Assembly (NCBI GenBank): GCA_028688015.1
Contig: JAQTZB010000004.1
Coordinates: 1-64,000 of the forward strand
From: Elusimicrobiales bacterium
GTDB lineage: Bacteria; Elusimicrobiota; Elusimicrobia; Elusimicrobiales; UBA9959
DNA: 64,000 bases
Reading direction: 5' to 3'
Shown here: one piece after another, positions 1-64,000 of the stretch
Position numbering within the stretch: position 1 is the stretch's first letter
How the letters are laid out: each line of letters starts with the position of its first letter
Position numbers and translations under genes: made by a program
The notes under the pieces: generated by a model
Told to the model about the DNA's origin: nothing
What the model saw: only the letters and a program-made list of their open reading frames with translations
Database searches by the model: none

Positions 1-229
1 CGGTCCCCATAGTGAACTTCCCGCCGGGGATGGTGATGAACTCCACCGGTTTTACAGGAGCTCCGGCTAGCGAATCCGTCCCGGCCACATAACCTTTGTT
101 GCCTAGAGCCTTCCTTGAGCCGGTCTCTACGTAGAACGGCTTTATCTCCGGCTCGGGTGCGCTGACGCCAGAGGCCTCTCCGCCGGCCTCGGTTTTCAGC
201 GCCTCGAAAGAACTATCCGAGACTGCATC
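1..229. repeat. Direct repeat, copy 1 (second copy 2067-2295)
   Basis: Bases 1-212 match 2067-2278 with only about two differences seen by eye, and similarity fades by about 229. Both copies are in the same orientation and encode the same linker and start of the SUMF1 fold. Upstream of the repeat the two genes have unrelated signal peptides. Confidence 0.9.
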
Positions 230-409
230 CCTGAACTCACCGCCCAGCCGGGGGGCGGACTCGGCGCTTACGCCTCCGCTCCTTTTCATCTCGCCGAACT
301 TAAGGCCGCTTTCATTCCTGCCTGCTTCAAGGCTGGGGCCCAGCGCCCACAAGGCTTGCCCGCTCATCATCACCGCCATGGCCATAGCCGCAGTTTTAAA
401 AGTTTTCAT
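1..409 (-). CDS. SUMF1-like secreted protein, N-terminal part, cut by window edge
   Basis: The reading frame starts at the ATG ending at 409 and runs off the left edge, so only about 136 residues are visible. A signal peptide (MKTFKTAAMAMAVMMSGQ, then ALWALG) is followed by a linker and the start of a SUMF1/FGE-type fold (FITIPGGKFTMGT). An AAGGAG ribosome site lies 5-10 bases upstream. The first about 55 residues resemble the leader of the glycine-zipper protein at 15006-15530 (ALGPxxExxRNExGxKFGE), while the rest is almost identical to the SUMF1-like protein at 1408-2391. The gene is therefore a chimera of two modules. The catalytic end of the fold is outside the window. Confidence 0.85.
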   Translation of the reverse strand, partial: MKTFKTAAMAMAVMMSGQALWALGPSLEAGRNESGLKFGEMKRSGGVSAESAPRLGGEFRDAVSDSSFEALKTEAGGEASGVSAPEPEIKPFYVETGSRKALGNKGYVAGTDSLAGAPVKPVEFITIPGGKFTMGT

Positions 410-455
410 TTTAGTCTCCTTGGTTTAACGCAGTCCGCCTGCCGTCTATGGATAT

Positions 456-484
456 AGTCTACACCGCGCAGGCGTACGCAGTAA
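456..484 (-). promoter_or_regulatory. Candidate promoter of the gene ending at 409
   Basis: On the minus strand a TAGACT -10 box lies at 456-461 and a TTACTG -35-like box at 479-484, 17 bases apart. The leader would be about 40 bases and includes the AAGGAG ribosome site. The same TAGACT/TAAACT box recurs before many genes here. Confidence 0.5.
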
Positions 485-787
485 GGGCAGGAGGGCCCGG
501 TTCCACGTCGGAATCTGGCAGCGCCGCTACCACCGGCTTTTTACCGTTCTTTTACCTGGTCGTCCACCCTCCCTATGAAGACCCCCGACACAAGCCTCGG
601 GGGACGGGGACAGATGGCACAGTAACCGGCCACAGCAGGGAACATTGTGGACCAAGGGAAAGCAGATAAACGGATGGATTCCAGGACGTTTGAACTATCG
701 CAGAAGAGACCGTGCAGGTTATTGTGTTATGTCCCCGTAATCCGTCCCCGGGATATCGGCGTGTGTGCGTTCAGTACCGGCGGCAGC
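485..787. other. Intergenic stretch without a supported gene
   Basis: No coherent reading frame is seen. A G-rich phrase near 598-622 (GGGGACGGGGACAGATGGCA) resembles short dispersed repeats found beside IS200-type elements in other genomes. That resemblance is from memory and was not tested. Confidence 0.4.
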
Positions 788-961
788 CCCCGCATCCTGG
801 CGCAGCTTCTGGTTTTCTTCCTCTATAACCTTCAATCTTGCCATGAGCGCCGTGTCATGTTTGCCTTTCCAGACATAAAACGTGCGCCGGCTTATGCCGA
901 GCTTGCGGCAGATCGTCTCCACGGAGACCCCCAGATCGTGCAGTCTTAAGGCGTAGGTCAT
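788..961 (-). pseudogene. IS3-family transposase OrfA remnant (HTH)
   Basis: The frame reads MTYALRLHDLGVSVETIC, then RKLGISRRTFYVWKGKH and a leucine-rich IEEENQKLRQ segment, the helix-turn-helix and zipper of IS3/IS911-type OrfA. The usual N-terminal part (xxxYTEEQIVxIL) is missing and the frame degenerates after QKLRQ, with no OrfB next to it. It is a fossil. An N-terminal OrfA piece lies at 2999-3070 and OrfB pieces at 18947-19150, so the same element may once have had several copies here. Confidence 0.75.
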
Positions 962-1052
962 CCGCTCTTCAATTCGGCAGGCGCCCATAATATATGCCGT
1001 GCACATCTCAGGCGAAAATCAGGCCTGTAAAGTTTTATGGGTCCAGGCAGTA

Positions 1053-1182
1053 GGCCGTTTAAAAGAGAACAGCTGGACCGAGGGCGCTTCTGGGTAAGCG
1101 GGGCTTGGCGTGAACTATATCCAGTCGTTGGAATCTGCAGACCAGGGAGGAAAGTAAAAACAAAAACGCGCTAAGGTCTTAT
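1053..1182 (+). repeat. Inverted repeat, left arm (right arm 2481-2609)
   Basis: The reverse complement of this segment aligns along its whole length with 2481-2609 at roughly 80 percent by eye, including an exact ATAAGACCTTAGCGCGTTTT block and a shared GATTCCAACGACT block. The two arms enclose the SUMF1-like gene. Each arm carries a TAAACT/TGAACT promoter-like box. Confidence 0.85.
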
Positions 1183-1407
1183 GCCCAACTGAAAACTCAC
1201 AAGCTCTCCCTCGTCAAAGAGCCCGGTCGCCGGATTTAAGCGCAGGGTGAAAATCTTGAGTTTCATTTCTCCGCCGCCGTTTCCGGTTTATATTCACTAC
1301 TCCGGTAGCGCACCGGGCGCGGCTTACGCACGCGCCCGGTTCACTACCTCCGCAAGTTGACCTGCAACAGATTTATACCAAGGGCCAAGTGTTCAAGTCT
1401 CCAAGGG

Positions 1408-2391
1408 TTACCGAGACCTCACAAGGCGGAACCCGATGCCGCCGTTGCGGTCGCCGGGGTCGTCGTTAAGGCGGAGATCGGCCCGCAGGACCCTGGCGTC
1501 ATCGTAGTTGAAGGAGCCGCCACGAATCACCCGGCCGGAGCCCGCAGCTTCAAACGCACTGCCGTCAGTAGGCGCACCTTTGTACGAATCTTGATATTTA
1601 TCCTGCACCCACTGCCAGACATTACCAGACATATCACATAAACCCTGTGCCGTATTCCCCTTGGGTTTGGAGCAGACCGGCATAGTGCTGTTTGTGCCGC
1701 AACCATAACCGCTGTTGCTTTTCATCACAGCTTTGTCGCAGGTCGGTTCATCATTGCCCCAGGGATATTTCTGGTTCCTGCCGCCGCTGGTGGCCGCGTA
1801 TTCGAACTCGGCTTCGCTGGGGAGCCTCGCGCCCTTGAATTTGGCATAAGCCTGCGCCTGGTCCCAGTCCACGCAGTTCACCGGGTGAAGCTGCCGACCG
1901 GGCTTGCCCCAGTTGCAATAGTCGCCGGTGGCCGGTTCTGTACACCCGCCTTTAATAACGCACTCCGCGTATTGCTCCACTGTCACCACTGTTTTGGACA
2001 TCTCAAAGGTTTTAATAGCGACCTCGTGGATCGGCTTGGCGTCTTCAAAACCTTTCTCGCCACTGTCGGTCCCCATAGTGAACTTCCCGCCGGGGATGGT
2101 GATGAACTCCACCGGTTTTACAGGAGCTCCGGCTAGCGAATCCGTCCCGGCCACATAACCTTTGTTGCCTAGAGCCTTCCTTGAGCCGGTCTCCACATAG
2201 AACGGCTTTATCTCCGGCTCGGGTGCGCTGACGCCAGAGGCCTCTCCGCCGGCCTCGGTTTTCAGCGCCTCGAAAGAACTGTCCGAAACAGCGTCCCGCA
2301 GGTCGGCGGGGATGTGATTGTGCGGCCGCGTGTAGGCGAAAGCCCCCGCCGTTACCGCTAGAAGTCCGAACCAAACTATTTTATTTTTCAT
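1408..2391 (-). CDS. Secreted SUMF1/FGE-fold protein
   Basis: The product has 327 residues. An ATG start at 2391 is preferred over an upstream GTG because it follows a GGAGGT site and opens a signal peptide (MKNKIVWFGLLAVTAGAFAY). After a linker the SUMF1 (formylglycine-generating-enzyme-like) domain covers about residues 95-327: IPGGKFTMGTD, HPVNCVDWDQAQAYAKF, RLPSEAEFEYAA, GNVWQWVQD, VIRGGSF and GIGFRLVRSR are family landmarks. The two active-site cysteines of true FGE, expected after GGSF, are absent (FNYDDARVLRADLRLN). It is therefore probably a binding or structural member, not a sulfatase activator. The gene lies between inverted-repeat arms and shares a near-identical 5' segment with the chimeric gene at the left edge. 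Confidence 0.9.
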   Translation of the reverse strand: MKNKIVWFGLLAVTAGAFAYTRPHNHIPADLRDAVSDSSFEALKTEAGGEASGVSAPEPEIKPFYVETGSRKALGNKGYVAGTDSLAGAPVKPVEFITIPGGKFTMGTDSGEKGFEDAKPIHEVAIKTFEMSKTVVTVEQYAECVIKGGCTEPATGDYCNWGKPGRQLHPVNCVDWDQAQAYAKFKGARLPSEAEFEYAATSGGRNQKYPWGNDEPTCDKAVMKSNSGYGCGTNSTMPVCSKPKGNTAQGLCDMSGNVWQWVQDKYQDSYKGAPTDGSAFEAAGSGRVIRGGSFNYDDARVLRADLRLNDDPGDRNGGIGFRLVRSR

Positions 2392-2422
2392 ACTGTTACC
2401 TCCAGAAAGACCGACTCTACAT

Positions 2423-2428
2423 AGTCTA
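2423..2428 (-). promoter_or_regulatory. Candidate -10 box of the SUMF1-like gene
   Basis: On the minus strand GTGTAGACTATGTAG contains the recurrent TAGACT box, about 32 bases before the ATG at 2391. No good -35 hexamer was seen. Confidence 0.4.
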
Positions 2429-2480
2429 CACCGCACTACAGGGACCCGCCACTAAAGTTATCTTTAAGATTTCACTCCCC

Positions 2481-2609
2481 ATAAGACCTTAGCGCGTTTT
2501 TGCTTTTACTTCTCTCCTCAGTCTGCCGATTCCAACGACTAGGTATAGTTTATACCAGCCCCCGCTTGCCCAGAAGTACCCTTAGTCCCGCTGTTCTCTG
2601 TAAACGGCC
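2481..2609 (-). repeat. Inverted repeat, right arm (left arm 1053-1182)
   Basis: This is the partner of the arm at 1053-1182. It contains TATAAACTATACC on the minus strand, a promoter-like box pointing towards the SUMF1-like gene. The arm lies just beyond the stop of the winged-helix gene at 2639. Confidence 0.85.
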
Positions 2610-2638
2610 CACAAGACTTTACCGCTCCTTTGCCATGC

Positions 2639-2896
2639 TTAGTCTTCCAGCAACGCCTCTATCTTGCCGCTTAGGTCCGTTGCCCGGATCCGGAACAGGT
2701 AGACCGGGCCGAAGGCCCTGCGCTCCACAAGACCGAACGAAACAAGCTGCTCCAGGGCATTAAGCGCCTGCTGATGACTGTAACCTATGTGCCGGGCCAG
2801 GTCCCTGCCGGTAGCGTCGCCGCCCAGGGAAAACAAATATTTCAGCGCCGCCCGGCGGGACTTGCTGGAAAGGATATCGAAAACGATGTTGTCCAT
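2639..2896 (-). CDS. Small winged-helix DNA-binding protein
   Basis: The product has 85 residues and is a single winged helix-turn-helix: SSKSRRAALKYLFSLGGDAT, then RDLARHIGYSHQQALNALEQ as helices 2-3 and LVSFGLVERRAFGPVYLFRI as the wing. It belongs to the ArsR/MarR-like group often encoded before a nucleotidyltransferase. No such gene follows here, because the sequence runs into the inverted-repeat arm, so it may be an orphaned half of a former pair. A GGAGG site lies 8 bases before the ATG. The role as a transcription regulator is inferred from the fold. Confidence 0.75.
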   Translation of the reverse strand: MDNIVFDILSSKSRRAALKYLFSLGGDATGRDLARHIGYSHQQALNALEQLVSFGLVERRAFGPVYLFRIRATDLSGKIEALLED

Positions 2897-2998
2897 ATCT
2901 CACATCCTCCCCGCGGATATATCCCCAAGTTGCTCTGACCTTCCCCCTGTAATTCAGACCAGCTGAAATAGGTAAAATCACCTATGGAGGCAACTGGA

Positions 2999-3070
2999 AT
3001 GAATCGCAGATACACCGAAGAACAGATAGTAAAGATCCTTAAAGAAGCCCAGTCCGGCAGCCGCGCCTGA
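2999..3070 (+). pseudogene. IS3-family OrfA N-terminal remnant
   Basis: A 23-residue frame reads MNRRYTEEQIVKILKEAQSG then SRA and stops. This is the conserved start of IS3-type OrfA proteins. A GGAGG site precedes the ATG. The rest of the transposase is missing, because the sequence changes abruptly into the intergenic region before the protease gene. Confidence 0.75.
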
Positions 3071-3124
3071 ATACCTGTGGCGTGGATTTAACTGGTTTCC
3101 GGGACGTTCTTATCTTTTTGCGGC

Positions 3125-5926
3125 TTATTTTATAACAGACACCTTTTTTATCTTCCTCTCGCCGCCGTGCTCGAAATAGACCAGGTACAGGCCGCTGGCC
3201 ACCTTGCGGCCGGCTTTGTTCACCGCGGGCCAGGCCAGTGCGCCGCTGGAGGCGGCTCTCCCCTGCCACACGAGTTCTGCGTTAAGTGTGTAGATCTTCA
3301 CCTCCGTCCCTTCGGGCAGACCGTCAATTGTAACCTGCGTCTGCCCCCGGTTGGGATAGAACGGATTCGGATAGATCCGCGCGCTCTCAAGATCGGCCCC
3401 TGCGGTCAACACCATCACCTGGAACAGCGAGAAGTGCATTGTCTTGCCGGACACCTTGTTTTGATCGGGATAGGATACGGACTCAAGAGGGATCCACCCT
3501 TTAGACTGCTCGTCGTAGCGGGCAAGCACCAGATTCTCGCGGTCCACACCGGCCATCTCGTCATCGGTGTATGCAACCTCGATGGTAACCGCCTTTACCG
3601 GCTGAACGTCCTGATCCAGTGCTATCTCAAGCCCTATACCTGTGGGATTCATCTTGCTGTTAAGCACGTAATCCGTGGCCGGCATATCATAAACGGCGCT
3701 CACTGTTAAAACAACCGGGCTGACAAAGGATCCCGCGAGTACACTTACACTTATGGGACGTGAAGCTGTTCTAGTACTGGCCACCACAGTCGGGGCATTA
3801 ACAGCAACAGCGCATGTCGCCACTTTTGTTCTTCCCACGGCAAAAGTCCAAACCGACTGCGCTGACTCATTCCCTGCCGCATCATAGGCCGACACAGCGT
3901 ATTGATAGTCCTTGGAATAAATAGTCCTCTTATCCTGGAAATAAAGCGTCGGGGTGGTACCTATGAGCATTCCATTGTAGAACACCTTGTAGCCGGTAAC
4001 GCCGACATTATCGCTGGAAGCCGCCCAGGAGAGATTTATCAACTTAACAGAAACTCTTTCGACAGCAAGTCTACTCGGAACTGACGGCGCCGCCATATCC
4101 CGAGTAGTCCCAGATGCGGCGGCTGACCGCGCTGACACCTGCCCGTCAGCATCATAAGCCGATACAGTGTATGAATAGACGGCGTAAGAGTAAGCAGGCA
4201 GCCCGGTATCCTGGAAAGAAGTTGATGTGGTTATGGCTATCTGCATACCGCTACGAAATACCCGGTAACCAGTAACGCCTACATTATCGATGGAAGCCGC
4301 CCAGGAGAGATTTATTTGCGTGGGCGAAGCGACTGTGGCGGTAAGCCCGGTCGGAGCTGACGGCGCCGTGGTTCCCTTGACCAAAGCGGAAGCCAGCAGG
4401 GCGGAGGCGGCGCTGTTCTGAAAACGCAGCTCAAAGGTGTACCCGCCCTCGTTTATCCAATCAGCGGGCTTGCTGCCAGATGTCCCGCAGGCAAACAGCT
4501 TCTTGGTTTCCTTAACAAATACACACGCCCCAGGCGCGTTCATGGAATTCCAGGACACCGTAGCGGAACAAATTGTCTTCCCGAAGGCGAACGAGCACGG
4601 ATTGGGCGAAGCGCTGATACTACCGTTGGCAACCTGGACAGCGATTACCTGCGTCCCAGTCCCGTAGGCGTTTGTGGCGCTGACCGTGATGTTTGTGATC
4701 CCCGCTGAAGCCGGCGCCCCCGATATGAGGCCGGTGGCGGTATTTACGCTGAGACCGGCGGGGAGGTTGGCGGCATTGAAACTGGTTGGGACATTTTTAG
4801 CCGTAATAAGATAACTAAAGGCCGTGCCGGCGACTCCGGAAACGGAAAGAGTGCTTGTGATCACGGGTGGGGCCGCCACGGCATAGTAAGCTATGGTTCC
4901 CTGCCCAAACCTGACATCGTTAGTCATCTGAGAATAAGCGATCTTGAAGAAACCTTCCTCACCCCAAGCCTTTCCCCAACTGTTTTTAACTATGAAGTAT
5001 TTGCCTACGTCATCATAGCCCACGATCAAGACCGCATGCCCGCCTGCATGATTGCCGCTGACATAAGAATAAACCCCCTCACTATAATAGAAGAAATCGT
5101 CGTACACCTGGAATGTTGTCACCAGGGGTCCGTAAGTGTTCAGAGCTTTTTTGATGGCGGCCTCCGTTGCAAATACACTGCCAATGTCCCATAACTTGAG
5201 TGCGGCCGCCTGCCACCCGGATTTGGGGCCGTTGGAGCAGTCACCATTGGCAGAAATATAAGGATAATAGCTTTCGGAAGGAGAACCGTCGGATTTCAGG
5301 AATTCGGACGCTGAAGAGATATCTCCACCGCTGCAACTCCCCGCTTTGCTGCAGGATAGCACTATTTGTTCCGAAAGGTCCACGTTCTGGCCGACCAGGC
5401 CCTGAGTGAGGAGGACGTATGACTCCAGGCCCGCCGTAGTCGCGAACGCCCAGCAACTTCCGCATCGGCCCTGGGACTTGACGGAGGAGACATAATTCCT
5501 GCCGTTATAATTTCGCCAATCCAGACTTGCCGGAATCGCCGCAGCAGCCGAAGCCGACGAACCGAGGAGCGCCTTAACAGATACCCTATCTTTAGGCACG
5601 CTTTTAATATCCGACGGCGTACTCGAGATGATCGCTCCCAGGTATTTTTTCCTAAGCTCCGGAGACAATATTGAGATAGCGTTTTCTTTGACCACCCATT
5701 TAGCGCCCTTGCTTTTAATTGCGGTTCTGAATTTATCTATCTCTGCGGCCGGCGAAATGGAAAAACAGAACAGCAAGAGAAAGGCGGCCCACCCGGCAGG
5801 GCAAAGACCACCGACGCCCCGGCCGGCACGAAACCGCTCTAACGCGGTAGTTAATAGCGGTAAAACAGGAAGCCCGGCAAGGTATTCACGGATGGGAACT
5901 GAGTCATGTTTGCTTTTAATTTTCAT
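3125..5926 (-). CDS. Secreted papain-family cysteine protease with Ig/FN3 domains and C-terminal sorting domain
   Basis: The product has 933 residues. A signal-type hydrophobic stretch lies at about 45-60 after an unusually long N-region. A propeptide-like part is followed by a C1 peptidase domain at about 130-345, with oxyanion Gln152, catalytic Cys158 (GRCGSCWAF), His297 (GGHAVLIVGY) and Asn315 (VKNSWG). Next come a putative-Ig domain (about 352-435), two fibronectin-III domains (about 520-605 and 612-700) and a beta-rich domain also found in the 58432-62076 protein. The last about 85 residues (YPNPFYPN, VKIYTLNAELVW, KVASGLYLVYF) form a FlgD-like type IX-style sorting tail. It is encoded 32 bases downstream of a PorV-like gene, consistent with co-transcription. 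The likely role is extracellular protein degradation at the cell surface. Confidence 0.93.
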   Translation of the reverse strand: MKIKSKHDSVPIREYLAGLPVLPLLTTALERFRAGRGVGGLCPAGWAAFLLLFCFSISPAAEIDKFRTAIKSKGAKWVVKENAISILSPELRKKYLGAIISSTPSDIKSVPKDRVSVKALLGSSASAAAAIPASLDWRNYNGRNYVSSVKSQGRCGSCWAFATTAGLESYVLLTQGLVGQNVDLSEQIVLSCSKAGSCSGGDISSASEFLKSDGSPSESYYPYISANGDCSNGPKSGWQAAALKLWDIGSVFATEAAIKKALNTYGPLVTTFQVYDDFFYYSEGVYSYVSGNHAGGHAVLIVGYDDVGKYFIVKNSWGKAWGEEGFFKIAYSQMTNDVRFGQGTIAYYAVAAPPVITSTLSVSGVAGTAFSYLITAKNVPTSFNAANLPAGLSVNTATGLISGAPASAGITNITVSATNAYGTGTQVIAVQVANGSISASPNPCSFAFGKTICSATVSWNSMNAPGACVFVKETKKLFACGTSGSKPADWINEGGYTFELRFQNSAASALLASALVKGTTAPSAPTGLTATVASPTQINLSWAASIDNVGVTGYRVFRSGMQIAITTSTSFQDTGLPAYSYAVYSYTVSAYDADGQVSARSAAASGTTRDMAAPSVPSRLAVERVSVKLINLSWAASSDNVGVTGYKVFYNGMLIGTTPTLYFQDKRTIYSKDYQYAVSAYDAAGNESAQSVWTFAVGRTKVATCAVAVNAPTVVASTRTASRPISVSVLAGSFVSPVVLTVSAVYDMPATDYVLNSKMNPTGIGLEIALDQDVQPVKAVTIEVAYTDDEMAGVDRENLVLARYDEQSKGWIPLESVSYPDQNKVSGKTMHFSLFQVMVLTAGADLESARIYPNPFYPNRGQTQVTIDGLPEGTEVKIYTLNAELVWQGRAASSGALAWPAVNKAGRKVASGLYLVYFEHGGERKIKKVSVIK

Positions 5927-5958
5927 AAAGGCCTCACCGCTAATTTACTCAACAGAAG

Positions 5959-7002
5959 CTATTTAAAAAGATACGCCAGGCTGGCAGAACCGGTATTGTT
6001 CTTTGCAACCCGCTGCCCGTACGGCTTAACCCTGGCCACGACATCATTGCGAGCTCCACCGAACTTCATTGTAAGCGACAGCCGGTGAGTCAGCCCAAGG
6101 TCGCCGAATGGAACTATCGCGTAATCCACCGCCATATTTTTAATTACCACCCCAAGCCCTCCGCTTATGCCGCTTATTCCCGAGATATCACCCATGGTAT
6201 AGTTGTTCGCACCGAAGCGCAACAGTACACGCATATTGCCGGCATTGTAGGCCGTATGCTCCACCCCGGAGCATAAATAAGGCATATTACCGCGGGGCGC
6301 AACCACATCGGCCGAGATAAGCCAATCTTTGGCCAGGTTCAGCGCGCCGCCGGCCTTGAAGGTCAAAGGCAGCGGATCGCTTTCTTTATCGAATTTCATC
6401 CCGGCGCCCAGGTTCTGGGCCACGAAAGCCAGCCTAAGGGTCCTGCCGGTAAGCTCGGTTTTGGCGGAAAGCCCGGCGTCGAAGGCCATGGCGGAGGCGC
6501 TCTCTATCAGCGTAGAGCTGATATACTTGGCGGTCACGCCGGCGCTGAAGGCGCCCTTCTCTGCCCCTATAACTTCAAGATCGGCCGCCAGGGAGAAGTT
6601 GGCGGCGTAGTTCCTGGGCTGGTACTGGCCCAGGCTGGCCCCGGAGGCGTCGGTGTGGTCCACCGGGCCGCCGTTCATAAAGGAGAGCGACCCACCAAGA
6701 GCCACAGAACCGTTGGACTTGGCGAAGGACAGGTAGTCGAAGCTGATGTCGGCCAGGTAGCTGGCGTGCATGAGCATCGCCGAGAACTCGGGCGCCCGCA
6801 CCAGCCCGGCCGGGTTCCAGGACACCGCCGAAGCGTCCGCCGCCACCGCCGAGTACGCTCCGCCCATACCCACCGCCCGCGCGCCCATTCCCATGGTCAG
6901 GAAGGCCGCCCCGGTGGTGCCCTTGGCGCCGGAGCCGAAATCTCCGCCCAGAACGCCCTGGGCGGAGGCCAGTATCATCAGGATGGCGGCGAGGAGTTTC
7001 AT
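5959..7002 (-). CDS. PorV/PorQ-like outer-membrane beta-barrel protein
   Basis: The product has 347 residues. A signal peptide (MKLLAAILMILASAQGVLGG) is followed by the family signature FLTMGMGARAVGMGGAYSAV and SWNPAGL, then alternating barrel strands and a terminal LTHRLSLTMKFGG. In type IX secretion PorV/LptO-type proteins carry proteins with C-terminal sorting domains to the surface. Here the gene directly precedes such a protein, the protease at 3125-5926. The TAGACT box lies 6 bases before the ATG, so the mRNA may have no leader. Its promoter and first about 60 codons are duplicated at 9866-10204. Confidence 0.88.
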   Translation of the reverse strand: MKLLAAILMILASAQGVLGGDFGSGAKGTTGAAFLTMGMGARAVGMGGAYSAVAADASAVSWNPAGLVRAPEFSAMLMHASYLADISFDYLSFAKSNGSVALGGSLSFMNGGPVDHTDASGASLGQYQPRNYAANFSLAADLEVIGAEKGAFSAGVTAKYISSTLIESASAMAFDAGLSAKTELTGRTLRLAFVAQNLGAGMKFDKESDPLPLTFKAGGALNLAKDWLISADVVAPRGNMPYLCSGVEHTAYNAGNMRVLLRFGANNYTMGDISGISGISGGLGVVIKNMAVDYAIVPFGDLGLTHRLSLTMKFGGARNDVVARVKPYGQRVAKNNTGSASLAYLFK

Positions 7003-7161
7003 AACTATAGTCTAACCCGCCGTGGTTAAACCGTAGTTACACTGCGATTATACTTTGGTTACATTTTTAAACACCAACCGACCTTACCCCGCAATTCCTA
7101 CCGGCCTAACAGGTTAAATTCTAGTTTCTCTATACCGGACACACACCCCCTGCCAGGGTGA
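6820..7161. repeat. Direct repeat of PorV-like 5' end and promoter, copy 1 (copy 2 at 9866-10204)
   Basis: About 340 bases covering the upstream region and the first about 60 codons of the PorV-like gene recur at 9866-10204 in the same orientation, with only a few differences seen by eye. Copies are about 3.05 kb apart. Confidence 0.92.
7009..7014 (-). promoter_or_regulatory. TAGACT -10 box, leaderless arrangement
   Basis: On the minus strand TTAGACT, then six bases (ATAGTT), then ATG at 7002. With usual -10 spacing, transcription would begin at or next to the start codon. No Shine-Dalgarno sequence is present. No clear -35 hexamer was found. Confidence 0.5.
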
Positions 7162-7445
7162 AAGACTACATAGAAAAGCTGTGCGAGAATTGCTAAAACA
7201 ATTGGAGTTGTATGAAGAGTGGGAAGTTGGTGGAACGGCTGAAAGTGTCAACAGAATAGGCCAGGCAAATGCGTCAATTTAGACTAGACAGAACAAGATT
7301 TATAACCAAGAGGCAAACCATGACATTTTAACTCGCTTGCAACAGTGCCATGACAGGCGGCCAAAAGCGCGGGGAGACAATAAGCGCAGGAGACCGAAGG
7401 CGGGACCTCCGGCCTTCGCCGAGCTTATCATGGATCTTTTTTGTT
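7162..7445. other. Intergenic region with one hairpin
   Basis: Beyond the duplicated promoter no gene is seen. A stem-loop with CGAAGGC/GCCTTCG arms lies at 7395-7418, just beyond the stop of the minus-strand gene at 7446, with a T-run at about 7437-7441. It may be a weak terminator. Confidence 0.4.
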
Positions 7446-8018
7446 TTAGCGCACCAAGGGTTTGAACGAGGCCAGAACCGCCTCATACGCGGCCAGGCCG
7501 GCCTTGGCCTGGCTCATGGGGGCGTAGTAGCGCAGCACAAAGAAGCCGTTCTTTAACGGCACAACGGCGAAACTTTCGTAGACAGGGATCTTTTTAGGGT
7601 GCAGGTTGTTCGATGGTAGGTATTCAAAAACCCTGCGTTCGAACAGTTTTGCAAAATAGTTCCCGGCTTTTCCGTTCTTTACTTTGCCATAAACCTTTCC
7701 GTCCAGGTTGATACCGAGAGCCGGCTGGGAATGCAGTTTAATGAATTTCTCAGGGGTTTTGTACAGCAGGTTGCCCGGCGCGTAATAATACACGCCTATC
7801 TTTACGGCCAGATCTCCGGAGACAGGGCCGAAGAACTCCGCCCCATAAACCTTCTTTTCGGCGTCCGAAAGTCCAAGCCCTTCCTCTTTTTTTACCCAGC
7901 CCTGCGGGAAGACCACCGAGAAACATTTATCCTGGGTATAAGTCCGCCCGGCCGGGGTTGCCCCAAGCACCGGGCCGGCCGTCAGGCATAATACCGCTGT
8001 CATTAATAAATTCTTCAT
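7446..8018 (-). CDS. Small secreted protein, function unknown
   Basis: The product has 190 residues with a signal peptide (MKNLLMTAVLCLTAGPVLGA) and a mature part rich in beta strands (YTQDKCFSVVFPQGWVKKEE, GDLAVKIGVYYYAPG, ESFAVVPLKNGFFVLRYYAP). The start CFSVVFPQGW resembles PsbP/DcrB-like secreted folds, but this is only a guess. The GAGGAG site fits the second of two adjacent ATGs (8018) better than the first (8021). It follows the HExxH-protein gene by 17 bases and probably shares its transcript. Confidence 0.75.
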   Translation of the reverse strand: MKNLLMTAVLCLTAGPVLGATPAGRTYTQDKCFSVVFPQGWVKKEEGLGLSDAEKKVYGAEFFGPVSGDLAVKIGVYYYAPGNLLYKTPEKFIKLHSQPALGINLDGKVYGKVKNGKAGNYFAKLFERRVFEYLPSNNLHPKKIPVYESFAVVPLKNGFFVLRYYAPMSQAKAGLAAYEAVLASFKPLVR

Positions 8019-8035
8019 CATCTCGCTCCTCAGGT

Positions 8036-9700
8036 TTAAAGCCCCGGCACCGCCCTATTTATCCCCGAGCCGCTATATTTGTCCCTGAAAGACAGGGCCT
8101 CGGCTTCCGCGGCAACGTTCTCACGGTAAATGACAGTGTACCATTTGAACCTGGTGTCCATAAGTTCGCGGTAATCTTTCATCAACTTCTTCTGCGCCGG
8201 CGGCAGCCCGGCCGGAAGAGCGCGTTGCCCGGCCTCCAAGGCCCTCAGCGTAACCGCGTAACGCTGCGCCATCTTAAACTCCCTCGCCGCTCCGCCCTCG
8301 AAACTGTCTATGTGCGTATAATAAGGCGCTTTAAGCGTGTCCAAAGCCGCCAGTCCGCCTTCCATGAATTTTTCGGCATTGTTAATATGCACCGGATGTA
8401 ATTTAGCGTAACAGGCCGGTCCGCCGTTCTTGGAGCAGTATTCTATAGTGTGCTCCGAAGATTCTTTGTTGGAGAGGTTCTCTTTGGCGCGCGTATACAG
8501 GTCGTGACCATCCTTGTATGCGATACCGGCGGCTATGGCGCGCGCGGTCTGGTTTTGGTGCTCCGCCTCGTGCACCATAGTGGGCGAAAGATAGACTGCC
8601 AGGTCTTTCATGGCAGCGTTATTCTTTATAACCTGAGCAACGGTCATACCGCGTTTAGCGGCGAATTCTTCTGCGAGGCCGCTGTTTAATTCAATAACTT
8701 TCCTTTCCGCGTTCCATAAACCGAGCGCTGAGCCGGGAGCGAAGGCTAAATTCAGCTTATTGCTGCCGGTCTTGGCATATTTGGGATCGCTGTAAAAAGC
8801 CAATGCCCGTTTGCCGGCTACGGTCTGGCCCATTACTTCGGCCATATACCCCGCCGGTTTCCCGCCCTCCATCCGCAGCATTTTCGTTGACAACTCTTTC
8901 TGTTCAGCCGTCATCGCCACCGGCTTGGGGGCTTTAATAGTTCCGGCGCCTGGCTTTACTGCCCCCGCCAAGGGCTTGACAATGAGGAGGGCTGCCGGCC
9001 TAATTGCTGCGGCGTTATCGAAGGTTTGCGCAAGGTAATTCCCCTCCCCGCCAGGGCTTATGGCGGCCAGCCGTGCGCCGGCGGCGGACAGTTCCTTCCC
9101 CTTCTTATCGGCGGCCGAGGGAATTTTGTTTTTATCCTCTGCAAACATAAAATTATGCATTTCATATCTGCGGGCCAGGATATTCATGCCATCCCAGGCA
9201 GCCTTACCTTTGCGTTCTAAAAGGATACAGGAGGGGGACATCTTTATTTCCACATCCCATGTGAGCACCCCATGTCGCACGTCAGAAAGCCGATTACCGG
9301 CGTACCTGCCGATCCACTTGAACATGGCCTCAGGCTGGGGGCCCAGGCCCATGTCGCAGAGGGCGCAATCCGGGGTTTTCAGGACACGGGCGAGCGCAAT
9401 GTAAGATGTGCTGTCCCAATTCTGCATTATTCGGTGAAGGTCCAGCAGTGCGTTGTTGTTGCCTATAAGCCTGCCGGCGGCCGCGCTGTCCAATTCGGAA
9501 TATCGGCTTATAAGCGACTCGGGGGATCCTTCATTGAGTCCACGCACACACTTGGCGGCAGTCATAGGGGAAAGAATATTTTTGCCTGGGTCGATATTAT
9601 CCGAGCACTCTTTTATCAGCACTTGGTCATGTTCCGACAACTGCGCGGAAACAGGATGCGCCGAAAGCGTTAAAAGAACTGCAAATAATAGTTTATCCAT
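8036..9700 (-). CDS. Secreted protein with HExxH motif, putative metallopeptidase
   Basis: The product has 554 residues when started at the ATG at 9700, which opens a signal peptide (MDKLLFAVLLTLSAHPVSAQ). An upstream ATG would add nine residues before it. The only enzymatic hint is MVHEAEHQNQTARA near residue 376, an HExxH zinc-ligand motif, with several downstream glutamates (SNKESSEHTIEY) that could supply the third ligand. The N-terminal half has cysteine pairs (CALCDMG) and no recognised domain. It is probably co-transcribed with the small secreted protein downstream. Peptidase activity is an inference from the motif alone. Confidence 0.75.
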   Translation of the reverse strand: MDKLLFAVLLTLSAHPVSAQLSEHDQVLIKECSDNIDPGKNILSPMTAAKCVRGLNEGSPESLISRYSELDSAAAGRLIGNNNALLDLHRIMQNWDSTSYIALARVLKTPDCALCDMGLGPQPEAMFKWIGRYAGNRLSDVRHGVLTWDVEIKMSPSCILLERKGKAAWDGMNILARRYEMHNFMFAEDKNKIPSAADKKGKELSAAGARLAAISPGGEGNYLAQTFDNAAAIRPAALLIVKPLAGAVKPGAGTIKAPKPVAMTAEQKELSTKMLRMEGGKPAGYMAEVMGQTVAGKRALAFYSDPKYAKTGSNKLNLAFAPGSALGLWNAERKVIELNSGLAEEFAAKRGMTVAQVIKNNAAMKDLAVYLSPTMVHEAEHQNQTARAIAAGIAYKDGHDLYTRAKENLSNKESSEHTIEYCSKNGGPACYAKLHPVHINNAEKFMEGGLAALDTLKAPYYTHIDSFEGGAAREFKMAQRYAVTLRALEAGQRALPAGLPPAQKKLMKDYRELMDTRFKWYTVIYRENVAAEAEALSFRDKYSGSGINRAVPGL

Positions 9701-9745
9701 AATCTGACCCGTTCCAATTAATTGCATTTTGCAACATAGCCGTGC

Positions 9746-10048
9746 CTAGTTATAGTGGACAGTCTGACACAGGCCAATAAGTTTACTCAATAGTCCTCTC
9801 GCGAACAGGAATCCCTGAAGACCAGCTTTCGAATCCGATTTGTGTACTATTAAATTGCTGTCGATGGACACTGCCGAAGCGTCCGCCGCCACCGCCGAGT
9901 ACGCTCCGCCCATACCCACCGCCCGCGCGCCCATGCCCATGGTCAGGAAGGCCGCCCCGGTGGTGCCCTTGGCGCCGGAGCCGAAATCCCCGCCCAGAAC
10001 GCTCTGGGCGGAGGCCAGTATCATCAGGATGGCGGCGAGGAGTTTCAT
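9746..10048 (-). pseudogene. Truncated duplicate of the PorV-like gene
   Basis: The first 61 codons match the gene at 5959-7002 almost exactly (Gly17 is Ser), including FLTMGMGARAVGMGGAYSAV. At DASAVS the frame departs into 39 unrelated residues and stops. Signal peptide and promoter are intact, so a short peptide could still be made, but no barrel can form. The junction at about 9866 marks the duplication end. Upstream sequence to 10204 is part of the same repeat. Confidence 0.88.
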
Positions 10049-10204
10049 AACTATAGTCTAACCCGCCGTGGTTAAACCGTAGTTACACTGCGATTATACT
10101 TTGGTTACATTTTTAAAAACCAACCGACCTTACCCCGCAATTCCTACCGGCCTAACAGGTTAAATTCTAGTTTCTCTATACCGGACACACCCCCCTGCCA
10201 GGGA
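9866..10204. repeat. Direct repeat of PorV-like 5' end and promoter, copy 2
   Basis: Second copy of the segment at 6820-7161. It includes the TAGACT box at 10055-10060, six bases before the ATG at 10048. Confidence 0.92.
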
Positions 10205-10282
10205 TTCCGGCCTAAATACCCGGGAATTGCGCGGTTATCCCCTGAACTTTCTTAATCTTGCCCATACACGGCCGGGGCATAA

Positions 10283-10313
10283 GCCGCTTATCTTTAGTTT
10301 CCAGATAAGCGGC
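10283..10313 (-). terminator. Perfect 11-bp stem-loop after a receiver gene
   Basis: GCCGCTTATCT (10283-10293) pairs with AGATAAGCGGC (10303-10313) around a nine-base loop, directly beyond the stop codon of the receiver gene at 10315. There is no U-tract, so it may be an mRNA-stabilising hairpin rather than a classic terminator. Confidence 0.6.
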
Positions 10314-10314
10314 C

Positions 10315-10692
10315 CTACGGATAGGCCACGCCGCTGGCGTTAAGCAACCGCCTGACCTCGTCAAGAAGTATCTCCCCATTTATAGGTTTTGGGAAGACGC
10401 TTACCCATTGATAGGTCAAGGGCAACCCCTTTACCCTTTCAGGCAGTCCCGTCACAAAGATAACCGGTTTCCCTAACTGGAGCACGCGGCGTATACAAGT
10501 GAAAACGAGTTCTCCCCCGCCACTCGGCATATCCACATCCAGAACCAGCAGGTCCGGACGGAAATTAGCGCACTTTGCCAGGGCAGATACGCCATTTTCC
10601 GCTGTTTCAACTTCCAGGCCAGCCTCTGAGAACAACGCCGAATAGTAGTCCACAATAATCCGTTCATCATCTGCAGCCAGTATTTTTGCCAT
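10315..10692 (-). CDS. Single-domain response regulator
   Basis: The product has 125 residues and is only a CheY-like receiver. The acidic pocket (ADDE), the phospho-acceptor Asp in LLVLDVDMP, the Thr in FVTGLPE and the Lys in FPKPIN are present. The ATG at 10692 (MAKILAADDE) is chosen, because an upstream start adds 16 residues without receiver features. No output domain is attached, so it must act through a partner protein. It lies 86 bases downstream of the small zinc-ribbon-like gene at 10779. Confidence 0.88.
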   Translation of the reverse strand: MAKILAADDERIIVDYYSALFSEAGLEVETAENGVSALAKCANFRPDLLVLDVDMPSGGGELVFTCIRRVLQLGKPVIFVTGLPERVKGLPLTYQWVSVFPKPINGEILLDEVRRLLNASGVAYP

Positions 10693-10778
10693 AGCCCCCT
10701 TCTTTTGACACCCTCCAACAGCGCAGCGCCCAACTCCCAATGTTGAGGCCCAGACTGGCCGGGCGGCATAAACCGTTG

Positions 10779-11006
10779 CTATCGCGTAATGTGCCGCAAC
10801 ACTTTGTCACAGTAACCTTTATACCACTCCTCATTGCCATAAAACCTGAACATGCACTCCGGGCAAAGCCCATGGGACCAGACTATCCGCTTGTCCTCCG
10901 CAAGAAGCCGGGTAGTCACCCTCCAGGCTCCGCTTTTATCACGTATCTTCGCGCACCCGCAACAAAGAACCACAAAACCACGATGCGTCCAGTCGTCATT
11001 ATCCAT
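10779..11006 (-). CDS. Standalone CxC / SHGxCPxC zinc-binding module
   Basis: The product has 75 residues. It reads CCGCAKIRDKSGAW, then a spacer, then WSHGLCPECMFRFYG. This is the pattern (CxxCxKIRxxxGxW ... SHGxCPxC) usually found as a C-terminal tail on PAS, kinase and response-regulator proteins. Here it is a separate gene next to a single-domain receiver (10315-10692), as if the fusion had been split. No Shine-Dalgarno site was found, and the start is uncertain. The four cysteines probably bind one zinc. Its function is unknown. Confidence 0.7.
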   Translation of the reverse strand: MDNDDWTHRGFVVLCCGCAKIRDKSGAWRVTTRLLAEDKRIVWSHGLCPECMFRFYGNEEWYKGYCDKVLRHITR

Positions 11007-11183
11007 TTTGAGACATCCATGCTCCGGAAATAATGAACAGCCCCGCGGCAGCTATCCCCAAGATCGCCAAACACTTGACAAACAAATAGACCCCATGGAT
11101 CATAGAAGCGGTCATTATCGGATATTTAAGCAACAGGCTAACACAGATTTATCCATACCTTAAAACCGGCAAGTTCTCCCGGT

Positions 11184-11558
11184 CTAGATACCGAAGGTTA
11201 TTCGTTTACCAAGCCGGTCTGTTTCCCCCTTGATTCTGGCTAAATCAAAAGGTTTAGATATTACAGTTATATCCCTAGATATCCCCATATCTGCCACTCC
11301 GGCTTTAGCCGCACCGGACACCACTAAAACGGGTATCCCGGACAGATCCGGATGCATGTCCAGCATAGCTATCATAGAATCTCCCGGGATTTCCGGCATA
11401 TGCAGGTCCGTGATAATCAGGTCGGGCTTCTTTTGCAAAGCCGAACTTATTAGTTGCACCCCGTTAGAGAAACTCTCAACTTCATGCGAAAGACCGGACA
11501 GGAAATCATCCAATAAGCAACGCAACACATCATCGTCTTCAGCAATAAGTATGCGCAT
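11184..11558 (-). CDS. Single-domain response regulator
   Basis: The product has 124 residues and is a receiver only. It has AEDDD, the acceptor Asp in LIITDLHMPE, Ser in VVSGAAK and Lys in ISKPFD. It has no output domain. It is the middle of three neighbouring receivers in the same direction (10315, 11184, 11655), separated by 100-180 bases without clear terminators. Confidence 0.88.
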   Translation of the reverse strand: MRILIAEDDDVLRCLLDDFLSGLSHEVESFSNGVQLISSALQKKPDLIITDLHMPEIPGDSMIAMLDMHPDLSGIPVLVVSGAAKAGVADMGISRDITVISKPFDLARIKGETDRLGKRITFGI

Positions 11559-11654
11559 TTAGTCGCCCCATGCCACATCTAAATATCCGCCATAACGCAA
11601 ACCACCGCCCGATAAAGAAGCGCGGCGTCCGGCCATTCCGTCAAAAAGGCCCGT

Positions 11655-12035
11655 TCATACGTGGTCCGCAGAAAAAGCCTTCCCCAGCAGAGCTACGCGC
11701 CGCAAGAAATCATCCTTATCGAAAGGCTTAATGATGTAATCATCGGCGCCGCGCTGAAGCGCGGAGGTCCGTAGGCCGGTGTTTTTTGCGCCGGTGAGAA
11801 GAATTATCGGCATATCCTTATAGCGTGTATCCCCACGTATCAGGTCCAGCAGTTCAAGTCCATCCATCCCGGGCATATTAATATCCAGCACGGCAAGGTC
11901 CGCCCCTTCTTTTTGCAACGCCTCCCCCGCCAGTCTGCCATCCGGATGCGCGGATACCCTATGCCCGGCGGAACTGAGCATCATTTGCACCGGGGCCCGC
12001 ACGTCATCGTCATCGTCCGCGATAATTATTCTCAT
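11655..12035 (-). CDS. Single-domain response regulator behind a G14 tract
   Basis: The product has 126 residues and is a complete receiver: ADDDDD, acceptor Asp in LAVLDINMPGMDG, Thr in ILLTGAK, Lys in IKPFD. The ATG at 12035 lies 8 bases after a GGAGG site and is preferred over an upstream GTG at 12044. On the coding strand the ribosome site is the end of a 14-G run (12047-12060 on the plus strand as C14), so its strength or its distance to upstream sequence could change by slippage. It follows the OmpA-like gene by about 27 bases. Confidence 0.88.
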   Translation of the reverse strand: MRIIIADDDDDVRAPVQMMLSSAGHRVSAHPDGRLAGEALQKEGADLAVLDINMPGMDGLELLDLIRGDTRYKDMPIILLTGAKNTGLRTSALQRGADDYIIKPFDKDDFLRRVALLGKAFSADHV

Positions 12036-12046
12036 TGCGACCACCT

Positions 12047-12060
12047 CCCCCCCCCCCCCC
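12047..12060. repeat. Homopolymer C14 (G14 on the coding strand)
   Basis: Fourteen consecutive C bases lie between the stop of the gene at 12063 and the start of the receiver at 12035. The tract abuts the receiver's ribosome-binding site. Such tracts slip during replication and also cause sequencing errors. Confidence 0.9.
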
Positions 12061-12062
12061 GC

Positions 12063-13271
12063 TTAGCGCGGCGGAGTCAACAACAGTTTCCGGCTTACGG
12101 AGGCCTCATTCCCGTCAAGGTCAACCGCCGTAAGTTTGAAGACGTAGTTGCCGGCGGGATACGCGGCTCCGAAAAATTTCCGGCGCCCGTTCCAGTAAGT
12201 GTGGCTAAACCGCGCCCCGGAACCTGATATTTCCCGCAGCGGCAGGCGAGTGCCGTCCTTAAGCACTCCGAAAATTTCGAACTTCCAGTCGGGCCGGCCC
12301 CCGCGCCCCTCCAGCACAGAGAACTCAACTATCGCTCCTTCGTTGCTCTTCGTCTGCATCTTGCCAGGATACACCCCTAAAGTGACCTTGGGGCCCTTGA
12401 CCCTGTTATCTTCCGGGGTCTTCAGCTTTGGTTGTTTAAAATAATCGAACAGCACTACCATGCCGCTCGTATCCATCACCTCCTTTGGCAGGCGTACGCC
12501 AGTGCCAGTGAGGCTGACCTCAAGCCTTGCGGAGGAAAGGCCGCGCGACTCCAGATACGAATAAACAGCCATCGCACGACGAATACCTCCCAAATGCACA
12601 TCTTCCAGGGCGGTTCCCTCCGGGAGCACAAGGCAATTTGCATTCCCCGCAGTAAAGATCAACCCGGCAAGCGAGTCAAGCACACTGGCGGCGTCGTGGC
12701 GAAGCTCCGCTTTCCCCATATCCGCAAAAAGAAACTGCGGATCCAGCGCCATCGCTTTTACCCCGCCGTCCCCGGCATACACCTTTACCCCGTTGGTTTC
12801 CCCCAACTTCCAAAGCAGTTCACTGCGGAGCTGGTCTATCTTTGTCTGGATCTTTTCGTTCAACAGTTCCCGCTCCGCAGGGGGAATTTCCCCGCGCGCA
12901 GCGTATGGGGAGACCTCCGCTTCCAATGATTTCGTTACTGGCGGGAATTCCGAGCCAGCGCGTCCGCCATCCATGTCAGACGATCGGCCGGCATTTGCCG
13001 AAGGGCGGAGGCCGTAGTTCAATCGCATATTAATTTTGGAAATATACTCTGTCGCCAAGGCTTTTTCTGATGGGGAACCCCTGACAATTATCTCCATGAA
13101 ACGGTCCATAGCCTCAGTATCCATACCATTTGAATAAAACCTCAAGGCCTGTTCAAGAACGCGGCTTTCTTTTGCGCTTTGGAGTTCGGCGAGATCCTTA
13201 GCGGCCAGCGCTCCGTATAGCGCAGGCAGGGCGGCGATAACCGGCAGAAAGAATTTCAGTTTAACGGTCAT
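12063..13271 (-). CDS. Secreted protein with OmpA-like domain
   Basis: The product has 402 residues from the ATG at 13271, which opens a signal peptide (MTVKLKFFLPVIAALPALYG). A helical repeat-like part (about 25-80) and a charged linker follow. At about 185-285 comes a degenerate OmpA/MotB-type fold (FADMGKAELRHDAASVLDSL, GGIRRAMAVYSYLESRGLSS), which in the family binds peptidoglycan, though the usual GHTD motif is not seen. The C-terminal about 100 residues look like an FlgD-type Ig domain (PAGNYVFKLTAVDLDGNEAS). A candidate promoter with a palindrome lies about 104 bases upstream. The C14 tract immediately follows the stop. Confidence 0.75.
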   Translation of the reverse strand: MTVKLKFFLPVIAALPALYGALAAKDLAELQSAKESRVLEQALRFYSNGMDTEAMDRFMEIIVRGSPSEKALATEYISKINMRLNYGLRPSANAGRSSDMDGGRAGSEFPPVTKSLEAEVSPYAARGEIPPAERELLNEKIQTKIDQLRSELLWKLGETNGVKVYAGDGGVKAMALDPQFLFADMGKAELRHDAASVLDSLAGLIFTAGNANCLVLPEGTALEDVHLGGIRRAMAVYSYLESRGLSSARLEVSLTGTGVRLPKEVMDTSGMVVLFDYFKQPKLKTPEDNRVKGPKVTLGVYPGKMQTKSNEGAIVEFSVLEGRGGRPDWKFEIFGVLKDGTRLPLREISGSGARFSHTYWNGRRKFFGAAYPAGNYVFKLTAVDLDGNEASVSRKLLLTPPR

Positions 13272-13374
13272 AGTGTTCAACAACGGATACGGGCATTTAA
13301 CTCAATGCGCCGCTTTCTTAATCCCCGACGAAAAAATTCATCCCAATAGGGCTTGGACGAACACCCCTTCATAT

Positions 13375-13399
13375 AGTTTAATGCGGCTGGCCGCATTAA
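13375..13399 (-). promoter_or_regulatory. Candidate promoter with overlapping perfect palindrome
   Basis: A TAAACT -10 box (13375-13380, minus strand) overlaps a perfect inverted repeat, TTAATGCGGC-TG-GCCGCATTAA (13378-13399). The palindrome fills the spacer between -10 and the expected -35, the place of a repressor or response-regulator operator. Its other reading is a terminator for the SUMF1-like gene at 13443, but no U-tract follows. Confidence 0.5.
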
Positions 13400-13442
13400 T
13401 CCACTAAATTAATTCTTAATATTGTTGCCGAGCAGGCAAAGG

Positions 13443-14501
13443 TTACTGCACAGAAATTGCGGAGACCGCACAGCGAAAGCCTATGTCATCGTTGGCTTTG
13501 TATGTACTGGCCCTGTTGGCCGACCGCATAGCCGCGGCCTCAAAAGCCCAGGAACCGCCGCGGATGACATTTTCACGTCCGGCCGGGCCCTGCGGATCAC
13601 CGCCGCCGCCATTACTGTAGGCCTGCGCATCATAGTAATCGGCAACCATTTCCCACACGTTGCCGTGCATATCGTAGAGGCCGTATTTGTTAGGTTTTTT
13701 CATGCCGACCGGGTGAGGTTCACCGCCGGAATTAGTTTCGATCCAAGCGTAATCCCCGGCCTGCCCCATGTCCTCGCCGAAGGAGAAAGCCGAAGCTGCC
13801 CCGCCGCGGGCCGCGGCCTCCCATTCGGCCTCGGTCGGCAGGCGCCGTTTCTTTGAGGCGCAGTACGCCTCTGCATCTTTTTGGGTTACGCCTATGACCG
13901 GGCAATTGGAGCAGTTTTTAAGTAATGCGGACAGCCGTCCGTAATACGGCTCGTTGCCGGTATCGATATTGAACTTCCCCGCGGGCTTGGCCCATTCCGG
14001 GTAGTTCTCACCGGCAACCGCGGCGAACTTCATGTAGTCAGCTATCGTAACCTCGTGCTTTTCCATATAAAAAGCATCCAGCCGTATCTGGCGCTTCGGG
14101 TGTTCGTCCGGCTCGCCGCTGCCTTCCGGGGAACCTACCTGATAGCTCCCGGCCGGAAGATACGACATATCTTTCGTTCTTTCACGCAAAGCGGCCAGCT
14201 TTTCATCTTCAATGAACTTCCCCGCCGCCGCAAGGCAGGCCCCGCAGGCTTTATCCGCCACCGGAGAACCGATATAAGCTTCCGTCTCCGCGGATAACAT
14301 GCCTCCACCGCCAGGCCTCCCTTCGCTCTGCGCTGCGCTGACTACATGCCCGATACGAGCCTGGGCTGAAATATACCCCAAAACCCAGAACAGCACTGCA
14401 ACAGTCAAGCAAAACAACCGCCTTTGATTGTAATCCCTGGAGGGATTGCCACAATGCGGACAGCTCTTACCTCCTGCCTTGGGCACAAGCCTTCTTTCCA
14501 T
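13443..14501 (-). CDS. Membrane-anchored SUMF1-fold protein with N-terminal zinc ribbon
   Basis: The product has 352 residues. The ATG at 14501 follows GAGGG and is preferred over an upstream TTG. Residues about 14-20 form a CPHCGNP half-ribbon facing the cytoplasm, followed by one membrane segment (LFCLTVAVLFWVLGYISA). The SUMF1 domain occupies about 115-352: YLPAGSYQVGSPEGSGEPDE, HPKRQIRLDAFYMEKHEVTI, RLPTEAEWEAAARGG, NKYGLYDMHGNVWEMVADYY, VIRGGSWAF and DDIGFRC. The catalytic Cys pair of FGE is missing, as in the paralogue at 1408. It is a distinct, more canonical member, likely acting in the periplasm. Confidence 0.88.
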   Translation of the reverse strand: MERRLVPKAGGKSCPHCGNPSRDYNQRRLFCLTVAVLFWVLGYISAQARIGHVVSAAQSEGRPGGGGMLSAETEAYIGSPVADKACGACLAAAGKFIEDEKLAALRERTKDMSYLPAGSYQVGSPEGSGEPDEHPKRQIRLDAFYMEKHEVTIADYMKFAAVAGENYPEWAKPAGKFNIDTGNEPYYGRLSALLKNCSNCPVIGVTQKDAEAYCASKKRRLPTEAEWEAAARGGAASAFSFGEDMGQAGDYAWIETNSGGEPHPVGMKKPNKYGLYDMHGNVWEMVADYYDAQAYSNGGGGDPQGPAGRENVIRGGSWAFEAAAMRSANRASTYKANDDIGFRCAVSAISVQ

Positions 14502-15005
14502 AAAGTCCCTCAAAATACCAAGTTGCTAGCGCATATTATTTCAATACGTGTGCCAGCGTATGACTTTCCGCTGACGCACACGCCCGCGTTTATACCTACG
14601 GGGCAATAGAGCCGCGGCACATTGGGCGCACCACGTTTTAAACGCGGTTATTACCGCGGAAAGACCGGCTTTCAGATCAATATCTTTTCGAGCTTTCATA
14701 ATCCACATTGCGTTACGCATTATATAACACGCTCAGGCGAACAATCACGAAGCCGCCTTTGCGACTGCGCTACGGTACCCCCAAAAAAGAGCCGGCGTTT
14801 AAGCCGGCCCTCCCACTGGCCCGTATAAAAGGGCCGCGTGGACTTCCATTAACTATCGCGACACATCGCCCGGCTTTTGCCGGTTCCCCGCCGCTAAACC
14901 TGGCGGGCACTGAGAGGCGGCATACGCCCTTATTTCAGCAACGATCTCCGCAGCTTTTGGAGATGTCTTCCAGTTTGCATCCTCACGGGTTCAATAATGC
15001 AACGC
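14502..15005. other. Intergenic region rich in short stem-loops
   Basis: No gene is supported in about 500 bases. Several short inverted repeats are visible, including the terminator at 14783-14809, GCGGTTATTACCGC near 14645 and ATCTCC/GGAGAT near 14965. A small RNA is possible but not shown. Confidence 0.4.
14783..14809 (-). terminator. Rho-independent terminator, minus strand
   Basis: On the minus strand GGGCCGGCTTAAACGCCGGC is followed by TCTTTTTTGG, a hairpin plus U-tract. It is about 200 bases beyond the stop of the gene at 15006, whose transcript it probably ends. Confidence 0.65.
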
Positions 15006-15530
15006 TCAGCGTTTGTCCGCGATATACGCCCCCACCTGCGCGCCCACATACGCCCCCGCCACGGCCGCCACCACCACCCCGCCCACAAGCGTAGCCGTTA
15101 CCAGCAACGGCATCGCCCCGCTGGCCGCCACGCACATAGTGCCGTACAGGGACATGTTAGCGGCAATGGCCGCGGCGCCGCCGCCGGCAGCCAGACCACC
15201 TATCACACCGCCAGTCACCTTGCCCTTTCTCTCCTCCTTGCCGGAGGCGAGCCCTGTTTTCTCCGCGCCGGGAACGGGCACTTTACCGGCAAGCTTTACC
15301 TTGTCATAAGAGGAAGTCGCCTGCGTATACCTGGCCGTCTCCACCGGGCGCAGTTCGCCGCTTATCCGCGGATCCGTTTCCCCCCCGGCCATGTTGTGGC
15401 TTATCTTAGCCTCGCCGAACTTTATGCCGCCCTCGTTACGACTGCTCTCCATACCGGGACCGAGCGCCCACACCGCCTGCCCCCACACCAGCATCGCCAC
15501 CGCCACAGAAATCACTTTTATGTTTTTCAT
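15006..15530 (-). CDS. Secreted glycine-zipper protein
   Basis: The product has 174 residues from the ATG at 15530, which follows AGGAGAG. A signal peptide (MKNIKVISVAVAMLVWGQAV) and the segment ALGPGMESSRNEGGIKFGEA are shared with the chimeric SUMF1-like protein at the left edge. The C-terminal half (KVTGGVIGGLAAGGGAAAIA, then LVGGVVVAAVAGAYVGAQVG) is a long glycine zipper of the type that inserts into or crosses membranes. It may be an outer- or inner-membrane component. Function unknown. Confidence 0.75.
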   Translation of the reverse strand: MKNIKVISVAVAMLVWGQAVWALGPGMESSRNEGGIKFGEAKISHNMAGGETDPRISGELRPVETARYTQATSSYDKVKLAGKVPVPGAEKTGLASGKEERKGKVTGGVIGGLAAGGGAAAIAANMSLYGTMCVAASGAMPLLVTATLVGGVVVAAVAGAYVGAQVGAYIADKR

Positions 15531-15571
15531 ATTCTCTCCTTTTGCTGTCACCGTCTGCCGCCTGTATGCAT

Positions 15572-15577
15572 AGTTTA
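15572..15577 (-). promoter_or_regulatory. Candidate -10 box of the glycine-zipper gene
   Basis: The minus strand reads GTTGTAAACTATGCATAC: TAAACT about 42 bases before the ATG at 15530. No -35 consensus is evident. Confidence 0.4.
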
Positions 15578-15701
15578 CAACGCAGAGCTCTCCGCCGGCA
15601 GGGCAGCAAGGCCCATGTGCGGCGGATATTCTGCCGCCGTACCCTCGCGCCGTTCTTTACCGTATCTTTACCCAGGCCCCGCGACTTTCCCTGACAAAAG
15701 A

Positions 15702-15729
15702 GCCGGCCGGGCAGACAGGCCCGGCCGGC
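15702..15729 (-). terminator. Strong GC hairpin, minus-strand terminator
   Basis: GCCGGCCGGGC and GCCCGGCCGGC form an 11-bp perfect stem with a six-base loop. On the minus strand CTCTTTTG follows. It lies 20 bases beyond the stop of the deleted receiver at 15750. Confidence 0.65.
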
Positions 15730-15749
15730 CCATATCCTGTCACGGCGGT

Positions 15750-15950
15750 TCAGTTTGGGTCCAGTGTATTCTTGATGTTGTCCAGCAGCTCTCCGCGCGC
15801 GGTGAGTTTATACATAACCGCCTTCACTTGCGGAGACTTGTCAAAGTCCGGGACGGAGGACCACAGCCCGGTAATTACTATGATAAGTATATCACTGAAG
15901 AAATCGCTCACTTCCGGGTCGTCGTCGGCTATCAGTATTTCATTTTTCAT
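15750..15950 (-). pseudogene. Response regulator with internal in-frame deletion
   Basis: The 66-residue frame starts like a receiver (MKNEILIADDDPEVSDFFSD) and ends like one (IIVITGL, then VKAVMYKLTARGELLDNIKN), but the middle, about 35-50 residues from alpha-1 to beta-4 including the acceptor aspartate, is missing. The frame is preserved across the deletion. It cannot work as a phospho-receiver. It keeps its own terminator, and no gene of the missing part was found on this strand nearby. Confidence 0.75.
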
Positions 15951-16225
15951 AAGCGAATACAGCGCTTGCCGGACGGACGAGAACCGGGACCAGCTTGTGC
16001 TGCCCCCTAGAATCCCGACCGTTTGCCGCCGGCAAGCACATCCAGCACCGCGGCTGAGACATATTTAGGGAACTCCATGGTGGGGATATCCCCGTATTTG
16101 GGCCCCAGAATTCCCGGGTAATATCTCACGGTCCGGCGCAGACACAGCGGATATAGTAAATGCTGATGCTCTTGACTACGGTGCTCATCCCGCCGCCATT
16201 GAAGGCCACATAGCAAACGTTGGCC

Positions 16226-16450
16226 GTGCCAAGCGTATATCTTATATCGTCCGGAGACCCGGTTCCAGACGCCGTGCTGATAGACTTGGTAATGCCAGGG
16301 CTTTCCGGCAAAGAGTTGGCGAAACGCTTGAGCGCGTTGGCGCCGGGAATCAGCGTAATCTTCACCTCCGGATATCCAGACGACTTCACCATGAAACCGA
16401 TTGGGATATCCTCGTTAGATATCTTCTCCGGAAAGCTATACAGGAACTGA
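16226..16450 (+). pseudogene. Decayed receiver domain, opposite strand
   Basis: A plus-strand frame contains PDAVLIDLVMPGLSGKELAK then RLSALAPGISVIFTSGYPDD, the beta-3 to beta-4 core of receivers attached to hybrid kinases. The start of the domain is absent. After SGYPDD the frame shifts, and beyond it another frame gives a typical C-terminal helix (LRKAIQELRLQKALR). It is a fossil in a strand otherwise empty here. Confidence 0.6.
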
Positions 16451-16451
16451 G

Positions 16452-16492
16452 GTTGCAGAAGGCGCTACGTCTTGCGTTGCGCCTTCTGCAAC
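16452..16492. other. Perfect 14-bp stem-loop
   Basis: GTTGCAGAAGGCGC (16452-16465) and GCGCCTTCTGCAAC (16479-16492) form a perfect 14-bp stem with a 13-base loop, 15 bases beyond the stop of the gene at 16507. There is no U-tract. It may end or stabilise that transcript. Confidence 0.6.
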
Positions 16493-16506
16493 GGCTGCCC
16501 GACGGT

Positions 16507-17205
16507 TTACTCGCGGCAGGAGTCCTCGTCCATAAAAGCCGGCATGGTACCGGACAGGGTGGAGAGTTCAGATGCCTGTATGGCGTAAGTTTTTACGCTT
16601 TTCATCACGGCCGCCACGCGTATTTCGGCTATGTAAGCCGGCCCCTCTCCGCCGCAGACAGGCCCGGAGATTTTACGCACCTTGATGGTGGTATCCATCT
16701 TAAGCCTTTCCATCGCATACTTCGTAGCGCTGTCCAGCGCCTGCGGACTATCGGGAACGCCGTCCAGGGGGTACTTCTTGACAGCTATCCAGTTGTCGCC
16801 TGCGGACCAGGTGGCGTGCCTGACCAGAACCTCGGCCCAGGAATCCCCGGCTTCGTTCGTTTCAAGGCCTATCTTGGTGTCGTTTAAGAGAAACCAGTCC
16901 AGGGCGGCGGTGCCCACCTTATTGGCGACACCAGTAGATTTCTCCTTGCGGGCCAGAATCTCGAAGAGAAAGGGGTCTGAATTGGTCTTTGGGGCCATCA
17001 GTTCCATGCCGTTCACCATGACGATCAGTTCCCGGGGTGAGGGATAGTCCACTTTTTCCATTGCCGGAATAGGCACTTCAACGACCCGCGCCTGGGACAA
17101 GTTCACCTTGGCCAACGAGGCCTCGGCGGCCGCGTTCTCAAGACTCCCCGCGTTTGCCACGCCGGCGGCCATAGCCAGTATCATCAGTATTATTACTTTC
17201 TTCAT
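16507..17205 (-). CDS. Secreted protein, function unknown
   Basis: The product has 232 residues with a clear signal peptide (MKKVIILMILAMAAGVANAG) and an AGGAG site 8 bases before the ATG. The mature part is mixed alpha/beta (RELIVMVNGMELMAP, TWSAGDNWIAVKKYPLDG, AEIRVAAVMKSVKTYA) and has two late cysteines (VCGGEG, DSCRE). No family was recognised. It is the last gene of a run with the YiiX-type hydrolase and the interrupted small gene upstream, so it may share their function. Confidence 0.75.
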   Translation of the reverse strand: MKKVIILMILAMAAGVANAGSLENAAAEASLAKVNLSQARVVEVPIPAMEKVDYPSPRELIVMVNGMELMAPKTNSDPFLFEILARKEKSTGVANKVGTAALDWFLLNDTKIGLETNEAGDSWAEVLVRHATWSAGDNWIAVKKYPLDGVPDSPQALDSATKYAMERLKMDTTIKVRKISGPVCGGEGPAYIAEIRVAAVMKSVKTYAIQASELSTLSGTMPAFMDEDSCRE

Positions 17206-17233
17206 TTTGTTTTTCTCCTTTATATGTGGTTTG

Positions 17234-17452
17234 TTAACATTGTCGCCCCGCCTCCGCCACGAACCAGGCGAAATCCAGTTTTACCACCACCACATTTATC
17301 CAGTTGGAGCGCATCACTTCGGCTATGTCCGGCGCCTGGGCGCTGGGACTCTATATGAGAACTCTGTCCCCTTCGTGCAGCACAGGCACACACTCGCCGC
17401 CAGGCGCCAGACACGGGGGCAACAACACGGCGGCAGGCAACACCCGGCGCAT
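17234..17452 (-). pseudogene. Small secreted protein gene interrupted by an in-frame TAG
   Basis: The frame starts six bases after the stop of the hydrolase gene and reads as a signal-like sequence (MRRVLPAAVLLPPCLAPGGE), then CVPVLHEGDRVLI, then TAG at 17351-17353. The same frame continues sensibly for 38 codons (SPSAQAPDIAEVMRSNWINV, then VVVKLDFAWFVAEAG) to TAA. Other frames give arginine-rich nonsense. The simplest reading is a GAG-to-TAG nonsense mutation in a 72-codon gene. Suppression of TAG is a less likely alternative. Confidence 0.6.
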
Positions 17453-17458
17453 GCCCTC

Positions 17459-18781
17459 TCATCGCCCGTTGCCTCCGTCGGAGAATACCACCGTGGCCAC
17501 CACATCCATCCGGCGTCCGACAGCGCCTGTCGGGAGCAGAGCGTTCACCAAGTACGACGTCGGGGAATAATTGGGTTTCACCTTGGCGTTGAAAGCCTCC
17601 ATTATGCTCTGGGCCGCCGGTGAGTTGCTCTGCGCGCCGCTATAATAATCCTCAAGCCGCGTGAAGTACGGGGCGATACTGGCGGCCGCGGCGACATGCC
17701 CCGGAGACATGGGGCGCCTGGTCTTGAACACCTCCCCGATAACACGCTTCTTTTCGGCCTCAGGCAGGCCCATGGAGGAGATCACCGCCAGCGGTCCATC
17801 CGAAAGTCCAAGTCGCCCGCCTGCGGCTTTCGGGTCCAGGAAATAATTACCAACCATAGGCAAGGGGTCGAACACCGGCTTGACGCAGGCCGGAGTCCCC
17901 TCCCGCCCGAATTCCTCAGCGCGGGCCGGATCGCAATCCCTCAGGGCCAGCACCGCCCAGACGAATTCCGAACAATACATGTCCAGTCCTGAAGACCTGT
18001 CCAGCCGCAGCGCTATGCGCGCGGCCGTTCTTACGAACTTCAGGTCCGGAGTGTACTTGGGAGAAAAATAATCCTTATTGAAGGATATCTGCTCCGGGTA
18101 GATGGCGGGAGCCTGCGAAACAAACATCTTCATCCAGCCCGCCAGGTTGGCCTTCTGCGCGGCGCTCAGCCCGCGCGGACGTATTATATGCAGCGCAGGA
18201 GTTTCCATGTAGTGCCGGGCGTCCATCCGTCCCAGATACTCCGCACTGAGTGGGTTGTCGAGGTTCCTCACATACCCGCCTTCCACGTATGCTATACCGG
18301 CGTGGCTTATGCCCATCTGTATATTAGGGTAAGGCCCCTGAAAGCCCCATTCCGGTCTAAAGGTCAGCAGTATGTCCCCGGTCTGCACCAAGCCAGAAGC
18401 TGCCAGGCGGGCGCCCACCCCTGCGTGAGGAGTAAGATAAACGCGCAACCCCACCGGAGTCGCGGCATTGGCGGCATCCGGGTGAATGAAGGGCCAGAAA
18501 CCGCCACCCGACAGCGCCGCAGGCGACTCCGGCGAGTAAGCGCTTTCCGGCAACGCGAAAAAGACAGGAATGTCGAGCTTCTCCGCCAGCAGGTTATTAC
18601 TATCTGGATCGTAGACAAACGTCTCATTTACTGGGGCAGGCGGATCCGGCAATGGCGGGACCACAGCCGCGGCCGCCAAGTTAGAGGGGGTGAGCCTGTT
18701 CAGTGCCTCAAAATCGGCGGCACGCGCACCGCCGGACAGCAACGGCAGGCAGAGCGACATCAGTTTTATGGCAGTTTTCAT
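17459..18781 (-). CDS. Secreted YiiX/NlpC-P60-like (permuted papain fold) hydrolase
   Basis: The product has 440 residues from the ATG at 18781 (MKTAIKLMSLCLPLLSGGAR), which follows GGAGAAAAC. Motifs of the YiiX/YaeF group of permuted NlpC/P60 enzymes are present: GDILLTFRPEWGFQG, then ISHAGIAYVEGGYVRN with the candidate catalytic His, and LDMYCSEFVWAVL with the candidate catalytic Cys about 120 residues later. Known members cleave peptide or acyl bonds of lipids or cell-wall peptides. The extra N-terminal (about 25-115) and C-terminal (from about 330) parts are unassigned. It heads a small operon with the interrupted gene and the 16507 gene. Confidence 0.78.
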   Translation of the reverse strand: MKTAIKLMSLCLPLLSGGARAADFEALNRLTPSNLAAAAVVPPLPDPPAPVNETFVYDPDSNNLLAEKLDIPVFFALPESAYSPESPAALSGGGFWPFIHPDAANAATPVGLRVYLTPHAGVGARLAASGLVQTGDILLTFRPEWGFQGPYPNIQMGISHAGIAYVEGGYVRNLDNPLSAEYLGRMDARHYMETPALHIIRPRGLSAAQKANLAGWMKMFVSQAPAIYPEQISFNKDYFSPKYTPDLKFVRTAARIALRLDRSSGLDMYCSEFVWAVLALRDCDPARAEEFGREGTPACVKPVFDPLPMVGNYFLDPKAAGGRLGLSDGPLAVISSMGLPEAEKKRVIGEVFKTRRPMSPGHVAAAASIAPYFTRLEDYYSGAQSNSPAAQSIMEAFNAKVKPNYSPTSYLVNALLPTGAVGRRMDVVATVVFSDGGNGR

Positions 18782-18946
18782 GTCCGTTTTCTCCTTTAAC
18801 ACACACGCCCCAGACCGTTCCTAGAACCTTATGTATTCAGTTTAGCGCGTCTTCTTACGCAGGCCAAGAGGCTTTAGTCCTTGTTCGTCACAGGAAAATG
18901 CCTATTGATATCCGTAAAACCGTTTACCGTTCCATTACCGTCGGGA

Positions 18947-19150
18947 CTGGCGCAGAAGTACAAGCGCTGGGGCGCGCCCAGGATGCACGCTGCGCTCATG
19001 CGCGAAGGCCTACGAAGAACGAGAATTGGTTCCCGAATACGGTCGAAGCGAGGAAGATAGTTGAGGAATGGCGGCGGGATTACAACAGTTTCAGGCCGCA
19101 CGGCTCGCTAGAGTATCTTACGCCGCAGGAGTTTGCGGCGAGGCAAGTAA
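18947..19150 (+). pseudogene. IS3-family transposase OrfB with internal deletion
   Basis: LAQKYKRWGAPRMHAALMRE at 18947-19009 matches the HTH_21 region of OrfB. It is followed directly by TKNENWFPNTVEARKIVEEW then RRDYNSFRPHGSLEYLTPQE, which is the C-terminal end of the integrase domain. The central DDE-bearing part is missing. The start of OrfB and the terminal inverted repeats were not found. Confidence 0.8.
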
Positions 19151-19216
19151 ATGCTCAAATTTTAATCAGTCGGGGAAGAATTACCGGGGGAAGGTCGCTC
19201 CGGGGATCAGATCGTT

Positions 19217-19924
19217 TCACTCCTGAACTGCCTGGGGAACTAGCTTATAACCCAGGCCGCGCACGGCAGTAATAAACGCCCCACCCGCGCCAAGCTTACG
19301 CCTAAGGTTCATTATGGTTACATCCACAACCTTGCCACCGGTTGAGGAGTCCCGCCAGACCAGGTTCAGCAGGAACTCCCTGGAAAGAGCTTCGCCCTGG
19401 CGCTCCAACAGCGCCCTTAAAAGTTCGAATTCGGTGGGGGTAATGTCTACAGGCCCGGAAGCTGTTTCCACCAGCCTGCCACGCAGGTCCATGCGGATAT
19501 CGCCACAGACCAGCATTCCGCCGTCGGTGCCGGTCCCAAAGCCCGCGCGCCTGGCCAGGGCGTCCACCCGCGCCAGCAGTTCGGCAACAGCGAAGGGTTT
19601 GCCCAGGTAATCGTCGGCACCATAGCGCAGACCCAGCACCTTTTCCACCGGTTTCGCTTTTCCCGTGAGCATCATCAGGGGAGTCTCCCTGAAGCAGGCA
19701 TCCCTCTTTAATTCTATACAGAGGGCGAGACTGTCCCCGTCGGGCAGGCCGCGATCCATGATTATTAGGTCGGGACTTGTGCCGGCTAGTTCAGCCCTGG
19801 CTTCGCGCAGGCTGGCGGCCGTCCGTACCGTATGGCCGTCCTCGCTCAGAGCGGAGCAGACAAGGTCCAGGCAGGTTTTGTCGTCTTCAATGACCAGCAC
19901 CAGCATTTTTCTCATATCATCCAT
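19217..19924 (-). CDS. OmpR-family response regulator
   Basis: The product has about 235 residues. The receiver (about 1-120) has VIEDDK, acceptor Asp in LIIMDRGLPDGDS, Thr in LMLTGKAK and Lys in LGKPFAV. A winged-helix DNA-binding domain (about 135-235) has TPTEFELLRALLERQGEALS, VVDVTIMNLRRKLG and AVRGLGYKLV. Two starts are possible (19924 or 19915), neither with a good ribosome site. No kinase is adjacent. Its targets are unknown. Confidence 0.88.
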   Translation of the reverse strand: MDDMRKMLVLVIEDDKTCLDLVCSALSEDGHTVRTAASLREARAELAGTSPDLIIMDRGLPDGDSLALCIELKRDACFRETPLMMLTGKAKPVEKVLGLRYGADDYLGKPFAVAELLARVDALARRAGFGTGTDGGMLVCGDIRMDLRGRLVETASGPVDITPTEFELLRALLERQGEALSREFLLNLVWRDSSTGGKVVDVTIMNLRRKLGAGGAFITAVRGLGYKLVPQAVQE

Positions 19925-20069
19925 TGTTCGCACCACAGCCGCTACGGGCAGCACGGATTAAACCGGAGAACCTCACCGACCCGCACAAGGCCGCACAAAT
20001 ATCTGTGCTATACAAGACGACCTAATTTTTAAGCATGGTGGGGCACTTCGTGGTTGAATCCGGCCCCCG

Positions 20070-20244
20070 TTATTCCTTAACGCAGGTGTTGAATTTCTTA
20101 GTCCACTGACCAGAGATGTCAAAAGTGGTATAGAAAGTTAGAATTTTATAACCGCTTTCACATCCGCAATCACCTACAGTAACGTAGTTCTCTCCGAGAA
20201 ACTTAGCCTCCTTGACATTCACGCATTCAGCCGGGCACCCGACT
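20070..20244 (-). pseudogene. Out-of-frame Cys-rich tail of the fibre protein
   Basis: Directly beyond the stop of the 20245 gene another frame encodes RVGCPAECVNVKEAKFLGEN, then GDCGCESGYKIL and NTCVKE before TAA. This CxCxxG module ends the ETYYPSPVG proteins nearby. Removing one T from GATTAG at the stop joins the fibre protein to it without a break (ALTD-RVGCPAEC). A one-base insertion, a sequencing error or a programmed frameshift are all possible. Confidence 0.65.
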
Positions 20245-23115
20245 CTAATCTGTCAGCGCTAAATAGTCCCAGCCCCTTGCGGCGCCGTTGCAGATATACA
20301 GACGGTTATTAGTTGTATCTATACTGAGCCGGCCTCTTTCCGCGTCGGCATCGCAGTCTGCGGCAGGCGGAGCTCCGGCGTTGTTGTCCTGGAACTGGGC
20401 GTACATCCCATCCGGGACATGCAGTGCGCTTTCGGGAGCCGCCGTGCCGATGCCTACTTTCCCCGTAGACAGCAAGCCGTATATAACGCCGCCGATGTTC
20501 ATTTCATTGGAGACCCCCGAGGCGGAGGTGTCCTGGTTATAACCAATAACGATATTTCCCGAGCCACTGGTGATACTATCTCCGGCCTGGTAGCCGACTG
20601 CCACGTTATTACTGCCGGAAGCCGACCGAAGAGCATCTCCGCCTATAGCCGTGTTGCCGCTGCCTCCGTTGCCGCTATTCATGGCCGTAGCGCCGACGGC
20701 CGTATTCCACGCGCCGGCGGAATTTGTTTCAAGTGTCCCATGCCCCAATCCGGTGTTGTAATCGGCGGTGTTACCGTATAGAGCAAAATTGCCGAGAGCC
20801 GCGTTATAATCACCTGTGATATTGGCGTTCATGGCCCCATAACCGACGGCGGCATTGCGCGTGCCGTCGCCATTGCTATACCCGGTATTTCGGCCCACAA
20901 ACACATTCTGCGTACCCGTAGTCACACGCCCGGCGTTTATCCCGACTCCGAGGCTGTAAGAGCCGGAGTCATACAGAGCAAGTACAGTATCCGTCCCGAT
21001 CTTATACCTGACAGCGCCCATGACGTCCTTGCCGTTCATATTCAGGTCCAACGTGGCAGTGTGGTTGCCCAAATTGTCCCCGGCAGGAGACGGGTACAGC
21101 ACCCCCTGAGAGGTCATGGACGAGACTATAGTCCCAGACCCGTTGCGCCATATCTGCGCGTAGATATTGGCCGCCGTGCCGGTACTTACAATATCCAACG
21201 CGGCCTGCTGGGAAGTCCTATTCACTCCGACAGTCCTGGAAGACAGGTTCCCATAAACGAGACCGCCTATGTTCAGGTAATTATTAGTTCCCGCCGACGG
21301 CGGCTGCTGGTTATAGCCGACTATAATATTGCCGGTGCCGGTTGTAACGTCGTAACCAGCCCGCCAGCCTACGAAAACATTGTCGTTGCCGGTACTGAGG
21401 TTGTATCCGGCAAAGGAGCCTATCAGCGTAGCGCTGGAGAAGTACACAGTGGCGCTGCCTGCCGGGTTGTAACCGGCGGAATTCCCCAGCGCCACATTAG
21501 CCGAGCCGCCGCCCCCGTTGTTATACATCGCACTATAACCAACAGCGGTGTTGTTGGAACCGGAAATATTGGAGTACTGCGCGGAGTCGCCAAGAGCGGT
21601 ATTATTGGAGCCGACATTAGAATAGAGCGACTGATACCCTATCGCAGTATTGTCATTGCCAATCAGGTTATAATATAGCGTCGAATAGCCGTATGCCGTA
21701 TTATAGTACCCAGCGGTATTGGTCGCCAGGGCAAAGGCGCCAGTGGCTGTATTCCTGGAAGTTGTGGCATTGCGCAGTGCGTAATAGCCGGTGGATACAT
21801 TGTAATTTCCGCTGTTGCCGGACATGAGCGCGCTGGCGCCTGTGGCCGTATTGCCTATGCCGGTAGCCATCGCACCGCCGGCGGAATAACCGACGAAGGT
21901 GTTATCATCTGCGGTATTGACCGCGCCGGCGCTGAGGCCCGCGCCGAAACTGCGGTTGCCCGCCAGCACGGCCAGAACGGTGCTGCCGTTAACCATGTAG
22001 CGCCCGGTAGCCGTGATATTACCGGCCACGGACAGCCGTTCCGCCGGACCAGCAGCTCCGACGCCTATTTTTTTAGAAGAGAGATCGCCGTATATCACTC
22101 CTCCTATGTTAAGTTCATTCGAAACCCCGACCGCCGTAGTGTCCTGATCATAACCGATAACGATATTTCCTGTCCCGCTTGTGATTGAATTGCCGGCCCG
22201 ATAACCGATACCGATGTTATTGCTGCCCGAGACATTATCAAGCGACTCGCGCCCAAGCGCCGTGTTATTGCTACCCCCACTACCACTGGCCATTGCGTGA
22301 TCGCCATAGGCGGAATTCCCGACGCCAGTGGTGTTTGTCTGAAGAACGGCGTAACCTACCCCTGTGTTATAGTTGACAAGATTGTTATTGAGGGCAAAGA
22401 CCCCCATAGCTACGTTATATTGCCCGCTTATATTATCATTCAGGGAAGCATAACCGACAGCGGTATTGCGATCCCCGGCCACATTGTAATAACCGGAGGT
22501 TCTCCCGACAAACGTATTGCGAACACCGGTTGTCACTCTGCCGGCAGATATCCCCACCCCAAGACTTTCAGAAGCGGCATCATATACCGCGAGGACGGTA
22601 TCCGTACCTATCATGTATTTCCCCGTACCTGTGATGTTATGGCTGTTCATGCTTAGGTCTGTGGTGGCGGTATGGTTGCCCAGATTGTCACCGCTGCTGT
22701 TCAGCCATTCAAGCCAGCCGCCGGAGTTTTTGCCCAGGATCTGACCAGCTGAGCCGTCGTTTATGTATATTTTTGCTGCCGCGGTGAAAGTGGAAGTACC
22801 GACAAAATATGCGCCTGAGGAAACTGACAGTACACCGTTCACTACGACATTCCCCGCGCCTACGACCGCACCGGCATAGGCTGACTGCGTAGAGCCGAAA
22901 ACCGCAAAACCTTTTACTTCTACGTCCGGATCCAGGGCTGTGCCGTCTATCCCCAGTATGGACATGTCGTCTTCGGAACCGAGTTCCGTCTGGGCAGACA
23001 ACCCCGGTGCCCGGAAGCAGATAAGCAACAGTATAAAAGCAAAGGCCAGCCGGGAGTTAGGGGATAATGTGGAAACGCCCTGCCTATATCCGCTATTTTT
23101 GCATGTAACATCCAT
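20245..23115 (-). CDS. Large NNTA-repeat surface fibre protein
   Basis: The product has 956 residues. A signal stretch (LAFAFILLLICFRAPGLSAQ) follows an N-region of about 22. The N-terminal module TALDPDVEVKGFAVFGSTQS is shared with the protein at 39517. Most of the rest is made of short repeats such as GSNNTALG, GYYNTAYG and ASGSNNVAVGYQAG, three blocks each ending GNIVIGY, then NIGGVIYG. This pattern is like YadA-type heads and phage or host-attachment fibres. A late segment (GRLSIDTTNNRLYICNG) is tail-fibre-like. It is probably a trimeric or beta-helical adhesin. The stop may be due to a frameshift (see 20070-20244). No ribosome site is visible at the ATG. Confidence 0.82.
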   Translation of the reverse strand: MDVTCKNSGYRQGVSTLSPNSRLAFAFILLLICFRAPGLSAQTELGSEDDMSILGIDGTALDPDVEVKGFAVFGSTQSAYAGAVVGAGNVVVNGVLSVSSGAYFVGTSTFTAAAKIYINDGSAGQILGKNSGGWLEWLNSSGDNLGNHTATTDLSMNSHNITGTGKYMIGTDTVLAVYDAASESLGVGISAGRVTTGVRNTFVGRTSGYYNVAGDRNTAVGYASLNDNISGQYNVAMGVFALNNNLVNYNTGVGYAVLQTNTTGVGNSAYGDHAMASGSGGSNNTALGRESLDNVSGSNNIGIGYRAGNSITSGTGNIVIGYDQDTTAVGVSNELNIGGVIYGDLSSKKIGVGAAGPAERLSVAGNITATGRYMVNGSTVLAVLAGNRSFGAGLSAGAVNTADDNTFVGYSAGGAMATGIGNTATGASALMSGNSGNYNVSTGYYALRNATTSRNTATGAFALATNTAGYYNTAYGYSTLYYNLIGNDNTAIGYQSLYSNVGSNNTALGDSAQYSNISGSNNTAVGYSAMYNNGGGGSANVALGNSAGYNPAGSATVYFSSATLIGSFAGYNLSTGNDNVFVGWRAGYDVTTGTGNIIVGYNQQPPSAGTNNYLNIGGLVYGNLSSRTVGVNRTSQQAALDIVSTGTAANIYAQIWRNGSGTIVSSMTSQGVLYPSPAGDNLGNHTATLDLNMNGKDVMGAVRYKIGTDTVLALYDSGSYSLGVGINAGRVTTGTQNVFVGRNTGYSNGDGTRNAAVGYGAMNANITGDYNAALGNFALYGNTADYNTGLGHGTLETNSAGAWNTAVGATAMNSGNGGSGNTAIGGDALRSASGSNNVAVGYQAGDSITSGSGNIVIGYNQDTSASGVSNEMNIGGVIYGLLSTGKVGIGTAAPESALHVPDGMYAQFQDNNAGAPPAADCDADAERGRLSIDTTNNRLYICNGAARGWDYLALTD

Positions 23116-23127
23116 ATTCTAATAACG

Positions 23128-23787
23128 CTATAACTTGGCGCAGAAGTACATATTACTCGCCCCCACAGTTGCAGATGGTGTAGCAGTGGTAATCCGGCTA
23201 TAGCCGCTCTCGCAAGTGCATATGGCGTTAGGAACACTGACAACATGAGGTGGTACTCTTACGGAGAAAGTTCCACCGTTACCCACACATTTCATTGGAT
23301 ACAGAAAATTAGTCTCGGTGCTTGCTGAGTCAGGACCAGTCGAATACATCCACTGGCAAACGGCAACAGCAGCAGCGGGGTAAGTATTGAGCGCCAGAAC
23401 CCTCTCCTCACAATATCCGGCCAATGTGCCTTTGGGGACGCTGGCGCTGATATCCTGCCAGGAACCGTTCTTGTACACACGGTGCGTTTTTTGGGAAGTG
23501 TTGTAGTAGATTGCTCCCTCCACCTTATCTTCGGGGGCATCAGGGTCAATATCGTACCAGCCAGGCACCACCACGCCGCTCACAGAGAGCTTTGAAGGCG
23601 TGGAGGTCTTGCCTATCTTCACCCCGCCGCCGTCGCGCGCCAGCACCGTGGTGCTGGTCACCGTAAGGTTGGTATACACCCCGACGGGGCTGGGATAATA
23701 GGTCTCCAGCGTAAACGACTCTGCATGACCCCTGCCTGGCAGGCATGCTAACAGCGCGATCACCCAGATAGCAATGTAATGTTTCAT
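23128..23787 (-). CDS. ETYYPSPVG-family secreted protein
   Basis: The product has 219 residues from the ATG at 23787, which follows GAGGGG. A signal peptide (MKHYIAIWVIALLACLPGRG) precedes the constant part ESFTLETYYPSPVGVYTNLT, then VTSTTVLA. A middle motif GAIYYNT...HRVYKNGSWQDI resembles tail-fibre segments. The variable C-terminal part ends with the CTCESGYSRI module and MYFCAKL. This copy has the most diverged 5' end of the four family members. It lies 12 bases upstream of the fibre gene and is probably co-transcribed with it, consistent with a surface-fibre complex. Function unknown. Confidence 0.75.
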   Translation of the reverse strand: MKHYIAIWVIALLACLPGRGHAESFTLETYYPSPVGVYTNLTVTSTTVLARDGGGVKIGKTSTPSKLSVSGVVVPGWYDIDPDAPEDKVEGAIYYNTSQKTHRVYKNGSWQDISASVPKGTLAGYCEERVLALNTYPAAAVAVCQWMYSTGPDSASTETNFLYPMKCVGNGGTFSVRVPPHVVSVPNAICTCESGYSRITTATPSATVGASNMYFCAKL

Positions 23788-23918
23788 GTTTCCCCTCGCT
23801 GGAATTACCACATTGTAGTTACAAAAGAACCCCGATGCCCTCGGGCGGAATGACGCCGCGGCAGCCGCTCTCCGTGCGATATCACTCTTTAAAATTATAG
23901 CTCTCCTGAAACGCCAAA

Positions 23919-24057
23919 TCATGAGGAAACCATGAAGATGCCTGCCGTGCAGGTGCAGGTGGCGTCGTCGTTTGTAACGTGGGCCAAACCACTGGATAAG
24001 CGAACACCCATAAAGTGACTTCCGGCAAACACTACCGATGGCTGAACAATAACTGCT
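23919..24057 (-). pseudogene. Possible remnant of an ETYYPSPVG-type C-terminus
   Basis: A minus-strand frame ends VTNDDATCTCTAGIFMVSS and a stop. The CxCxxG pattern matches the C-terminal module of the neighbouring family. No start or constant part precedes it. Low certainty. Confidence 0.35.
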
Positions 24058-24077
24058 AAACCCAGTATAGTTAGTCA

Positions 24078-24108
24078 AGGAATTTAGGAAACAGCGTCCC
24101 CTGTCCTT
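24078..24108. repeat. Dispersed 31-base repeat, copy 1
   Basis: AGGAATTTAGGAA, three variable bases, then GCGTCCCCTGTCCTT recurs at 27161-27191 in the same orientation. Similar phrases accompany IS200-like or REP-associated transposases elsewhere, from memory. Confidence 0.7.
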
Positions 24109-24114
24109 ATTGAT

Positions 24115-24771
24115 TCATTTTTTTATACATTGTTTATAAAAAACTACCTCTTCGTGACCATAGTCTGGGTCTTCCGGTGGTATGGTAAGTGTTCCGGTCA
24201 TTACCAATAAATAACCATCTTCACAAGCACATTCCTGGGAAGTAAAACTTCCATGCGTATAGGTACCGTTAACACATTTGGCAGGAGCGATAGGATTATT
24301 GCACGTCATAGCATAAGAAGTCTGCTCACACCAGCCGTGCAGGCTTCCTACCGATATGCCCCCTGAAAGCGGCCCCCAGTTTCCATTCTTGTATACACGG
24401 TGGGACTTCTGTGTGGTGTTGTAGTATATGGCGCCGTCCACTTTTGACGCAGCGTCCGTTGGGTCATCGGCCCGGTTACCGGGCACCATGACCCCGGTGG
24501 CCTTTATTGCGTTGTAAATGTTCACGGGGCCGGCCACGTTCAAGGCGCCGTTCACATTTGCGACACCGGTCACCCTCAGATCGGACGGCTGACTCGCCGT
24601 TCCCACGTTCACCCCGCCGCCGTTTTTGGCCAGCACCGTAGTGCTGGTCACCGTCAGGTTGCTGTATACGCCCACCGGGCTGGGGTAATAAGTCTCCAGC
24701 GTCAAAGTTTCGCTGTGCGCCGCGGCGCTCAGCGAAAACAGCGCTGATAAGGCAATAACATAAGGTTTCAT
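24115..24771 (-). CDS. ETYYPSPVG-family secreted protein
   Basis: The product has 218 residues with a GGAGG site before the ATG. A signal peptide (MKPYVIALSALFSLSAAAHS) precedes the constant ETLTLETYYPSPVGVYSNLT, then VTSTTVLAKNGGGVNVG. GAIYYNTTQKSHRVYKNGNW, the Cys-rich ECACEDGYLLVM module and a terminal CIKK follow. Compared with its paralogues it has an extra short repeat (VANVNGALNVAGPVNIYN). The first about 160 bases are almost the same as in the genes at 26529 and 32069, while the last third differs. Confidence 0.8.
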   Translation of the reverse strand: MKPYVIALSALFSLSAAAHSETLTLETYYPSPVGVYSNLTVTSTTVLAKNGGGVNVGTASQPSDLRVTGVANVNGALNVAGPVNIYNAIKATGVMVPGNRADDPTDAASKVDGAIYYNTTQKSHRVYKNGNWGPLSGGISVGSLHGWCEQTSYAMTCNNPIAPAKCVNGTYTHGSFTSQECACEDGYLLVMTGTLTIPPEDPDYGHEEVVFYKQCIKK

Positions 24772-24855
24772 AAGCTACCTCCATTTATCGATACAAAAAG
24801 CAAAATCGCCCGCTTTTTAATCCTATCAGTTCCCGGTTACACCCTAGTAACATAC

Positions 24856-25557
24856 CTAAAGATAAAACCTCTCCGCCCAGCGGTAACCAAAGCCGGTCAC
24901 GGGCTCAACACATTCGCCATATTTCCCCAGTTTGCTCTTAAGGCGGTGCACGGTCACTTTTATGGTATCGCGGGTAGCTGCCGCCTCCAGGCCCCAGGCT
25001 TTGTCTCGTATCGTTTCCCAGGTATGCACCTGGTCTTTGCGGCTCAGGAACAGCTCCAGCAGGGCGTATTCCTTGGGCAGCAGGCGCGCAGGCACCTTAT
25101 CCACAAAAACGTCTCCGGTATCCAGGTTCAGTTCAAGTCCGCCGGACCTGAGCGTTCTGGCGGCGGCCGCTACGGGCCGGCAGCGCCGCAGCAAAGACTC
25201 TATCCGCGCGATGAGCTCGTTATTCGAGAACGGCTTTACCATGTAATCGTCGGCGCCGGTGCGCAGCGCGGTCACCTTGTGGTATTCGTCGTCGCGGGAG
25301 GTGAGCATAAGGATGGGCAGAGACGCTATGCGCTCGGTAGTCCGGACAAGGGAACAGAACTGCAATCCGGATATCCCCGGCAGGCCGATGTCGGAGATAA
25401 GCAGGTCTACGTCATTTGTCTTAAGCCACTCCAAAGCGGAGTTGGCGTCATAAAAATGGATCCCCTCATAGGCGTACTCCGACAGCACATCCAGCAGCAT
25501 GCCGGCGATATTCACATCATCCTCTACCACAAGAACTCTCGATTTGATTGAGACCAT
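24856..25557 (-). CDS. OmpR-family response regulator
   Basis: The product has 233 residues from the ATG at 25557 (MVSIKSRVLVVEDD). The receiver has acceptor Asp in LLISDIGLPGISG, Thr/Ser in LMLTSRDD and Lys in MVKPFSN. The DNA-binding domain has LLPKEYALLELFLSRKDQVH, TRDTIKVTVHRLKSKLG and PVTGFGYRWAE. It is a close paralogue of the next gene upstream (25616), with aligned motifs throughout. The pair is a tandem duplication set between ETYYPSPVG genes, which are plausible targets. Confidence 0.9.
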   Translation of the reverse strand: MVSIKSRVLVVEDDVNIAGMLLDVLSEYAYEGIHFYDANSALEWLKTNDVDLLISDIGLPGISGLQFCSLVRTTERIASLPILMLTSRDDEYHKVTALRTGADDYMVKPFSNNELIARIESLLRRCRPVAAAARTLRSGGLELNLDTGDVFVDKVPARLLPKEYALLELFLSRKDQVHTWETIRDKAWGLEAAATRDTIKVTVHRLKSKLGKYGECVEPVTGFGYRWAERFYL

Positions 25558-25615
25558 AAAGGCGCGATATGCCGTGAGCAATGCTTATTCAACATGGCGC
25601 ACTTGCATGTGCGCC

Positions 25616-26323
25616 TTAAAAAGCCCCCGGCTTCTTTTCGGCCCAGCGATAACCTATACCAGGCAGCGCCTCTATGCGCACGCCGTACCCGCCGAGTTTG
25701 GCCTTAAGGCGGTGGATGGTTACCTTTATCGTATCGCGGGTGGCTATGGCCTCCAGGCCCCAGACCTTGTCCCGCATGGCCTCCCACGAGTAAATATGGT
25801 TCTTATGGGCCAGGAACATGGCCAACAGTGCGTATTCCTTGGGCAGCAGGTGGACCGGGGCCTTGTCGATATAGACTTCCCCGGAATCCAGGTTAAGCGC
25901 AAGGCCGCCGGACCGCATTATATTCAACAGCCCGCCGCTATTGCGGGACCGCCGCAGCAACGCCTCTATCCGGGCCAGAAGCTCGTTGTTGGAGAAAGGT
26001 TTTACCACGTAATCATCTGCGCCCTTGCGGCGCGCCGCCACTTTATGCAACTCGTCGTTTAGGGCCGTAAGCATAAGCACGGGCAGCGCCGCTATTCGGG
26101 CAGTGTCCCGTACCAAGGCGCAGAGTTCCATGCCGGATATTCCCGGCAGGCCGATATCCGACAACACCAGGTCCACATCATTGACTTTAAGCCAGTCAAA
26201 AGCGCGTCCCGCCTCCGAAAAATGTACGGCCTCATACCCCGCCTCGTAAAGCACTTCAAGCAGCATGGCGGCGATATTCTCGTCGTCCTCAACAACAAGC
26301 ACCCTGGGTTTTACAACGGACAT
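25616..26323 (-). CDS. OmpR-family response regulator, tandem paralogue
   Basis: The product has 235 residues. The receiver has VVEDDEN, acceptor Asp in LVLSDIGLPGISG, Thr in LMLTALND and Lys in VVKPFSN. The winged helix has LLPKEYALLAMFLAHKNHIY, TRDTIKVTIHRLKAKLG and ALPGIGYRWAE. A GGGAG site precedes the ATG. It lies 58 bases upstream of the paralogue at 24856. The near-identical recognition helices (TRDTIKVTxHRLKxKLG) suggest that both bind similar sites. Confidence 0.9.
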   Translation of the reverse strand: MSVVKPRVLVVEDDENIAAMLLEVLYEAGYEAVHFSEAGRAFDWLKVNDVDLVLSDIGLPGISGMELCALVRDTARIAALPVLMLTALNDELHKVAARRKGADDYVVKPFSNNELLARIEALLRRSRNSGGLLNIMRSGGLALNLDSGEVYIDKAPVHLLPKEYALLAMFLAHKNHIYSWEAMRDKVWGLEAIATRDTIKVTIHRLKAKLGGYGVRIEALPGIGYRWAEKKPGAF

Positions 26324-26528
26324 ATGGCTCTCCCGCTACGGCGCTGGCGGAAGGGTTGAAAACACCCCGCCGAATTAACCTTAAACTTGCAACTGCAATT
26401 CCCAGCCCGCATTGCGCCGGGCCCTCCACCCGCTTTGTTCTGGAATTCCTCAGAGCAATTCTGTCACCTGACTTTATAAATGCAACCGATATGACCATGA
26501 CTTAATGTCCACTCTTTAATGGCGTTCA

Positions 26529-27134
26529 CTACTCTTTTAAGCAGGAAAAGTTTTTTACCAGGCCTTCTGAATCCTCTGAATCCGTTCGCACAAGTATCCA
26601 CCCAGTCTTACAGGTACATACGTCAGCCTCACCAACTTTTCCGCCTATAAGCAAGATAATGTCAACATGGGCAACAGCCGCCGGACTATAAGCAATTCCC
26701 GTCTGGTCAAATATCCCCTGCCCCCCGGACCTAAGTCTTTCCGTACAATGTCCGGCCAACGTACCTTTCATAACCGTACCAGCCATATCAGCCCAGGCGC
26801 CATTCTGGTAGACACGGTGTTTTTTGTCGGTGGTGTTGTAGTAGATAGCGCCCTCCACTTTGGACGCAGCGTCCGTGGGGTCCGAGGAGAAATTGCCAGG
26901 GACCACAACGCCCCCCATCTTTGCCTTCCCGGAAACATCCAGGTCCGACGGGGCGCCGGCGCTGCCCACGTTCACCCCGCCGCCGTTCTTGGCCAGCACC
27001 GTAGTGCTGGTCACCGTCAGGTTGGTGTATACGCCCACCGGGCTGGGATAATAAGTCGCCAGCGTCAAAGTTTCGCTATGCGCCGCGGAGCCCAGCGAAA
27101 ACAGCGTGAACAAGGCAATAGCGTAAGGGTTCAT
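26529..27134 (-). CDS. ETYYPSPVG-family secreted protein
   Basis: The product has 201 residues. A signal peptide (MNPYAIALFTLFSLGSAAHS) is followed by ETLTLATYYPSPVGVYTNLT, with Ala in place of the usual Glu before TYY, then VTSTTVLAKNGGGVNVG. GAIYYNTTDKKHRVYQNGAW, the module CTCKTGWILVRT and a terminal SCLKE follow. An AGGAG site lies 9 bases before the ATG. The dispersed 31-base repeat is just upstream (27161-27191). Confidence 0.8.
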   Translation of the reverse strand: MNPYAIALFTLFSLGSAAHSETLTLATYYPSPVGVYTNLTVTSTTVLAKNGGGVNVGSAGAPSDLDVSGKAKMGGVVVPGNFSSDPTDAASKVEGAIYYNTTDKKHRVYQNGAWADMAGTVMKGTLAGHCTERLRSGGQGIFDQTGIAYSPAAVAHVDIILLIGGKVGEADVCTCKTGWILVRTDSEDSEGLVKNFSCLKE

Positions 27135-27160
27135 AATACCGCACTCCTTTGACCGACATC

Positions 27161-27191
27161 AGGAATTTAGGAAGCCGCGTCCCCTGTCCTT
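27161..27191. repeat. Dispersed 31-base repeat, copy 2
   Basis: Matches 24078-24108 except for the three bases after AGGAATTTAGGAA. Confidence 0.7.
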
Positions 27192-27202
27192 CGAACACGG
27201 CT

Positions 27203-27577
27203 TCAGCGCTTAGAAACTATGGCCTCCACTTTCTTCTGCAGGTAGGATAATTCCACCGTTTTACTCATGAATTCACGGCAGTTTGCTTCTTGTTTGAACA
27301 GGTCGCTCATATTCTTGTCGAAAAAGCTCCCTGTGATGATTATGACGGGGATATCGCGGGTTTCATCCTCGGCCTGAAGCCGCCTGAGCACTTCTATCCC
27401 GCCCATTTCCGGCATCATAATATCAAGCAGTATTATATCCGGCCTCATTTTCCTGGCCTTGGTCAGGCCCTCGTAGCCATTATTGGCGATATACACGCCG
27501 AATCCCAGGTCCGTAAAATAGTCGGTGACCATGGTGCGGAATTCGACGTTGTCATCAATGATAAGGATATTCCTCAT
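27203..27577 (-). CDS. Single-domain response regulator (extended-loop type)
   Basis: The product has 124 residues from the ATG at 27577, which follows GGAGG. It has IIDDN, acceptor Asp in IILLDIMMPEMGG and Thr in IIITGSF. Between beta-4 and beta-5 there is an extended loop (FFDKNMSDLFKQEANCREFM) before SKTVEL. The same FDK/LDK...FKQE loop occurs in the receiver at 44739. It has no output domain. Confidence 0.88.
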   Translation of the reverse strand: MRNILIIDDNVEFRTMVTDYFTDLGFGVYIANNGYEGLTKARKMRPDIILLDIMMPEMGGIEVLRRLQAEDETRDIPVIIITGSFFDKNMSDLFKQEANCREFMSKTVELSYLQKKVEAIVSKR

Positions 27578-27803
27578 ATTATAAACCTCCCCGCTCTGCC
27601 TTGACTGCGGGCACACTACAATCAGGCCGGACTCAAAGTGCACGGGACTGACATAACCGAAGCCGTAACGACCCTCACAAACACAGTTTTACAAGGACAG
27701 ACTTTATATCCGTGTTCCCACTTGGCGCAGACCTGCGTATCCAGCTCCGAGGCGGCAATCCGCAGAATAACATCTCGCATTCCTATGTCTCTCCATGGCC
27801 GTA

Positions 27804-28562
27804 TTAATACCTTGCGTAAGACCCGCTTAATTTCCAGTTATCCCCATATGCAACCGGGGTTGCTTCACGGAGCATTAAAGGGAGCGTCTCGCCTGACCCG
27901 CTGACCTTCTCATCAGCCCTGGTAATGTTCATATAGTACTTCAGGGAAAGCGCGCCACCTACGATGTCAGCCGGGAACAACTGGATAAATGTCTTAGAGT
28001 TTTCCCCGGCATTACATATCACCTCAAACCTGCCTTTGGGAAGCACGGCGGCTTTTATTGCCTCCGTAGAACTGATAGTCTCCAGGTTCAGGTCCAGATA
28101 CAGGTTCCCATAGTCGCCGGCCTTGCGCGTCAGGCGCTCATCTGTGTCGATGAGTTTAAAATGTAATCCCCAATCCTTCCCCCTGGCCACTAGGAGCCTG
28201 CGGCCGGGCGGCATTATAAGAGCTGAATTCAGTTGCAGGGCCGGCCCACCGTCTGAGCTGCCGCTAAGTTCAAAAGAATAATCAACCTTGGCTTTGCCGG
28301 ACTGCTCTGAAAGGCGTATATCCGCCCTAACATACCTGTTAAATGACGTTTTTTTTGCGATATGGGCATTTTTTCCGGGGAAAACAGAGATCCGGTTCCT
28401 ATGAACCTCTTTCCCGTAAATCGCCTCAGTTTCCAGCACATATTGGGCCCACGCCTGGGGATTTAAACTGACAAGCGCAAAGAACAGCCAGAGCAAAAGC
28501 TGAGCCGCTGTTGGCAAGCTGCCCCAAGGAGCCGGCATGTGCATGAAACAATTCTTATCCAT
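27804..28562 (-). CDS. Secreted protein, function unknown
   Basis: The product has 252 residues. A GGAGGAG site precedes the ATG. A signal sequence with a hydrophobic core (LLLWLFFALVSLNPQAWAQY) is followed by a beta-rich mature part (RADIRLSEQSGKAKVDYSFE, LLVARGKDWGLHFKLIDTDE, YGNLYLDLNLETISSTEAIK). No family was recognised. It follows the RR/kinase cluster and precedes a single-domain receiver in the same direction. Confidence 0.72.
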   Translation of the reverse strand: MDKNCFMHMPAPWGSLPTAAQLLLWLFFALVSLNPQAWAQYVLETEAIYGKEVHRNRISVFPGKNAHIAKKTSFNRYVRADIRLSEQSGKAKVDYSFELSGSSDGGPALQLNSALIMPPGRRLLVARGKDWGLHFKLIDTDERLTRKAGDYGNLYLDLNLETISSTEAIKAAVLPKGRFEVICNAGENSKTFIQLFPADIVGGALSLKYYMNITRADEKVSGSGETLPLMLREATPVAYGDNWKLSGSYARY

Positions 28563-28624
28563 TGAACTCCTCCCGATAAATCCTTTATACCCAACGACTT
28601 ACTGCCGGTCTAGGACGATTACCT

Positions 28625-29005
28625 CTACACTATTGCCTCCATGGCTATCTCTAATATCTTATCCGGGGGGGTCATTTTAGGAAAAAAACCAGCGAACCCC
28701 GGCATGGACTGGAAGACGCCGTTGTCCCCCTCCATAAAATTTTCCCCCGTCATCACCACGAACGGTATCTCCGCCAGGCGTCTGTTATGCAAGGAAAGCC
28801 GCTTGAGTTCCACGGCGAGTTCCTTGCCGGTCATCTCCGGCATGGCTATATCCAGCACCATGAAGTCAGGGATGGAAAGATTTATGGCTGCCAGGGCATC
28901 CCTGCCGTTTTTCGCGATTACCACGCCGTGGCCGGCCTCCTCGAATATGTAGCGAAACAGGTCAAGAATGGTCTGCTCGTCGTCCACAATTAGTATTTTA
29001 GACAT
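28625..29005 (-). CDS. Single-domain response regulator, kinase-linked
   Basis: The product has 126 residues from the ATG at 29005. It has IVDDE, acceptor Asp in FMVLDIAMPEMTG and Thr in VVMTGEN, followed by an extended loop (FMEGDNGVFQSMPGFAGFFP) and K in FPKMTPP. It starts 32 bases after the histidine kinase stop and is the last gene of the RR-membrane protein-kinase-RR cluster, so it is a likely partner of that kinase. Confidence 0.88.
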   Translation of the reverse strand: MSKILIVDDEQTILDLFRYIFEEAGHGVVIAKNGRDALAAINLSIPDFMVLDIAMPEMTGKELAVELKRLSLHNRRLAEIPFVVMTGENFMEGDNGVFQSMPGFAGFFPKMTPPDKILEIAMEAIV

Positions 29006-29037
29006 AATATCCTTCGCAGCCGTCGCTTGCCCTGGGG

Positions 29038-30426
29038 TCAATTCTTCGGGAGAGTAAAGAAGAATTTGCTTCCGATCCCCTCCCGCGATTCAACCCAGAT
29101 GCGGCCGCCGTGTAGTTCCACGGCCAACTTGCACATGGCCAACCCCAACCCGAAGCCGAGATGTTTATGCTCGTCCATTTGAGCGTATTTTTCAAAAACC
29201 TCGTTCTGCATCTCCGCGGGTATCCCCGGACCGGTATCCTCCACGGCAAAGAGCAGTTTTTCATCCGATTCCTTTAAATATATTGAAACCCGCCCGCCGG
29301 CCTCGGTAAATTTAAGCGCGTTACCTACCAGGTTGGTTATAACCCTCTCAAGCAATTCAAAATCGGCCGAAACAATGATCCCATTTGGCGGCGGCATGAC
29401 GGAAAGCGTTATCCTTTTGCGTGCGGCCAGCGGCTCATGCAACTCGTGTATCCGGCGAAGCAGTTCCGCGGGGTCTGCGCTGGTTGGGTGAAGTTTCATT
29501 TCGCCGCGTTCAAGTTTTATGGTGTTAAGGATATCCTCTATCATCCCGTTAAGACGTCGGGCCGAGCGGACTATCGGCTGCAGGAACTTATCGCGTTCCT
29601 GCGGTGAAGTAATTACCGTTTCCAGCAATTGTGTGTATCCCTGTATGCTGCTGAGCGGGGCCCGCATATCGTGGGTTATCATGTGGAAAAAGGTTTCGCG
29701 GGAGCTCTCTATCTCTTTTTCCACGGTTACGTCCCGGATCACAATAACCCGGCCGGGCCGTTTCAGCGTAGCCATAGGGAATTGTCGGGTAATAACCCTG
29801 TAACTCCTGGCAAGCGACTCCGGGTCATCCGGAGAACGGACCGAAACCTCGGCCCGGGCGGTGCTTTGGTCGGAATTTATGAGCCCGGTCAGGGCGGAAG
29901 TAAATTCCCCCTGCCTGACCGAACCGGGCAGGACAATGTTAGGATCTTTAGCCTGAATGTGAAGCAGCGTCAGCCCAAGTTTATTGGAATATATCAACCG
30001 TCCCCGGTCGTCCACCAGCAGAACCCCATCTGAAATGGTCTCGATCAGCGCCTGCGCTTTAGCCCGCTCCTCTATTACTTCGTTAAGATGGAAAGCGCGG
30101 TAAGCGCTTAATTCCAGCATCAGCCGGTTCGCCGCCGAAAGCGCGCCCCTGGCCTCCCGCCAGCCCTCCTGCGGGATCACGGCGCCCAAGCGGTAGCCGT
30201 CGGATATGAACTTATTCGTCCTTAGAGACAGGAGTTGCAACGGCCCGGCCACGCCGCGCACTATCTGTCTTAAGGCAAGTCCCGCCGCGGCCAGCGCCGT
30301 CGCGGCAGCAACAAGAAAGGCATACCGATAGGGAAACCCGGCAACGGCTACGGCGAGAAAAAAAGCAAGGACCGGCAGGAAGGAAACAGCCAGCAGAAGC
30401 ACGCTGAGACGGGAGTTTGATTTCAT
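29038..30426 (-). CDS. Membrane histidine kinase
   Basis: The product has 462 residues. Two membrane segments (about 7-29 and 34-54) flank almost no periplasmic loop. A HAMP-like linker and a PAS domain (about 115-230, IETISDGVLLVDDRGRLIYS) come next. The HisKA box has the phospho-acceptor His252 (FHMITHDMRAPLSSIQGYTQ). The ATPase domain shows the N box (ERVITNLVGNALKFTEAGG), G1 (VEDTGPGIPAE) and G2 (GFGLGLAMCK). It is the only histidine kinase in the window. The lack of a sensory loop suggests that it senses through the PAS domain or the neighbouring membrane protein. Confidence 0.92.
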   Translation of the reverse strand: MKSNSRLSVLLLAVSFLPVLAFFLAVAVAGFPYRYAFLVAAATALAAAGLALRQIVRGVAGPLQLLSLRTNKFISDGYRLGAVIPQEGWREARGALSAANRLMLELSAYRAFHLNEVIEERAKAQALIETISDGVLLVDDRGRLIYSNKLGLTLLHIQAKDPNIVLPGSVRQGEFTSALTGLINSDQSTARAEVSVRSPDDPESLARSYRVITRQFPMATLKRPGRVIVIRDVTVEKEIESSRETFFHMITHDMRAPLSSIQGYTQLLETVITSPQERDKFLQPIVRSARRLNGMIEDILNTIKLERGEMKLHPTSADPAELLRRIHELHEPLAARKRITLSVMPPPNGIIVSADFELLERVITNLVGNALKFTEAGGRVSIYLKESDEKLLFAVEDTGPGIPAEMQNEVFEKYAQMDEHKHLGFGLGLAMCKLAVELHGGRIWVESREGIGSKFFFTLPKN

Positions 30427-30461
30427 TTGTACTTACCTCGAAAAACACCCGCGCAAAACAC

Positions 30462-31430
30462 TTAGTAGGATAAGTTCCTATCGGCCAGACCAAGCGCTAT
30501 GGAACAGACCAGCACGGTCAGTATTATCGCCACCCATTTATAGCGCGGTCCCGGCGGCTTGCCCCGGTAAGCCCAGACCCCCTTCTCCCAGGTGCGGCCG
30601 CCGCGGAATACGGACGCCAGGCTGTAGAGCGAGTAACCCTCGATAGCCAGGAACGGGAAGACGAACAGCGTCAGCAACACCCAGGCGGATATGCCCGTAA
30701 GCCTGTCTCCTTCTGAAAAATATACCAGCTGGGTGCCGGAAAAAGTGTTGAAGCCGCGCCATAACAAGCCGCATATACCACCCGAAACGGCAAGCCGGAC
30801 TGTTTTAGCCGCGGCGCCCCAAGACAGGTCCCTAAGCAGCGACCCCAGACCGAGCCTGTAATTAACCGGCTCGGACAGGCACACCAGGCCGATAAAACCC
30901 AAGGGCCAGAACCGGCCGGGCGCGGCCAGCGCCAGCGCCAGCATGCCCGCCCCGGAGACCGACAGCAGAATAAGGAACCACCCGGGGACCTTGAACCTTT
31001 TTAACGTCAAGTTCTTAGGATAGCCGTAAGCGAGGAGCAGTTCCGAGGTGAGTATTACCGAGGGAAGGATGGACGCCCAGCACAAAGCCAGACCTGTCCA
31101 TCTTTTTAAAGGCAGGAAAGGGCCGTGTATATAGCGCCACACCTCGAACCTGTAATTCAGTATCTCAAAAAGCGACATTATAGCCATTGAGCCGAGCGCC
31201 AGGGCGAACACTTCGGCGGCGTTAGACACCAGCAGAGAAGCGCCACTTTTGCGGTACGTCAGGTGATCGGCAAGAAAAACATAGGCCCAGGCGCCGAAGA
31301 ACAGCAGATTATTGCGGGTGATATCGCTTCCCATATACCTGCCGCTATACGCCAAAAAAGCCACAAGCACGGCGGCCAGAAGCAGCAGGCGCGACTTGGC
31401 TCTGTCATCTACATTGATAAGGTCGGGCAT
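30462..31430 (-). CDS. Polytopic membrane protein, unknown
   Basis: The product has 322 residues and about nine hydrophobic segments (for example LLLLAAVLVAFLAYSGRYMG, LLTLFVFPFLAIEGYSLYSL, WVAIILTVLVCSIALGLADR). No catalytic motif or family was recognised. It lies 10 bases after one receiver and 35 bases before the kinase, so it may be the sensory partner or a transporter whose state is sensed. No good ribosome site is seen; translation may be coupled to the upstream receiver. Confidence 0.72.
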   Translation of the reverse strand: MPDLINVDDRAKSRLLLLAAVLVAFLAYSGRYMGSDITRNNLLFFGAWAYVFLADHLTYRKSGASLLVSNAAEVFALALGSMAIMSLFEILNYRFEVWRYIHGPFLPLKRWTGLALCWASILPSVILTSELLLAYGYPKNLTLKRFKVPGWFLILLSVSGAGMLALALAAPGRFWPLGFIGLVCLSEPVNYRLGLGSLLRDLSWGAAAKTVRLAVSGGICGLLWRGFNTFSGTQLVYFSEGDRLTGISAWVLLTLFVFPFLAIEGYSLYSLASVFRGGRTWEKGVWAYRGKPPGPRYKWVAIILTVLVCSIALGLADRNLSY

Positions 31431-31440
31431 AATGATAAGT

Positions 31441-31827
31441 TCAAAGCTGGTAATACCTGGAAAGCATTTCCTTTACAATACCGGTTATCTGCTCCAACGG
31501 CGCGCTTTTGCTCACTATGTATTCAAATGACATCTCAGCGGCGAAACGGGTGCTGACCTCCATATGCTTGTCCAGATTGCCGGTAAGCATAAGGACGGGG
31601 ATACCCTTGGTGTTCTCCGTCAACTGCAAATGTGTATTAAGTTCCACCCCGTCCATTTCCGGCATCATGATGTCCGAGATAATGATATGGGGCAGGTAAG
31701 TTTTGGCGGATTCAAGGCCGGCCGCGCCGTCGGCCGCGGTAAGGACGTCGTGGCCCATTTCCGAGACAGCGGCGGCAAGAAGCTCGCGGAAATTGTTGTC
31801 GTCATCTATAATAAGAATAAGCGCCAT
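31441..31827 (-). CDS. Single-domain response regulator, first gene of kinase cluster
   Basis: The product has 128 residues from the ATG at 31827, which follows GGGAGG. It has IIDDDN, acceptor Asp in IIISDIMMPEMDG and Thr in LMLTGNL, then an extended loop (DKHMEVSTRFAAEMSFEYIV) and SKSAPL. It belongs to the extended-loop receivers with 27203, 28625 and 44739. It is likely co-transcribed with the membrane protein, kinase and second receiver. Confidence 0.88.
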   Translation of the reverse strand: MALILIIDDDNNFRELLAAAVSEMGHDVLTAADGAAGLESAKTYLPHIIISDIMMPEMDGVELNTHLQLTENTKGIPVLMLTGNLDKHMEVSTRFAAEMSFEYIVSKSAPLEQITGIVKEMLSRYYQL

Positions 31828-32068
31828 TAGAACCTCCCGGCAGAGCCCCTTCCCGGCAGCCCGGCGGATACAAACCCGAAACAAGACTGGTCCAACCGCA
31901 GGCACCTGGCGACCATAGCCAGGGAGAACAAGTTGTTATTACTCTGAATGGAGTATACCACTCACCTGCCGGCGAATCATGAAAAGATTACGAGCAACGG
32001 GGCAGGAAAGTATGTCTCCGGCGTAAGGTCCCGGCCTGCACGGCGGCAGCCGATACTCCGCTCCCATG

Positions 32069-32671
32069 TTAATCCTTCACGCAGACGTAGATATGGCCGA
32101 AACCCGAGCTTATTGTGGCGTAGCTGAACAGGTGGTACCCGGATTCACAAAAGCAGGAGCTAGTATAGCTCGAGCTCGGCCCCTTTGTCGACGAACAAGG
32201 CACTAGCGTAGCCGCTGTACATTTTGCTGGGGCAAAGGCATCACTACAAGTTGGACCCGCGCAACCAGTATTCTGTGTGCAACTTCCTGCCCAGGTGCCG
32301 GCTTTCATACCGCTGCTGATATCCTGCCAGATGCCGTTCTTATACACCCGGTGCGTTTTAGTGGAGGTATTGTAGTAGATGGCCCCCTCAACCAATTGCG
32401 TCACTGCGGCAGGATCCGCGGCAAAACTCCCCGGCACCATAACGTCGCCGGCGGTAATTTTCCCACTGACGGAGACATCTGACGGCGTGGAGGGTTTGCC
32501 TATGTTCACTCCGCCGCCGTTCTTGGCCAGCACCGTAGTGCTGGTCACCGTCAGGTTGCTGTATACGCCCACCGGGCTGGGGTAATAAGTCTCCAGCGTC
32601 AAAGTTTCGCTATGCGCCTTCAGCGCGAAAAAGAGCAAACATACCGAGATGAAACCTCTGTGTATTTTCAT
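32069..32671 (-). CDS. ETYYPSPVG-family secreted protein
   Basis: The product has 200 residues. An AGGAGAG site precedes the ATG. A signal peptide (MKIHRGFISVCLLFFALKAH) is followed by SETLTLETYYPSPVGVYSNL, then TVTSTTVLAKNGGGVNIG, GAIYYNTSTKTHRVYKNGIW, CFCESGYHLFSY and a terminal CVKD. The C-terminal third is rich in Cys and Ser (NTGCAGPTCSDAFAPAKC). It follows the ankyrin protein gene by 41 bases. Its first about 110 coding bases after the signal are nearly the same as in the other family genes. Confidence 0.8.
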   Translation of the reverse strand: MKIHRGFISVCLLFFALKAHSETLTLETYYPSPVGVYSNLTVTSTTVLAKNGGGVNIGKPSTPSDVSVSGKITAGDVMVPGSFAADPAAVTQLVEGAIYYNTSTKTHRVYKNGIWQDISSGMKAGTWAGSCTQNTGCAGPTCSDAFAPAKCTAATLVPCSSTKGPSSSYTSSCFCESGYHLFSYATISSGFGHIYVCVKD

Positions 32672-32712
32672 ACTTCTCTCCTTTTTTTAAACAATTTTCT
32701 GACGCAATCGGG

Positions 32713-33801
32713 CTAAAACCCGGGGTACGACTCGGAGCAATCCGCACCCGCCTTTCGAAGTAGTTCTGCTATTTCGAAATTTCGGTGCAGGCGCGCCGCG
32801 CCGCAGGGTTTTCTTTTCGCCATATAGGAGGCGAGGTTCAAATCCGCTCCGGCCTGAATTAAGCGTTGCGCTATGGCATAACTGTTGCTGATAGCCGCAA
32901 GGTGTATGGGGGTAAAGCCCCACCGGTCCTGGGCGTTCACATCCGCGCCGGCGGCTATCAGCAGCCCGGCCGCTTCTATATGCCCCGGGGATTCTTTATC
33001 AATACCGTTCCCGTTGATATTAGCGGCCTGCGCCGCGTAATGAAGGGCGGTTTTATCTGTATGGCGGGTTTTCAGGGTGGTAGGCTCATCGGCAGGAGCG
33101 CTTGAGTTCTTAAGGTCCACGCGAGCCCCCCTGCTTATAAGCACCCTGACGACCTCCGGTTTGCCGTTCAACGCGGCAAACATGAGCGGGGTAAGTCGGA
33201 AGTGAGTTTCATCCAGAGCGTTCACGTCCGCGCCGGAAAGGATGGCCGACAGGGCACATTTCACATCGCCGTTCCGCGCGCAGGCGCATAGTTTTTTGTC
33301 GGTCGCAACGGCCGCGGCCGGGCGTGGCGCCTCCGAAGTGAGGTAGGTTATCACGTAAGCCATGCGGCCGGGTTGATCGGTAAGTTCCTTCGCGATCACC
33401 AGACGGCCCGATCCTGAAAACTCCTTCACCCTGTCGGCCATTGCCTTCAACGCGTGGTCCTTTATATGAAAAACCGCCTCGCTCCGGTATACGCCCAGTT
33501 TTAACGGGGAAAAGAACCCGACGGCAAAAGCGTAGTTCATGCCGTCCCTGTCCACCCCCCCTGAAATGACATTCACTCCCGGTAATTTTTCCAATTCCGC
33601 AGAGAACTTCCGCAGAGCGGCCTGGGCCGAAGCCTTGAAAAAATAGCCCGGCTGGCTTCTGTAGGTCTGGACGGCTGGCTGCCCGGTGACAGGATCAACG
33701 GGCACAGGCGTTGAAACGGCGGGAACCTCTATAGCCCGGCAAGTTTTAGCAGGGAAGATGCCGATATGAACAAGTAATATGCAAAGCATCGGTCCTTTCA
33801 T
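32713..33801 (-). CDS. Secreted ankyrin-repeat protein
   Basis: The product has 362 residues. A signal-like N-terminus (MLCILLVHIGIFPAKTCRAI) is followed by an unassigned domain (about 45-165). From about residue 170 come ankyrin repeats: RLTPLMFAALNGKPEVVRVL, KTALHYAAQAANINGNG, AAGLLIAAGADVNAQDRWGF, TPIHLAAISNSYAIAQRLIQ, and a last partial one. Ankyrin arrays bind other proteins. An AAGGAGCG site precedes the ATG. It is likely co-transcribed with the ETYYPSPVG gene downstream. Confidence 0.85.
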   Translation of the reverse strand: MKGPMLCILLVHIGIFPAKTCRAIEVPAVSTPVPVDPVTGQPAVQTYRSQPGYFFKASAQAALRKFSAELEKLPGVNVISGGVDRDGMNYAFAVGFFSPLKLGVYRSEAVFHIKDHALKAMADRVKEFSGSGRLVIAKELTDQPGRMAYVITYLTSEAPRPAAAVATDKKLCACARNGDVKCALSAILSGADVNALDETHFRLTPLMFAALNGKPEVVRVLISRGARVDLKNSSAPADEPTTLKTRHTDKTALHYAAQAANINGNGIDKESPGHIEAAGLLIAAGADVNAQDRWGFTPIHLAAISNSYAIAQRLIQAGADLNLASYMAKRKPCGAARLHRNFEIAELLRKAGADCSESYPGF

Positions 33802-33841
33802 TTTCGCTCCTTAATAGCACCTATTATTACGAATCCAGTAC

Positions 33842-34219
33842 TCACCGCATCCCGAGCGCGGCTTTTATCTCCGCCAGAATTTTGTCAAGAGGCTGCGTTT
33901 TTATGATCACGCCTTTACAAGATTTTATAGCCCTGAACCCGGCGGCTTTTACGGGATCTGCCCCTGCCGCAGAAAGAGCGACTACGGGAATGGCGCGGGT
34001 TCTGCGCATATATCTCAGCCAGAAAGCTGCGTCATGGCCGGTCATGTCCCCCAGTTCATAATCCAGCAGCACCAGATCCGGCCTGGAGGTAAGGGTTTTT
34101 TTAATCCCCTCCCTGCCGCAACCGGCGTCTTCGACTTCAAACCCCTGTTGCGACAGGAAGACTGACATAAGATGAGTGAAATCAGGGTCATCATCTATAA
34201 TCAGTATTTTTTTCGCCAT
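33842..34219 (-). CDS. Single-domain response regulator
   Basis: The product has 125 residues and is a receiver: IIDDDP, acceptor Asp in LVLLDYELGDMTG, Ser in VALSAAG and Lys in IIKTQPL. The usual Pro two to four residues after the acceptor (LDxxMP) is replaced, giving YELGDMTG. The tandem paralogue at 34289 has the same change, so both come from one duplication. Confidence 0.87.
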   Translation of the reverse strand: MAKKILIIDDDPDFTHLMSVFLSQQGFEVEDAGCGREGIKKTLTSRPDLVLLDYELGDMTGHDAAFWLRYMRRTRAIPVVALSAAGADPVKAAGFRAIKSCKGVIIKTQPLDKILAEIKAALGMR

Positions 34220-34288
34220 ACGTGCCGTTACACTGCAAAAGAATAAAGATAGACGCTGACGTTAAACCACTCCAGACCGCTGTTTTTC

Positions 34289-34672
34289 CTAGCCGCTTTT
34301 TAACTCCAGAACACGAATAATTTCAAGGAGCATACTTTCCAGCGCCAGAGTTTTAGAGAGCACACTTTTGCATGCCTTCGCTGTCAGCAATCCCTGGGAT
34401 AAAGAGGGATCACTGGCGGCCGCGGAAAGCACTATTATCGGGATGGCGCGGGTGGCCGCCATGTTTTTAATCCAGAAAGCGGCATCATGCCCGTTCATGT
34501 CCCCCAGATTGTAATCCAGCAGCACCAGGTCCGGCCGCATGGACAGCGCCTTTTTAACACCTTCACGACCGCTGTCGGCTGAATCCACTTCAAAGCCGCT
34601 CTCGGACAGGAATACGGACATGAGCTGTCGGAAATTCTGGTCGTCGTCTATGATCAGTATTTTCTTATTCAT
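34289..34672 (-). CDS. Single-domain response regulator, tandem paralogue
   Basis: The product has 127 residues. It has IIDDDQ, acceptor Asp in LVLLDYNLGDMNG, Ser in IVLSAAA and Lys in LSKTLAL. It is closely similar to 33842 (for example GHDAAFWxxxM and TRAIPxxxLSAA). Just upstream is the pseudopilin cassette in the same direction, so these receivers may influence pilus assembly. Confidence 0.87.
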   Translation of the reverse strand: MNKKILIIDDDQNFRQLMSVFLSESGFEVDSADSGREGVKKALSMRPDLVLLDYNLGDMNGHDAAFWIKNMAATRAIPIIVLSAAASDPSLSQGLLTAKACKSVLSKTLALESMLLEIIRVLELKSG

Positions 34673-34709
34673 TTTGCAAATTCAGGCGACGCCGGCCATT
34701 GCAACCCGG

Positions 34710-35021
34710 TCAATTTACAGTGATCTTCACCTTGCATTCGGGCGGCGTGCCGCTATAGGAAACTGTAAACCCGCTGGGCTCACAAGCCCGCTGGGCGCTG
34801 GTCGCCGTACAGGAGGTTCCGGGGTAACCTTCATCCCTTAGGCAGCCCCACATCTTCCCCCTGGCCGCCTCCACCTGGCCCAGCTTCGTTTCCCGCTGCA
34901 CTACACGGGTCCTCATGGCCTTGGTCTGCAGACTCCAGCTCAAAAGATGCGTGCCGATGGTCAGCAGCAGCCCGACGCTGACCAGGACATAAAGCAATAC
35001 CTGCCCTTGGCGGGATTTCAT
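34710..35021 (-). CDS. PilX-like minor pilus-assembly protein
   Basis: The product has 103 residues. A short positive N-terminus and one hydrophobic helix (GQVLLYVLVSVGLLLTIGTH) precede a small soluble part with two Cys pairs (WGCLRDEGYPGTSC, ACEPSGF...PPECKV). It lacks the GFTLxE site but resembles PilX/TadE-like accessory proteins. It begins directly after the stop of the PilW-like gene. Confidence 0.65.
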   Translation of the reverse strand: MKSRQGQVLLYVLVSVGLLLTIGTHLLSWSLQTKAMRTRVVQRETKLGQVEAARGKMWGCLRDEGYPGTSCTATSAQRACEPSGFTVSYSGTPPECKVKITVN

Positions 35022-35022
35022 T

Positions 35023-35631
35023 TTACAGCCCCCTTTGGAATTGCGCCCGGAAACTGCCGCTTACCTTTTCCTTGGCGGACAGCGCCAGGTAGGAAACCTC
35101 CAGCACATTCTTGTTGGCGGCCCCTATACCGAACAAATATGTCAATGATGCCGCGTTGGAAATCAAGATTTCCCTAGTTTGTCCCGACGCCGGGGCTTGT
35201 CCGCAGACAAAAGGAACAAAAGAAATGGGAATAGGGACCGTTCCGGAGTATCTATAGAACGACGTCCCCGTGGAATCCGTGCAGTACTTAAAATAAACCG
35301 CCGGTTCAGAGGAGAGCAGCGGGGTAGTGAGGTCCAGGGGATTCACGTTGGCATAACCGACCAGCGTATTTGCGGTGGCCGCGCCGGCCGGTTCGATTAT
35401 CACCGAAGCCGCGCGGATGTCGCGTTTTAGGGCCTCGGCGGCACGGGCGGCGCCGCCCGCCAGTTTACTGTTGATGATCTGGCGCTGCTGCGCGCCGATA
35501 ACCCCCGTTTGCAGCGATAAAATAGCCATAACGACAAGCGCCGACAGGGCCGACGCGACAATAAGCTCCACCAGGGTAAATCCGCGGCGGCTAAGGTTAA
35601 GGGGCCGTCCAATCCGTGGAAATTTTGACAT
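35023..35631 (-). CDS. PilW-like minor pseudopilin
   Basis: The product has 202 residues with the prepilin-peptidase site RRGFTLVELIVASALSALVV: cleavage is expected after Gly, leaving Phe1 and Glu5 to start the assembly helix. The globular part (about 45-202) is beta-rich with two cysteines. It overlaps the end of the upstream PilV-like gene by 35 bases, so translation is coupled. Confidence 0.85.
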   Translation of the reverse strand: MSKFPRIGRPLNLSRRGFTLVELIVASALSALVVMAILSLQTGVIGAQQRQIINSKLAGGAARAAEALKRDIRAASVIIEPAGAATANTLVGYANVNPLDLTTPLLSSEPAVYFKYCTDSTGTSFYRYSGTVPIPISFVPFVCGQAPASGQTREILISNAASLTYLFGIGAANKNVLEVSYLALSAKEKVSGSFRAQFQRGL

Positions 35632-36034
35632 TTAATCCGGTTCTCCCTTTATAGGTGGAATTGGTAACTACATACTTCAGCGTAGCTCCATAGGTGGTCC
35701 TGAGGTCAGACGGCAGCCTGGATGAAACATCATGGGTGCCGGGCGAAAGAGCCCAACAAGCCGCACAGGAGGCGTCTTCCGGCATATGCCAGGGCGGGGA
35801 ACCCGGGGCATTAAGCGTTATACTGGTGTCGGCGGTAACATAGTTTTTCAGGTCTTCTTTCAACGCTGCGGAATACTCAGCAAGACTGAACCGCACCTGG
35901 CCGCTATCTTTTACCCTGAAAGAACTTAACAGTATGCCGCCCAGGGCCGCCACTGCCATAGCCAGGATTATACTTCCCAGCACTACCTCTATCAGCGCGC
36001 TGGCGCGCCTACGTTTTTTCAGCCACTGTGTCAT
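35597..36034 (-). CDS. PilV-like minor pseudopilin
   Basis: The product has 145 residues. An N-terminus of basic residues followed by ASALIEVVLGSIILAMAVAA is a modified prepilin start (ALIE instead of FTLIE). The globular part contains CAAC. It lies 75 bases after the major-pilin-like gene and overlaps the PilW-like gene. Confidence 0.78.
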   Translation of the reverse strand: MTQWLKKRRRASALIEVVLGSIILAMAVAALGGILLSSFRVKDSGQVRFSLAEYSAALKEDLKNYVTADTSITLNAPGSPPWHMPEDASCAACWALSPGTHDVSSRLPSDLRTTYGATLKYVVTNSTYKGRTGLNVKISTDWTAP

Positions 36035-36109
36035 AATCAGATTTATCCTAACTGGTCATTTCCGGCCACGGATGAACCGCGCGGCCACGCCTATCTATTG
36101 CAGCTTAGG

Positions 36110-36583
36110 TCAATATCTTGGACAGCTCGGGATGCCTGTTCCTACACCAGAACAGACCCCGGCGTCGGAGAAGTTGTACCCCCACGAGGCGTAATCGCCT
36201 GTGCCGCCATTGCGCCTTACACAGGCCACGTTACCGCTGCCGCAGGTACCGTTGCCGAGAAAGAAGTTGTACGAGGACATATCCCAGTCCTGCTTTGCGA
36301 CATAACCGCAACGGGCAATTGTGCAGGCGCCTGTATCAGTGGGATCGCAGGCGCCGCTGTTGCAGACATTGGTCACCTGTCCGCTCAGCGAAACCCCAGG
36401 ATGGTCCATTTGGAACATCTGGTGGGCATTGGCCAAAAGGTGCCCCAGCGCCACCGAATCAGTAGCCTTGGACGTCTCCACGGTTTTATGATAGTACGGT
36501 ACGCTGAGCGCGGCCAGAATGCCCATTATCAAGGTCACTACTATCAACTCTATAAGGGTAAACCCCTTTTTTTTCATTTTCAT
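36110..36583 (-). CDS. Type IV pilin-like protein
   Basis: The product has 157 residues. The leader KMKKKG and cleavage site G-FTLIELIVVTLIMGILAAL are canonical. The helix is followed by a Cys-rich globular domain (VCNSGACDPTDTGACTIARC, then CGSGNVACVRR and PSCPRY). It is the best candidate for the main pilus subunit. It starts 17 bases after the PilC gene stop. Confidence 0.9.
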   Translation of the reverse strand: MKMKKKGFTLIELIVVTLIMGILAALSVPYYHKTVETSKATDSVALGHLLANAHQMFQMDHPGVSLSGQVTNVCNSGACDPTDTGACTIARCGYVAKQDWDMSSYNFFLGNGTCGSGNVACVRRNGGTGDYASWGYNFSDAGVCSGVGTGIPSCPRY

Positions 36584-36600
36584 TGATTATTCCCCATACC

Positions 36601-37824
36601 CTACCGAGCGCCTATCTGCGACAGCTGGAAGATGGGCATGAAGATGCTCATCACGATCACGGCCACCAGGCCGCCGACGCCCACGACCAGGATCGGGTCG
36701 ATCATCGAGCTGAAGCGGCGCAGCCACTGGTCTATCTGCTCCTGGTAATACTTCGAAAGCACCACGATGATGTCGGGCAGCTTGCCCGACTCTTCGCCCA
36801 TCCACATCATCTCGGTCACCATCGGCGGGAAGATGTTGGTCTTCTTGAAGGACTCCGAGATGGACCGGCCGCTGGCGATGTCGTTCTTGGCCTGCTTCAG
36901 CGCGGCCTGGAAGATCAGGTTCTTCTTGAACGCGCCCTCGAGCACCGAGACGGCGTTGAGGATGCTGACGCCCGAGCGGATCAGCGTGGCCATGGTGGTG
37001 AGCATGCGCTCGATGGCCATGGACTTGATCAGCGAGCCGACGAGCGGCATGTTGAACTGGATATGGTTCCAGGTCAGGCGGCCGGGCGGCGTGGCGATGT
37101 AGGCCTTGAAGCCGAACGCGCTGCCGATGCCGACCACGAGGATGAGCACCAGGTACTTGGTCACGACGTAGGAAATATTGACGATCACCTGCGTGATGAA
37201 AGGCAGCTGCAGGTTGAAGTCCTTGAAGATGCCGGCGAAGACCGGGACGATGTAGACGATGAAGTAGATCAGCACGCCGACCGACATGGTCATCAGCACG
37301 GCCGGGTAGGAGATGGCCGTGATGATCTTGGACTTCACGTTCTCCTGCGACTCGCTGTAGGCCGTGATCTGGCGCAGCACGGCGGGCAGCTGACCTGACA
37401 CCTCGCCGGCCTGCACCAGGGAGATCCAGATCTCGTCGAAAACCTTGGGATGCTTCTCCAGCGCCTTGTGGAAAGCGCCGCCGGCGGATACTTCCTTGGT
37501 GACGGTGGAGAGCACGGCGCCGAGGTTCTTGTTCTCGGCGTGCTCGGAGAGCAGCGACAGCGCGCGCACCAGCGGGATGCCGCCGCCTATCAGCGTGGCC
37601 ATCTGCTCGCCGAAGAACACCATCTCGCGGCCGGAGATGCTGCCCCCGCTGAGCTTCTTGATGCTCATGATGCCCTTGGACTTGGTGTCCTCGGACTGGA
37701 TGGAAAGGATGAAGAGGCCCTTGGTCTGCAGCGCCTGTACCGCGCCGTCCTCGTCGTCGGCGTCCAGGGCCCCGGTGGTCACCGTGCCCTGCGCGTCCTG
37801 GACCGTGTAAATATATCTACCCAT
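36601..37824 (-). CDS. pilC: Type IV pilus / type II secretion inner-membrane protein (PilC/GspF)
   Basis: The product has 407 residues, the usual family length. Two GspF domains (about 70-195 and 275-395) and three membrane segments (for example VGVLIYFIVYIVPVFAGIFK, LVLILVVGIGSAFGFKAYIA, VGGLVAVIVMSIFMPIF) are present, with motifs FFGEQMATLIGGGIPLVRAL, VQAGEVSGQLP and WMGEESGKLP. It forms the assembly platform for the pilus ATPase. An AAGGAG site precedes the ATG. Its codons are strongly G/C-ended, unlike the pilin genes it heads. The matching ATPases are not in this window. Confidence 0.93.
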   Translation of the reverse strand: MGRYIYTVQDAQGTVTTGALDADDEDGAVQALQTKGLFILSIQSEDTKSKGIMSIKKLSGGSISGREMVFFGEQMATLIGGGIPLVRALSLLSEHAENKNLGAVLSTVTKEVSAGGAFHKALEKHPKVFDEIWISLVQAGEVSGQLPAVLRQITAYSESQENVKSKIITAISYPAVLMTMSVGVLIYFIVYIVPVFAGIFKDFNLQLPFITQVIVNISYVVTKYLVLILVVGIGSAFGFKAYIATPPGRLTWNHIQFNMPLVGSLIKSMAIERMLTTMATLIRSGVSILNAVSVLEGAFKKNLIFQAALKQAKNDIASGRSISESFKKTNIFPPMVTEMMWMGEESGKLPDIIVVLSKYYQEQIDQWLRRFSSMIDPILVVGVGGLVAVIVMSIFMPIFQLSQIGAR

Positions 37825-38101
37825 GGTTTCTCCTTAAGTGCTGCGGTCGTATATTGGACTTTCAGATTGCGGATAATTTCCACTAAAATATTATTAGTTT
37901 GGAATCGCGAATGTAATTTAATTTATTCTTAAGACGGACGCTGTTGCTTGAACCGTAATAAATCCATCCCCTACTGGATATGCTCACTGGCCAGAGCGTC
38001 CAGCAAACTTCTGATCTGTGCATACTGTTCACGGTATATTATAAGCGCGCCGTGCACCTGAATCATGAAGAAATTACGATGAAACTTTTTTCATAAAACC
38101 G

Positions 38102-39430
38102 CTACTTATTCCTGAGCCAAGCCGCCATTTTCAGGCCCGAGTTGAATATCATTATGTATTCCCCGGAACCGTCCTTCCCGCTGACTTCCATTTTCGCCCT
38201 GGGGGTTTCAGTGCCTATCCCTACAGCGCCGGAAGTGGAAACCACCACTTGATGGGCCGTACCTGTACCGACCGCCAGAACATAGTGCTGCGTGTCGGCA
38301 CCCCTAACCTCCAGGCGGGCCGCAGCCCCGGCCATACCTATACCGACATTCCCGCTGGCTTCCACAGCAAGGCCCTGCTGCCCCGGAGCGCCTTTAAGCA
38401 TGGCCGTCCCCATTACTTTGAGTGACTCGTTCACGTTAAAATTGTTCACCGTACCCGAGGACACATAAAAGGTGGTCGCCTGCAGAAGGTCGCCCCGCCA
38501 GATAGATAGCGGATCGAACTCCGGCCCGCCGCCGCCAATAGCGACACAAGCCCACTCTGCCCCGACCAATTGCAGGATAGACCCGGCCGCGCAGCCGACG
38601 GTACTTATTTTATCCTTGGTTACGGATGCCGCCGCCAGGTCCTGATTCTGAATGCTACCGTCCACTATATGCGAGGAAACAATCACATTACCTATCCTGT
38701 CCCCGGACAACTTCCCGGCCGCGATATTCGAAGCTTCAAGGTTATACAGGCCGGCGCCGTCACCAGAGAACCAGCCGGCACTTACACTGGAGGAAACGCT
38801 CATATACCCGGTCACAGTATGCGTTCCCAACGAGATTATCGGATCTGCCCCCCCCCCGGCATGGGTCGCCGCGTGTGGGCCGGGCAGGCCGGAGCCGGAA
38901 GTAGGCACCCAGGAAACTCCATCCCAGAAATTAACCTGCTTCGCTCCAGAATCGTACCATAGGTCCCCGGGGAGAAAAGCGGCCGGAGCAGACGGCGCTG
39001 TTGTGTAGCGCTTCCCGGAAATAAGCAGGCTATTTATAGCGTAAGGCGACGAGGTCAGTTCTTCACGAGGGGTCAGCCGGTTGCCCTCTATATCCAGTTC
39101 CAGCCACAGACTACCGCTTTGCCAATCAGCGATGGCGGGCTCCAGCGCAACACGAAACACGCCCGTGGAGACACTTATGTTGTACGGCGGACTGGCCCAG
39201 AGTTCCGTGGTAGACACCGATGATGCGTATACGCGGAAAACCATAGTCCGTTGGCCACTGACCAAAAAACCGTCCTGGCGCAGATTCCCCTGGTAAGTGA
39301 ACTTGACCGGGACCTCGGCCTGCAACGGGCCTTCGGGCAAGCCCACCAGAAGGAGACCACAAAAAGCGGCCCAAACCGCTCCTACATGGAGCGACCTTTT
39401 AAGCGCTTTAACTGGCCAGACCTTTTCCAT
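38102..39430 (-). CDS. Tail-fibre-like surface protein
   Basis: The product has 442 residues. A signal-type segment (VGAVWAAFCGLLLVGLPEGP) is followed by KFTYQGNLRQDG and SSPYAINSLLISGKRY, a start common to phage-fibre-like repeat proteins. Motifs such as FWDGVSWVPTS, GNVGIGMAGAAARLEVRG and AVGIGTETPRAKMEVSGKDG follow. The C-terminus NSGLKMAAWLRNK resembles that of the 39517 protein (YSGGSLAAWIKKK). A G10 run in the coding strand (38848-38857) encodes part of AGGGADP. Confidence 0.75.
   Translation of the reverse strand: MEKVWPVKALKRSLHVGAVWAAFCGLLLVGLPEGPLQAEVPVKFTYQGNLRQDGFLVSGQRTMVFRVYASSVSTTELWASPPYNISVSTGVFRVALEPAIADWQSGSLWLELDIEGNRLTPREELTSSPYAINSLLISGKRYTTAPSAPAAFLPGDLWYDSGAKQVNFWDGVSWVPTSGSGLPGPHAATHAGGGADPIISLGTHTVTGYMSVSSSVSAGWFSGDGAGLYNLEASNIAAGKLSGDRIGNVIVSSHIVDGSIQNQDLAAASVTKDKISTVGCAAGSILQLVGAEWACVAIGGGGPEFDPLSIWRGDLLQATTFYVSSGTVNNFNVNESLKVMGTAMLKGAPGQQGLAVEASGNVGIGMAGAAARLEVRGADTQHYVLAVGTGTAHQVVVSTSGAVGIGTETPRAKMEVSGKDGSGEYIMIFNSGLKMAAWLRNK
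38848..38857. repeat. Homopolymer C10 inside a coding region
   Basis: Ten C bases (G10 on the coding strand) lie in the middle of the 38102-39430 gene. A change of one base would shift the frame and remove the C-terminal half. Confidence 0.9.
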
Positions 39431-39465
39431 ATTATTCAGCGGGCATATCCCACTGCTCCCCTAAA

Positions 39466-39491
39466 GCCCGCCGGATACCTGTCCGGCGGGC
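39466..39491 (-). terminator. Hairpin between two surface-protein genes
   Basis: GCCCGCCGGA and TCCGGCGGGC form a perfect 10-bp stem with a six-base loop, followed on the minus strand by TTTAGGGG. It lies 25 bases beyond the stop of the 39517 gene and may limit read-through into 38102. Confidence 0.6.
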
Positions 39492-39516
39492 ATTTAAGGA
39501 GACGGTCACCCGGGAT

Positions 39517-40407
39517 TTACTTCTTCTTTATCCAAGCCGCCAGCGAGCCGCCTGAATAGAATTTGGCCGCATAGTTGCCGGAAGCCCCGCCGCTGTCCAC
39601 CGACAGCGCCACTCCGGTTTCTACCGCTTTATTTATGGAATGCAGATCGCCAGTACCATCACCCAGCTGAGTATCTCCTTTAGCGGTCATGCTGGAAACG
39701 AAGGTGGAGGCACCATCGACGTTAAGTTTGCCGTTCAGGTCCACGTCGCCATTGGCGGCAATGAGGTCGGCGGAATCGCTCCCCAGAGTGACATTCCCAT
39801 CGAAGGTTGCCGCGCCGAAAGCGCCGAAAGCTCCGGTAACGGTCATCGAGGCCGCGCCCATGTCCGCCTTCTGCACCGTGACCCCGGTCCCCCCCGCATT
39901 CTGAAGCAGTATCGAGTCGGCCAGATCGGTGTCCGTCCCGTTAACCATCTGTATCCTGTACGGTGTCTGGAAAGTCATAGTTGTATTATCATCGTTGGCC
40001 CAGACCATGCCGCCGCCGGAAACTTTTTTCAGCACCTGACCCCCGGCACCTCCCGCGAAGTGCACGTTAGCCACGTTGCTGAAACTGCTTACCCCGGTGA
40101 AGTACGCCCCGCCCGCGGCGAACGTGGAACCGCCTACAAAGTAGGCCCCGCTGGAAACGGCTAGGTACCCGTTGACCACTACGTTGCCCGCCCCCACAAC
40201 ACCCCCGGTATACGCCGCCTGGGTAGCGCCAAAAACCGTGAAGCCTTTGATTTCAGCGTCCGGGTCCAGCGCAGTTCCCCCGTTACCGTTTACCGTCAGG
40301 TCATCCTCTATGCCGAACTCTGTACTGTTATCCGCAGCATATGCTGCAGATCCACAGAACAACGCCAGCACCGTCATAACGCCGGCTATCAACTTTTTAG
40401 TATTCAT
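39517..40407 (-). CDS. Surface protein with fibre-type N-terminal module
   Basis: The product has 296 residues. A signal peptide (MNTKKLIAGVMTVLALFCGS) is followed by GTALDPDAEIKGFTVFGATQ, then AAYTGGVVGAGNVVVNGYLA and VSSGAYFVGGSTF. This N-terminal module is shared with the NNTA-repeat fibre at 20245. The middle has short beta repeats (AAFDGNVTLGS, NGDVDLNGKLNVDGASTFVS). The C-terminus is AKFYSGGSLAAWIKKK. It starts 13 bases after the 40421 gene, so is probably in the same operon. Confidence 0.78.
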   Translation of the reverse strand: MNTKKLIAGVMTVLALFCGSAAYAADNSTEFGIEDDLTVNGNGGTALDPDAEIKGFTVFGATQAAYTGGVVGAGNVVVNGYLAVSSGAYFVGGSTFAAGGAYFTGVSSFSNVANVHFAGGAGGQVLKKVSGGGMVWANDDNTTMTFQTPYRIQMVNGTDTDLADSILLQNAGGTGVTVQKADMGAASMTVTGAFGAFGAATFDGNVTLGSDSADLIAANGDVDLNGKLNVDGASTFVSSMTAKGDTQLGDGTGDLHSINKAVETGVALSVDSGGASGNYAAKFYSGGSLAAWIKKK

Positions 40408-40420
40408 ACCGCCTCCTTAA

Positions 40421-41506
40421 TTACCAAATCACCATCAACTTCCCTGTCTTGGAGTTGCTCCCTGACACTACGCGCCAGATGTATACCCCGCTGGCCGCAC
40501 GCCCGCCCCCGGCTGTCCGGACATCCCATTTAAGCATGGGAGAGAACAGCCCGCCGGGTATCGCCAACCTTCTAACAAGACGGCCATCCAGCGTATATAT
40601 CTCGATGTTCCCCACCTGAGGGATGTTAGTGAATGTTATCCCTCCAGCCTCGGTTCCGGTCTGGCCGGCGCCGGAGCCGGCGTTCGGCCCGCCGGGCCTG
40701 AAAGGCACAGGGAAAGCGTAAACGTCCTTCACAGATTCATCTACCGTGCCAAGCAACGCATAAACCCCTGGGCGCGTAAGAGGCGCGGTTATGACTTTTG
40801 AGGCGCGGTCGGACAAGGCCGCCGGCAGTTTAGTCCACAGGGACAGAGCTTCATCCAAAGCCCAGGGATTTACGGTCTCGATCCTGACCGGGGGATTAGA
40901 GCCGTCAAGTACTCCATCCCCGTTGTCGTCCCTATACGATACAGCCAGCGCCCCGCTTTGCGCGAAGGGCCTTGCCCAGACGTCCTGCTCGTCAAAGACC
41001 GTCATTTCAATTATGTTGCCAGGCAAGAGGCGTGACCAGCCGCCCTCATTCTGTTCTATTTTGGAGTTAGCAGAATTAATGACCCCGGGGTCCACCGATA
41101 AAGGTGCAGCCATAGGGTTCCTATTTATTGTTATATCAAAGACCTCTTTGTTCACCGCACCGGGTGGAAGAGCAAGGCGCACTGCGCCTGAATTCGAAAT
41201 AGCCACAGAAGCCAGACCTTTTTGAAAAGCGAAATGTGGCGGGTTGTAAAACCCCGTACGGTTGACGTAGCCGCCGGAAACAGCCAACCCAGAACCCTCC
41301 CCCGGCAGCCTTTGTCCCGCAGACCCTCGGGCAAGATACCCGCCACCCGACAGAGGCGCGCCGCCGCCGTTATCTATTACGGAGGATTCCACCTGGTATC
41401 CTCCGGACGAAGAAACGAAGGCGTCAAGACGCGCCGCCGCGGAGACGCAGACAAAAATCCAGATGAACTTCTGGAGCGCATAACGCGCTTGCAGTATTCC
41501 TATCAT
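40421..41506 (-). CDS. Secreted protein with FlgD-like C-terminal sorting domain
   Basis: The product has 361 residues. An N-terminal hydrophobic signal (FIWIFVCVSAAARLDA) is followed by SSGGYQVESSVIDNGGGAPL and GYVNRTGFYNP, a start seen in many secreted proteins of this type. The C-terminal about 85 residues (AFPVPFRPGG, IEIYTLDGRLVRRLAIPGG, GGGRAASGVYIWRV) are a FlgD-like sorting tail, as in the 3125 protease and the 58432 protein. It is the first gene of a three-gene operon with two fibre-like proteins. No PorV-like gene is adjacent. Confidence 0.82.
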   Translation of the reverse strand: MIGILQARYALQKFIWIFVCVSAAARLDAFVSSSGGYQVESSVIDNGGGAPLSGGGYLARGSAGQRLPGEGSGLAVSGGYVNRTGFYNPPHFAFQKGLASVAISNSGAVRLALPPGAVNKEVFDITINRNPMAAPLSVDPGVINSANSKIEQNEGGWSRLLPGNIIEMTVFDEQDVWARPFAQSGALAVSYRDDNGDGVLDGSNPPVRIETVNPWALDEALSLWTKLPAALSDRASKVITAPLTRPGVYALLGTVDESVKDVYAFPVPFRPGGPNAGSGAGQTGTEAGGITFTNIPQVGNIEIYTLDGRLVRRLAIPGGLFSPMLKWDVRTAGGGRAASGVYIWRVVSGSNSKTGKLMVIW

Positions 41507-41852
41507 AATGCGAACTAAGCCCCGTGTCAGTATCCGCTAATATTATAGCGGCGGGAACCCGGTCAATCATGAGTGAATTATGTAGTTTAATGTTCAAACG
41601 CACGAAACATCTATGATCGCAATCTGAATGCTGCTATGCGAACATAAGACCAGAAGCATATTAAGGAAGCGTGGCACAGCAAAGTAGGCGCCAGCTTTGA
41701 CGTTGGATATCATTTGAGGATCCGGCATTTTTCATAACGCGAGGCGCCGGCAACTTCGCCATTTCCTCATGATTTATTCCTTAATTCTGTCGTAAACTAT
41801 CAATCAGGTGGAAACAGGCTAAAGAAGTGTGCGGGGCATTTCTACCGCTTTT
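41507..41852. other. Divergent intergenic region
   Basis: The minus strand has TATAAT at 41542-41547, about 36 bases before the ATG at 41506, with TTGACC at 41561-41566 but only 13 bases between them, so the promoter assignment is weak. No gene is seen. A rightward promoter for the decayed receiver was not recognised. Confidence 0.4.
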
Positions 41853-42203
41853 ATGTCAAAGATACTCATTGTTGACGACGACCAGAACAACAGAGCGCTT
41901 CTGGAGAACACTTTCTCAGAAGCAGGCCACAAAATAATATCCGCCGCAAGCGGCCGTGAAGGCTTGCAAAAAGCCGGACCGGAATCCCCCGACATAATAG
42001 TTGCCGGAACATCACTGCCGGAGTTGGCTGGATTCATATTTTCAGGAAACAAGCAAGCTTACCCAAGAGTGATATCCACACAGATGCGCCCACCTAGGTC
42101 ACTGTATATATCTCGAAATATCCCTACGCAGGAACCCGAAGACACTCGGGGTCGCCGCCGATTCTTCACAGGAACAGCGGCCTTCCAGATACCATCTTCA
42201 TGA
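41853..42203 (+). pseudogene. Decayed response regulator
   Basis: The frame starts as a normal receiver (MSKILIVDDDQNNRALLENT, then AASGREGLQKAGPESPDIIV) but the acceptor position reads AGTSLPELAGF in place of the usual LDxxMPxMxG, so the aspartate is lost. After GF the frame leaves the family and becomes arginine- and proline-rich. It is a decayed first member of the plus-strand receiver array. Confidence 0.75.
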
Positions 42204-42240
42204 TTAAGCAGCCTGCTTTTACGCATAATTCGCACAATTT

Positions 42241-42954
42241 ATGAGAAAAACAATTCTAGTGGTTGAGGACAATAAGGAGACCCTGGAGATGCTGGAGGCC
42301 GCGCTAGAAAGCGACGGATTCGACACAAAGTGTAAAACGACCGTGAGCGCAGGAGAGGATTTTCTGGCCCGCAACCGCCCTGATCTAATAATTCTGGACC
42401 TTGTTCTTCCCGACGGCGACGGATTAAAGATATGCGAATTTGCACGCAACAACGCGCGCCTCGCGAAAACACCTATCATCGCCCTTACCGGGCTTTGCGA
42501 GTTGAAAGACAAGAAACGGGGATTCAACACCGGTGTTGACCAATACCTTGAAAAGCCCCTGGAAATAGAGGAGCTGCTTTTATGGGTTAAGGCGCTGCTT
42601 CGCAGGATAGATTGGACCCCACCCGCCTGGACGCTGCCGGACCTTGAAGACTTGCAGATATGTAATGAAACCTATATGGTCAGATTCCAGAAAACACTTA
42701 TCCGGACCCTGACTAGGAGGGAATTCGATCTTCTCTTTCATCTAGTCTCCACCAGTCCGAGAATAATATCGAGACAGGGGATTATTTCGGAAATATGGAA
42801 AACAGTCGCAGTTGAAAACCTTGTAGACACGCATATCCACAATCTCAGAAGAAAACTGCCGCCACAGCTGGCCGCGAGAATACAGGCGGTACCAGGCAAA
42901 GGATTCCGTTACTTCTATCCAAAACACAAACAGCACTCCGTTACGGCGAACTGA
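42241..42954 (+). CDS. OmpR-family response regulator
   Basis: The product has 237 residues. The receiver (1-115) has VVEDNK, acceptor Asp in LIILDLVLPDGDG, Thr in IALTGLC and Lys in LEKPLEI. The C-terminal winged helix has TLTRREFDLLFHLVSTSPRI, LVDTHIHNLRRKLPP and VPGKGFRYFYP. It is the second member of a five-gene plus-strand receiver array. No kinase is adjacent. Confidence 0.88.
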   Translation: MRKTILVVEDNKETLEMLEAALESDGFDTKCKTTVSAGEDFLARNRPDLIILDLVLPDGDGLKICEFARNNARLAKTPIIALTGLCELKDKKRGFNTGVDQYLEKPLEIEELLLWVKALLRRIDWTPPAWTLPDLEDLQICNETYMVRFQKTLIRTLTRREFDLLFHLVSTSPRIISRQGIISEIWKTVAVENLVDTHIHNLRRKLPPQLAARIQAVPGKGFRYFYPKHKQHSVTAN

Positions 42955-43128
42955 GCGAAACCCATTATTCTCTGCGCGGGCACACCACGCTCAAACGGAA
43001 TTTAACCTGAAGACTTGTCGGGGCCCTATTTACAGCACACACTGTCTATTTTCAGCCTAAGGCATCTGGCCCCGGCGTATGAGCCCTCCGCCTCATGCGC
43101 GACGCGCTGTGGCTTTATATCATAACCC

Positions 43129-43923
43129 ATGAGCCGCGGCCGAAAACTTAAAAATAACTTAAGTGGACCCGACACACGCACTTTGGGAAAATATCATTAT
43201 ACGGGCTTTGCACAGTTCATGGCTTCATTTAGTCTCTTCTTAAGAACTCTTGATCACACCATACGGAAACGTTGGGTATGCGCTTTTAAAAAAGAGGGGT
43301 GGGAAATTAGAGACTTTAGCGTCCAAGATTCCCCGATGGCACCCGCCAACGGCGCAGAACTGGCGCTTGTGGAGGTTGGGACACAATTGTGCCGGACACC
43401 CGCAGAACTTCTGTCAATAATAGAATCAAGAAATCCTGTTGCAGTCTTTGCTTTTGCTCCTCAGCAAAAGGTTACTTCTTCACAGATAGTATCCTTCTTG
43501 GCTGCCGGAGCTGATGACTTTATCTTTAGCAACATGGATGAGCGGCTAGTAGTAGCGAAACTCAAAGCCTATTTACGAAGATTGCACCCGGCGAGCGAAG
43601 CAATATTGCCGAAATTGGCATCATGCAATGGAGACATATTCATTGATAGATACACACGCGTTGTAAGAATAAAAACTGCCAGTGGCGGCGATACTGAGCT
43701 TCTAAATTTCACGCAAAAAGAATTAGATATACTCGCGATGCTCGTTTGCAACGAAAGAAAGGCTGTATCCAGAGAAAATATTCTGGAAAGACTTTGGGGA
43801 GAAGAATCCACAAAGGTATATTCCGACTGCATAAATAAACATATCGAGACTATAAGACGAAAACTGGGGGTTCACGGGAAGAGAATACGCACCGTTTACG
43901 GATCAGGCTATATGTTCACTTAG
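43129..43923 (+). CDS. OmpR-type regulator with degenerate receiver (Asp to Glu)
   Basis: The product has 264 residues if started at 43129. A start at 43219 (MASFSLFLRTLDHT) better fits the usual receiver boundary; neither has a ribosome site. The receiver-like part lacks the DD pocket, and the expected acceptor site reads ALVEVG, glutamate instead of aspartate. The winged helix is intact: FTQKELDILAMLVCNERKAV, SDCINKHIETIRRKLG and TVYGSGYMFT. Such regulators may act without phosphorylation. It lies within the plus-strand array, 15 bases before a normal receiver. Confidence 0.8.
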   Translation: MSRGRKLKNNLSGPDTRTLGKYHYTGFAQFMASFSLFLRTLDHTIRKRWVCAFKKEGWEIRDFSVQDSPMAPANGAELALVEVGTQLCRTPAELLSIIESRNPVAVFAFAPQQKVTSSQIVSFLAAGADDFIFSNMDERLVVAKLKAYLRRLHPASEAILPKLASCNGDIFIDRYTRVVRIKTASGGDTELLNFTQKELDILAMLVCNERKAVSRENILERLWGEESTKVYSDCINKHIETIRRKLGVHGKRIRTVYGSGYMFT

Positions 43924-43938
43924 CGATTATCAAATTTC

Positions 43939-44319
43939 ATGAAAAAAAAGACTTTGACGATATTAAGCATTGATGACAACACAAACTATCAACTGATTTT
44001 TGCGAAATATTTCACCCTGGTCGGCGGCCACAAAGTGGAAGTGGCTGAAACCGGGAACATAGGGATAAGCAAAGCCAGCAACCTCAAGCCTGACATCATT
44101 CTACTGGATTTAAATATGCCTGACATGACAGGCTACGAAGTGATATCCGCACTAGAGACAACGAATACCACATCGGATATTCCAGTCATAATTCTGACCG
44201 GGGATTCGGTTAGCGAGAATTCATATCATTCATTGAAACTCAAAAAGAATTTCCTGCAATTACAAGTGAAACCCGTAAACCTGGAAAGGCTGTTAAAAAC
44301 TATTGAGTCGACACTTTAA
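43939..44319 (+). CDS. Single-domain response regulator
   Basis: The product has 126 residues. It has SIDDN, acceptor Asp in IILLDLNMPDMTG, Thr in IILTGDS and Lys in QVKPVNL. It follows the degenerate regulator by 15 bases and precedes the next receiver by 21 bases, so it is likely in one transcript. Confidence 0.88.
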   Translation: MKKKTLTILSIDDNTNYQLIFAKYFTLVGGHKVEVAETGNIGISKASNLKPDIILLDLNMPDMTGYEVISALETTNTTSDIPVIILTGDSVSENSYHSLKLKKNFLQLQVKPVNLERLLKTIESTL

Positions 44320-44340
44320 CGATATCTACAAGGGCTCGCC

Positions 44341-44736
44341 ATGAAAATACTAATTGCGGAAGATGACGACAACGTTCGAACACTTATCGCAGAAATACTT
44401 ACCCAGGCTGGACACACCGCTATCCCAACAACTAACGGGTTGCAAGCGTGGGAAAGATTGCATACCGAGGGAGCGGACCTATTGGTCACGGACATCAATA
44501 TGCCCGTGATGGACGGTCTACAATTGCTATCAAAAATACGTTCCTCCGATACGCACAGCGCCCTTCCGGCCTTGGTGCTCACCATCAAGGCCCTTACCGA
44601 AGATCAGATATCAGGATATGAGACCGGTGCCGATGATTACCTTGTAAAACCTTTCGATAATGAAGTTTTTGTGGCCCGCATAAACGCTCTTGAACGCAGA
44701 ATTGTAAAAAAAATCAGGACTAACCAGTCACTCTAG
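44341..44736 (+). CDS. Single-domain response regulator
   Basis: The product has 131 residues. It has AEDDDN, acceptor Asp in LLVTDINMPVMDG, Thr in LVLTIKA and Lys in LVKPFDN. The YETGADDYLVKPFDN segment is like that of transcription-factor receivers, but no output domain follows; a short basic tail (RRIVKKIRTNQ) ends the protein. It ends 2 bases before the next gene. Confidence 0.88.
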   Translation: MKILIAEDDDNVRTLIAEILTQAGHTAIPTTNGLQAWERLHTEGADLLVTDINMPVMDGLQLLSKIRSSDTHSALPALVLTIKALTEDQISGYETGADDYLVKPFDNEVFVARINALERRIVKKIRTNQSL

Positions 44737-44738
44737 CA

Positions 44739-45119
44739 ATGAGCAACAAAAAGAAAGTCTTAGTGGTAGACGACAACCAGAATTTCAGTCAGTTACTTCA
44801 ATACGCATTGGAGGATGATTTTGAAACATATTCCGAATCGGATGGCCGGGCTGGAGTGGACACCGCTATCAAGATACTACCAGATTTGATATTGATGGAC
44901 GTCATGATGCCAGAAATTTCAGGCATCGAGATGGCCAGAATTCTCGTCGCCAAAGAGGAGACACGGGATATCCCGATTGTAGTATTAACCGGCAGCCATC
45001 TAGACAAGGGCATGCCCGCACTATTCAAACAGGAACGCAACGTCAGGTTTTTCCTAAGTAAGGCGACCCCAGTAATGGATATTGTAGAGATTGTAAAAAG
45101 AATACTCTCTGTCGATTAG
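44739..45119 (+). CDS. Single-domain response regulator (extended-loop type)
   Basis: The product has 126 residues. It has VVDDNQ, acceptor Asp in LILMDVMMPEISG and Thr in VVLTGSH, an extended loop LDKGMPALFKQERNVRFFLS and then K in SKATPV. The loop is very like that of the receiver at 27203. It is the last member of the plus-strand array and is immediately followed by the GC-rich core region. Confidence 0.88.
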   Translation: MSNKKKVLVVDDNQNFSQLLQYALEDDFETYSESDGRAGVDTAIKILPDLILMDVMMPEISGIEMARILVAKEETRDIPIVVLTGSHLDKGMPALFKQERNVRFFLSKATPVMDIVEIVKRILSVD

Positions 45120-45207
45120 CCCCGACGCAATTCAGGCCCGATGCATTCCTGATACAACCGTTCAGGCATACAACAAAAAAACATTATCACTCACAGGACC
45201 GGTCTTG

Positions 45208-46239
45208 CTAGACATCCGTCCAGTCCAGGATGATCTTGCCGGAGCGGCCAGAGGACATGACCTCGAAGCCCTCCTTGAAGTCCTTCGCCGGGAAGCGGTG
45301 GGTGATGATCGGCTTGACGTCGAGCCCGCTGGTCAGCATGGCGCACATCTTGTACCAGGTCTCGAAGATCTCGCGGCCGTAGATGCACTTCAGCGTCAGC
45401 GCCTTGAAGATCACGTTGCCCCACGGGATGGTCGTGTTGGGGGGCAGGATGCCCAGCAGCGCGATCTTGGCGCCCATCTTGACGTTGGCGATCATATCGT
45501 TGAAGGCCTGCGCGTTGCCGCTCATCTCCAGGCCCACGTCGAAACCCTCGGTCATGCCGAGCGCTTTCATCACGTCGGGGAGTTGCTGCTTGCGGGAGTC
45601 CACTACGTTCCTGAGCCCCAGCCGGCCCGCCAGGGCCATGCGGTACTCGTTAACGTCGGTGATGACCGTGTGGCGCGCGCCGACGTGGTTGGCTATGGCG
45701 CCGGCCATGATGCCGATCGGGCCCGCGCCGGTGATGAGCACGTCCTCTCCGATCAGGTCGAACGAGAGCGCTGTGTGCACCGCGTTGCCGAGCGGGTCCA
45801 GGATGGCCGCCTCGTCGTCGGAGACGCCCTCGGGGATGGAGAAGACGTTCTCGGCCGGGATGGCCAGGTATTCGGCAAAGCAGCCGGGGCGGTTGACGCC
45901 CACGCCCTTGGTATTGATGCAGAGGTGGCGGTGGCCTGCCTTGCAGTTGCGGCAGTGGCCGCAGACCAGGTGGCCCTCTCCGGAGACGCGCTCGCCCACG
46001 AAGTGCCCCTGCACGTTCTTGCCGAGCTGCGCTATCTCGCCCACGAACTCGTGGCCCACGTGCATGGGCACCGGGATGGTCTTCTGGGCCCACTCGTCCC
46101 ACTGGTAAATGTGGATATCGGTGCCGCAGATGGCGGTCTTCTTTATCTTGATCAGGACTTCGTTGTCCTTGAACTCGGGCTTCGGTACGTCCTCCAGCCA
46201 CAGGCCCTTTTCCGCTTTGGCTTTTACTAGCGCTTTCAT
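45208..46239 (-). CDS. tdh: L-threonine 3-dehydrogenase
   Basis: The product has 343 residues, close to known Tdh enzymes. It oxidises threonine to 2-amino-3-ketobutyrate with NAD. Zinc-dependent medium-chain dehydrogenase motifs are present: catalytic-zinc [15 protein letters not shown] and GHEFVGE, structural-zinc [15 protein letters not shown], Rossmann [10 protein letters not shown], and the Tdh-specific [20 protein letters not shown] site precedes the ATG. It starts the GC-rich region. No kbl gene (ketobutyrate ligase) is adjacent. Confidence 0.95.
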
Positions 46240-46322
46240 GTCGGTCCCTCCGGTGCGAAAGTGTATTTTTACATTATACCGATTTATTGCCGGTCCCGCT
46301 AAAATGCTAATCTTGTAAAAAT

Positions 46323-49055
46323 ATGCGCTTCGCGGCCCTGCTCCTCGCCCTGCTGTCAGCCGCCGCCCCCGCCGCGGCCGGCACGGCTTCCGTTTACTAT
46401 TTCGATCACTCCTACCGCATCTCCTTCGACATCTCGCAGGCAGTGGAGGACGTCATTAATTCCACCTCCACCTACCGGCTGGAGCGGGTCATCACCGAGA
46501 AGGTCTACACCAACGGCGCCAAGTTCCTGCTGGAGGGCCCCGAGGACCTGTCGGCGGCCGAGCTCAACGCCACCACCTCCTACGCCCTCCTGGAAGAGGC
46601 CGTCATCCTGGAAGGCGGTACCTCGCTGCTGCTGCCGCCCAAGGACCTGGTGGAAACTTTCGCGCCGCTGCTGGAGGAGGAGATGCGGGTCTACCTCAGC
46701 GTGGAGCGGCGGCAGGCCCGCCTGCTGGAAGGGCTGTCCCCCTCCGGGATAAAGTTCAAGGTCCTCGAAGTCCCCGACCGCGCCGAGAGAACGCTCTGGG
46801 AGCCCACGCTGAAGCTTACCCACCTGGTCTCGTCCGGCGGCGCGCGGGCCGTCTTCACTTCTCTTTCCATCCCGATGGGGCTGGGCGGCCTGAACCGGCG
46901 CCTGGTGGAGGAGGCGGCCGACAAGCGCTCGGCCGTCATGCTGAGCCTGGGCGCCGGCAGTTCGCTGGCTGGCATGGTGATGAAGGCCGGGCCCGGGCGT
47001 ACCTTCGACTACATGGCCGCGGCCGGCACGGACATCGCCGCGTTGGATTATCAGGACCTCAAAAATTTCTGGACCTGGTCTGCGGCCGGCGCCATCAAGG
47101 TCTCCTCTTCAACGCCTGAGTTTTTTTGCACCAATCTCAAGGTCACCGACCCGGAGCTGGCCAAGCTGATCAAGCCCTACGCGCTGCGCGAGATAGGCGG
47201 CGCCACCGTGGCGTTCATCTCGCTGATCCCGGAGCGCTCCGCGGCGCTGGCGGACCTGGCAGGCGCCCCGTACGAGATCATAGACCCGAAGGACGCGAAC
47301 GCGCTGTTCGGCGTGATAACCGAGCTGCGGCGCGTCAAGAAAGCCAAGGCCATAATAGCGGTCTCTTACCTGAACAACGACGAATTCGGCTGGCTGCTGG
47401 GCGCGCGCGGCATCGACGCGCTGATAGGCCCCAAGACCTGGGACGCCGAAAGCGGCCGGCGCGCGCGGGTGGAGCTGCGCAAATGGGACAAGGAATCCCA
47501 CACCGCTCCCGCCCTGACGGTCTTCCCCGACGCCCGCGGGGCCGGCGTGCTGCGCCTGGAGTTCGGGCCGCGCGGCGCGCTTACCGCCCTGGAAGGCCTG
47601 CCGCCCCCGGAGGACAACCGCGAGCCGCTGCTGTACCGCGAGCAGATCTATATGAAGGAGCGCATAGCCCGGTACTTCCTGGGCAGCGGCGACGACCTGC
47701 TGCCAGACCTGCGCGGCGTGGGCGCCGACTACACTATCCCCGGCTTCTTCAACCTGGCCGCCTCGCTGGCCCGCAAGACCTTTCACGCGGAGATCGCGGT
47801 GGTAAAAGTGCGGCCGTTCAGCAGCAAGGTGCTGGGAGACATTCCCACGGCGATGGTGAAGACCTGGCTCGGGACCGACGAGCCGATGGAGCTGGCGCTG
47901 GTCCCCGGCTTCTTCCTCAGCGGACTGCTGCGGAAGGCCCCGCCGCCGGTTTCACCCGGCAACTATTCCCCGCAGGCCTACGAGGGCGGCGAGTATTACG
48001 CCGTTTCCGGCGCGGACAAGAACGGGCGCGTGGCCGGGCTGCCAATCAACCCTTCGGAGACCTATCTGACTGCGCTGCCCGCCAGCCTGGCCGCTGGCAA
48101 GCCGTTCATCAAGATCCTCCGAAAGCGGCCGGGCCTGCCGGGCACGCTCCACGAGACGGTGGTGGGAGCCCTGGAAGATCTGAAAACACGGATGCCCGCC
48201 CGCCAGCTCTGGGAAGCGGCCGCGCTGGAGGAGACGCGCAACGTCACGCCGCCGCGCAATACCTGGCGCCTGAACCTGCGCAACCTGTCGCTGCAGCTGG
48301 TCAACACCGAGGTGACGGGCCCCGACGGGTACGCCAGCGTCAACGAGTCGCGCCTGAGCGCCGTTAACCAGACCATGTTCCAGGGCTCGGGGCGGCTGTT
48401 CTCCGAGGTCTACTCGGAGAAATTCAGGTTCGACGCCGGCGTCTCGGCCGACTACGGCCGCACGGCGCTGCGGCCGCGCGGCCAGCCGCGCCTGACCACC
48501 GAAAGCGCCGACCAGCTGACCTACGAGGGGGAGCTGGTCTACAGGATGAAAAAATTCAACGGCCGGCTGGGCCAGCTGGTGATAGGCCCCTACGCCTCCG
48601 GCGCCTACGATACCGAATTCTCCAGGGCCGAAGGACAGCCGCTGCGCAAGGTGCTGCGCGGCGGCGGCGGCTTCAAGCTGTTCGAGGGCGCGGCCATCCA
48701 GGAGCTTTACCTCGGGCTCTCCACGGAGCAGGTCTACACCTACCTGCCGGCGCGCACCAAGTTCGCCGTAGAGACGGGGTTCCGCCTGGGCCTGCCGCTG
48801 CCGGGCACGGCGCTGCAGCTCGACGCCGACGGCAACTACCGCCATTTCGCGCGCAGCCGCTTCGACACGGTCTACGACCTGAAAGAGCGCCTTGAGCTGA
48901 ACCTGAAACTGAGCACGCGCCTCTACGGCGACATCATGATCAGCCCTTTCTTCAAATACTTCCTTGCCACCGGCAAGAAGCTCCCCGGCTCCGCCTCCAA
49001 CCTCACCACCGGCTTCGCCCTCGAATACTCCCGCCTCTTCAAGATAAAAAGATAG
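46323..49055 (+). CDS. Degenerate 5'-nucleotidase-like protein with C-terminal barrel
   Basis: The product has 910 residues. A signal peptide ([20 protein letters not shown]) is followed by a helical domain (about 25-190). At about 200-390 comes a region like UshA-type metallophosphatases ([58 protein letters not shown]), but metal-binding Asp and His are not at their places (no GNHE, no GHSH). At about 480-590 comes a 5'-nucleotidase C-like part. The last about 260 residues are amphipathic strands ending [13 protein letters not shown], typical of an outer-membrane barrel. It probably lacks enzyme activity. TAAAAT at 46300-46305 is a candidate -10. Confidence 0.72.
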
Positions 49056-49269
49056 CTTTCTTCCTCGATTGAGCCGCGAGATGCCAAGTCGGGTGCCGGG
49101 CGGGAAGGGGCCCCTGGCTCCTGGGCAGAGGGAAACCGTTGCGCGGTTTCCCCCCGCCCTTGGGAAATTAAGGGCGGGGCCCCCTTTCCCCAAAGTCGCC
49201 AGGAACCCCTCCCCGCCCGTCCCCTCCGTATATTTGTCAGCACCATACCAAGCGAGCAACCAGCGGAGA
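49056..49269. other. Intergenic region with two strong hairpins
   Basis: GGGAAACCG/CGGTTTCCC (9 bp, five-base loop, 49130-49152) is followed at once by CCCCGCCCTT/AAGGGCGGGG (10 bp, eight-base loop, 49152-49179). They lie about 75 bases beyond the stop of the 46323 gene and may end its transcript or belong to a structured RNA with 49270-49411. Confidence 0.55.
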
Positions 49270-49411
49270 CCGCGAGGGGCAGGGTTAGCAAAACCTTCAC
49301 GCGTGGAGCGAAGCGACACTTTCTTGCCCGACGCTTGCGTAAGCGCGGAGGGCGAGTGATGAGTGAGCGCACGGTGTGCGCGAACGCGTTTTGCGTTCCT
49401 GCCCCTCGCGG
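49270..49411. ncRNA. Candidate structured RNA, 142-base multibranch element
   Basis: CCGCGAGGGGCAGG (49270-49283) pairs perfectly with CCTGCCCCTCGCGG (49398-49411). Inside are stacked hairpins: CGCTT/AAGCG (49332-49345), GCGCAC/GTGCGC with a three-base loop (49367-49381) and AACGC/GCGTT (49383-49397), the last abutting the closing stem. No coherent frame crosses it. Strand and function are unknown. It may be an RNA, a large REP-like DNA element or part of a 3' end. Confidence 0.4.
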
Positions 49412-49471
49412 TAGGCCGCCCCCCCACGAGCGCCCATCCCTGTAGGCAGCCAAGCTTCAAGAACAAATAAA

Positions 49472-49495
49472 AAAGCGCCGGGGGGCCGGCGCTTT
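49472..49495 (-). terminator. Rho-independent terminator
   Basis: AAAGCGCCGG and CCGGCGCTTT form a 10-bp stem with a GGGG loop. On the minus strand TTTTTTATTTG follows. It is 20 bases beyond the stop of the kinase gene at 49515. Confidence 0.8.
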
Positions 49496-49514
49496 ATTGT
49501 CGGTCGGGAAAGGG

Positions 49515-51959
49515 CTAGGCCAAGGCGTCGAGGTCGCGGCGGAGGTCTTCGGCGCTGGTGTAGCGCTTTTCGGGGTCGGGCTCCAGGCAGCGCGCCACGA
49601 TGGCGTCCACCTCGGCGGGCAGGCCCGGCACTATGTCGGTGAGCTTCTGGTAGGTGCGGTGCGTCTTCTGGTAGTGAAAATCGGGGCCCTGGAAGGGCAG
49701 CACGCCGCTGACCGCCTCGTAGAGGCAGACGCCCAGCGAGTAGAGGTCCGACTGCACCGAGGAGGCGCCCAGCTCCTGCTCAGGGGCCATGTAGGCGGGA
49801 GAGCCGACCACCTCGCCGCCGGACATGCGGGCCATGGTCTCGCGGGCCCGGTAGGCCAGGCCGAAGTCCATCACCTTCACGCCGCCCTCCGACGAGAGCA
49901 TGATGTTGGCCAGCTTCAGGTCCCGGTGCACCACGTTCTTGGAGTGCGCGTAGACCAGCGCCCCGGCGGCCTCGCTGAACATGCGGCGCGCGCGGTCGAA
50001 GGGGATGCGGGCTTCCTTGTCCAGCACCTTGTCCAGCGTCTGGCCGTCCACGTGCTCGAACACCAGGTAAATATTATCTTCCTCTTCGAAGATGGTGTAG
50101 ATCTCTATGACGCCGGGATGGTGCAGCAGCGCCACGGTGCGCGCTTCCTCCAGGAAACGCTGCTTCTCGCGCTCGTTAACCTTTATCTCGTCGCCCATTT
50201 TCTTGATGGCCACCTTGCGCCCGAGCGACTGGTCGGTGGCCTCGTAGACCACGCCCATGGCGCCTTCGCCCAGCTTGCGCTCGATCTTGTACTTGCCGGT
50301 GGCCACGCCCTCGTAGAAGACGGAGGGTGAAAGCACGTCGGGGTGCGTGGCGCGCGCGGCCTGCGGGGCGCCTGAGCGCGAAGTCATGATATGCACCAGG
50401 CCGGCCGCCACCAGCGCGCCGCCCACCAGCGTGAAAAGCATCAGCAGCAGGAAGCGCTTGAGCGGGGGACGCTGAGCCGAGGCGGCGGCGCCTTCCTCGG
50501 GAGCACCGGCGGCCCGGAACTGCCCGGCCGGGCTGAAGCCGGGCACGCGCGGCCCGTACTGCGCCACGGCGTCCTGGTAGCGGCGGGAGTACGCGCCGGA
50601 GAGCGCGGCCGCCTGCCTGAAATCTTCCAGCATGCGCTTGTAGTCACCCTGCTTCTCGTAGGCCAGAGCGCGGTTGAACCACGCGTCTGCGAACCCGGGG
50701 TTGATGCCGATGGCGCGACTGGCGTCGGCGGCCGCGGCTTCGGCCTTGCCCTTCTGGTTCAGCGACCAGGCGCGCATGTTGAAGGCCTGCAGGTTGCCGG
50801 GGTCGCGCTCTATCACGTAGCCCGAGTCGCGTACGGCATCGTCGTAGCGGCCGAGGAAATTATTGGCGTTGGCCCGCTCGAGGTAAGCCTCGAAGTTGCC
50901 GGGGTCCTTCTCTATAGCCAGGCCGGCGTAGCGCGCGGCGCCCTCGTAGTCGCCCAGGCGGTTCTTGGCCACGGCGGTCTTCAGGTAGGCCTTGGAGCGG
51001 GCGAAGTCCGGGGCCGCGGCGGCCTCCGCCCCGCCGGCTCCGGTCAGGGAGCCCAGCGCGCTCCCGGGGGCGGCCTTGACGGCGTCGGGGCCGTCGCCGC
51101 GGTCGCCCAGCGCGCGGCGCATCTCGTCGACGGAGGAGATGGAGCGCAGCGTCGGCACGGCCTTGCGGCTCTCCAGCAGGGCCGCCAGCACGCGCGCGGA
51201 CTCGTCCTGCGGGTCCGACACCATGGCCTTCTTGATATCCTCTATCGCACCCTTGCGGTCGTCCAGCGAGGCGCGCGCCAGCGCGCGGGCCTTGTAGGCG
51301 TCCGGGTCCGTGTCGTCAAGGGCCAGGGCGGTACTGGCAGCCGACTCTGCCGCCTTGTAGTTACGGGCCTCGTTATAATAGGTGGCGGCCGCGGTGTGCA
51401 CGCCGGGGTTCTGCGGGTACTCCTTCACAGCCGAGCGGATAGTCTCTTCGGCCTTTTTAGTGTCTCCGGAAGCGGCAGCCACGCGGACGTCCGTCAGCGT
51501 CTCCACCAGGTCGCGCCGCTGTCCGCCGCCCGGAGCGGGCCCGCCGGGGCCGGTCGTCCTGCCCTGTATGGTGCGCAGCTGGAATTGGGCCAGGTTCAGC
51601 GTCACTTCCAGATATTCCTCGCGGCTGATCTGGTTCTCCTTGTACGCCTTATGCAGGGAGAACATCAGCTCGGCCAGTTTATGGCAGTGCTCAGCCTTGA
51701 ATTGATCTATCTCCGGCTTGGTTTTTGGGGGCAACAGGCGCAGCAGGGCGCCCGCGGAGTCCAGCGGGTTGTCAGCGGCGTTCAGGCGGAAAATATCCAG
51801 GTCGCTGCCGCCCTGCGCCTGGCCGGGGAGGGGCCCCTGCTCAACAGGCGCCGAGACGGTCGAAGGGGGCGGCGCGCCGGCCAAGCCTGCGTCCTCGGCG
51901 CGCGAGGGGGCCGCGGCGAGCAGGGAAATGCAGAAAAGAGCAGAAAGCATCTTCCTCAT
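49515..51959 (-). CDS. Transmembrane TPR-Ser/Thr protein kinase with periplasmic N-terminus
   Basis: The product has 814 residues from the ATG at 51959 (MRKMLSALFCISLLAAAPSR), which opens a signal peptide. TPR-type repeats fill about 165-470 (for example NPGVHTAAATYYNEARNYKA, NRLGDYEGAARYAGLAIEKD, FADAWFNRALAYEKQGDYKR). One membrane helix lies at about 503-525. A Hanks-type kinase (555-814) follows: GEGAMG loop, Lys586 (VAIKK), Asp680 in HRDLKLAN, DFG, APE. With a signal peptide the TPRs face the periplasm and the kinase the cytoplasm, opposite in order to PknB-type kinases. Upstream the minus strand has a TATCCT -10-like box close to the ATG. Confidence 0.9.
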   Translation of the reverse strand: MRKMLSALFCISLLAAAPSRAEDAGLAGAPPPSTVSAPVEQGPLPGQAQGGSDLDIFRLNAADNPLDSAGALLRLLPPKTKPEIDQFKAEHCHKLAELMFSLHKAYKENQISREEYLEVTLNLAQFQLRTIQGRTTGPGGPAPGGGQRRDLVETLTDVRVAAASGDTKKAEETIRSAVKEYPQNPGVHTAAATYYNEARNYKAAESAASTALALDDTDPDAYKARALARASLDDRKGAIEDIKKAMVSDPQDESARVLAALLESRKAVPTLRSISSVDEMRRALGDRGDGPDAVKAAPGSALGSLTGAGGAEAAAAPDFARSKAYLKTAVAKNRLGDYEGAARYAGLAIEKDPGNFEAYLERANANNFLGRYDDAVRDSGYVIERDPGNLQAFNMRAWSLNQKGKAEAAAADASRAIGINPGFADAWFNRALAYEKQGDYKRMLEDFRQAAALSGAYSRRYQDAVAQYGPRVPGFSPAGQFRAAGAPEEGAAASAQRPPLKRFLLLMLFTLVGGALVAAGLVHIMTSRSGAPQAARATHPDVLSPSVFYEGVATGKYKIERKLGEGAMGVVYEATDQSLGRKVAIKKMGDEIKVNEREKQRFLEEARTVALLHHPGVIEIYTIFEEEDNIYLVFEHVDGQTLDKVLDKEARIPFDRARRMFSEAAGALVYAHSKNVVHRDLKLANIMLSSEGGVKVMDFGLAYRARETMARMSGGEVVGSPAYMAPEQELGASSVQSDLYSLGVCLYEAVSGVLPFQGPDFHYQKTHRTYQKLTDIVPGLPAEVDAIVARCLEPDPEKRYTSAEDLRRDLDALA

Positions 51960-52085
51960 ATAAAGGTTAAGGATACACTTATCTGGCGACCCAAATAGGA
52001 TAAAGGCCGGGCTGACTTTTGTCAAGGGCCCACCGGTCCTATTTCGCGGGCCCATTTCCCCGCGCCGGCCTGGGACTTGCGGCGC

Positions 52086-52113
52086 TTGCGAAACCGCGTG
52101 GTTCGGCTAAACT
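52086..52113 (+). promoter_or_regulatory. Promoter, TTGCGA-16-TAAACT
   Basis: TTGCGA at 52086-52091 and TAAACT at 52108-52113 are 16 bases apart. The ATG at 52130 follows after 16 bases with GAGG between, giving a very short leader. Confidence 0.55.
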
Positions 52114-52129
52114 ATACCCGAGGACCATT

Positions 52130-52831
52130 ATGAAACCCGGCAAGACCATACTGACGATAGCGGCGCTGATAACGGCGTCCTCCGCTTTCGCCGCCGATTT
52201 CGGCCTCAACATGATCTCCGCCAGGGACATCCAGCCCTCCGCCCAGTTCCTGGCGCTGCCCGCGCCCGCCGCCGAGATCTCCGTCATGGACGAGGCCGAG
52301 GCCGCCTCCTACATAGCCGACCGCGAAACGCCCCCCGAGAACGCCGAGAAGGGCCTGCAGCTGGCGCCCGCCGGTGAGAACCTGGGCGGCGACGGCACGG
52401 TGACCCTCTACCACCAGTGGCACCGGGAAACCCTGCAGGTCCGCTACCGCGACGCCCGCGGCAACTATATCCCCCAGGCCCTGGCCCAGATCCGCCGCCT
52501 GTTCCGCTGCCGCCTGACCGGCAGGGAAGCCGAAGTGCCCGCCAAGCTTATAGAGATAATAGACGCGCTGCAGGACAAGCTGGGCAACCGCACCGTCACC
52601 GTGATCTGCGGCTACCGCAGCCCCGAGCTGAACGGCGCCCTGGCCGAAGCCTCCGGCGCCGTGGCCAAGCAGAGCCTGCACATGCGCGGCTGGGCCGCGG
52701 ATATCAAGATAGACGGCGTGCGCACCTCCGCCCTGCGCGACGCGGCCAAGGCCCTGAAGGCCGGCGGCGTGGGCTACTACCCTTCAGACGGCTTCGTGCA
52801 CGTGGACGTAGGCGCCGTGCGCACCTGGTAA
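52130..52831 (+). CDS. Secreted M15A/YcbK-type (DUF882) peptidase
   Basis: The product has 233 residues from the ATG at 52130, which opens a signal peptide (MKPGKTILTIAALITASSAF). The catalytic domain (about 100-233) has the YcbK/MepK layout: TVTLYHQWHRETLQVRYRDA, TVICGYRSPELNGALAE, the zinc-binding QSLHMRGWAADI, and GGVGYYPSDGFVHVDVG. Relatives cleave D-amino-acid cross-links in peptidoglycan. An upstream in-frame start at 52019 is rejected because it lies before the promoter. Confidence 0.9.
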   Translation: MKPGKTILTIAALITASSAFAADFGLNMISARDIQPSAQFLALPAPAAEISVMDEAEAASYIADRETPPENAEKGLQLAPAGENLGGDGTVTLYHQWHRETLQVRYRDARGNYIPQALAQIRRLFRCRLTGREAEVPAKLIEIIDALQDKLGNRTVTVICGYRSPELNGALAEASGAVAKQSLHMRGWAADIKIDGVRTSALRDAAKALKAGGVGYYPSDGFVHVDVGAVRTW

Positions 52832-52844
52832 CTTAAGGATGAAA

Positions 52845-53609
52845 ATGGACCTCAAAACGCTCTCCCTGGCCCTGCTCGCGCTCTCTCTCTGCGCCCCGGC
52901 CGCCTGGGCCGGAGAACCCGCATACGAACAAAGAACCGTCCTTTTAAGCGAAACCTCCGCGCCCCTCACCCGCGAGGAGGCCGCCGCGCTTTTCCCCGGC
53001 CCCGCCGGGGACGACAGGATAGCCATCGCGCCCGTCATTATCGTCATGGCCGGCGCCAAGCTGTGGAACGTCATAGTCAACGGCCGCCCCTCGGCCGACC
53101 TGGCCTCGGCCTACGCCAGCGCCATCCCCGGCTTCCAGTTCAACTGGAACGACATGGCGGACTGGAAAAAGGTCACCAGGCGCTATCGCTTCAAGATGGG
53201 CAACTTCATCCAGGGCGACGACGCGGTGGACATAGTTTACGAAACCACTTTCTTCCACGGCTCGCTGGCTACCCCGGGCTCCAGCCCGCTGCGCCGCGGC
53301 CACTACATCGCCAATTTCGTGGTGAAGCCGGAAACCATAAAGATGAAATGGGGCTGGAAGGTCTCCCTGAGCGTGCTGATGTCCAATCCCATGAACATAG
53401 GCACCGCCGAGGAGCCCACGGCGCTGCTGGAGGCCGACCTGAAGTGGCTGTTCGCCAAGCCGTTCAGCGACGAGCCCAAGATAGGCATGGAGACCATGAG
53501 CGTGGACGGCCTCGGCAACCTGGTGACCTCCATAGACGGGGCCCTGCAGCTGCCCCCGGTGCGTGACGACGAGCCGGCCGCGGAAATCCCCGCGATCAGC
53601 TGGGACTAG
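52845..53609 (+). CDS. Secreted protein, paralogue of next gene
   Basis: The product has 254 residues from the second of two close ATGs (52845), six bases after AAGG. A signal peptide (MDLKTLSLALLALSLCAPAA) is followed by a mature part that aligns along its length with the 53699 protein: SAYASAIPGFQFNWNDMADW, HYIANFVVKPETIKMKWGWK and SVLMSNPMNIGTAEEP. No known family was recognised. It starts 13 bases after the peptidase gene stop, so is probably in its operon. The conserved WGWK and PMN motifs suggest a lipid-binding or envelope fold, but that is a guess. Confidence 0.78.
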   Translation: MDLKTLSLALLALSLCAPAAWAGEPAYEQRTVLLSETSAPLTREEAAALFPGPAGDDRIAIAPVIIVMAGAKLWNVIVNGRPSADLASAYASAIPGFQFNWNDMADWKKVTRRYRFKMGNFIQGDDAVDIVYETTFFHGSLATPGSSPLRRGHYIANFVVKPETIKMKWGWKVSLSVLMSNPMNIGTAEEPTALLEADLKWLFAKPFSDEPKIGMETMSVDGLGNLVTSIDGALQLPPVRDDEPAAEIPAISWD

Positions 53610-53640
53610 AGGCCCAGGCCCGGCCTAGGCCCCCCGCCCC

Positions 53641-53668
53641 TTGTGCTTTCCGGGACATACGCTAAACT
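53641..53668 (+). promoter_or_regulatory. Promoter, TTGTGC-16-TAAACT
   Basis: TTGTGC at 53641-53646 and TAAACT at 53663-53668 with a 16-base spacer. An ATG at 53675 stands exactly six bases later, at the expected transcription start. The signal peptide starts at a second ATG (53699) after AAGGAG. Confidence 0.55.
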
Positions 53669-53698
53669 ATATACATGAAGGGACAAGGAGACAGCACT

Positions 53699-54496
53699 AT
53701 GAAAAAACTTCTACTGGCCGTGGCCGCCCTCTGCGTTTCGTACTCTCCCGCTTTCGCCGTGCAGGACGAGGACTATTTCAAGACCTCGGCCGTCACCGTG
53801 ACCTCCGAAGAGAGCGTCCGCGACCTGACCGCCGAAGACGCCTTCCCCGTCCCCCTGCGCAACACCATCCCCGACACCAAGGTGGCCGGCGCGGCCATCG
53901 TCAACGGCGGCGTGCAGGCCTGGAACGTCATCAACAGCGGCAAGCCGGACGCCAATCTCTCCAGCTCCTACGCCAGCGCCATTCCCGGCTTCTCCTTTAA
54001 CTGGGCCAACTTCAGCGGCTGGAAGAAGAAAGAAGTGGTCTACACCTACACCGTCACCAACCTGATGCAGGTGGACGTGATCAAGATAAAGTACGCGGTC
54101 TCCTTCTACTACAACGGCCAGAACCTGGTGGCCATGCGCGAGCCCAGCGACCCCCTCAGCAGCATGGCCCAGCGCAACGACGCCATCAAAGGCCACTACA
54201 TCACCAACTTCACCGTGCGCCCGCTGACCATGAACATCAAGTGGGGCTGGAAGTTCTCCCTGAACGTGCGCATGTCGGACCCGATGAACGTGGGCTCCGC
54301 GGACGCCCCCGTGGCGCACCTGCAGGCCGACCTGAACTACATAGTGTCCACCCCCTTCTCCACCAACGGCGGCATGTGGACCTACGACGTGACCGGCCTG
54401 GGCGGCTTCCGCGACCTGAGCGAGCAGAACAGGGCGCGCACGCTGGCCATCCCCCCGCTCGAGCCCGTCGACGGTTCCACGATGACCTTCAACTAA
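53699..54496 (+). CDS. Secreted protein, paralogue of 52845
   Basis: The product has 265 residues. The ATG at 53699 with AAGGAG at 53685-53690 is preferred over 53675, which would add MKGQGDST. A signal peptide (MKKLLLAVAALCVSYSPAFA) is followed by SSYASAIPGFSFNWANFSGW, HYITNFTVRPLTMNIKWGWK and NVRMSDPMNVGSADAP, shared with the upstream gene. The pair arose by duplication but each seems to have kept separate expression. Function unknown. Confidence 0.82.
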   Translation: MKKLLLAVAALCVSYSPAFAVQDEDYFKTSAVTVTSEESVRDLTAEDAFPVPLRNTIPDTKVAGAAIVNGGVQAWNVINSGKPDANLSSSYASAIPGFSFNWANFSGWKKKEVVYTYTVTNLMQVDVIKIKYAVSFYYNGQNLVAMREPSDPLSSMAQRNDAIKGHYITNFTVRPLTMNIKWGWKFSLNVRMSDPMNVGSADAPVAHLQADLNYIVSTPFSTNGGMWTYDVTGLGGFRDLSEQNRARTLAIPPLEPVDGSTMTFN

Positions 54497-54510
54497 ATTC
54501 TTAAGGCAAA

Positions 54511-54544
54511 TAAAAAACCCCGGCGCGAACCGGGGTTTTTTATT
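54511..54544. terminator. Bidirectional rho-independent terminator
   Basis: AAAAAACCCCGG, a six-base loop and CCGGGGTTTTTT form a symmetric hairpin with T-tracts on both strands, between the convergent genes ending at 54496 and 54558. Confidence 0.92.
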
Positions 54545-54557
54545 TGTACGGTCCGTC

Positions 54558-55070
<513 letters not shown>

Positions 55071-55090
55071 TGTATGTCTCCTTTACTTCC

Positions 55091-56023
55091 TTACTTCGCC
55101 AGCACGCCGGCCTTATCCTTAAGGTAGCAGGCCAGGGCGATAGAGTGCAGTTTGGTCATCGGGCTGTCCGTGCGGGACGGCAGAATGACGGGGATGTTGG
55201 AGCCGGCCAGCAGCGTGGCGGACTTCATGCCGGCGCCGAAGAAGGACAGGCACTTGTACACCGGGTTCGCGGAATCGAGGTCCGGGAACAGCGCGATGTC
55301 GGTATTGCCCGGCACCACGGCGTCCTTGATGCCTTTCTCGGCGGCCAGTTCCTTGGAGAAGGAGATATAGACGTCGTAGGGGCCCTCCACGGTGCAGTTC
55401 TTTATCTTGCCTTCCTTGTTCATGTTGACTAGCGCCTGCGCGTCGAGGGTGCTGGGGATTTTCTCGTTGACCTTCTCCACCGGGCAAACCACGGCCACGT
55501 TGGGCTTGGCCACGCCCAGCATGCGCATCATGTCCACGGCGTTATTGGTGATCATGGCCTTCTGGTCCAGGGTCGGGGCTATCATGATGGCCGCGTCGGT
55601 GACGGCGAACAGCTTGTGGTAGTTGGCCTGCTCGAACAGCACGAAGTGGGAGAGCACGGTGCCCTCGGCCACGAACGCCATGTCCTTGCGCAGGATGGCC
55701 TTCATGTAGAACTTGGTGTCGACGAGGCCCTTCACCAGGAAGTCGCCCTTGCCGGCCTTGACCAGTTCGACCGCCATATTGCACATCTCGGCGTAATCGG
55801 ACTTATCCACGATCTCGAAGATACCGAGGTTCAGGCCGACTTTCCCGGCCATCTCTTCGACCTGGGTCTTCGGGCCGATCAAAATGCCGCCCGAGATGAT
55901 CTTGTGTTCCACGCCCATCTTGCAGGCGGTCAGCACCTCGTCGTTGTTGGCGCCGGGCACCACTATGCGGTTGGTCTTGCCCTTCACCAGGCCCAGCAGC
56001 TCGTCAAAGTTCTTGAAGTTCAT
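55091..56023 (-). CDS. ptb: Phosphate butyryltransferase
   Basis: The product has 310 residues. It belongs to the phosphate acetyl/butyryltransferase family, which turns butyryl-CoA and phosphate into butyryl-phosphate and CoA. Family segments visible are RIVVPGANNDEVLTACKMGV, AEGTVLSHFVLFEQANYHKL, TDAAIMIAPTLDQKAMITNN, VEGPYDVYISFSKELAAEKG and PSRTDSPMTKLHSIALACYL. It lies 33 bases downstream of butyrate kinase; the pairing is the classic ptb-buk arrangement and supports butyrate rather than acetate as substrate. Branched acyl-CoA esters are an alternative. Confidence 0.9.
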   Translation of the reverse strand: MNFKNFDELLGLVKGKTNRIVVPGANNDEVLTACKMGVEHKIISGGILIGPKTQVEEMAGKVGLNLGIFEIVDKSDYAEMCNMAVELVKAGKGDFLVKGLVDTKFYMKAILRKDMAFVAEGTVLSHFVLFEQANYHKLFAVTDAAIMIAPTLDQKAMITNNAVDMMRMLGVAKPNVAVVCPVEKVNEKIPSTLDAQALVNMNKEGKIKNCTVEGPYDVYISFSKELAAEKGIKDAVVPGNTDIALFPDLDSANPVYKCLSFFGAGMKSATLLAGSNIPVILPSRTDSPMTKLHSIALACYLKDKAGVLAK

Positions 56024-56056
56024 TTTTCCTCCGGAGTAAGTTTAAGTTGAAACAAA

Positions 56057-57175
56057 TCAGTACTTCTTTACCGCGTTCGGGTGGCGCAGGGCCGTCTCCG
56101 CCGCGGTGCGCAGCGCGGTCATCTCGTCGCCGCCGGGATAGGAGAGGATCTGCGCTATCCAGCCCACGCGGCGCTTGATCTCGGGCACCAGCACCTTGTC
56201 ATAGGCCAGGCCGCCGGTCAGCACGATGGCGTCCACCTTGCCTTCCAGCACCGTCGCCAGCGCGCCGATCTCCTTGCAGATCTGGTAGCCCATGGCGTGC
56301 ACTGCCTCGCGGGCCTCGTCGCGGGTCATCTTGTCCGGGTCTATGCCGCTGCCGGGCTTGATCTCACCGGTCAGGATGTATTTTTCCAGCGCGACGCAGT
56401 CCGAGGTCCCGGTATAGGCCACCAGGCCGCCCTGCCCCTTCAGCTTGAGCATCATGTCCTGCTGCGTGTACTTGCCGGAGAAGCACATCTTGACCAGGCC
56501 GCCGGCGGGCACGCCGCCGGAGCGCTGCGGGGTGAAAGGGCCGTCGCCGTTGAGCGCGTTGTTCACGTCTATCACGCGCCCGGCCAGGTGCGCGCCCACG
56601 GAAACGCCGCCGCCGCCGTGCATGACGATCAGGCGGCATTCCTCGTAAGGCTTGCCCAGCTGGCGCGCGGCGTGGCGGCCGCAGCGCTTCTGGTTGAGCG
56701 CGTGGAAGATGGAGATGCGCGGGTTTTCCGGCATGCCGGAGTAGCGCGCCAGCGGCAGCATCTCGTCTACCACCACGGGGTCGGCGATGTAGGACTTTAT
56801 GCCGAGCGGTTCGGCGATGTCGCGCGCAATGATGCCGCCCAGGTTGGAGGAGTGGTCGCCCAGCACGCCTTCCTTCAGGTCGGCCAGCAGCGCGTCGTCC
56901 ACCGCGTAGACGCCGCCCTCTATGGGCTTCACCAAGCCGCCGCGGCCGATGACGGCGTGCATCTCCTTGGGGTCCACCCCGTGCTCCTTGAGCGCCCCAA
57001 GCGCCATGCGCTTGCGCAGGTCGAACTGCGCCGTGATCTTCTCGCGCTCATAGGGCTTCAGGTCCTCCGGGCTGTAGCGGACGGTCTTGTGAAAGACCTC
57101 TTTCTCGCCGCGGAAGTAGCTGACCTCGTCGGAGGTCGAGCCGGGGTTGATGACAAGGATATTGTAGTCGGCCAT
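56057..57175 (-). CDS. buk: Butyrate kinase
   Basis: The product has 372 residues. It is an ASKHA-type acid kinase: NPGSTSDEVSYF start, AVIGRGGLVKPIEGGVYAV, ALNQKRCGRHAARQLGKPYE, the phosphate-2 loop LIVMHGGGGVSVGAHLAGRV, and the adenosine motif VLTGGLAYDKVL. It makes butyrate and ATP from butyryl-phosphate. An AGGAGA site precedes the ATG. It forms an operon with ptb and probably with the SEC-C gene. The product points to fermentative energy metabolism or use of short acids. Confidence 0.95.
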   Translation of the reverse strand: MADYNILVINPGSTSDEVSYFRGEKEVFHKTVRYSPEDLKPYEREKITAQFDLRKRMALGALKEHGVDPKEMHAVIGRGGLVKPIEGGVYAVDDALLADLKEGVLGDHSSNLGGIIARDIAEPLGIKSYIADPVVVDEMLPLARYSGMPENPRISIFHALNQKRCGRHAARQLGKPYEECRLIVMHGGGGVSVGAHLAGRVIDVNNALNGDGPFTPQRSGGVPAGGLVKMCFSGKYTQQDMMLKLKGQGGLVAYTGTSDCVALEKYILTGEIKPGSGIDPDKMTRDEAREAVHAMGYQICKEIGALATVLEGKVDAIVLTGGLAYDKVLVPEIKRRVGWIAQILSYPGGDEMTALRTAAETALRHPNAVKKY

Positions 57176-57183
57176 GTTTCTCC

Positions 57184-58290
57184 TTACTCGAAAATAATTT
57201 CGTACAGGTACGGCGCGTTCTTCTTCTCAACGGTGACGAAGATCTTTTTGCCGCCTTCGGCGGCGAAGCCCGGCTGCTCCTTGGCCCCGTAGCAGTAGTC
57301 CTCTTTGGCGCAGGGCAACAGCGGGGCGGGCTCGCCCCATGGGCCCCAGGGATTAGGCGCCAGCCGCGCCAGCGCGCGGCCGCCTTCGGGGTCGGAATAG
57401 ACGGCCAGGTAGGCCTTCAGGTGTTCGTTATAGGAAACCGAAAATTCCTCCGGCATGCCCGGCAGCACGTCCGCGGCCTCGGAGATATCCTTGGTCCAGG
57501 CCCCGGTAGCGGCCTCGGCGGAGTAATAGTCGTATTTTTCCCGGGCGGCCAGGCCGTCGGGCTTCACGCGGGCCAGGCGGGCGGCGTATTCGCCAGGGGC
57601 GGTCAGGGCGCGCCCGTAGACGTAGATCCAGCCGTCCTCGTCGGCGTACAGCGCCGAACCGAAAGCCGGCTCGATGTCGTTCCAGAGCGAGTAGCGCGCC
57701 CCGGCGCGCGCTTTTAAGTAGGGTCCGGCAGGCCCGGCCGAGGCCGCCACGCCCTGTCCGACGCGGAAGTAGTCGTAGGGCTCGGGGCCGTAATTGTTCA
57801 TTATGGAGTAGAAGACGTGGCAGCCGGCGGGCAGGCAGAGCCCGGCCCGGGGCCAGAACTTGCGCACCTGGCTGTATTCCTTCAGGTCCCCGGACAGCAG
57901 CGGCAGCGGCCAGCGGTTCTCGTCGGACACGAAGGCCAGCGCCCCGGCCTGGGCGTAAGGGGAGGTGCTGGGGACCAGGGCCGCGCCGCCGTCCACGATG
58001 CCCCAGACGGCGGCCTGGCCGTCCTGGCGCAGCTCGCCGGCCCAGATATTATTGAGCAGCCAAAGGGTGCGCCCGTCGGGCAGGGGCAGGGAATAATTGC
58101 CGCCCTGTCCGACCACCGCTCCGGTGGACGGGGCCTGGGAGAGCAGAGGGGTTCCGGAGGACACCGCGAAAGCCGGCAGGGCCTGCGCCTGCTGGGCGGC
58201 CAGCGGGGCGGCCCCCAAGGCGCAGAAAAAACACGCGGCGGCCGCCGAGAGGGCGGGCCTGGCAACCGCTTTAAGTGACTGGAACCGCAT
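57184..58290 (-). CDS. Secreted DUF4185-like protein
   Basis: The product has 368 residues from the ATG at 58290, 9 bases after CCGGAG; an upstream TTG is less likely. A signal peptide (LSAAAACFFCALGAAPLAAQ) is followed by a beta-propeller-like domain: GQGGNYSLPLPDGRTLWLLN, SALYADEDGWIYVYGR and FSVSYNEHLKAYLAVYSDPE. The layout matches DUF4185 proteins, related to carbohydrate-active propellers. TATAAT-like sequence lies on the minus strand about 35-45 bases upstream. It ends 8 bases before the start of buk. Confidence 0.8.
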   Translation of the reverse strand: MRFQSLKAVARPALSAAAACFFCALGAAPLAAQQAQALPAFAVSSGTPLLSQAPSTGAVVGQGGNYSLPLPDGRTLWLLNNIWAGELRQDGQAAVWGIVDGGAALVPSTSPYAQAGALAFVSDENRWPLPLLSGDLKEYSQVRKFWPRAGLCLPAGCHVFYSIMNNYGPEPYDYFRVGQGVAASAGPAGPYLKARAGARYSLWNDIEPAFGSALYADEDGWIYVYGRALTAPGEYAARLARVKPDGLAAREKYDYYSAEAATGAWTKDISEAADVLPGMPEEFSVSYNEHLKAYLAVYSDPEGGRALARLAPNPWGPWGEPAPLLPCAKEDYCYGAKEQPGFAAEGGKKIFVTVEKKNAPYLYEIIFE

Positions 58291-58397
58291 GCTGTTCAAC
58301 TCCGGAAGGTTTTCAGATTTAAATTATAATATAATAGAAACCGCGCACCACGCAAATTCCCGGGTTTACTCCCGTTTTTTCTGTAACATATTAGTCA

Positions 58398-58425
58398 TTG
58401 ATTTTAGCGCACGCTCTGTTAAACT
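58398..58425 (+). promoter_or_regulatory. Promoter, TTGATT-16-TAAACT, leaderless arrangement
   Basis: TTGATT at 58398-58403 and TAAACT at 58420-58425 with a 16-base spacer. ATG follows six bases later at 58432, where transcription should start. No Shine-Dalgarno sequence exists. Confidence 0.6.
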
Positions 58426-58431
58426 ATCTAT

Positions 58432-61400
58432 ATGTTCCCTAAGGCCAAAACGCTGCTCGCCGCCGCCTGCCTCCTGGCGGCTGGCGTATCCGCGCGCGCG
58501 GCCGCCCCGACCCCGGCCCTGGTCTCCTCCAGTACCGGGAGCATAAACGTCTCGTGGACCGGCGGGACCGCGCCTTTCATAGCGGCCCTCTCCACGACCC
58601 CCGCTTTTACTGTCACCACCGCCAGCGGCACCGTGGCGTCTTCGCCCCACAGCTTTCCCGGCATAGCCCCCGACACCACCTATTACTTCAAGGTCAAGTC
58701 CGCCGGCGACATCGGCCAGTACTCTTCCGTGCTGAGCACCGCGACCCGGGTTGCGACGCCCTCCGGCATCTATTCCCTCTCGACCTATTTCACGGCGGAC
58801 TCTTCCCACACCGCGGCCATCACCGTGGGCTGGGACACGGGCGGCAACCCGGAATACACCCCCTACGAGCTGCTCTACGCCGACAACGCCGGCTTCACGA
58901 CCTCCACCACCGTGGTAGGCGGCTACCCGCCGGTGATGGCCGGCGGCCTCAACGCCAACACCACCTACTACTTCAAGGTCAGGGCGCGCGGCCTCACCGG
59001 CGCCATAACACCCTATACCGGGGCTATCTCCACCTCTACGCTGGCCATGCGCCTCACCGGGGTGGGGCACACCGTGCACGAAACCACCGCGGCGGTCTCT
59101 TGGAACTCTCTGAACGACGCCGGGGTGCAGGCGCTGCGGTCGCAGGGCTACAGGCTGAACTACTCGCTGAACACCTCCATGATCCCGCCGGTAACCTGGA
59201 GCACCGCCGACCCGGCCGTCAGCTCCCGCGACCTGGCCGGCCTGCTGCGCAATACCACCTACTATTACCAGGCCGGCGCGCTGAACCACCCGGGGCTGCC
59301 GAACATGTCGGAAGTCCGCTCCTTCACCACGCTGGGCGCGCGGCCGCAGGGCCTGGCGCGGCTGGCCGTGGCCGACGGCTCGGCCAGGCTGGGCTGGACG
59401 GCGCTGGCACCCGCCGACGCCATGGGCTACCGCCTGGAGGCCTCCACCAGCAACTTCGCCGGCGGCGTCATAGAATCCTCCGCCTCTTATATCGCCGGCC
59501 TGAGCACCCTGACCATTACCACGCTCTACCCCAACACCACCTATTACTTCAGGACCGCCTCGCTGAACACGGACTACGCGCCGAACTACAGCTCGCGGCT
59601 GTCCTCCGTGACGCTGGCGCTGCCGGTCTCCGCCGACCTGACCTGGCCGCACGCCTACCCGCACGAGGTCGCCATCGACTTTATCCCCCTCCAGGCCGCC
59701 CCGCAGCACTTCGCCAGCGAAGGCTACCGCCTGGAGGCCGCCACGGCCCCCTTCGGCAGCGGCGGGACGATCTTCTCCTCCGCCACTTACACTTACCAGG
59801 ACACGCTGAGGTCCCTGGCCGTCTCCGGGCTGGCCGCCAACACCACCTATTATCTGCGCCTCGCCACGCTCAACTGGGAGAATACGCCCAACTACACGCT
59901 GCTGCCCTCCACCAGGACCGGCTTCCCGCTCCCGCTGTCCGGAGTTACGCTGGACTCGGTCTGGAGCTCCAGCGCCGCGCTGAGCTACACGCCCAACTCC
60001 GCCGCGCAGCGGCACGTGGCCGAGGCCTCGGTCCACCGCTTCTTCGGCTCTATAGCCGCCAGCTCCTCCACTGCTGATCCCGCCCTCACCGGGCTGGCCA
60101 TCGAGGGGCTGGACGAGAACACCCTCTATTACTTCCGCGTCGGCGCGCTCTACAACGGGACCACCATCTACTCGGAAGCCGCGCCGCTTTACCGGCAAAC
60201 CCTGCCCAAACAGCTCCTCGGCGTGACCGCGTCCGGGGTCTACCAGTCCAGCGTCACCGTCACCTGGAGCCAGCTGGGCGGCGCCACGCAGGCCGACGCC
60301 GCGGAGCGCTACCTGCTGGAGGCCGCCGCCAACCCGTCCTTCGCCCCTGTGCTCTTCTCCTCGGAGACCGCCAACATCAACCTGAGCACCCTGGCGCTGA
60401 CCGGCCTGGCGTCCAACGCCAGCTACTATTTCAGGGCGGGCACGATCAACCTGGAGGGCTATGTCAACTACTCGCCCGTGCAGTCCACCGCCACGCTGTG
60501 CAGCCCGCCCGTGCAACAGGTCTTCAACCTGACCCCCAACTCGATGACCCCGAAGTGGCTGTTTAACTCCAACCCGGCCGACACCCGCTACCTGGTGGAG
60601 CTCGACGACAACGCGGATTTCTCTCCCATCCTGGCCTCCTCCGTCACGGTACTGTCTTCAGCCACCTTCTCGGGCCTCGGGCCCAACACCACCTATTACA
60701 CCCGCGTCACCGCGATAAACAGGCTGAACCGCGCCATCCCGCCGGTAACCTTCTCGGCCATGGCCACGGCCGCCTATCCCCCGGCCGCCCTCGCCGCCAC
60801 CGGAATCACCAACTACGGGCTGACCGCCAACTGGGGCACCGGCGGCAACACCCCGCTGGTTACCTGGTACACGGCCTATATTTCCTCCAGCTCCGACCTG
60901 TCCGGCACCGTGCATTCTTCCACTACCCGCAACCTGTCAGCCTCTTTCACGGGCCTGGTTTCCGACGCCAGCTACTATCTGCGCGTCTCGGCGCTGAACC
61001 TGACGGGCGTTCCCACCGACCCGGCCACGGACCTGGGCGCCGCCCTGACGCTGCCCACCACCCCCTACCTCCTGGCCCCGGACCAGACTTTCTTCGACCC
61101 GATGCTGGACGGCTTCTCCGTGCGCTGGGAGCCCAACGGCAACTCCTCTCACACCTACTACTACGTCCAGGCCTCTACCATGGCCGACTACTCCGTGATA
61201 AACTCTTCGCGCCTGGTCAACGCCCTGAACTGCACTTTCTCCGACCTGCAGATAGACACCACCTACTGGGTGCGCGTGCAGGCCCGCGGCCAGGCCGGGA
61301 CGCAGACCCAGTATTCCCCGCCGCCACCCTACCCTTCGGCGGCCGACGTGGAACGTTCTACCCGCACGCTCTTCTCTTCGCAGAAGAACGCTACCGCCCA

Positions 61401-62076
61401 GACCACCAACGAGATCACGCTGGAGACCTCCTACGGCACCATCTCCGTGCTGCTGCCGCAGGGCTCCATCGGCAGCTCCACCCGCCTGACGCTGGCGCCG
61501 GTCTCGGTCTTCGCGCCGCCGGCCTCCGCGGTCTCGGTCCTGACCCCCACCGGGATCGGGATCTCGCTTACCTATTTCCCGCCCACGCTGGTGCGCAGCG
61601 CCATCACCATAAATATCCCCTACCGCGCCTCCGACCTGCCGGCCGGCATCGACCGCACGCGGCTGGTCATAGCGCTCTACGACGAGGCCAACGCCGTCTG
61701 GGTGCCGCTGCCCTCGGTCTCAGACACGGCCAACAACCGCGTCTCCGGCCAGACCTGGCATCTGTCCACTTTTCAGATCATGCAGGCGCAGCCGGAGACC
61801 GGCCTGGCCGGGGTTAAGATCTACCCCAACCCCTACCGCCCTAACTCGGTTTCTGACGTGATGCACTTCACCAACCTGCCGGCCCTCGCCAAGGTCAGGC
61901 TCTACACCTTCCTGGGCGAGCTGGTGCGCACGCTGAAGGCGGATGTCAACGGCATGGCCCACTGGGACGGCCTCAACGACGACGGCCGGAAGGCCGCCAG
62001 CGGCGTGTACATTGCTTTCATCCAGACCAAGGGCAAAACGTCGAGCAAAAGCTTTAAGGTGGCTCTGGAGCGCTGA
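58432..62076 (+). CDS. Secreted ten-repeat fibronectin-III protein with FlgD-like sorting domain
   Basis: The product has 1214 residues. A signal peptide (MFPKAKTLLAAACLLAAGVS) is followed by ten FN3-type repeats of about 95 residues, each marked by a strand such as NTTYYFKVRARG, NTTYYFRTASLN, NTTYYLRLATLN or DTTYWVRVQARG. At about 985-1115 comes a beta domain also found in the 3125 protease (GIGISLTYFPP, IDRTRLVIALYDEANAVWVP). The C-terminal about 85 residues (KIYPNPYRPNSVSD, VRLYTFLGELVRTLKADVNG, GRKAASGVYIAFIQ) are the FlgD-like sorting tail. It is followed by a PorV-like gene 25 bases later. The likely role is adhesion or surface-layer structure. Confidence 0.92.
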   Translation: MFPKAKTLLAAACLLAAGVSARAAAPTPALVSSSTGSINVSWTGGTAPFIAALSTTPAFTVTTASGTVASSPHSFPGIAPDTTYYFKVKSAGDIGQYSSVLSTATRVATPSGIYSLSTYFTADSSHTAAITVGWDTGGNPEYTPYELLYADNAGFTTSTTVVGGYPPVMAGGLNANTTYYFKVRARGLTGAITPYTGAISTSTLAMRLTGVGHTVHETTAAVSWNSLNDAGVQALRSQGYRLNYSLNTSMIPPVTWSTADPAVSSRDLAGLLRNTTYYYQAGALNHPGLPNMSEVRSFTTLGARPQGLARLAVADGSARLGWTALAPADAMGYRLEASTSNFAGGVIESSASYIAGLSTLTITTLYPNTTYYFRTASLNTDYAPNYSSRLSSVTLALPVSADLTWPHAYPHEVAIDFIPLQAAPQHFASEGYRLEAATAPFGSGGTIFSSATYTYQDTLRSLAVSGLAANTTYYLRLATLNWENTPNYTLLPSTRTGFPLPLSGVTLDSVWSSSAALSYTPNSAAQRHVAEASVHRFFGSIAASSSTADPALTGLAIEGLDENTLYYFRVGALYNGTTIYSEAAPLYRQTLPKQLLGVTASGVYQSSVTVTWSQLGGATQADAAERYLLEAAANPSFAPVLFSSETANINLSTLALTGLASNASYYFRAGTINLEGYVNYSPVQSTATLCSPPVQQVFNLTPNSMTPKWLFNSNPADTRYLVELDDNADFSPILASSVTVLSSATFSGLGPNTTYYTRVTAINRLNRAIPPVTFSAMATAAYPPAALAATGITNYGLTANWGTGGNTPLVTWYTAYISSSSDLSGTVHSSTTRNLSASFTGLVSDASYYLRVSALNLTGVPTDPATDLGAALTLPTTPYLLAPDQTFFDPMLDGFSVRWEPNGNSSHTYYYVQASTMADYSVINSSRLVNALNCTFSDLQIDTTYWVRVQARGQAGTQTQYSPPPPYPSAADVERSTRTLFSSQKNATAQTTNEITLETSYGTISVLLPQGSIGSSTRLTLAPVSVFAPPASAVSVLTPTGIGISLTYFPPTLVRSAITINIPYRASDLPAGIDRTRLVIALYDEANAVWVPLPSVSDTANNRVSGQTWHLSTFQIMQAQPETGLAGVKIYPNPYRPNSVSDVMHFTNLPALAKVRLYTFLGELVRTLKADVNGMAHWDGLNDDGRKAASGVYIAFIQTKGKTSSKSFKVALER

Positions 62077-62101
62077 TAATTTTATGAAGAGGAGACCGTA
62101 C

Positions 62102-63067
62102 ATGGACTTCAGCCGCGCGGCTTTACTGCCGGCGCTGCTGCTCGCCGCCCTGGCGGGCCCGGTCCCCGCGGCGGGCGCGGGCTTCGACGCAGGCTCGGCC
62201 GGCACCTCCTCCGGGCAGTTCCTCAAGATAGCCGCCGGCGCGCGCGGGGCCGCCCTGGGCGAGGCCTATTCGGCCCTCGCCGACGACGCCTTCGCGCTGG
62301 ACTGGAACCCGGCCGGCCTGATCAACATCAAAAAGAACTCCATGGTGATGATGCACTCGCCGTATCTGTCCGGCTCTTTCGTGGATTATTTCGCCTACGG
62401 CGAGACCGCGGGCGAGGTCGGCTCCTGGGGCGTTTCTTTCAAATACATGAATTACGGCAAGATCGACCGCACCGATTCCAGCGGCATCGTGCTGGGCGAC
62501 TTCGCCCCCTACGACACCGCCGTCGGCGTGGGCTTCGCCTGCTACATCACCGGCTTCAACAAGGAGCCGGAGGAGCGTTTCGTGCTGGGCGCCACCGGCA
62601 AGTTCGTCAAATCCAAGATCATTTCCGACGACAACACGGTCTCCGCGGACATCGGCCTTAACATGCCCTACATGTTCGACAACCGCTTTCGCATGAGCCT
62701 GGTGGCCCAGAACATCATGGGCACGCTGCGCTACGACAAGGAGGAAGCGCCGCTGCCGCTGATCCTGCGCTTCGGCACTCTGACCCGGCTCTCGGAGTAT
62801 CTGGACCTCACCGCCGACCTCGTGGCCGCGCGCGACGGGATCCCCTTCGCGGCGGTCGGCGCCGAGGTGAAGGTGCCGGTCTACAAGGACCTGGACTTCG
62901 CGCTGCGGGCCGGCGCCAACACGCGCGCCGTGACCGACCTGGGCGGCCTGCGCAACGTCTCGCTGGGCGGCGGCGTGCGCTTCACCGACTACCGCCTGGA
63001 CTACGCCTTCTCCCCCTTCGGCGACCTCGGCACGGTGCACCGCATCTCGGCCGGCCTCACTTTCTAA
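62102..63067 (+). CDS. PorV/PorQ-like outer-membrane beta-barrel protein
   Basis: The product has 321 residues from the ATG at 62102, six bases after AGAGGAGA. A signal peptide (LLPALLLAALAGPVPAAGAG) is followed by FLKIAAGARGAALGEAYSAL and LDWNPAGLINIKKNSMVMMH, the family signature. Barrel strands follow to DLGTVHRISAGLTF. It is a paralogue of the 5959 protein, and like it stands beside a protein with a FlgD-like sorting tail, here upstream. The likely role is delivery or anchoring of that protein. Confidence 0.9.
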   Translation: MDFSRAALLPALLLAALAGPVPAAGAGFDAGSAGTSSGQFLKIAAGARGAALGEAYSALADDAFALDWNPAGLINIKKNSMVMMHSPYLSGSFVDYFAYGETAGEVGSWGVSFKYMNYGKIDRTDSSGIVLGDFAPYDTAVGVGFACYITGFNKEPEERFVLGATGKFVKSKIISDDNTVSADIGLNMPYMFDNRFRMSLVAQNIMGTLRYDKEEAPLPLILRFGTLTRLSEYLDLTADLVAARDGIPFAAVGAEVKVPVYKDLDFALRAGANTRAVTDLGGLRNVSLGGGVRFTDYRLDYAFSPFGDLGTVHRISAGLTF

Positions 63068-63084
63068 CTTCCCGCCAGCGATAA

Positions 63085-63110
63085 AAAAAGCCCGGCTGCC
63101 CGGGCTTTTT
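63085..63110. terminator. Bidirectional rho-independent terminator
   Basis: AAAAAGCCCGG and CCGGGCTTTTT with a four-base loop separate the convergent genes ending at 63067 and 63129. Confidence 0.92.
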
Positions 63111-63128
63111 CCATTTCCGCGCGGCGGC

Positions 63129-64000
63129 TCAGGCCCGCTCTCGCCGTTCGACAGTGAGCGGGAAGGACATAGCCAGCCATGCGCCGGAAAATATCACGCC
63201 GAGGGCCGGGTAGAAGCCCGGGGCTACGGTGCCCAGCGCCTGCAGGCCCGACACCCAGAGAGCCGTCAGCCCCTTGGCGAAGCGGTAGGTAAAGGCCTCG
63301 GCCACCTGTTTGGCGCGGTAGCGCGTGTCGTAGGAGAACGGTATGTAGAGCGTCTCCTTCGAGGCCCGGAAGATGGAGTAGTCCATCCCCTTGAACAGCA
63401 GGAAGGCGGCCGACGCCAGCCCGAGGGCCGGGGCGAAGAACAGCAGCAGGCACGACAGGATATGCACCGCCGGGATGGCCGTCAGGATGGCGCGGCGCGG
63501 GATGTAGCGCAGCAGCAGCGGCGTGGCGAGGAACTGCATGGCGAAGGAGAACACGTTCACGTACATCCAGAAGTTGCCCAGGTAGGCGGTGCGCTGGTCC
63601 TTCAGGGGCATGAACTCCTGCACCAGCTGCGTGAAGCGGAAGTCCAGAGCGGTGGCCACCACCTGCGCCGAGAAGATGATGAAGGCTATCAACAGCACGG
63701 TGCGGTTCTCGCGCAGGATGCTCAGGTGCAGGTGCCCCTTCCTGCCCCCCGCCTCCTCGGCCGAAGGCGCGGGCTCGCCCGCGCTGTTGTAGCTCAGCCA
63801 GGACAGCGCCGCGGCGGGCAGGATTATCGCGGCGGAGAAGAGCACGAAATTTTCCGTGCCTATCCCCATCACGTAGCGCGCCAGCAGCCAGCCGCCGGTC
63901 AGCGACCCCAGCGCGCCGAGGCCGGCCACGGGCCCGTTGAAAACCTTGCCCTCCTCGTCTTTAAGCACGCTGTTGATGAAGGACCAGTACTGCTCGGAGA
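63129..64000 (-). CDS. MFS-type transporter, ATP:ADP-antiporter-like, partial
   Basis: About 290 residues are visible; the frame runs off the right edge (SEQYWSFINSVLKDEEG is its first visible part). At least six membrane segments occur (for example VLFSAAIILPAAALSWLSYN, VLLIAFIIFSAQVVATALDF, ILSCLLLFFAPALGLASAAF). The motifs QYWSFINSV...GPVAGLGALGSLTGGWL and RASKETLYIPFSYDTRYRAK, then QVAEAFTYRFAKGL resemble the nucleotide-transporter (Tlc/NTT) branch of the major facilitator superfamily. The substrate is not known, and the N-terminal half is not visible. Confidence 0.78.
   Translation of the reverse strand, partial: SEQYWSFINSVLKDEEGKVFNGPVAGLGALGSLTGGWLLARYVMGIGTENFVLFSAAIILPAAALSWLSYNSAGEPAPSAEEAGGRKGHLHLSILRENRTVLLIAFIIFSAQVVATALDFRFTQLVQEFMPLKDQRTAYLGNFWMYVNVFSFAMQFLATPLLLRYIPRRAILTAIPAVHILSCLLLFFAPALGLASAAFLLFKGMDYSIFRASKETLYIPFSYDTRYRAKQVAEAFTYRFAKGLTALWVSGLQALGTVAPGFYPALGVIFSGAWLAMSFPLTVERRERA

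Follow-up and report, generated by a model that had tools for sequence, protein, structure and literature searches.

A conserved response-regulator array in Elusimicrobia, a candidate surface regulon of a split response regulator

An array of response regulators in an uncultured Elusimicrobia bacterium appears from sequence comparison to be an old, conserved signalling cluster, and other Elusimicrobia carry relatives of most of its members next to the corresponding surface genes. We consider it somewhat probable that a split response regulator, OmpR5 plus R10, governs a conserved set of surface genes from this array. That there is a surface regulon behind a shared promoter box is well supported; its control by R10 we infer. 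Judged by gene order, the best-conserved core of the array is kinase-less and consists of OmpR5 and R10 beside the gene w40421.

The receiver array and its setting

The array is real. Pfam searches of the bacterium's own genome (3.34 Mb) gave 119 Response_reg and 57 HATPase_c matches, and the 35 kb at C49:10357-45095 hold 17 of the former, including two decayed copies of which one is below the Pfam cut-off, and 1 of the latter. The dense receiver array with one kinase described in an earlier note is thus confirmed. It is the densest 35-kb stretch of the genome for receivers, where about 1.2 would be expected under uniform density; the runner-up holds 11 receivers together with 5 kinases. The window, i.e., the whole 64,000-nucleotide stretch of DNA analyzed, begins at the end of contig C49, with the left flank outside view. 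Kinases flanking the island just outside the window, which the earlier note had considered, are absent on the right before C49:146166, the next HATPase_c match (next receiver match, C49:144969), and on the left the contig ends. Scanning the window for Rfam families (at the gathering threshold) and for tRNAs gave no match.

The regulators of the array and the kinase unit are the following:

10315..10740, minus strand: R1, single-domain receiver (Pfam, tree)
11184..11558, minus strand: R2, single-domain receiver (synteny, tree)
11655..12044, minus strand: R3, single-domain receiver of the R10 clade (receiver tree)
15762-15950, minus strand: weak decayed receiver in two pieces (E 0.015 and 0.37)
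16265-16336, plus strand: weak decayed receiver (E 0.0013)
19217..19954, minus strand: OmpR1 (Pfam, tree)
24856..25581, minus strand: OmpR2 (relatives in L198 of genome G014 and in L076)
25616..26323, minus strand: OmpR3, local duplicate of OmpR2 (receiver tree)
27203..27643, minus strand: R4, single-domain receiver, a near relative of the receiver that adjoins the long HK paralogue
28625..29041, minus strand: R5, single-domain receiver, conserved neighbour of HK (synteny, tree)
29038..30426, minus strand: HK, histidine kinase with HisKA and HATPase_c (Pfam)
30462..31430, minus strand: MEM, hydrophobic protein by eye, without a Pfam family (Pfam, search)
31441..31905, minus strand: R6, single-domain receiver leading the HK unit (Pfam, tree)
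33842..34219, minus strand: R7, single-domain receiver, local duplicate pair with R8 (synteny, tree)
34289..34672, minus strand: R8, single-domain receiver (synteny, tree)
41853..42032, plus strand: decayed receiver, N-terminal half (E 2.5e-17)
42241..42954, plus strand: OmpR4, canonical OmpR-type regulator (>150 bits in 8 of 30 w40421 loci)
43129..43923, plus strand: OmpR5, OmpR/PhoB winged-helix regulator with a pseudo-receiver (Pfam, alignment, AlphaFold)
43939..44319, plus strand: R9, single-domain receiver between OmpR5 and R10 (same-place relatives, weak branch support)
44341..44736, plus strand: R10, single-domain receiver linked to OmpR5 (27 of 30 w40421 loci)
44739..45119, plus strand: R11, single-domain receiver (nearest L116, L138, L120 and L124)

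These include 11 single-domain receivers, as counted before, and four OmpR-type regulators with canonical receivers; the fifth OmpR-type regulator previously taken as intact (43129-43923) is not, with Pfam recovering Trans_reg_C alone. Of three decayed receivers proposed earlier, one is clear and two are weak (E-values above).

Among the surface genes, the designation "secreted" comes from by-eye reading of N-termini:

20245..24771, minus strand: YadA-like gene and YPSP1/YPSP2 paralogues (two tested, no Pfam family)
34710..36583, minus strand: pilin-like genes (N-methylation motif examined for 36110-36583 only)
36601..37824, minus strand: PilC / T2SS F protein (Pfam)
38102..39430, minus strand: w38102, probable secreted protein (after w40421 in many loci)
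39517..40407, minus strand: w39517, probable secreted protein with similarity to the YadA-like gene (after w40421 in many loci)
40421..41506, minus strand: w40421, probable secreted protein by eye and anchor of the conserved locus (N-terminus, synteny)

For the structure model of w40421, weak similarity was found to PorZ and PorU (E 3e-5 to 5e-5) and also to C-terminal domains of the T9SS type (E about 0.02); low-confidence stretches (residues 26-86 below pLDDT 50) make the likeness to PorZ and PorU a lead only. UPF0164 scored above cut-off at 5959-7002 and 61943-63067, and PorV for 61943-63067 only.

A receiver tree was built from 201 sequences, 72 of them (window included) from the 119 of the own genome, and some of its branches are weakly supported. 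Within the window, it shows only two local duplicate pairs, R7/R8 and OmpR2/OmpR3; for R1 and R3 the nearest sequences are other own-genome receivers, R6 has no close neighbour, and the remaining window receivers are nearest to genes of relatives. Repeated duplication and decay, the history proposed earlier, accordingly shrinks to these two pairs as far as local duplication is concerned, and recent expansion as the main origin of the array was rejected on this tree. Relatives of R2 sit between R5 and a PorV-like gene in L070, L199, and L204, and relatives of R9 occupy the matching place in L116, L117, L119, L120, and L138 (weak branch support). The relatives retrieved did not show receivers scattered singly by unrelated genes; array and surface genes are conserved together, bearing out the tie between them that had been suggested. 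MEM has matches in 25 of 61 genomes, own included, and when used as a synteny anchor it gave 14 short loci with no receiver or window-type kinase.

The OmpR5-R10 core and the shared box

OmpR5 belongs to the OmpR/PhoB family, carrying a winged-helix Trans_reg_C domain after a receiver-fold domain. Its AlphaFold model (pLDDT 85) has the OmpR/PhoB fold according to Foldseek, with RitR and CosR among the structure matches, and the alignment suggests a true start near 43219. In 42 family sequences, the acidic pair was found in none (two are cut there), and the phospho-site is occupied by Asp in 5, by a non-Asp residue in 36 (Glu in 28), and by a gap in 1. At the T site, 16 sequences have Ser and none has Thr, and the active-site Lys is kept in 8. 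This is a receiver fold without the catalytic residues of a phosphorylatable receiver, i.e., a pseudo-receiver in which some Ser and Lys remain, and as judged from the alignment its phosphorylation site has been lost. OmpR5 is the exception in the array, as the acidic pair and the phospho-Asp are kept by 15 of the 16 regulators. The idea that the receivers serve purely as binding modules fits poorly with this count, and the one exception is predicted to bind DNA.

In contrast to OmpR5, R10 has a complete active site, with all five residues present in each of 30 sequences. Across the 30 w40421 loci, OmpR5 occurs in 27, R10 in 27, and both in 26, with frames that touch or overlap in 18 of these 26. 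In 12 further OmpR5 loci, where no w40421 was seen, R10 lies <1 kb away in 10; three of the 12 stop right beside OmpR5, and R10 is <1 kb away in 7 of the other 9. Exceptions are L216 and L222, which have OmpR5 without adjoining R10, and L130, which has R10 without OmpR5. The 30 w40421 loci (425 kb) contain 3 kinases, none of them <5 kb from OmpR5 or R10.

An 11-bp direct repeat, the box, lies upstream of w40421 in 29 of the 30 loci and precedes a TATAAT-like -10 element by 17 bp in 28 loci and by 18 bp in L144. Conserved in-frame residues upstream of w40421 had given the first hint of it. The boxes of 25 loci deviate from the consensus by at most one mismatch, and four are more divergent (L137, 2 mismatches; L141, 3; L143, 5; L116, 6). 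In PhoB-type activated promoters, direct repeats (the pho box) replace the -35 element and are set before the -10; the box promoters have the same layout, with 11-bp direct repeats in place of the -35 and a fixed spacing to the -10. The standard box was found in 37 of 59 family genomes, with no match to a reversed control pattern, and 48 distinct sites in the sequences retrieved lie before w40421 (28), a PorV-like gene (16), HK (1), or other genes (3).

The own genome has no match to the standard box and carries a variant form. Allowing up to 3 mismatches, this form matches at 13 places, including 5 in the window, compared with 1 for the reversed control. Variant box plus -10 occurs at 4 sites in the 45-kb island, one of them being the source of the variant pattern; 60 Markov resamplings gave 0.03 sites on average, and 362 kb of the own genome outside the island gave none. 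The boxes of the window are:

23917..23934, minus strand: upstream of YPSP1, which the YadA-like gene follows; -10 TATAAT 17 bp downstream
31975..31992, minus strand: upstream of R6-MEM-HK-R5, -10 TATACT 17 bp downstream
38061..38078, minus strand: upstream of PilC with a long leader of about 215 bp, -10 TATAAT 17 bp downstream
41565..41582, minus strand: upstream of w40421, -10 TATAAT 17 bp downstream
41757..41774, plus strand: weaker box directed toward the regulator genes, with a poor -10 (TAAACT)

The PilC box would head an operon with the pilins, R8, and R7, and order and strand suggest that R6-MEM-HK-R5 is one operon. No box was found by eye or in scans at the YPSP2-4 and OmpR1-3 units.

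OmpR5 and the standard box co-occur among the 59 genomes (both, 31; OmpR5 only, 4; box only, 6; neither, 18), with a Fisher p of 1e-6 that overstates independence since the genomes are related. The six genomes with a standard box and no detected OmpR5 are G015, G025, G008, G004, G069, and G077; in the first five of these the box precedes a PorV-like gene. OmpR5 without the standard box is seen in G071, G063, and G067, the last two of which have a variant box. Changes in the recognition helix of OmpR5 mostly track changes in the aligned boxes, a co-variation resting on about two lineages: helix DKH goes with CGGGATT in 24 of 24 loci, NKH (window, L116) with CATGATT, and DKY (L141, L143, L224) with CAGGATT or CAAGATT. 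A counter-example is G033, where the w40421 box reads CAGGATT (L130) and OmpR5, on another contig (L222), reads DKH. The OmpR4 helix is also altered in L141 (LADIH), so that the change in this locus is not assignable to OmpR5 alone. OmpR5 is the likely binder of the box.

Proposed control and alternative readings

Gene order, the box, the residue losses, and the co-variation come from comparison, and from them we infer the binding of the box by OmpR5, the R10-OmpR5 pairing, the source of phosphate, and the operons. The array would control surface genes of one Elusimicrobia family, namely probable secreted proteins, a PorV-like outer-membrane protein, and pilins, through operators in which the 11-bp direct repeats would stand in for the -35, 17 bp before the -10. 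OmpR5, with a receiver that appears to lack a phosphorylation site, would be the likely binder, and phosphorylated R10 probably pairs with its pseudo-receiver, supplying the missing switch. That such pairing in trans makes R10 the family-wide master switch of the surface regulon is a tentative proposal, to which we give a little less than an even chance. Phosphate would probably come from HK, with its neighbour R5, and/or from HK2, a second kinase encoded on contig C40 after the PorV-like gene that belongs to this regulon. As the HK unit stands behind a box, the circuit would reinforce itself.

The readings weighed here overlap, and their probabilities need not sum to one. OmpR5 might instead be constitutively active, with Glu at the phospho-site, and be set by its amount, R10 and the other receivers acting elsewhere, e.g., on the pilus or secretion machinery. 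We regard this as unlikely, about one chance in four in plain terms: Glu does replace Asp in 28 of 42 OmpR5 sequences, passages on ChxR describe a Glu-bearing Asp-less receiver (PMC4395418) that does not need phosphorylation (PMC3960148), and expression-level control is discussed in parts of PMC12632262, but a separate output of R10 would not require its linkage to OmpR5 (26 of 30 loci; <1 kb in 10 of 12). Still less probable is a many-to-one relay, an idea raised in the earlier note, here in a form in which HK and HK2 would phosphorylate many receivers as sinks or relays around the canonical OmpR1-4. The retained acidic pair and phospho-Asp of 15 of 16 regulators and the single HATPase_c match of 57 in the array agree with such a relay. 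However, no HPt domain or hybrid kinase was found among 40 window proteins run through Pfam, the most conserved core has no kinase, and by synteny HK has a conserved partner of its own, R5. An R5-like receiver adjoins HK in 9 of 14 orthologous places, making HK-R5 a conserved adjacent pair (places without adjacent R5: L068, L071, L074, L076, and L077, the last cut by a contig end), and with HK2 a second kinase exists.

A similarly small probability is attached to the box being bound by a different OmpR-type regulator (OmpR4 or one that is distant), with OmpR5 as an accessory. The six box-bearing genomes without detected OmpR5 would be explained, OmpR4 is the regulator nearest w40421 in several loci, and in L141 the OmpR4 helix and the box both differ; yet OmpR4 (>150 bits) is found in 8 of 30 loci and the box in 29, and its LVDTH helix is unchanged in the window and L116, where the box changed. 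A chance pile-up, with receivers accreted in a low-GC island or joined by an assembly chimera and sharing no function, is very improbable. The GC content of 0.55 at 1-45.1 kb of the window compared with about 0.64, the deviant tetranucleotide profile, and the assembly's listed contamination of 6.93% would be in keeping with it. It was rejected: gene order is kept in other species, the boxes are common to the island, the unusual CATGATT half-site also precedes the PorV-like gene on contig C40, and the low-GC end of that contig follows normal-GC DNA.

Comparison with known systems

Among the top PubMed Central matches, judged on titles and abstract starts, there was no description of such an Elusimicrobia or split-receiver system. 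Passages of a 2015 survey list five classes that lack Asp-less receivers, Elusimicrobia being one of them (PMC4395418), in contrast to the 36 of 42 Elusimicrobia OmpR5 sequences with a non-Asp residue at the phospho-site. A 2025 review (PMC12632262) describes the switching of bacterial pseudo-receivers as a mystery and as the central unanswered question. Here, a pseudo-receiver regulator and an intact receiver are conserved adjacently with a predicted operator, so that experiments on two small proteins and a single promoter could address the question. A further outcome is a regulon prediction for a group that has not been cultured.

CosR is an atypical regulator, and ChxR, RitR, and CosR share the OmpR/PhoB fold with OmpR5; to our knowledge, none of the three has a conserved stand-alone receiver partner. 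BldM and WhiI are both DNA-binding regulators. The receivers of ChxR and RitR are described as Asp-less in passages of PMC4395418, like that of OmpR5. BldM-WhiI of Streptomyces, as outlined in PMC4125116, resembles the present case in that two atypical regulators act jointly at promoters, whereas here a bare intact receiver is combined with a pseudo-receiver regulator. In CmrRST of Clostridioides difficile, according to parts of PMC12632262 and PMC12548384, a pseudo-receiver OmpR-family regulator is likewise encoded together with a canonical response regulator; there, these two share an operon with the kinase, whereas the core here is kinase-less and its intact partner, R10, is without a DNA-binding domain. 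The action of a phosphorylated receiver on a pseudo-receiver proposed here has a counterpart in Caulobacter PleD as summarized in PMC12632262, although PleD joins both receivers in a single polypeptide and has a diguanylate cyclase as its output. The proposed two-component control of surface genes resembles that of secretion genes by PorXY-SigP of the Porphyromonas T9SS, which in the account of PMC4800418 uses an ECF sigma factor where an OmpR-type box is found here.

Composition and gene content of the receiver array

The window makes up the initial 64 kb of contig C49 (267 kb) in a genome of 3.34 Mb and 58 contigs. Of 119 receiver-domain and 57 HATPase_c matches in the whole genome, 17 receiver matches and one kinase (HK) lie within C49:10357-45095. 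No other 35-kb stretch of the genome is as dense in receivers, in agreement with the earlier note, which had described a dense array with one histidine kinase. Its 11 single-domain receivers (R1-R11) were counted again. Four of the five OmpR-type regulators regarded as intact carry canonical receivers, but no Pfam receiver domain was found in the fifth (OmpR5, 43129-43923), and of three supposedly decayed receivers one is clear and two are weak. As to kinases flanking the array, neither a receiver nor a HATPase_c match was found over about 100 kb of C49 on the right, while the left side lies past the contig end. The second densest signalling cluster of this genome (C39:114809-132589) holds 11 receivers and five kinases, mostly in open frames as long as those of hybrid kinases.

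The repeated duplication proposed earlier holds for two pairs. In a FastTree phylogeny of 201 receivers, 72 of which this genome encodes, the pairings within the window are limited to R7/R8 and OmpR2/OmpR3. The nearest sequences to R3 and R1 are other receivers of the same genome, R6 has no close neighbour, and the remaining ones are closest to genes of relatives. R4 (27203-27643) is closest in the tree to the receiver following a longer HK paralogue (about 715 aa), a combination present in relatives (L078-L081) and on contig C51 of this genome.

From position 1 to about 45.1 kb, the window has a GC content of 0.55 and a deviant tetranucleotide profile, compared with about 0.64 GC in the sampled remainder of the genome. 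Contig C40 likewise ends in low-GC DNA (from about 384 kb to the terminus at 395,991), which is preceded by DNA of normal GC. This end carries a PorV-like gene, whose promoter has the half-site specific to the window's lineage, and a second kinase, HK2, lies behind that gene. On these grounds the low-GC stretch is very probably part of the present genome; it may span the C40 end and the C49 start, a join that we infer. An integrase-core (rve_3, IS3-like) transposase fragment (18703-19269, plus strand) is the only mobile-element trace among 40 window proteins run through Pfam. Other genes noted in the window are:

23128-24078, minus strand, YPSP paralogue
24115-24771, minus strand, YPSP paralogue
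26529-27134, minus strand, YPSP paralogue
32069-32671, minus strand, YPSP paralogue
1408-2436, minus strand, FGE-sulfatase-type protein amid surface genes
13443-14513, minus strand, FGE-sulfatase-type protein amid surface genes

The four YPSP paralogues share an N-terminal LETYYPSPVGVYxNLTVTSTTVLA-like signature, and matches, mostly to the N-terminal part, occur in 38 of 61 genomes, this one included. In one relative (L204, G027:C34, 2-6778), eight FGE-sulfatase-like open frames are clustered near the PorV-like/HK2 region.

Conservation of a kinase-less core

The named relatives matched by a window protein are Elusimicrobia MAGs. A syntenic array is present in G005 (L072), which contains R11, R10, R9, OmpR5, OmpR4, the probable secreted proteins w40421, w39517 and w38102, R7/R8, HK and R5; G017 (L098/L138 and L199) has the same genes from R11 to w38102 and, on one contig with them, a YadA-like gene, R1, HK, R5, R2, a PorV-like gene and HK2. 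R9, R11, OmpR4 and the remaining receivers differ from lineage to lineage. HK orthologues in related genomes show 44-59% identity, and a longer HK paralogue family also exists. An R5-like receiver neighbours HK at 9 of 14 orthologous places fetched; an R8-like (L071) or R4-like (L076) receiver takes its place at two, none is present at L074, L077 is cut by a contig end, and at L068 (G033:C1, 9845-11140) the kinase itself has three in-frame stops and therefore may be disappearing in this relative.

To define the core independently of the regulators, w40421 (40421-41506) was used as anchor in a scan of GTDB species genomes. This yielded 36 loci, 30 of which (L116-L145) match across most of the protein. 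OmpR5 was found in 27 of these 30 (absent from L130, L137 and L145), R10 likewise in 27 (absent from L134, where the contig ends, L137 and L145), and both in 26. In 18 of the 26 the two frames abut or overlap, and in the others one or more small genes separate them. Together the loci cover 425 kb, and 25 of the 30 extend at least 3 kb upstream. A kinase profile search of this DNA returned three kinases: those of L119 and L141 are separated from OmpR5 and R10 by over 5 kb, and that of L145, which lacks both regulators, lies about 2 kb from w40421.

As a second test of the OmpR5-R10 link, 15 further OmpR5 loci were fetched. Three contain w40421 (L220, L224 and L226), of which L220 and L226 repeat L141 and L143. 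Ten of the 12 loci without visible w40421 have an R10-like receiver no more than 1 kb from OmpR5; three of the 12 (L225, L227 and L228) end right beside OmpR5, so that w40421 may be out of view, and their exclusion leaves R10 in seven of nine (missing from L216 and L222). At L218 (4772-5728, minus strand), R9-like and R10-like receivers occupy a single open frame, possibly a natural fusion.

A promoter repeat and its candidate regulator

Upstream of w40421, 29 of the 30 loci (all except L145) carry a direct repeat of 11-bp period, TTCGnnATT-TC-TTCGGGATT or a variant, hereafter the box, followed by a TATAAT-like -10 element at 17 bp (18 in L144). Twenty-five boxes differ from the consensus by at most one mismatch; L137, L141, L143 and L116 have 2, 3, 5 and 6, respectively. 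This standard form (up to one mismatch) occurs in 37 of 59 family genomes, where a reversed control pattern gave zero matches. The 48 distinct sites in the collected DNA precede w40421 (28), a PorV-like gene (16), HK (1), an R2-like gene and an unknown gene (both doubtful) and a contig end without a gene.

The standard form is absent from the present genome. A variant pattern derived from its w40421 promoter gave 13 matches there with up to three mismatches, five of them in the window, compared with one for the reversed control. Four window boxes, one of which is the source of the pattern, have a -10 element at exactly 17 bp, before w40421, the PilC and pilin genes, the R6-MEM-HK-R5 unit (MEM, a hydrophobic protein) and YPSP1; the fifth is weaker and faces regulator genes. 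Sixty Markov resamplings of the island gave a mean of 0.03 such sites (maximum 1), and 362 kb of this genome outside the island contained none.

Recognition-helix positions of OmpR5, which we take to be those of the base contacts in PhoB, were compared with the half-sites. The helix reads DKH in 24 of 27 loci with OmpR5, all 24 with half-site CGGGATT; NKH accompanies CATGATT in the window and L116 (GWA2_61_42, whose second locus, L123, has DKH and CGGGATT), and DKY accompanies CAGGATT or CAAGATT in L141, L143 and L224. The OmpR4 helix, LVDTH, is unchanged between the window and L116 and differs in L141. However, G033 is a counter-example: its OmpR5 (L222) reads DKH, but the box of its w40421, on a different contig (L130), is CAGGATT. 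Of 59 genomes, 31 have both OmpR5 and the standard box and 18 have neither (Fisher p 1e-6, genomes being taken as independent despite kinship). The four with OmpR5 only include the present genome, G063 and G067, all three with variant boxes. The six with the box only, which in five precedes a PorV-like gene, are the main result against OmpR5 as the binder.

A proposed two-protein switch

Among 42 distinct OmpR5-family sequences, the acidic pair is present in none (two are cut at this point), the phospho-site is Asp in 5, Glu in 28 and a gap in one, the T site is never Thr and is Ser in 16, and the Lys aligns in 8. All five active-site residues are present in 30 of 30 R10 sequences. The AlphaFold model of OmpR5 (mean pLDDT 85) shows a receiver fold without helix 2 plus a winged helix, with CosR, RpaA and RitR near the top of a Foldseek search, and an OmpR-like alpha4-beta5-alpha5 segment appears, by eye, to be kept in both R10 and OmpR5.

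The sequence comparisons support the existence of a surface regulon. We infer that OmpR5 binds the box and pairs with R10: OmpR5 would occupy the repeat, which takes the place of a -35 element at surface-gene promoters, and R10, a separate receiver, would carry the phosphate switch for it. Since the box precedes the HK unit in the present genome and HK itself in G005, positive feedback is suggested.

Among the top papers listed in PubMed Central searches, none describes this locus, judged by title and the opening of the abstract. A 2025 review (PMC12632262) still calls the activation mechanisms of pseudo-receivers a mystery and mentions receiver/pseudo-receiver heterodimers as a possibility. 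The closest known cases to the OmpR5-R10 locus are BldM-WhiI (PMC4125116), CmrRST and PleD (the last two as told in PMC12632262).
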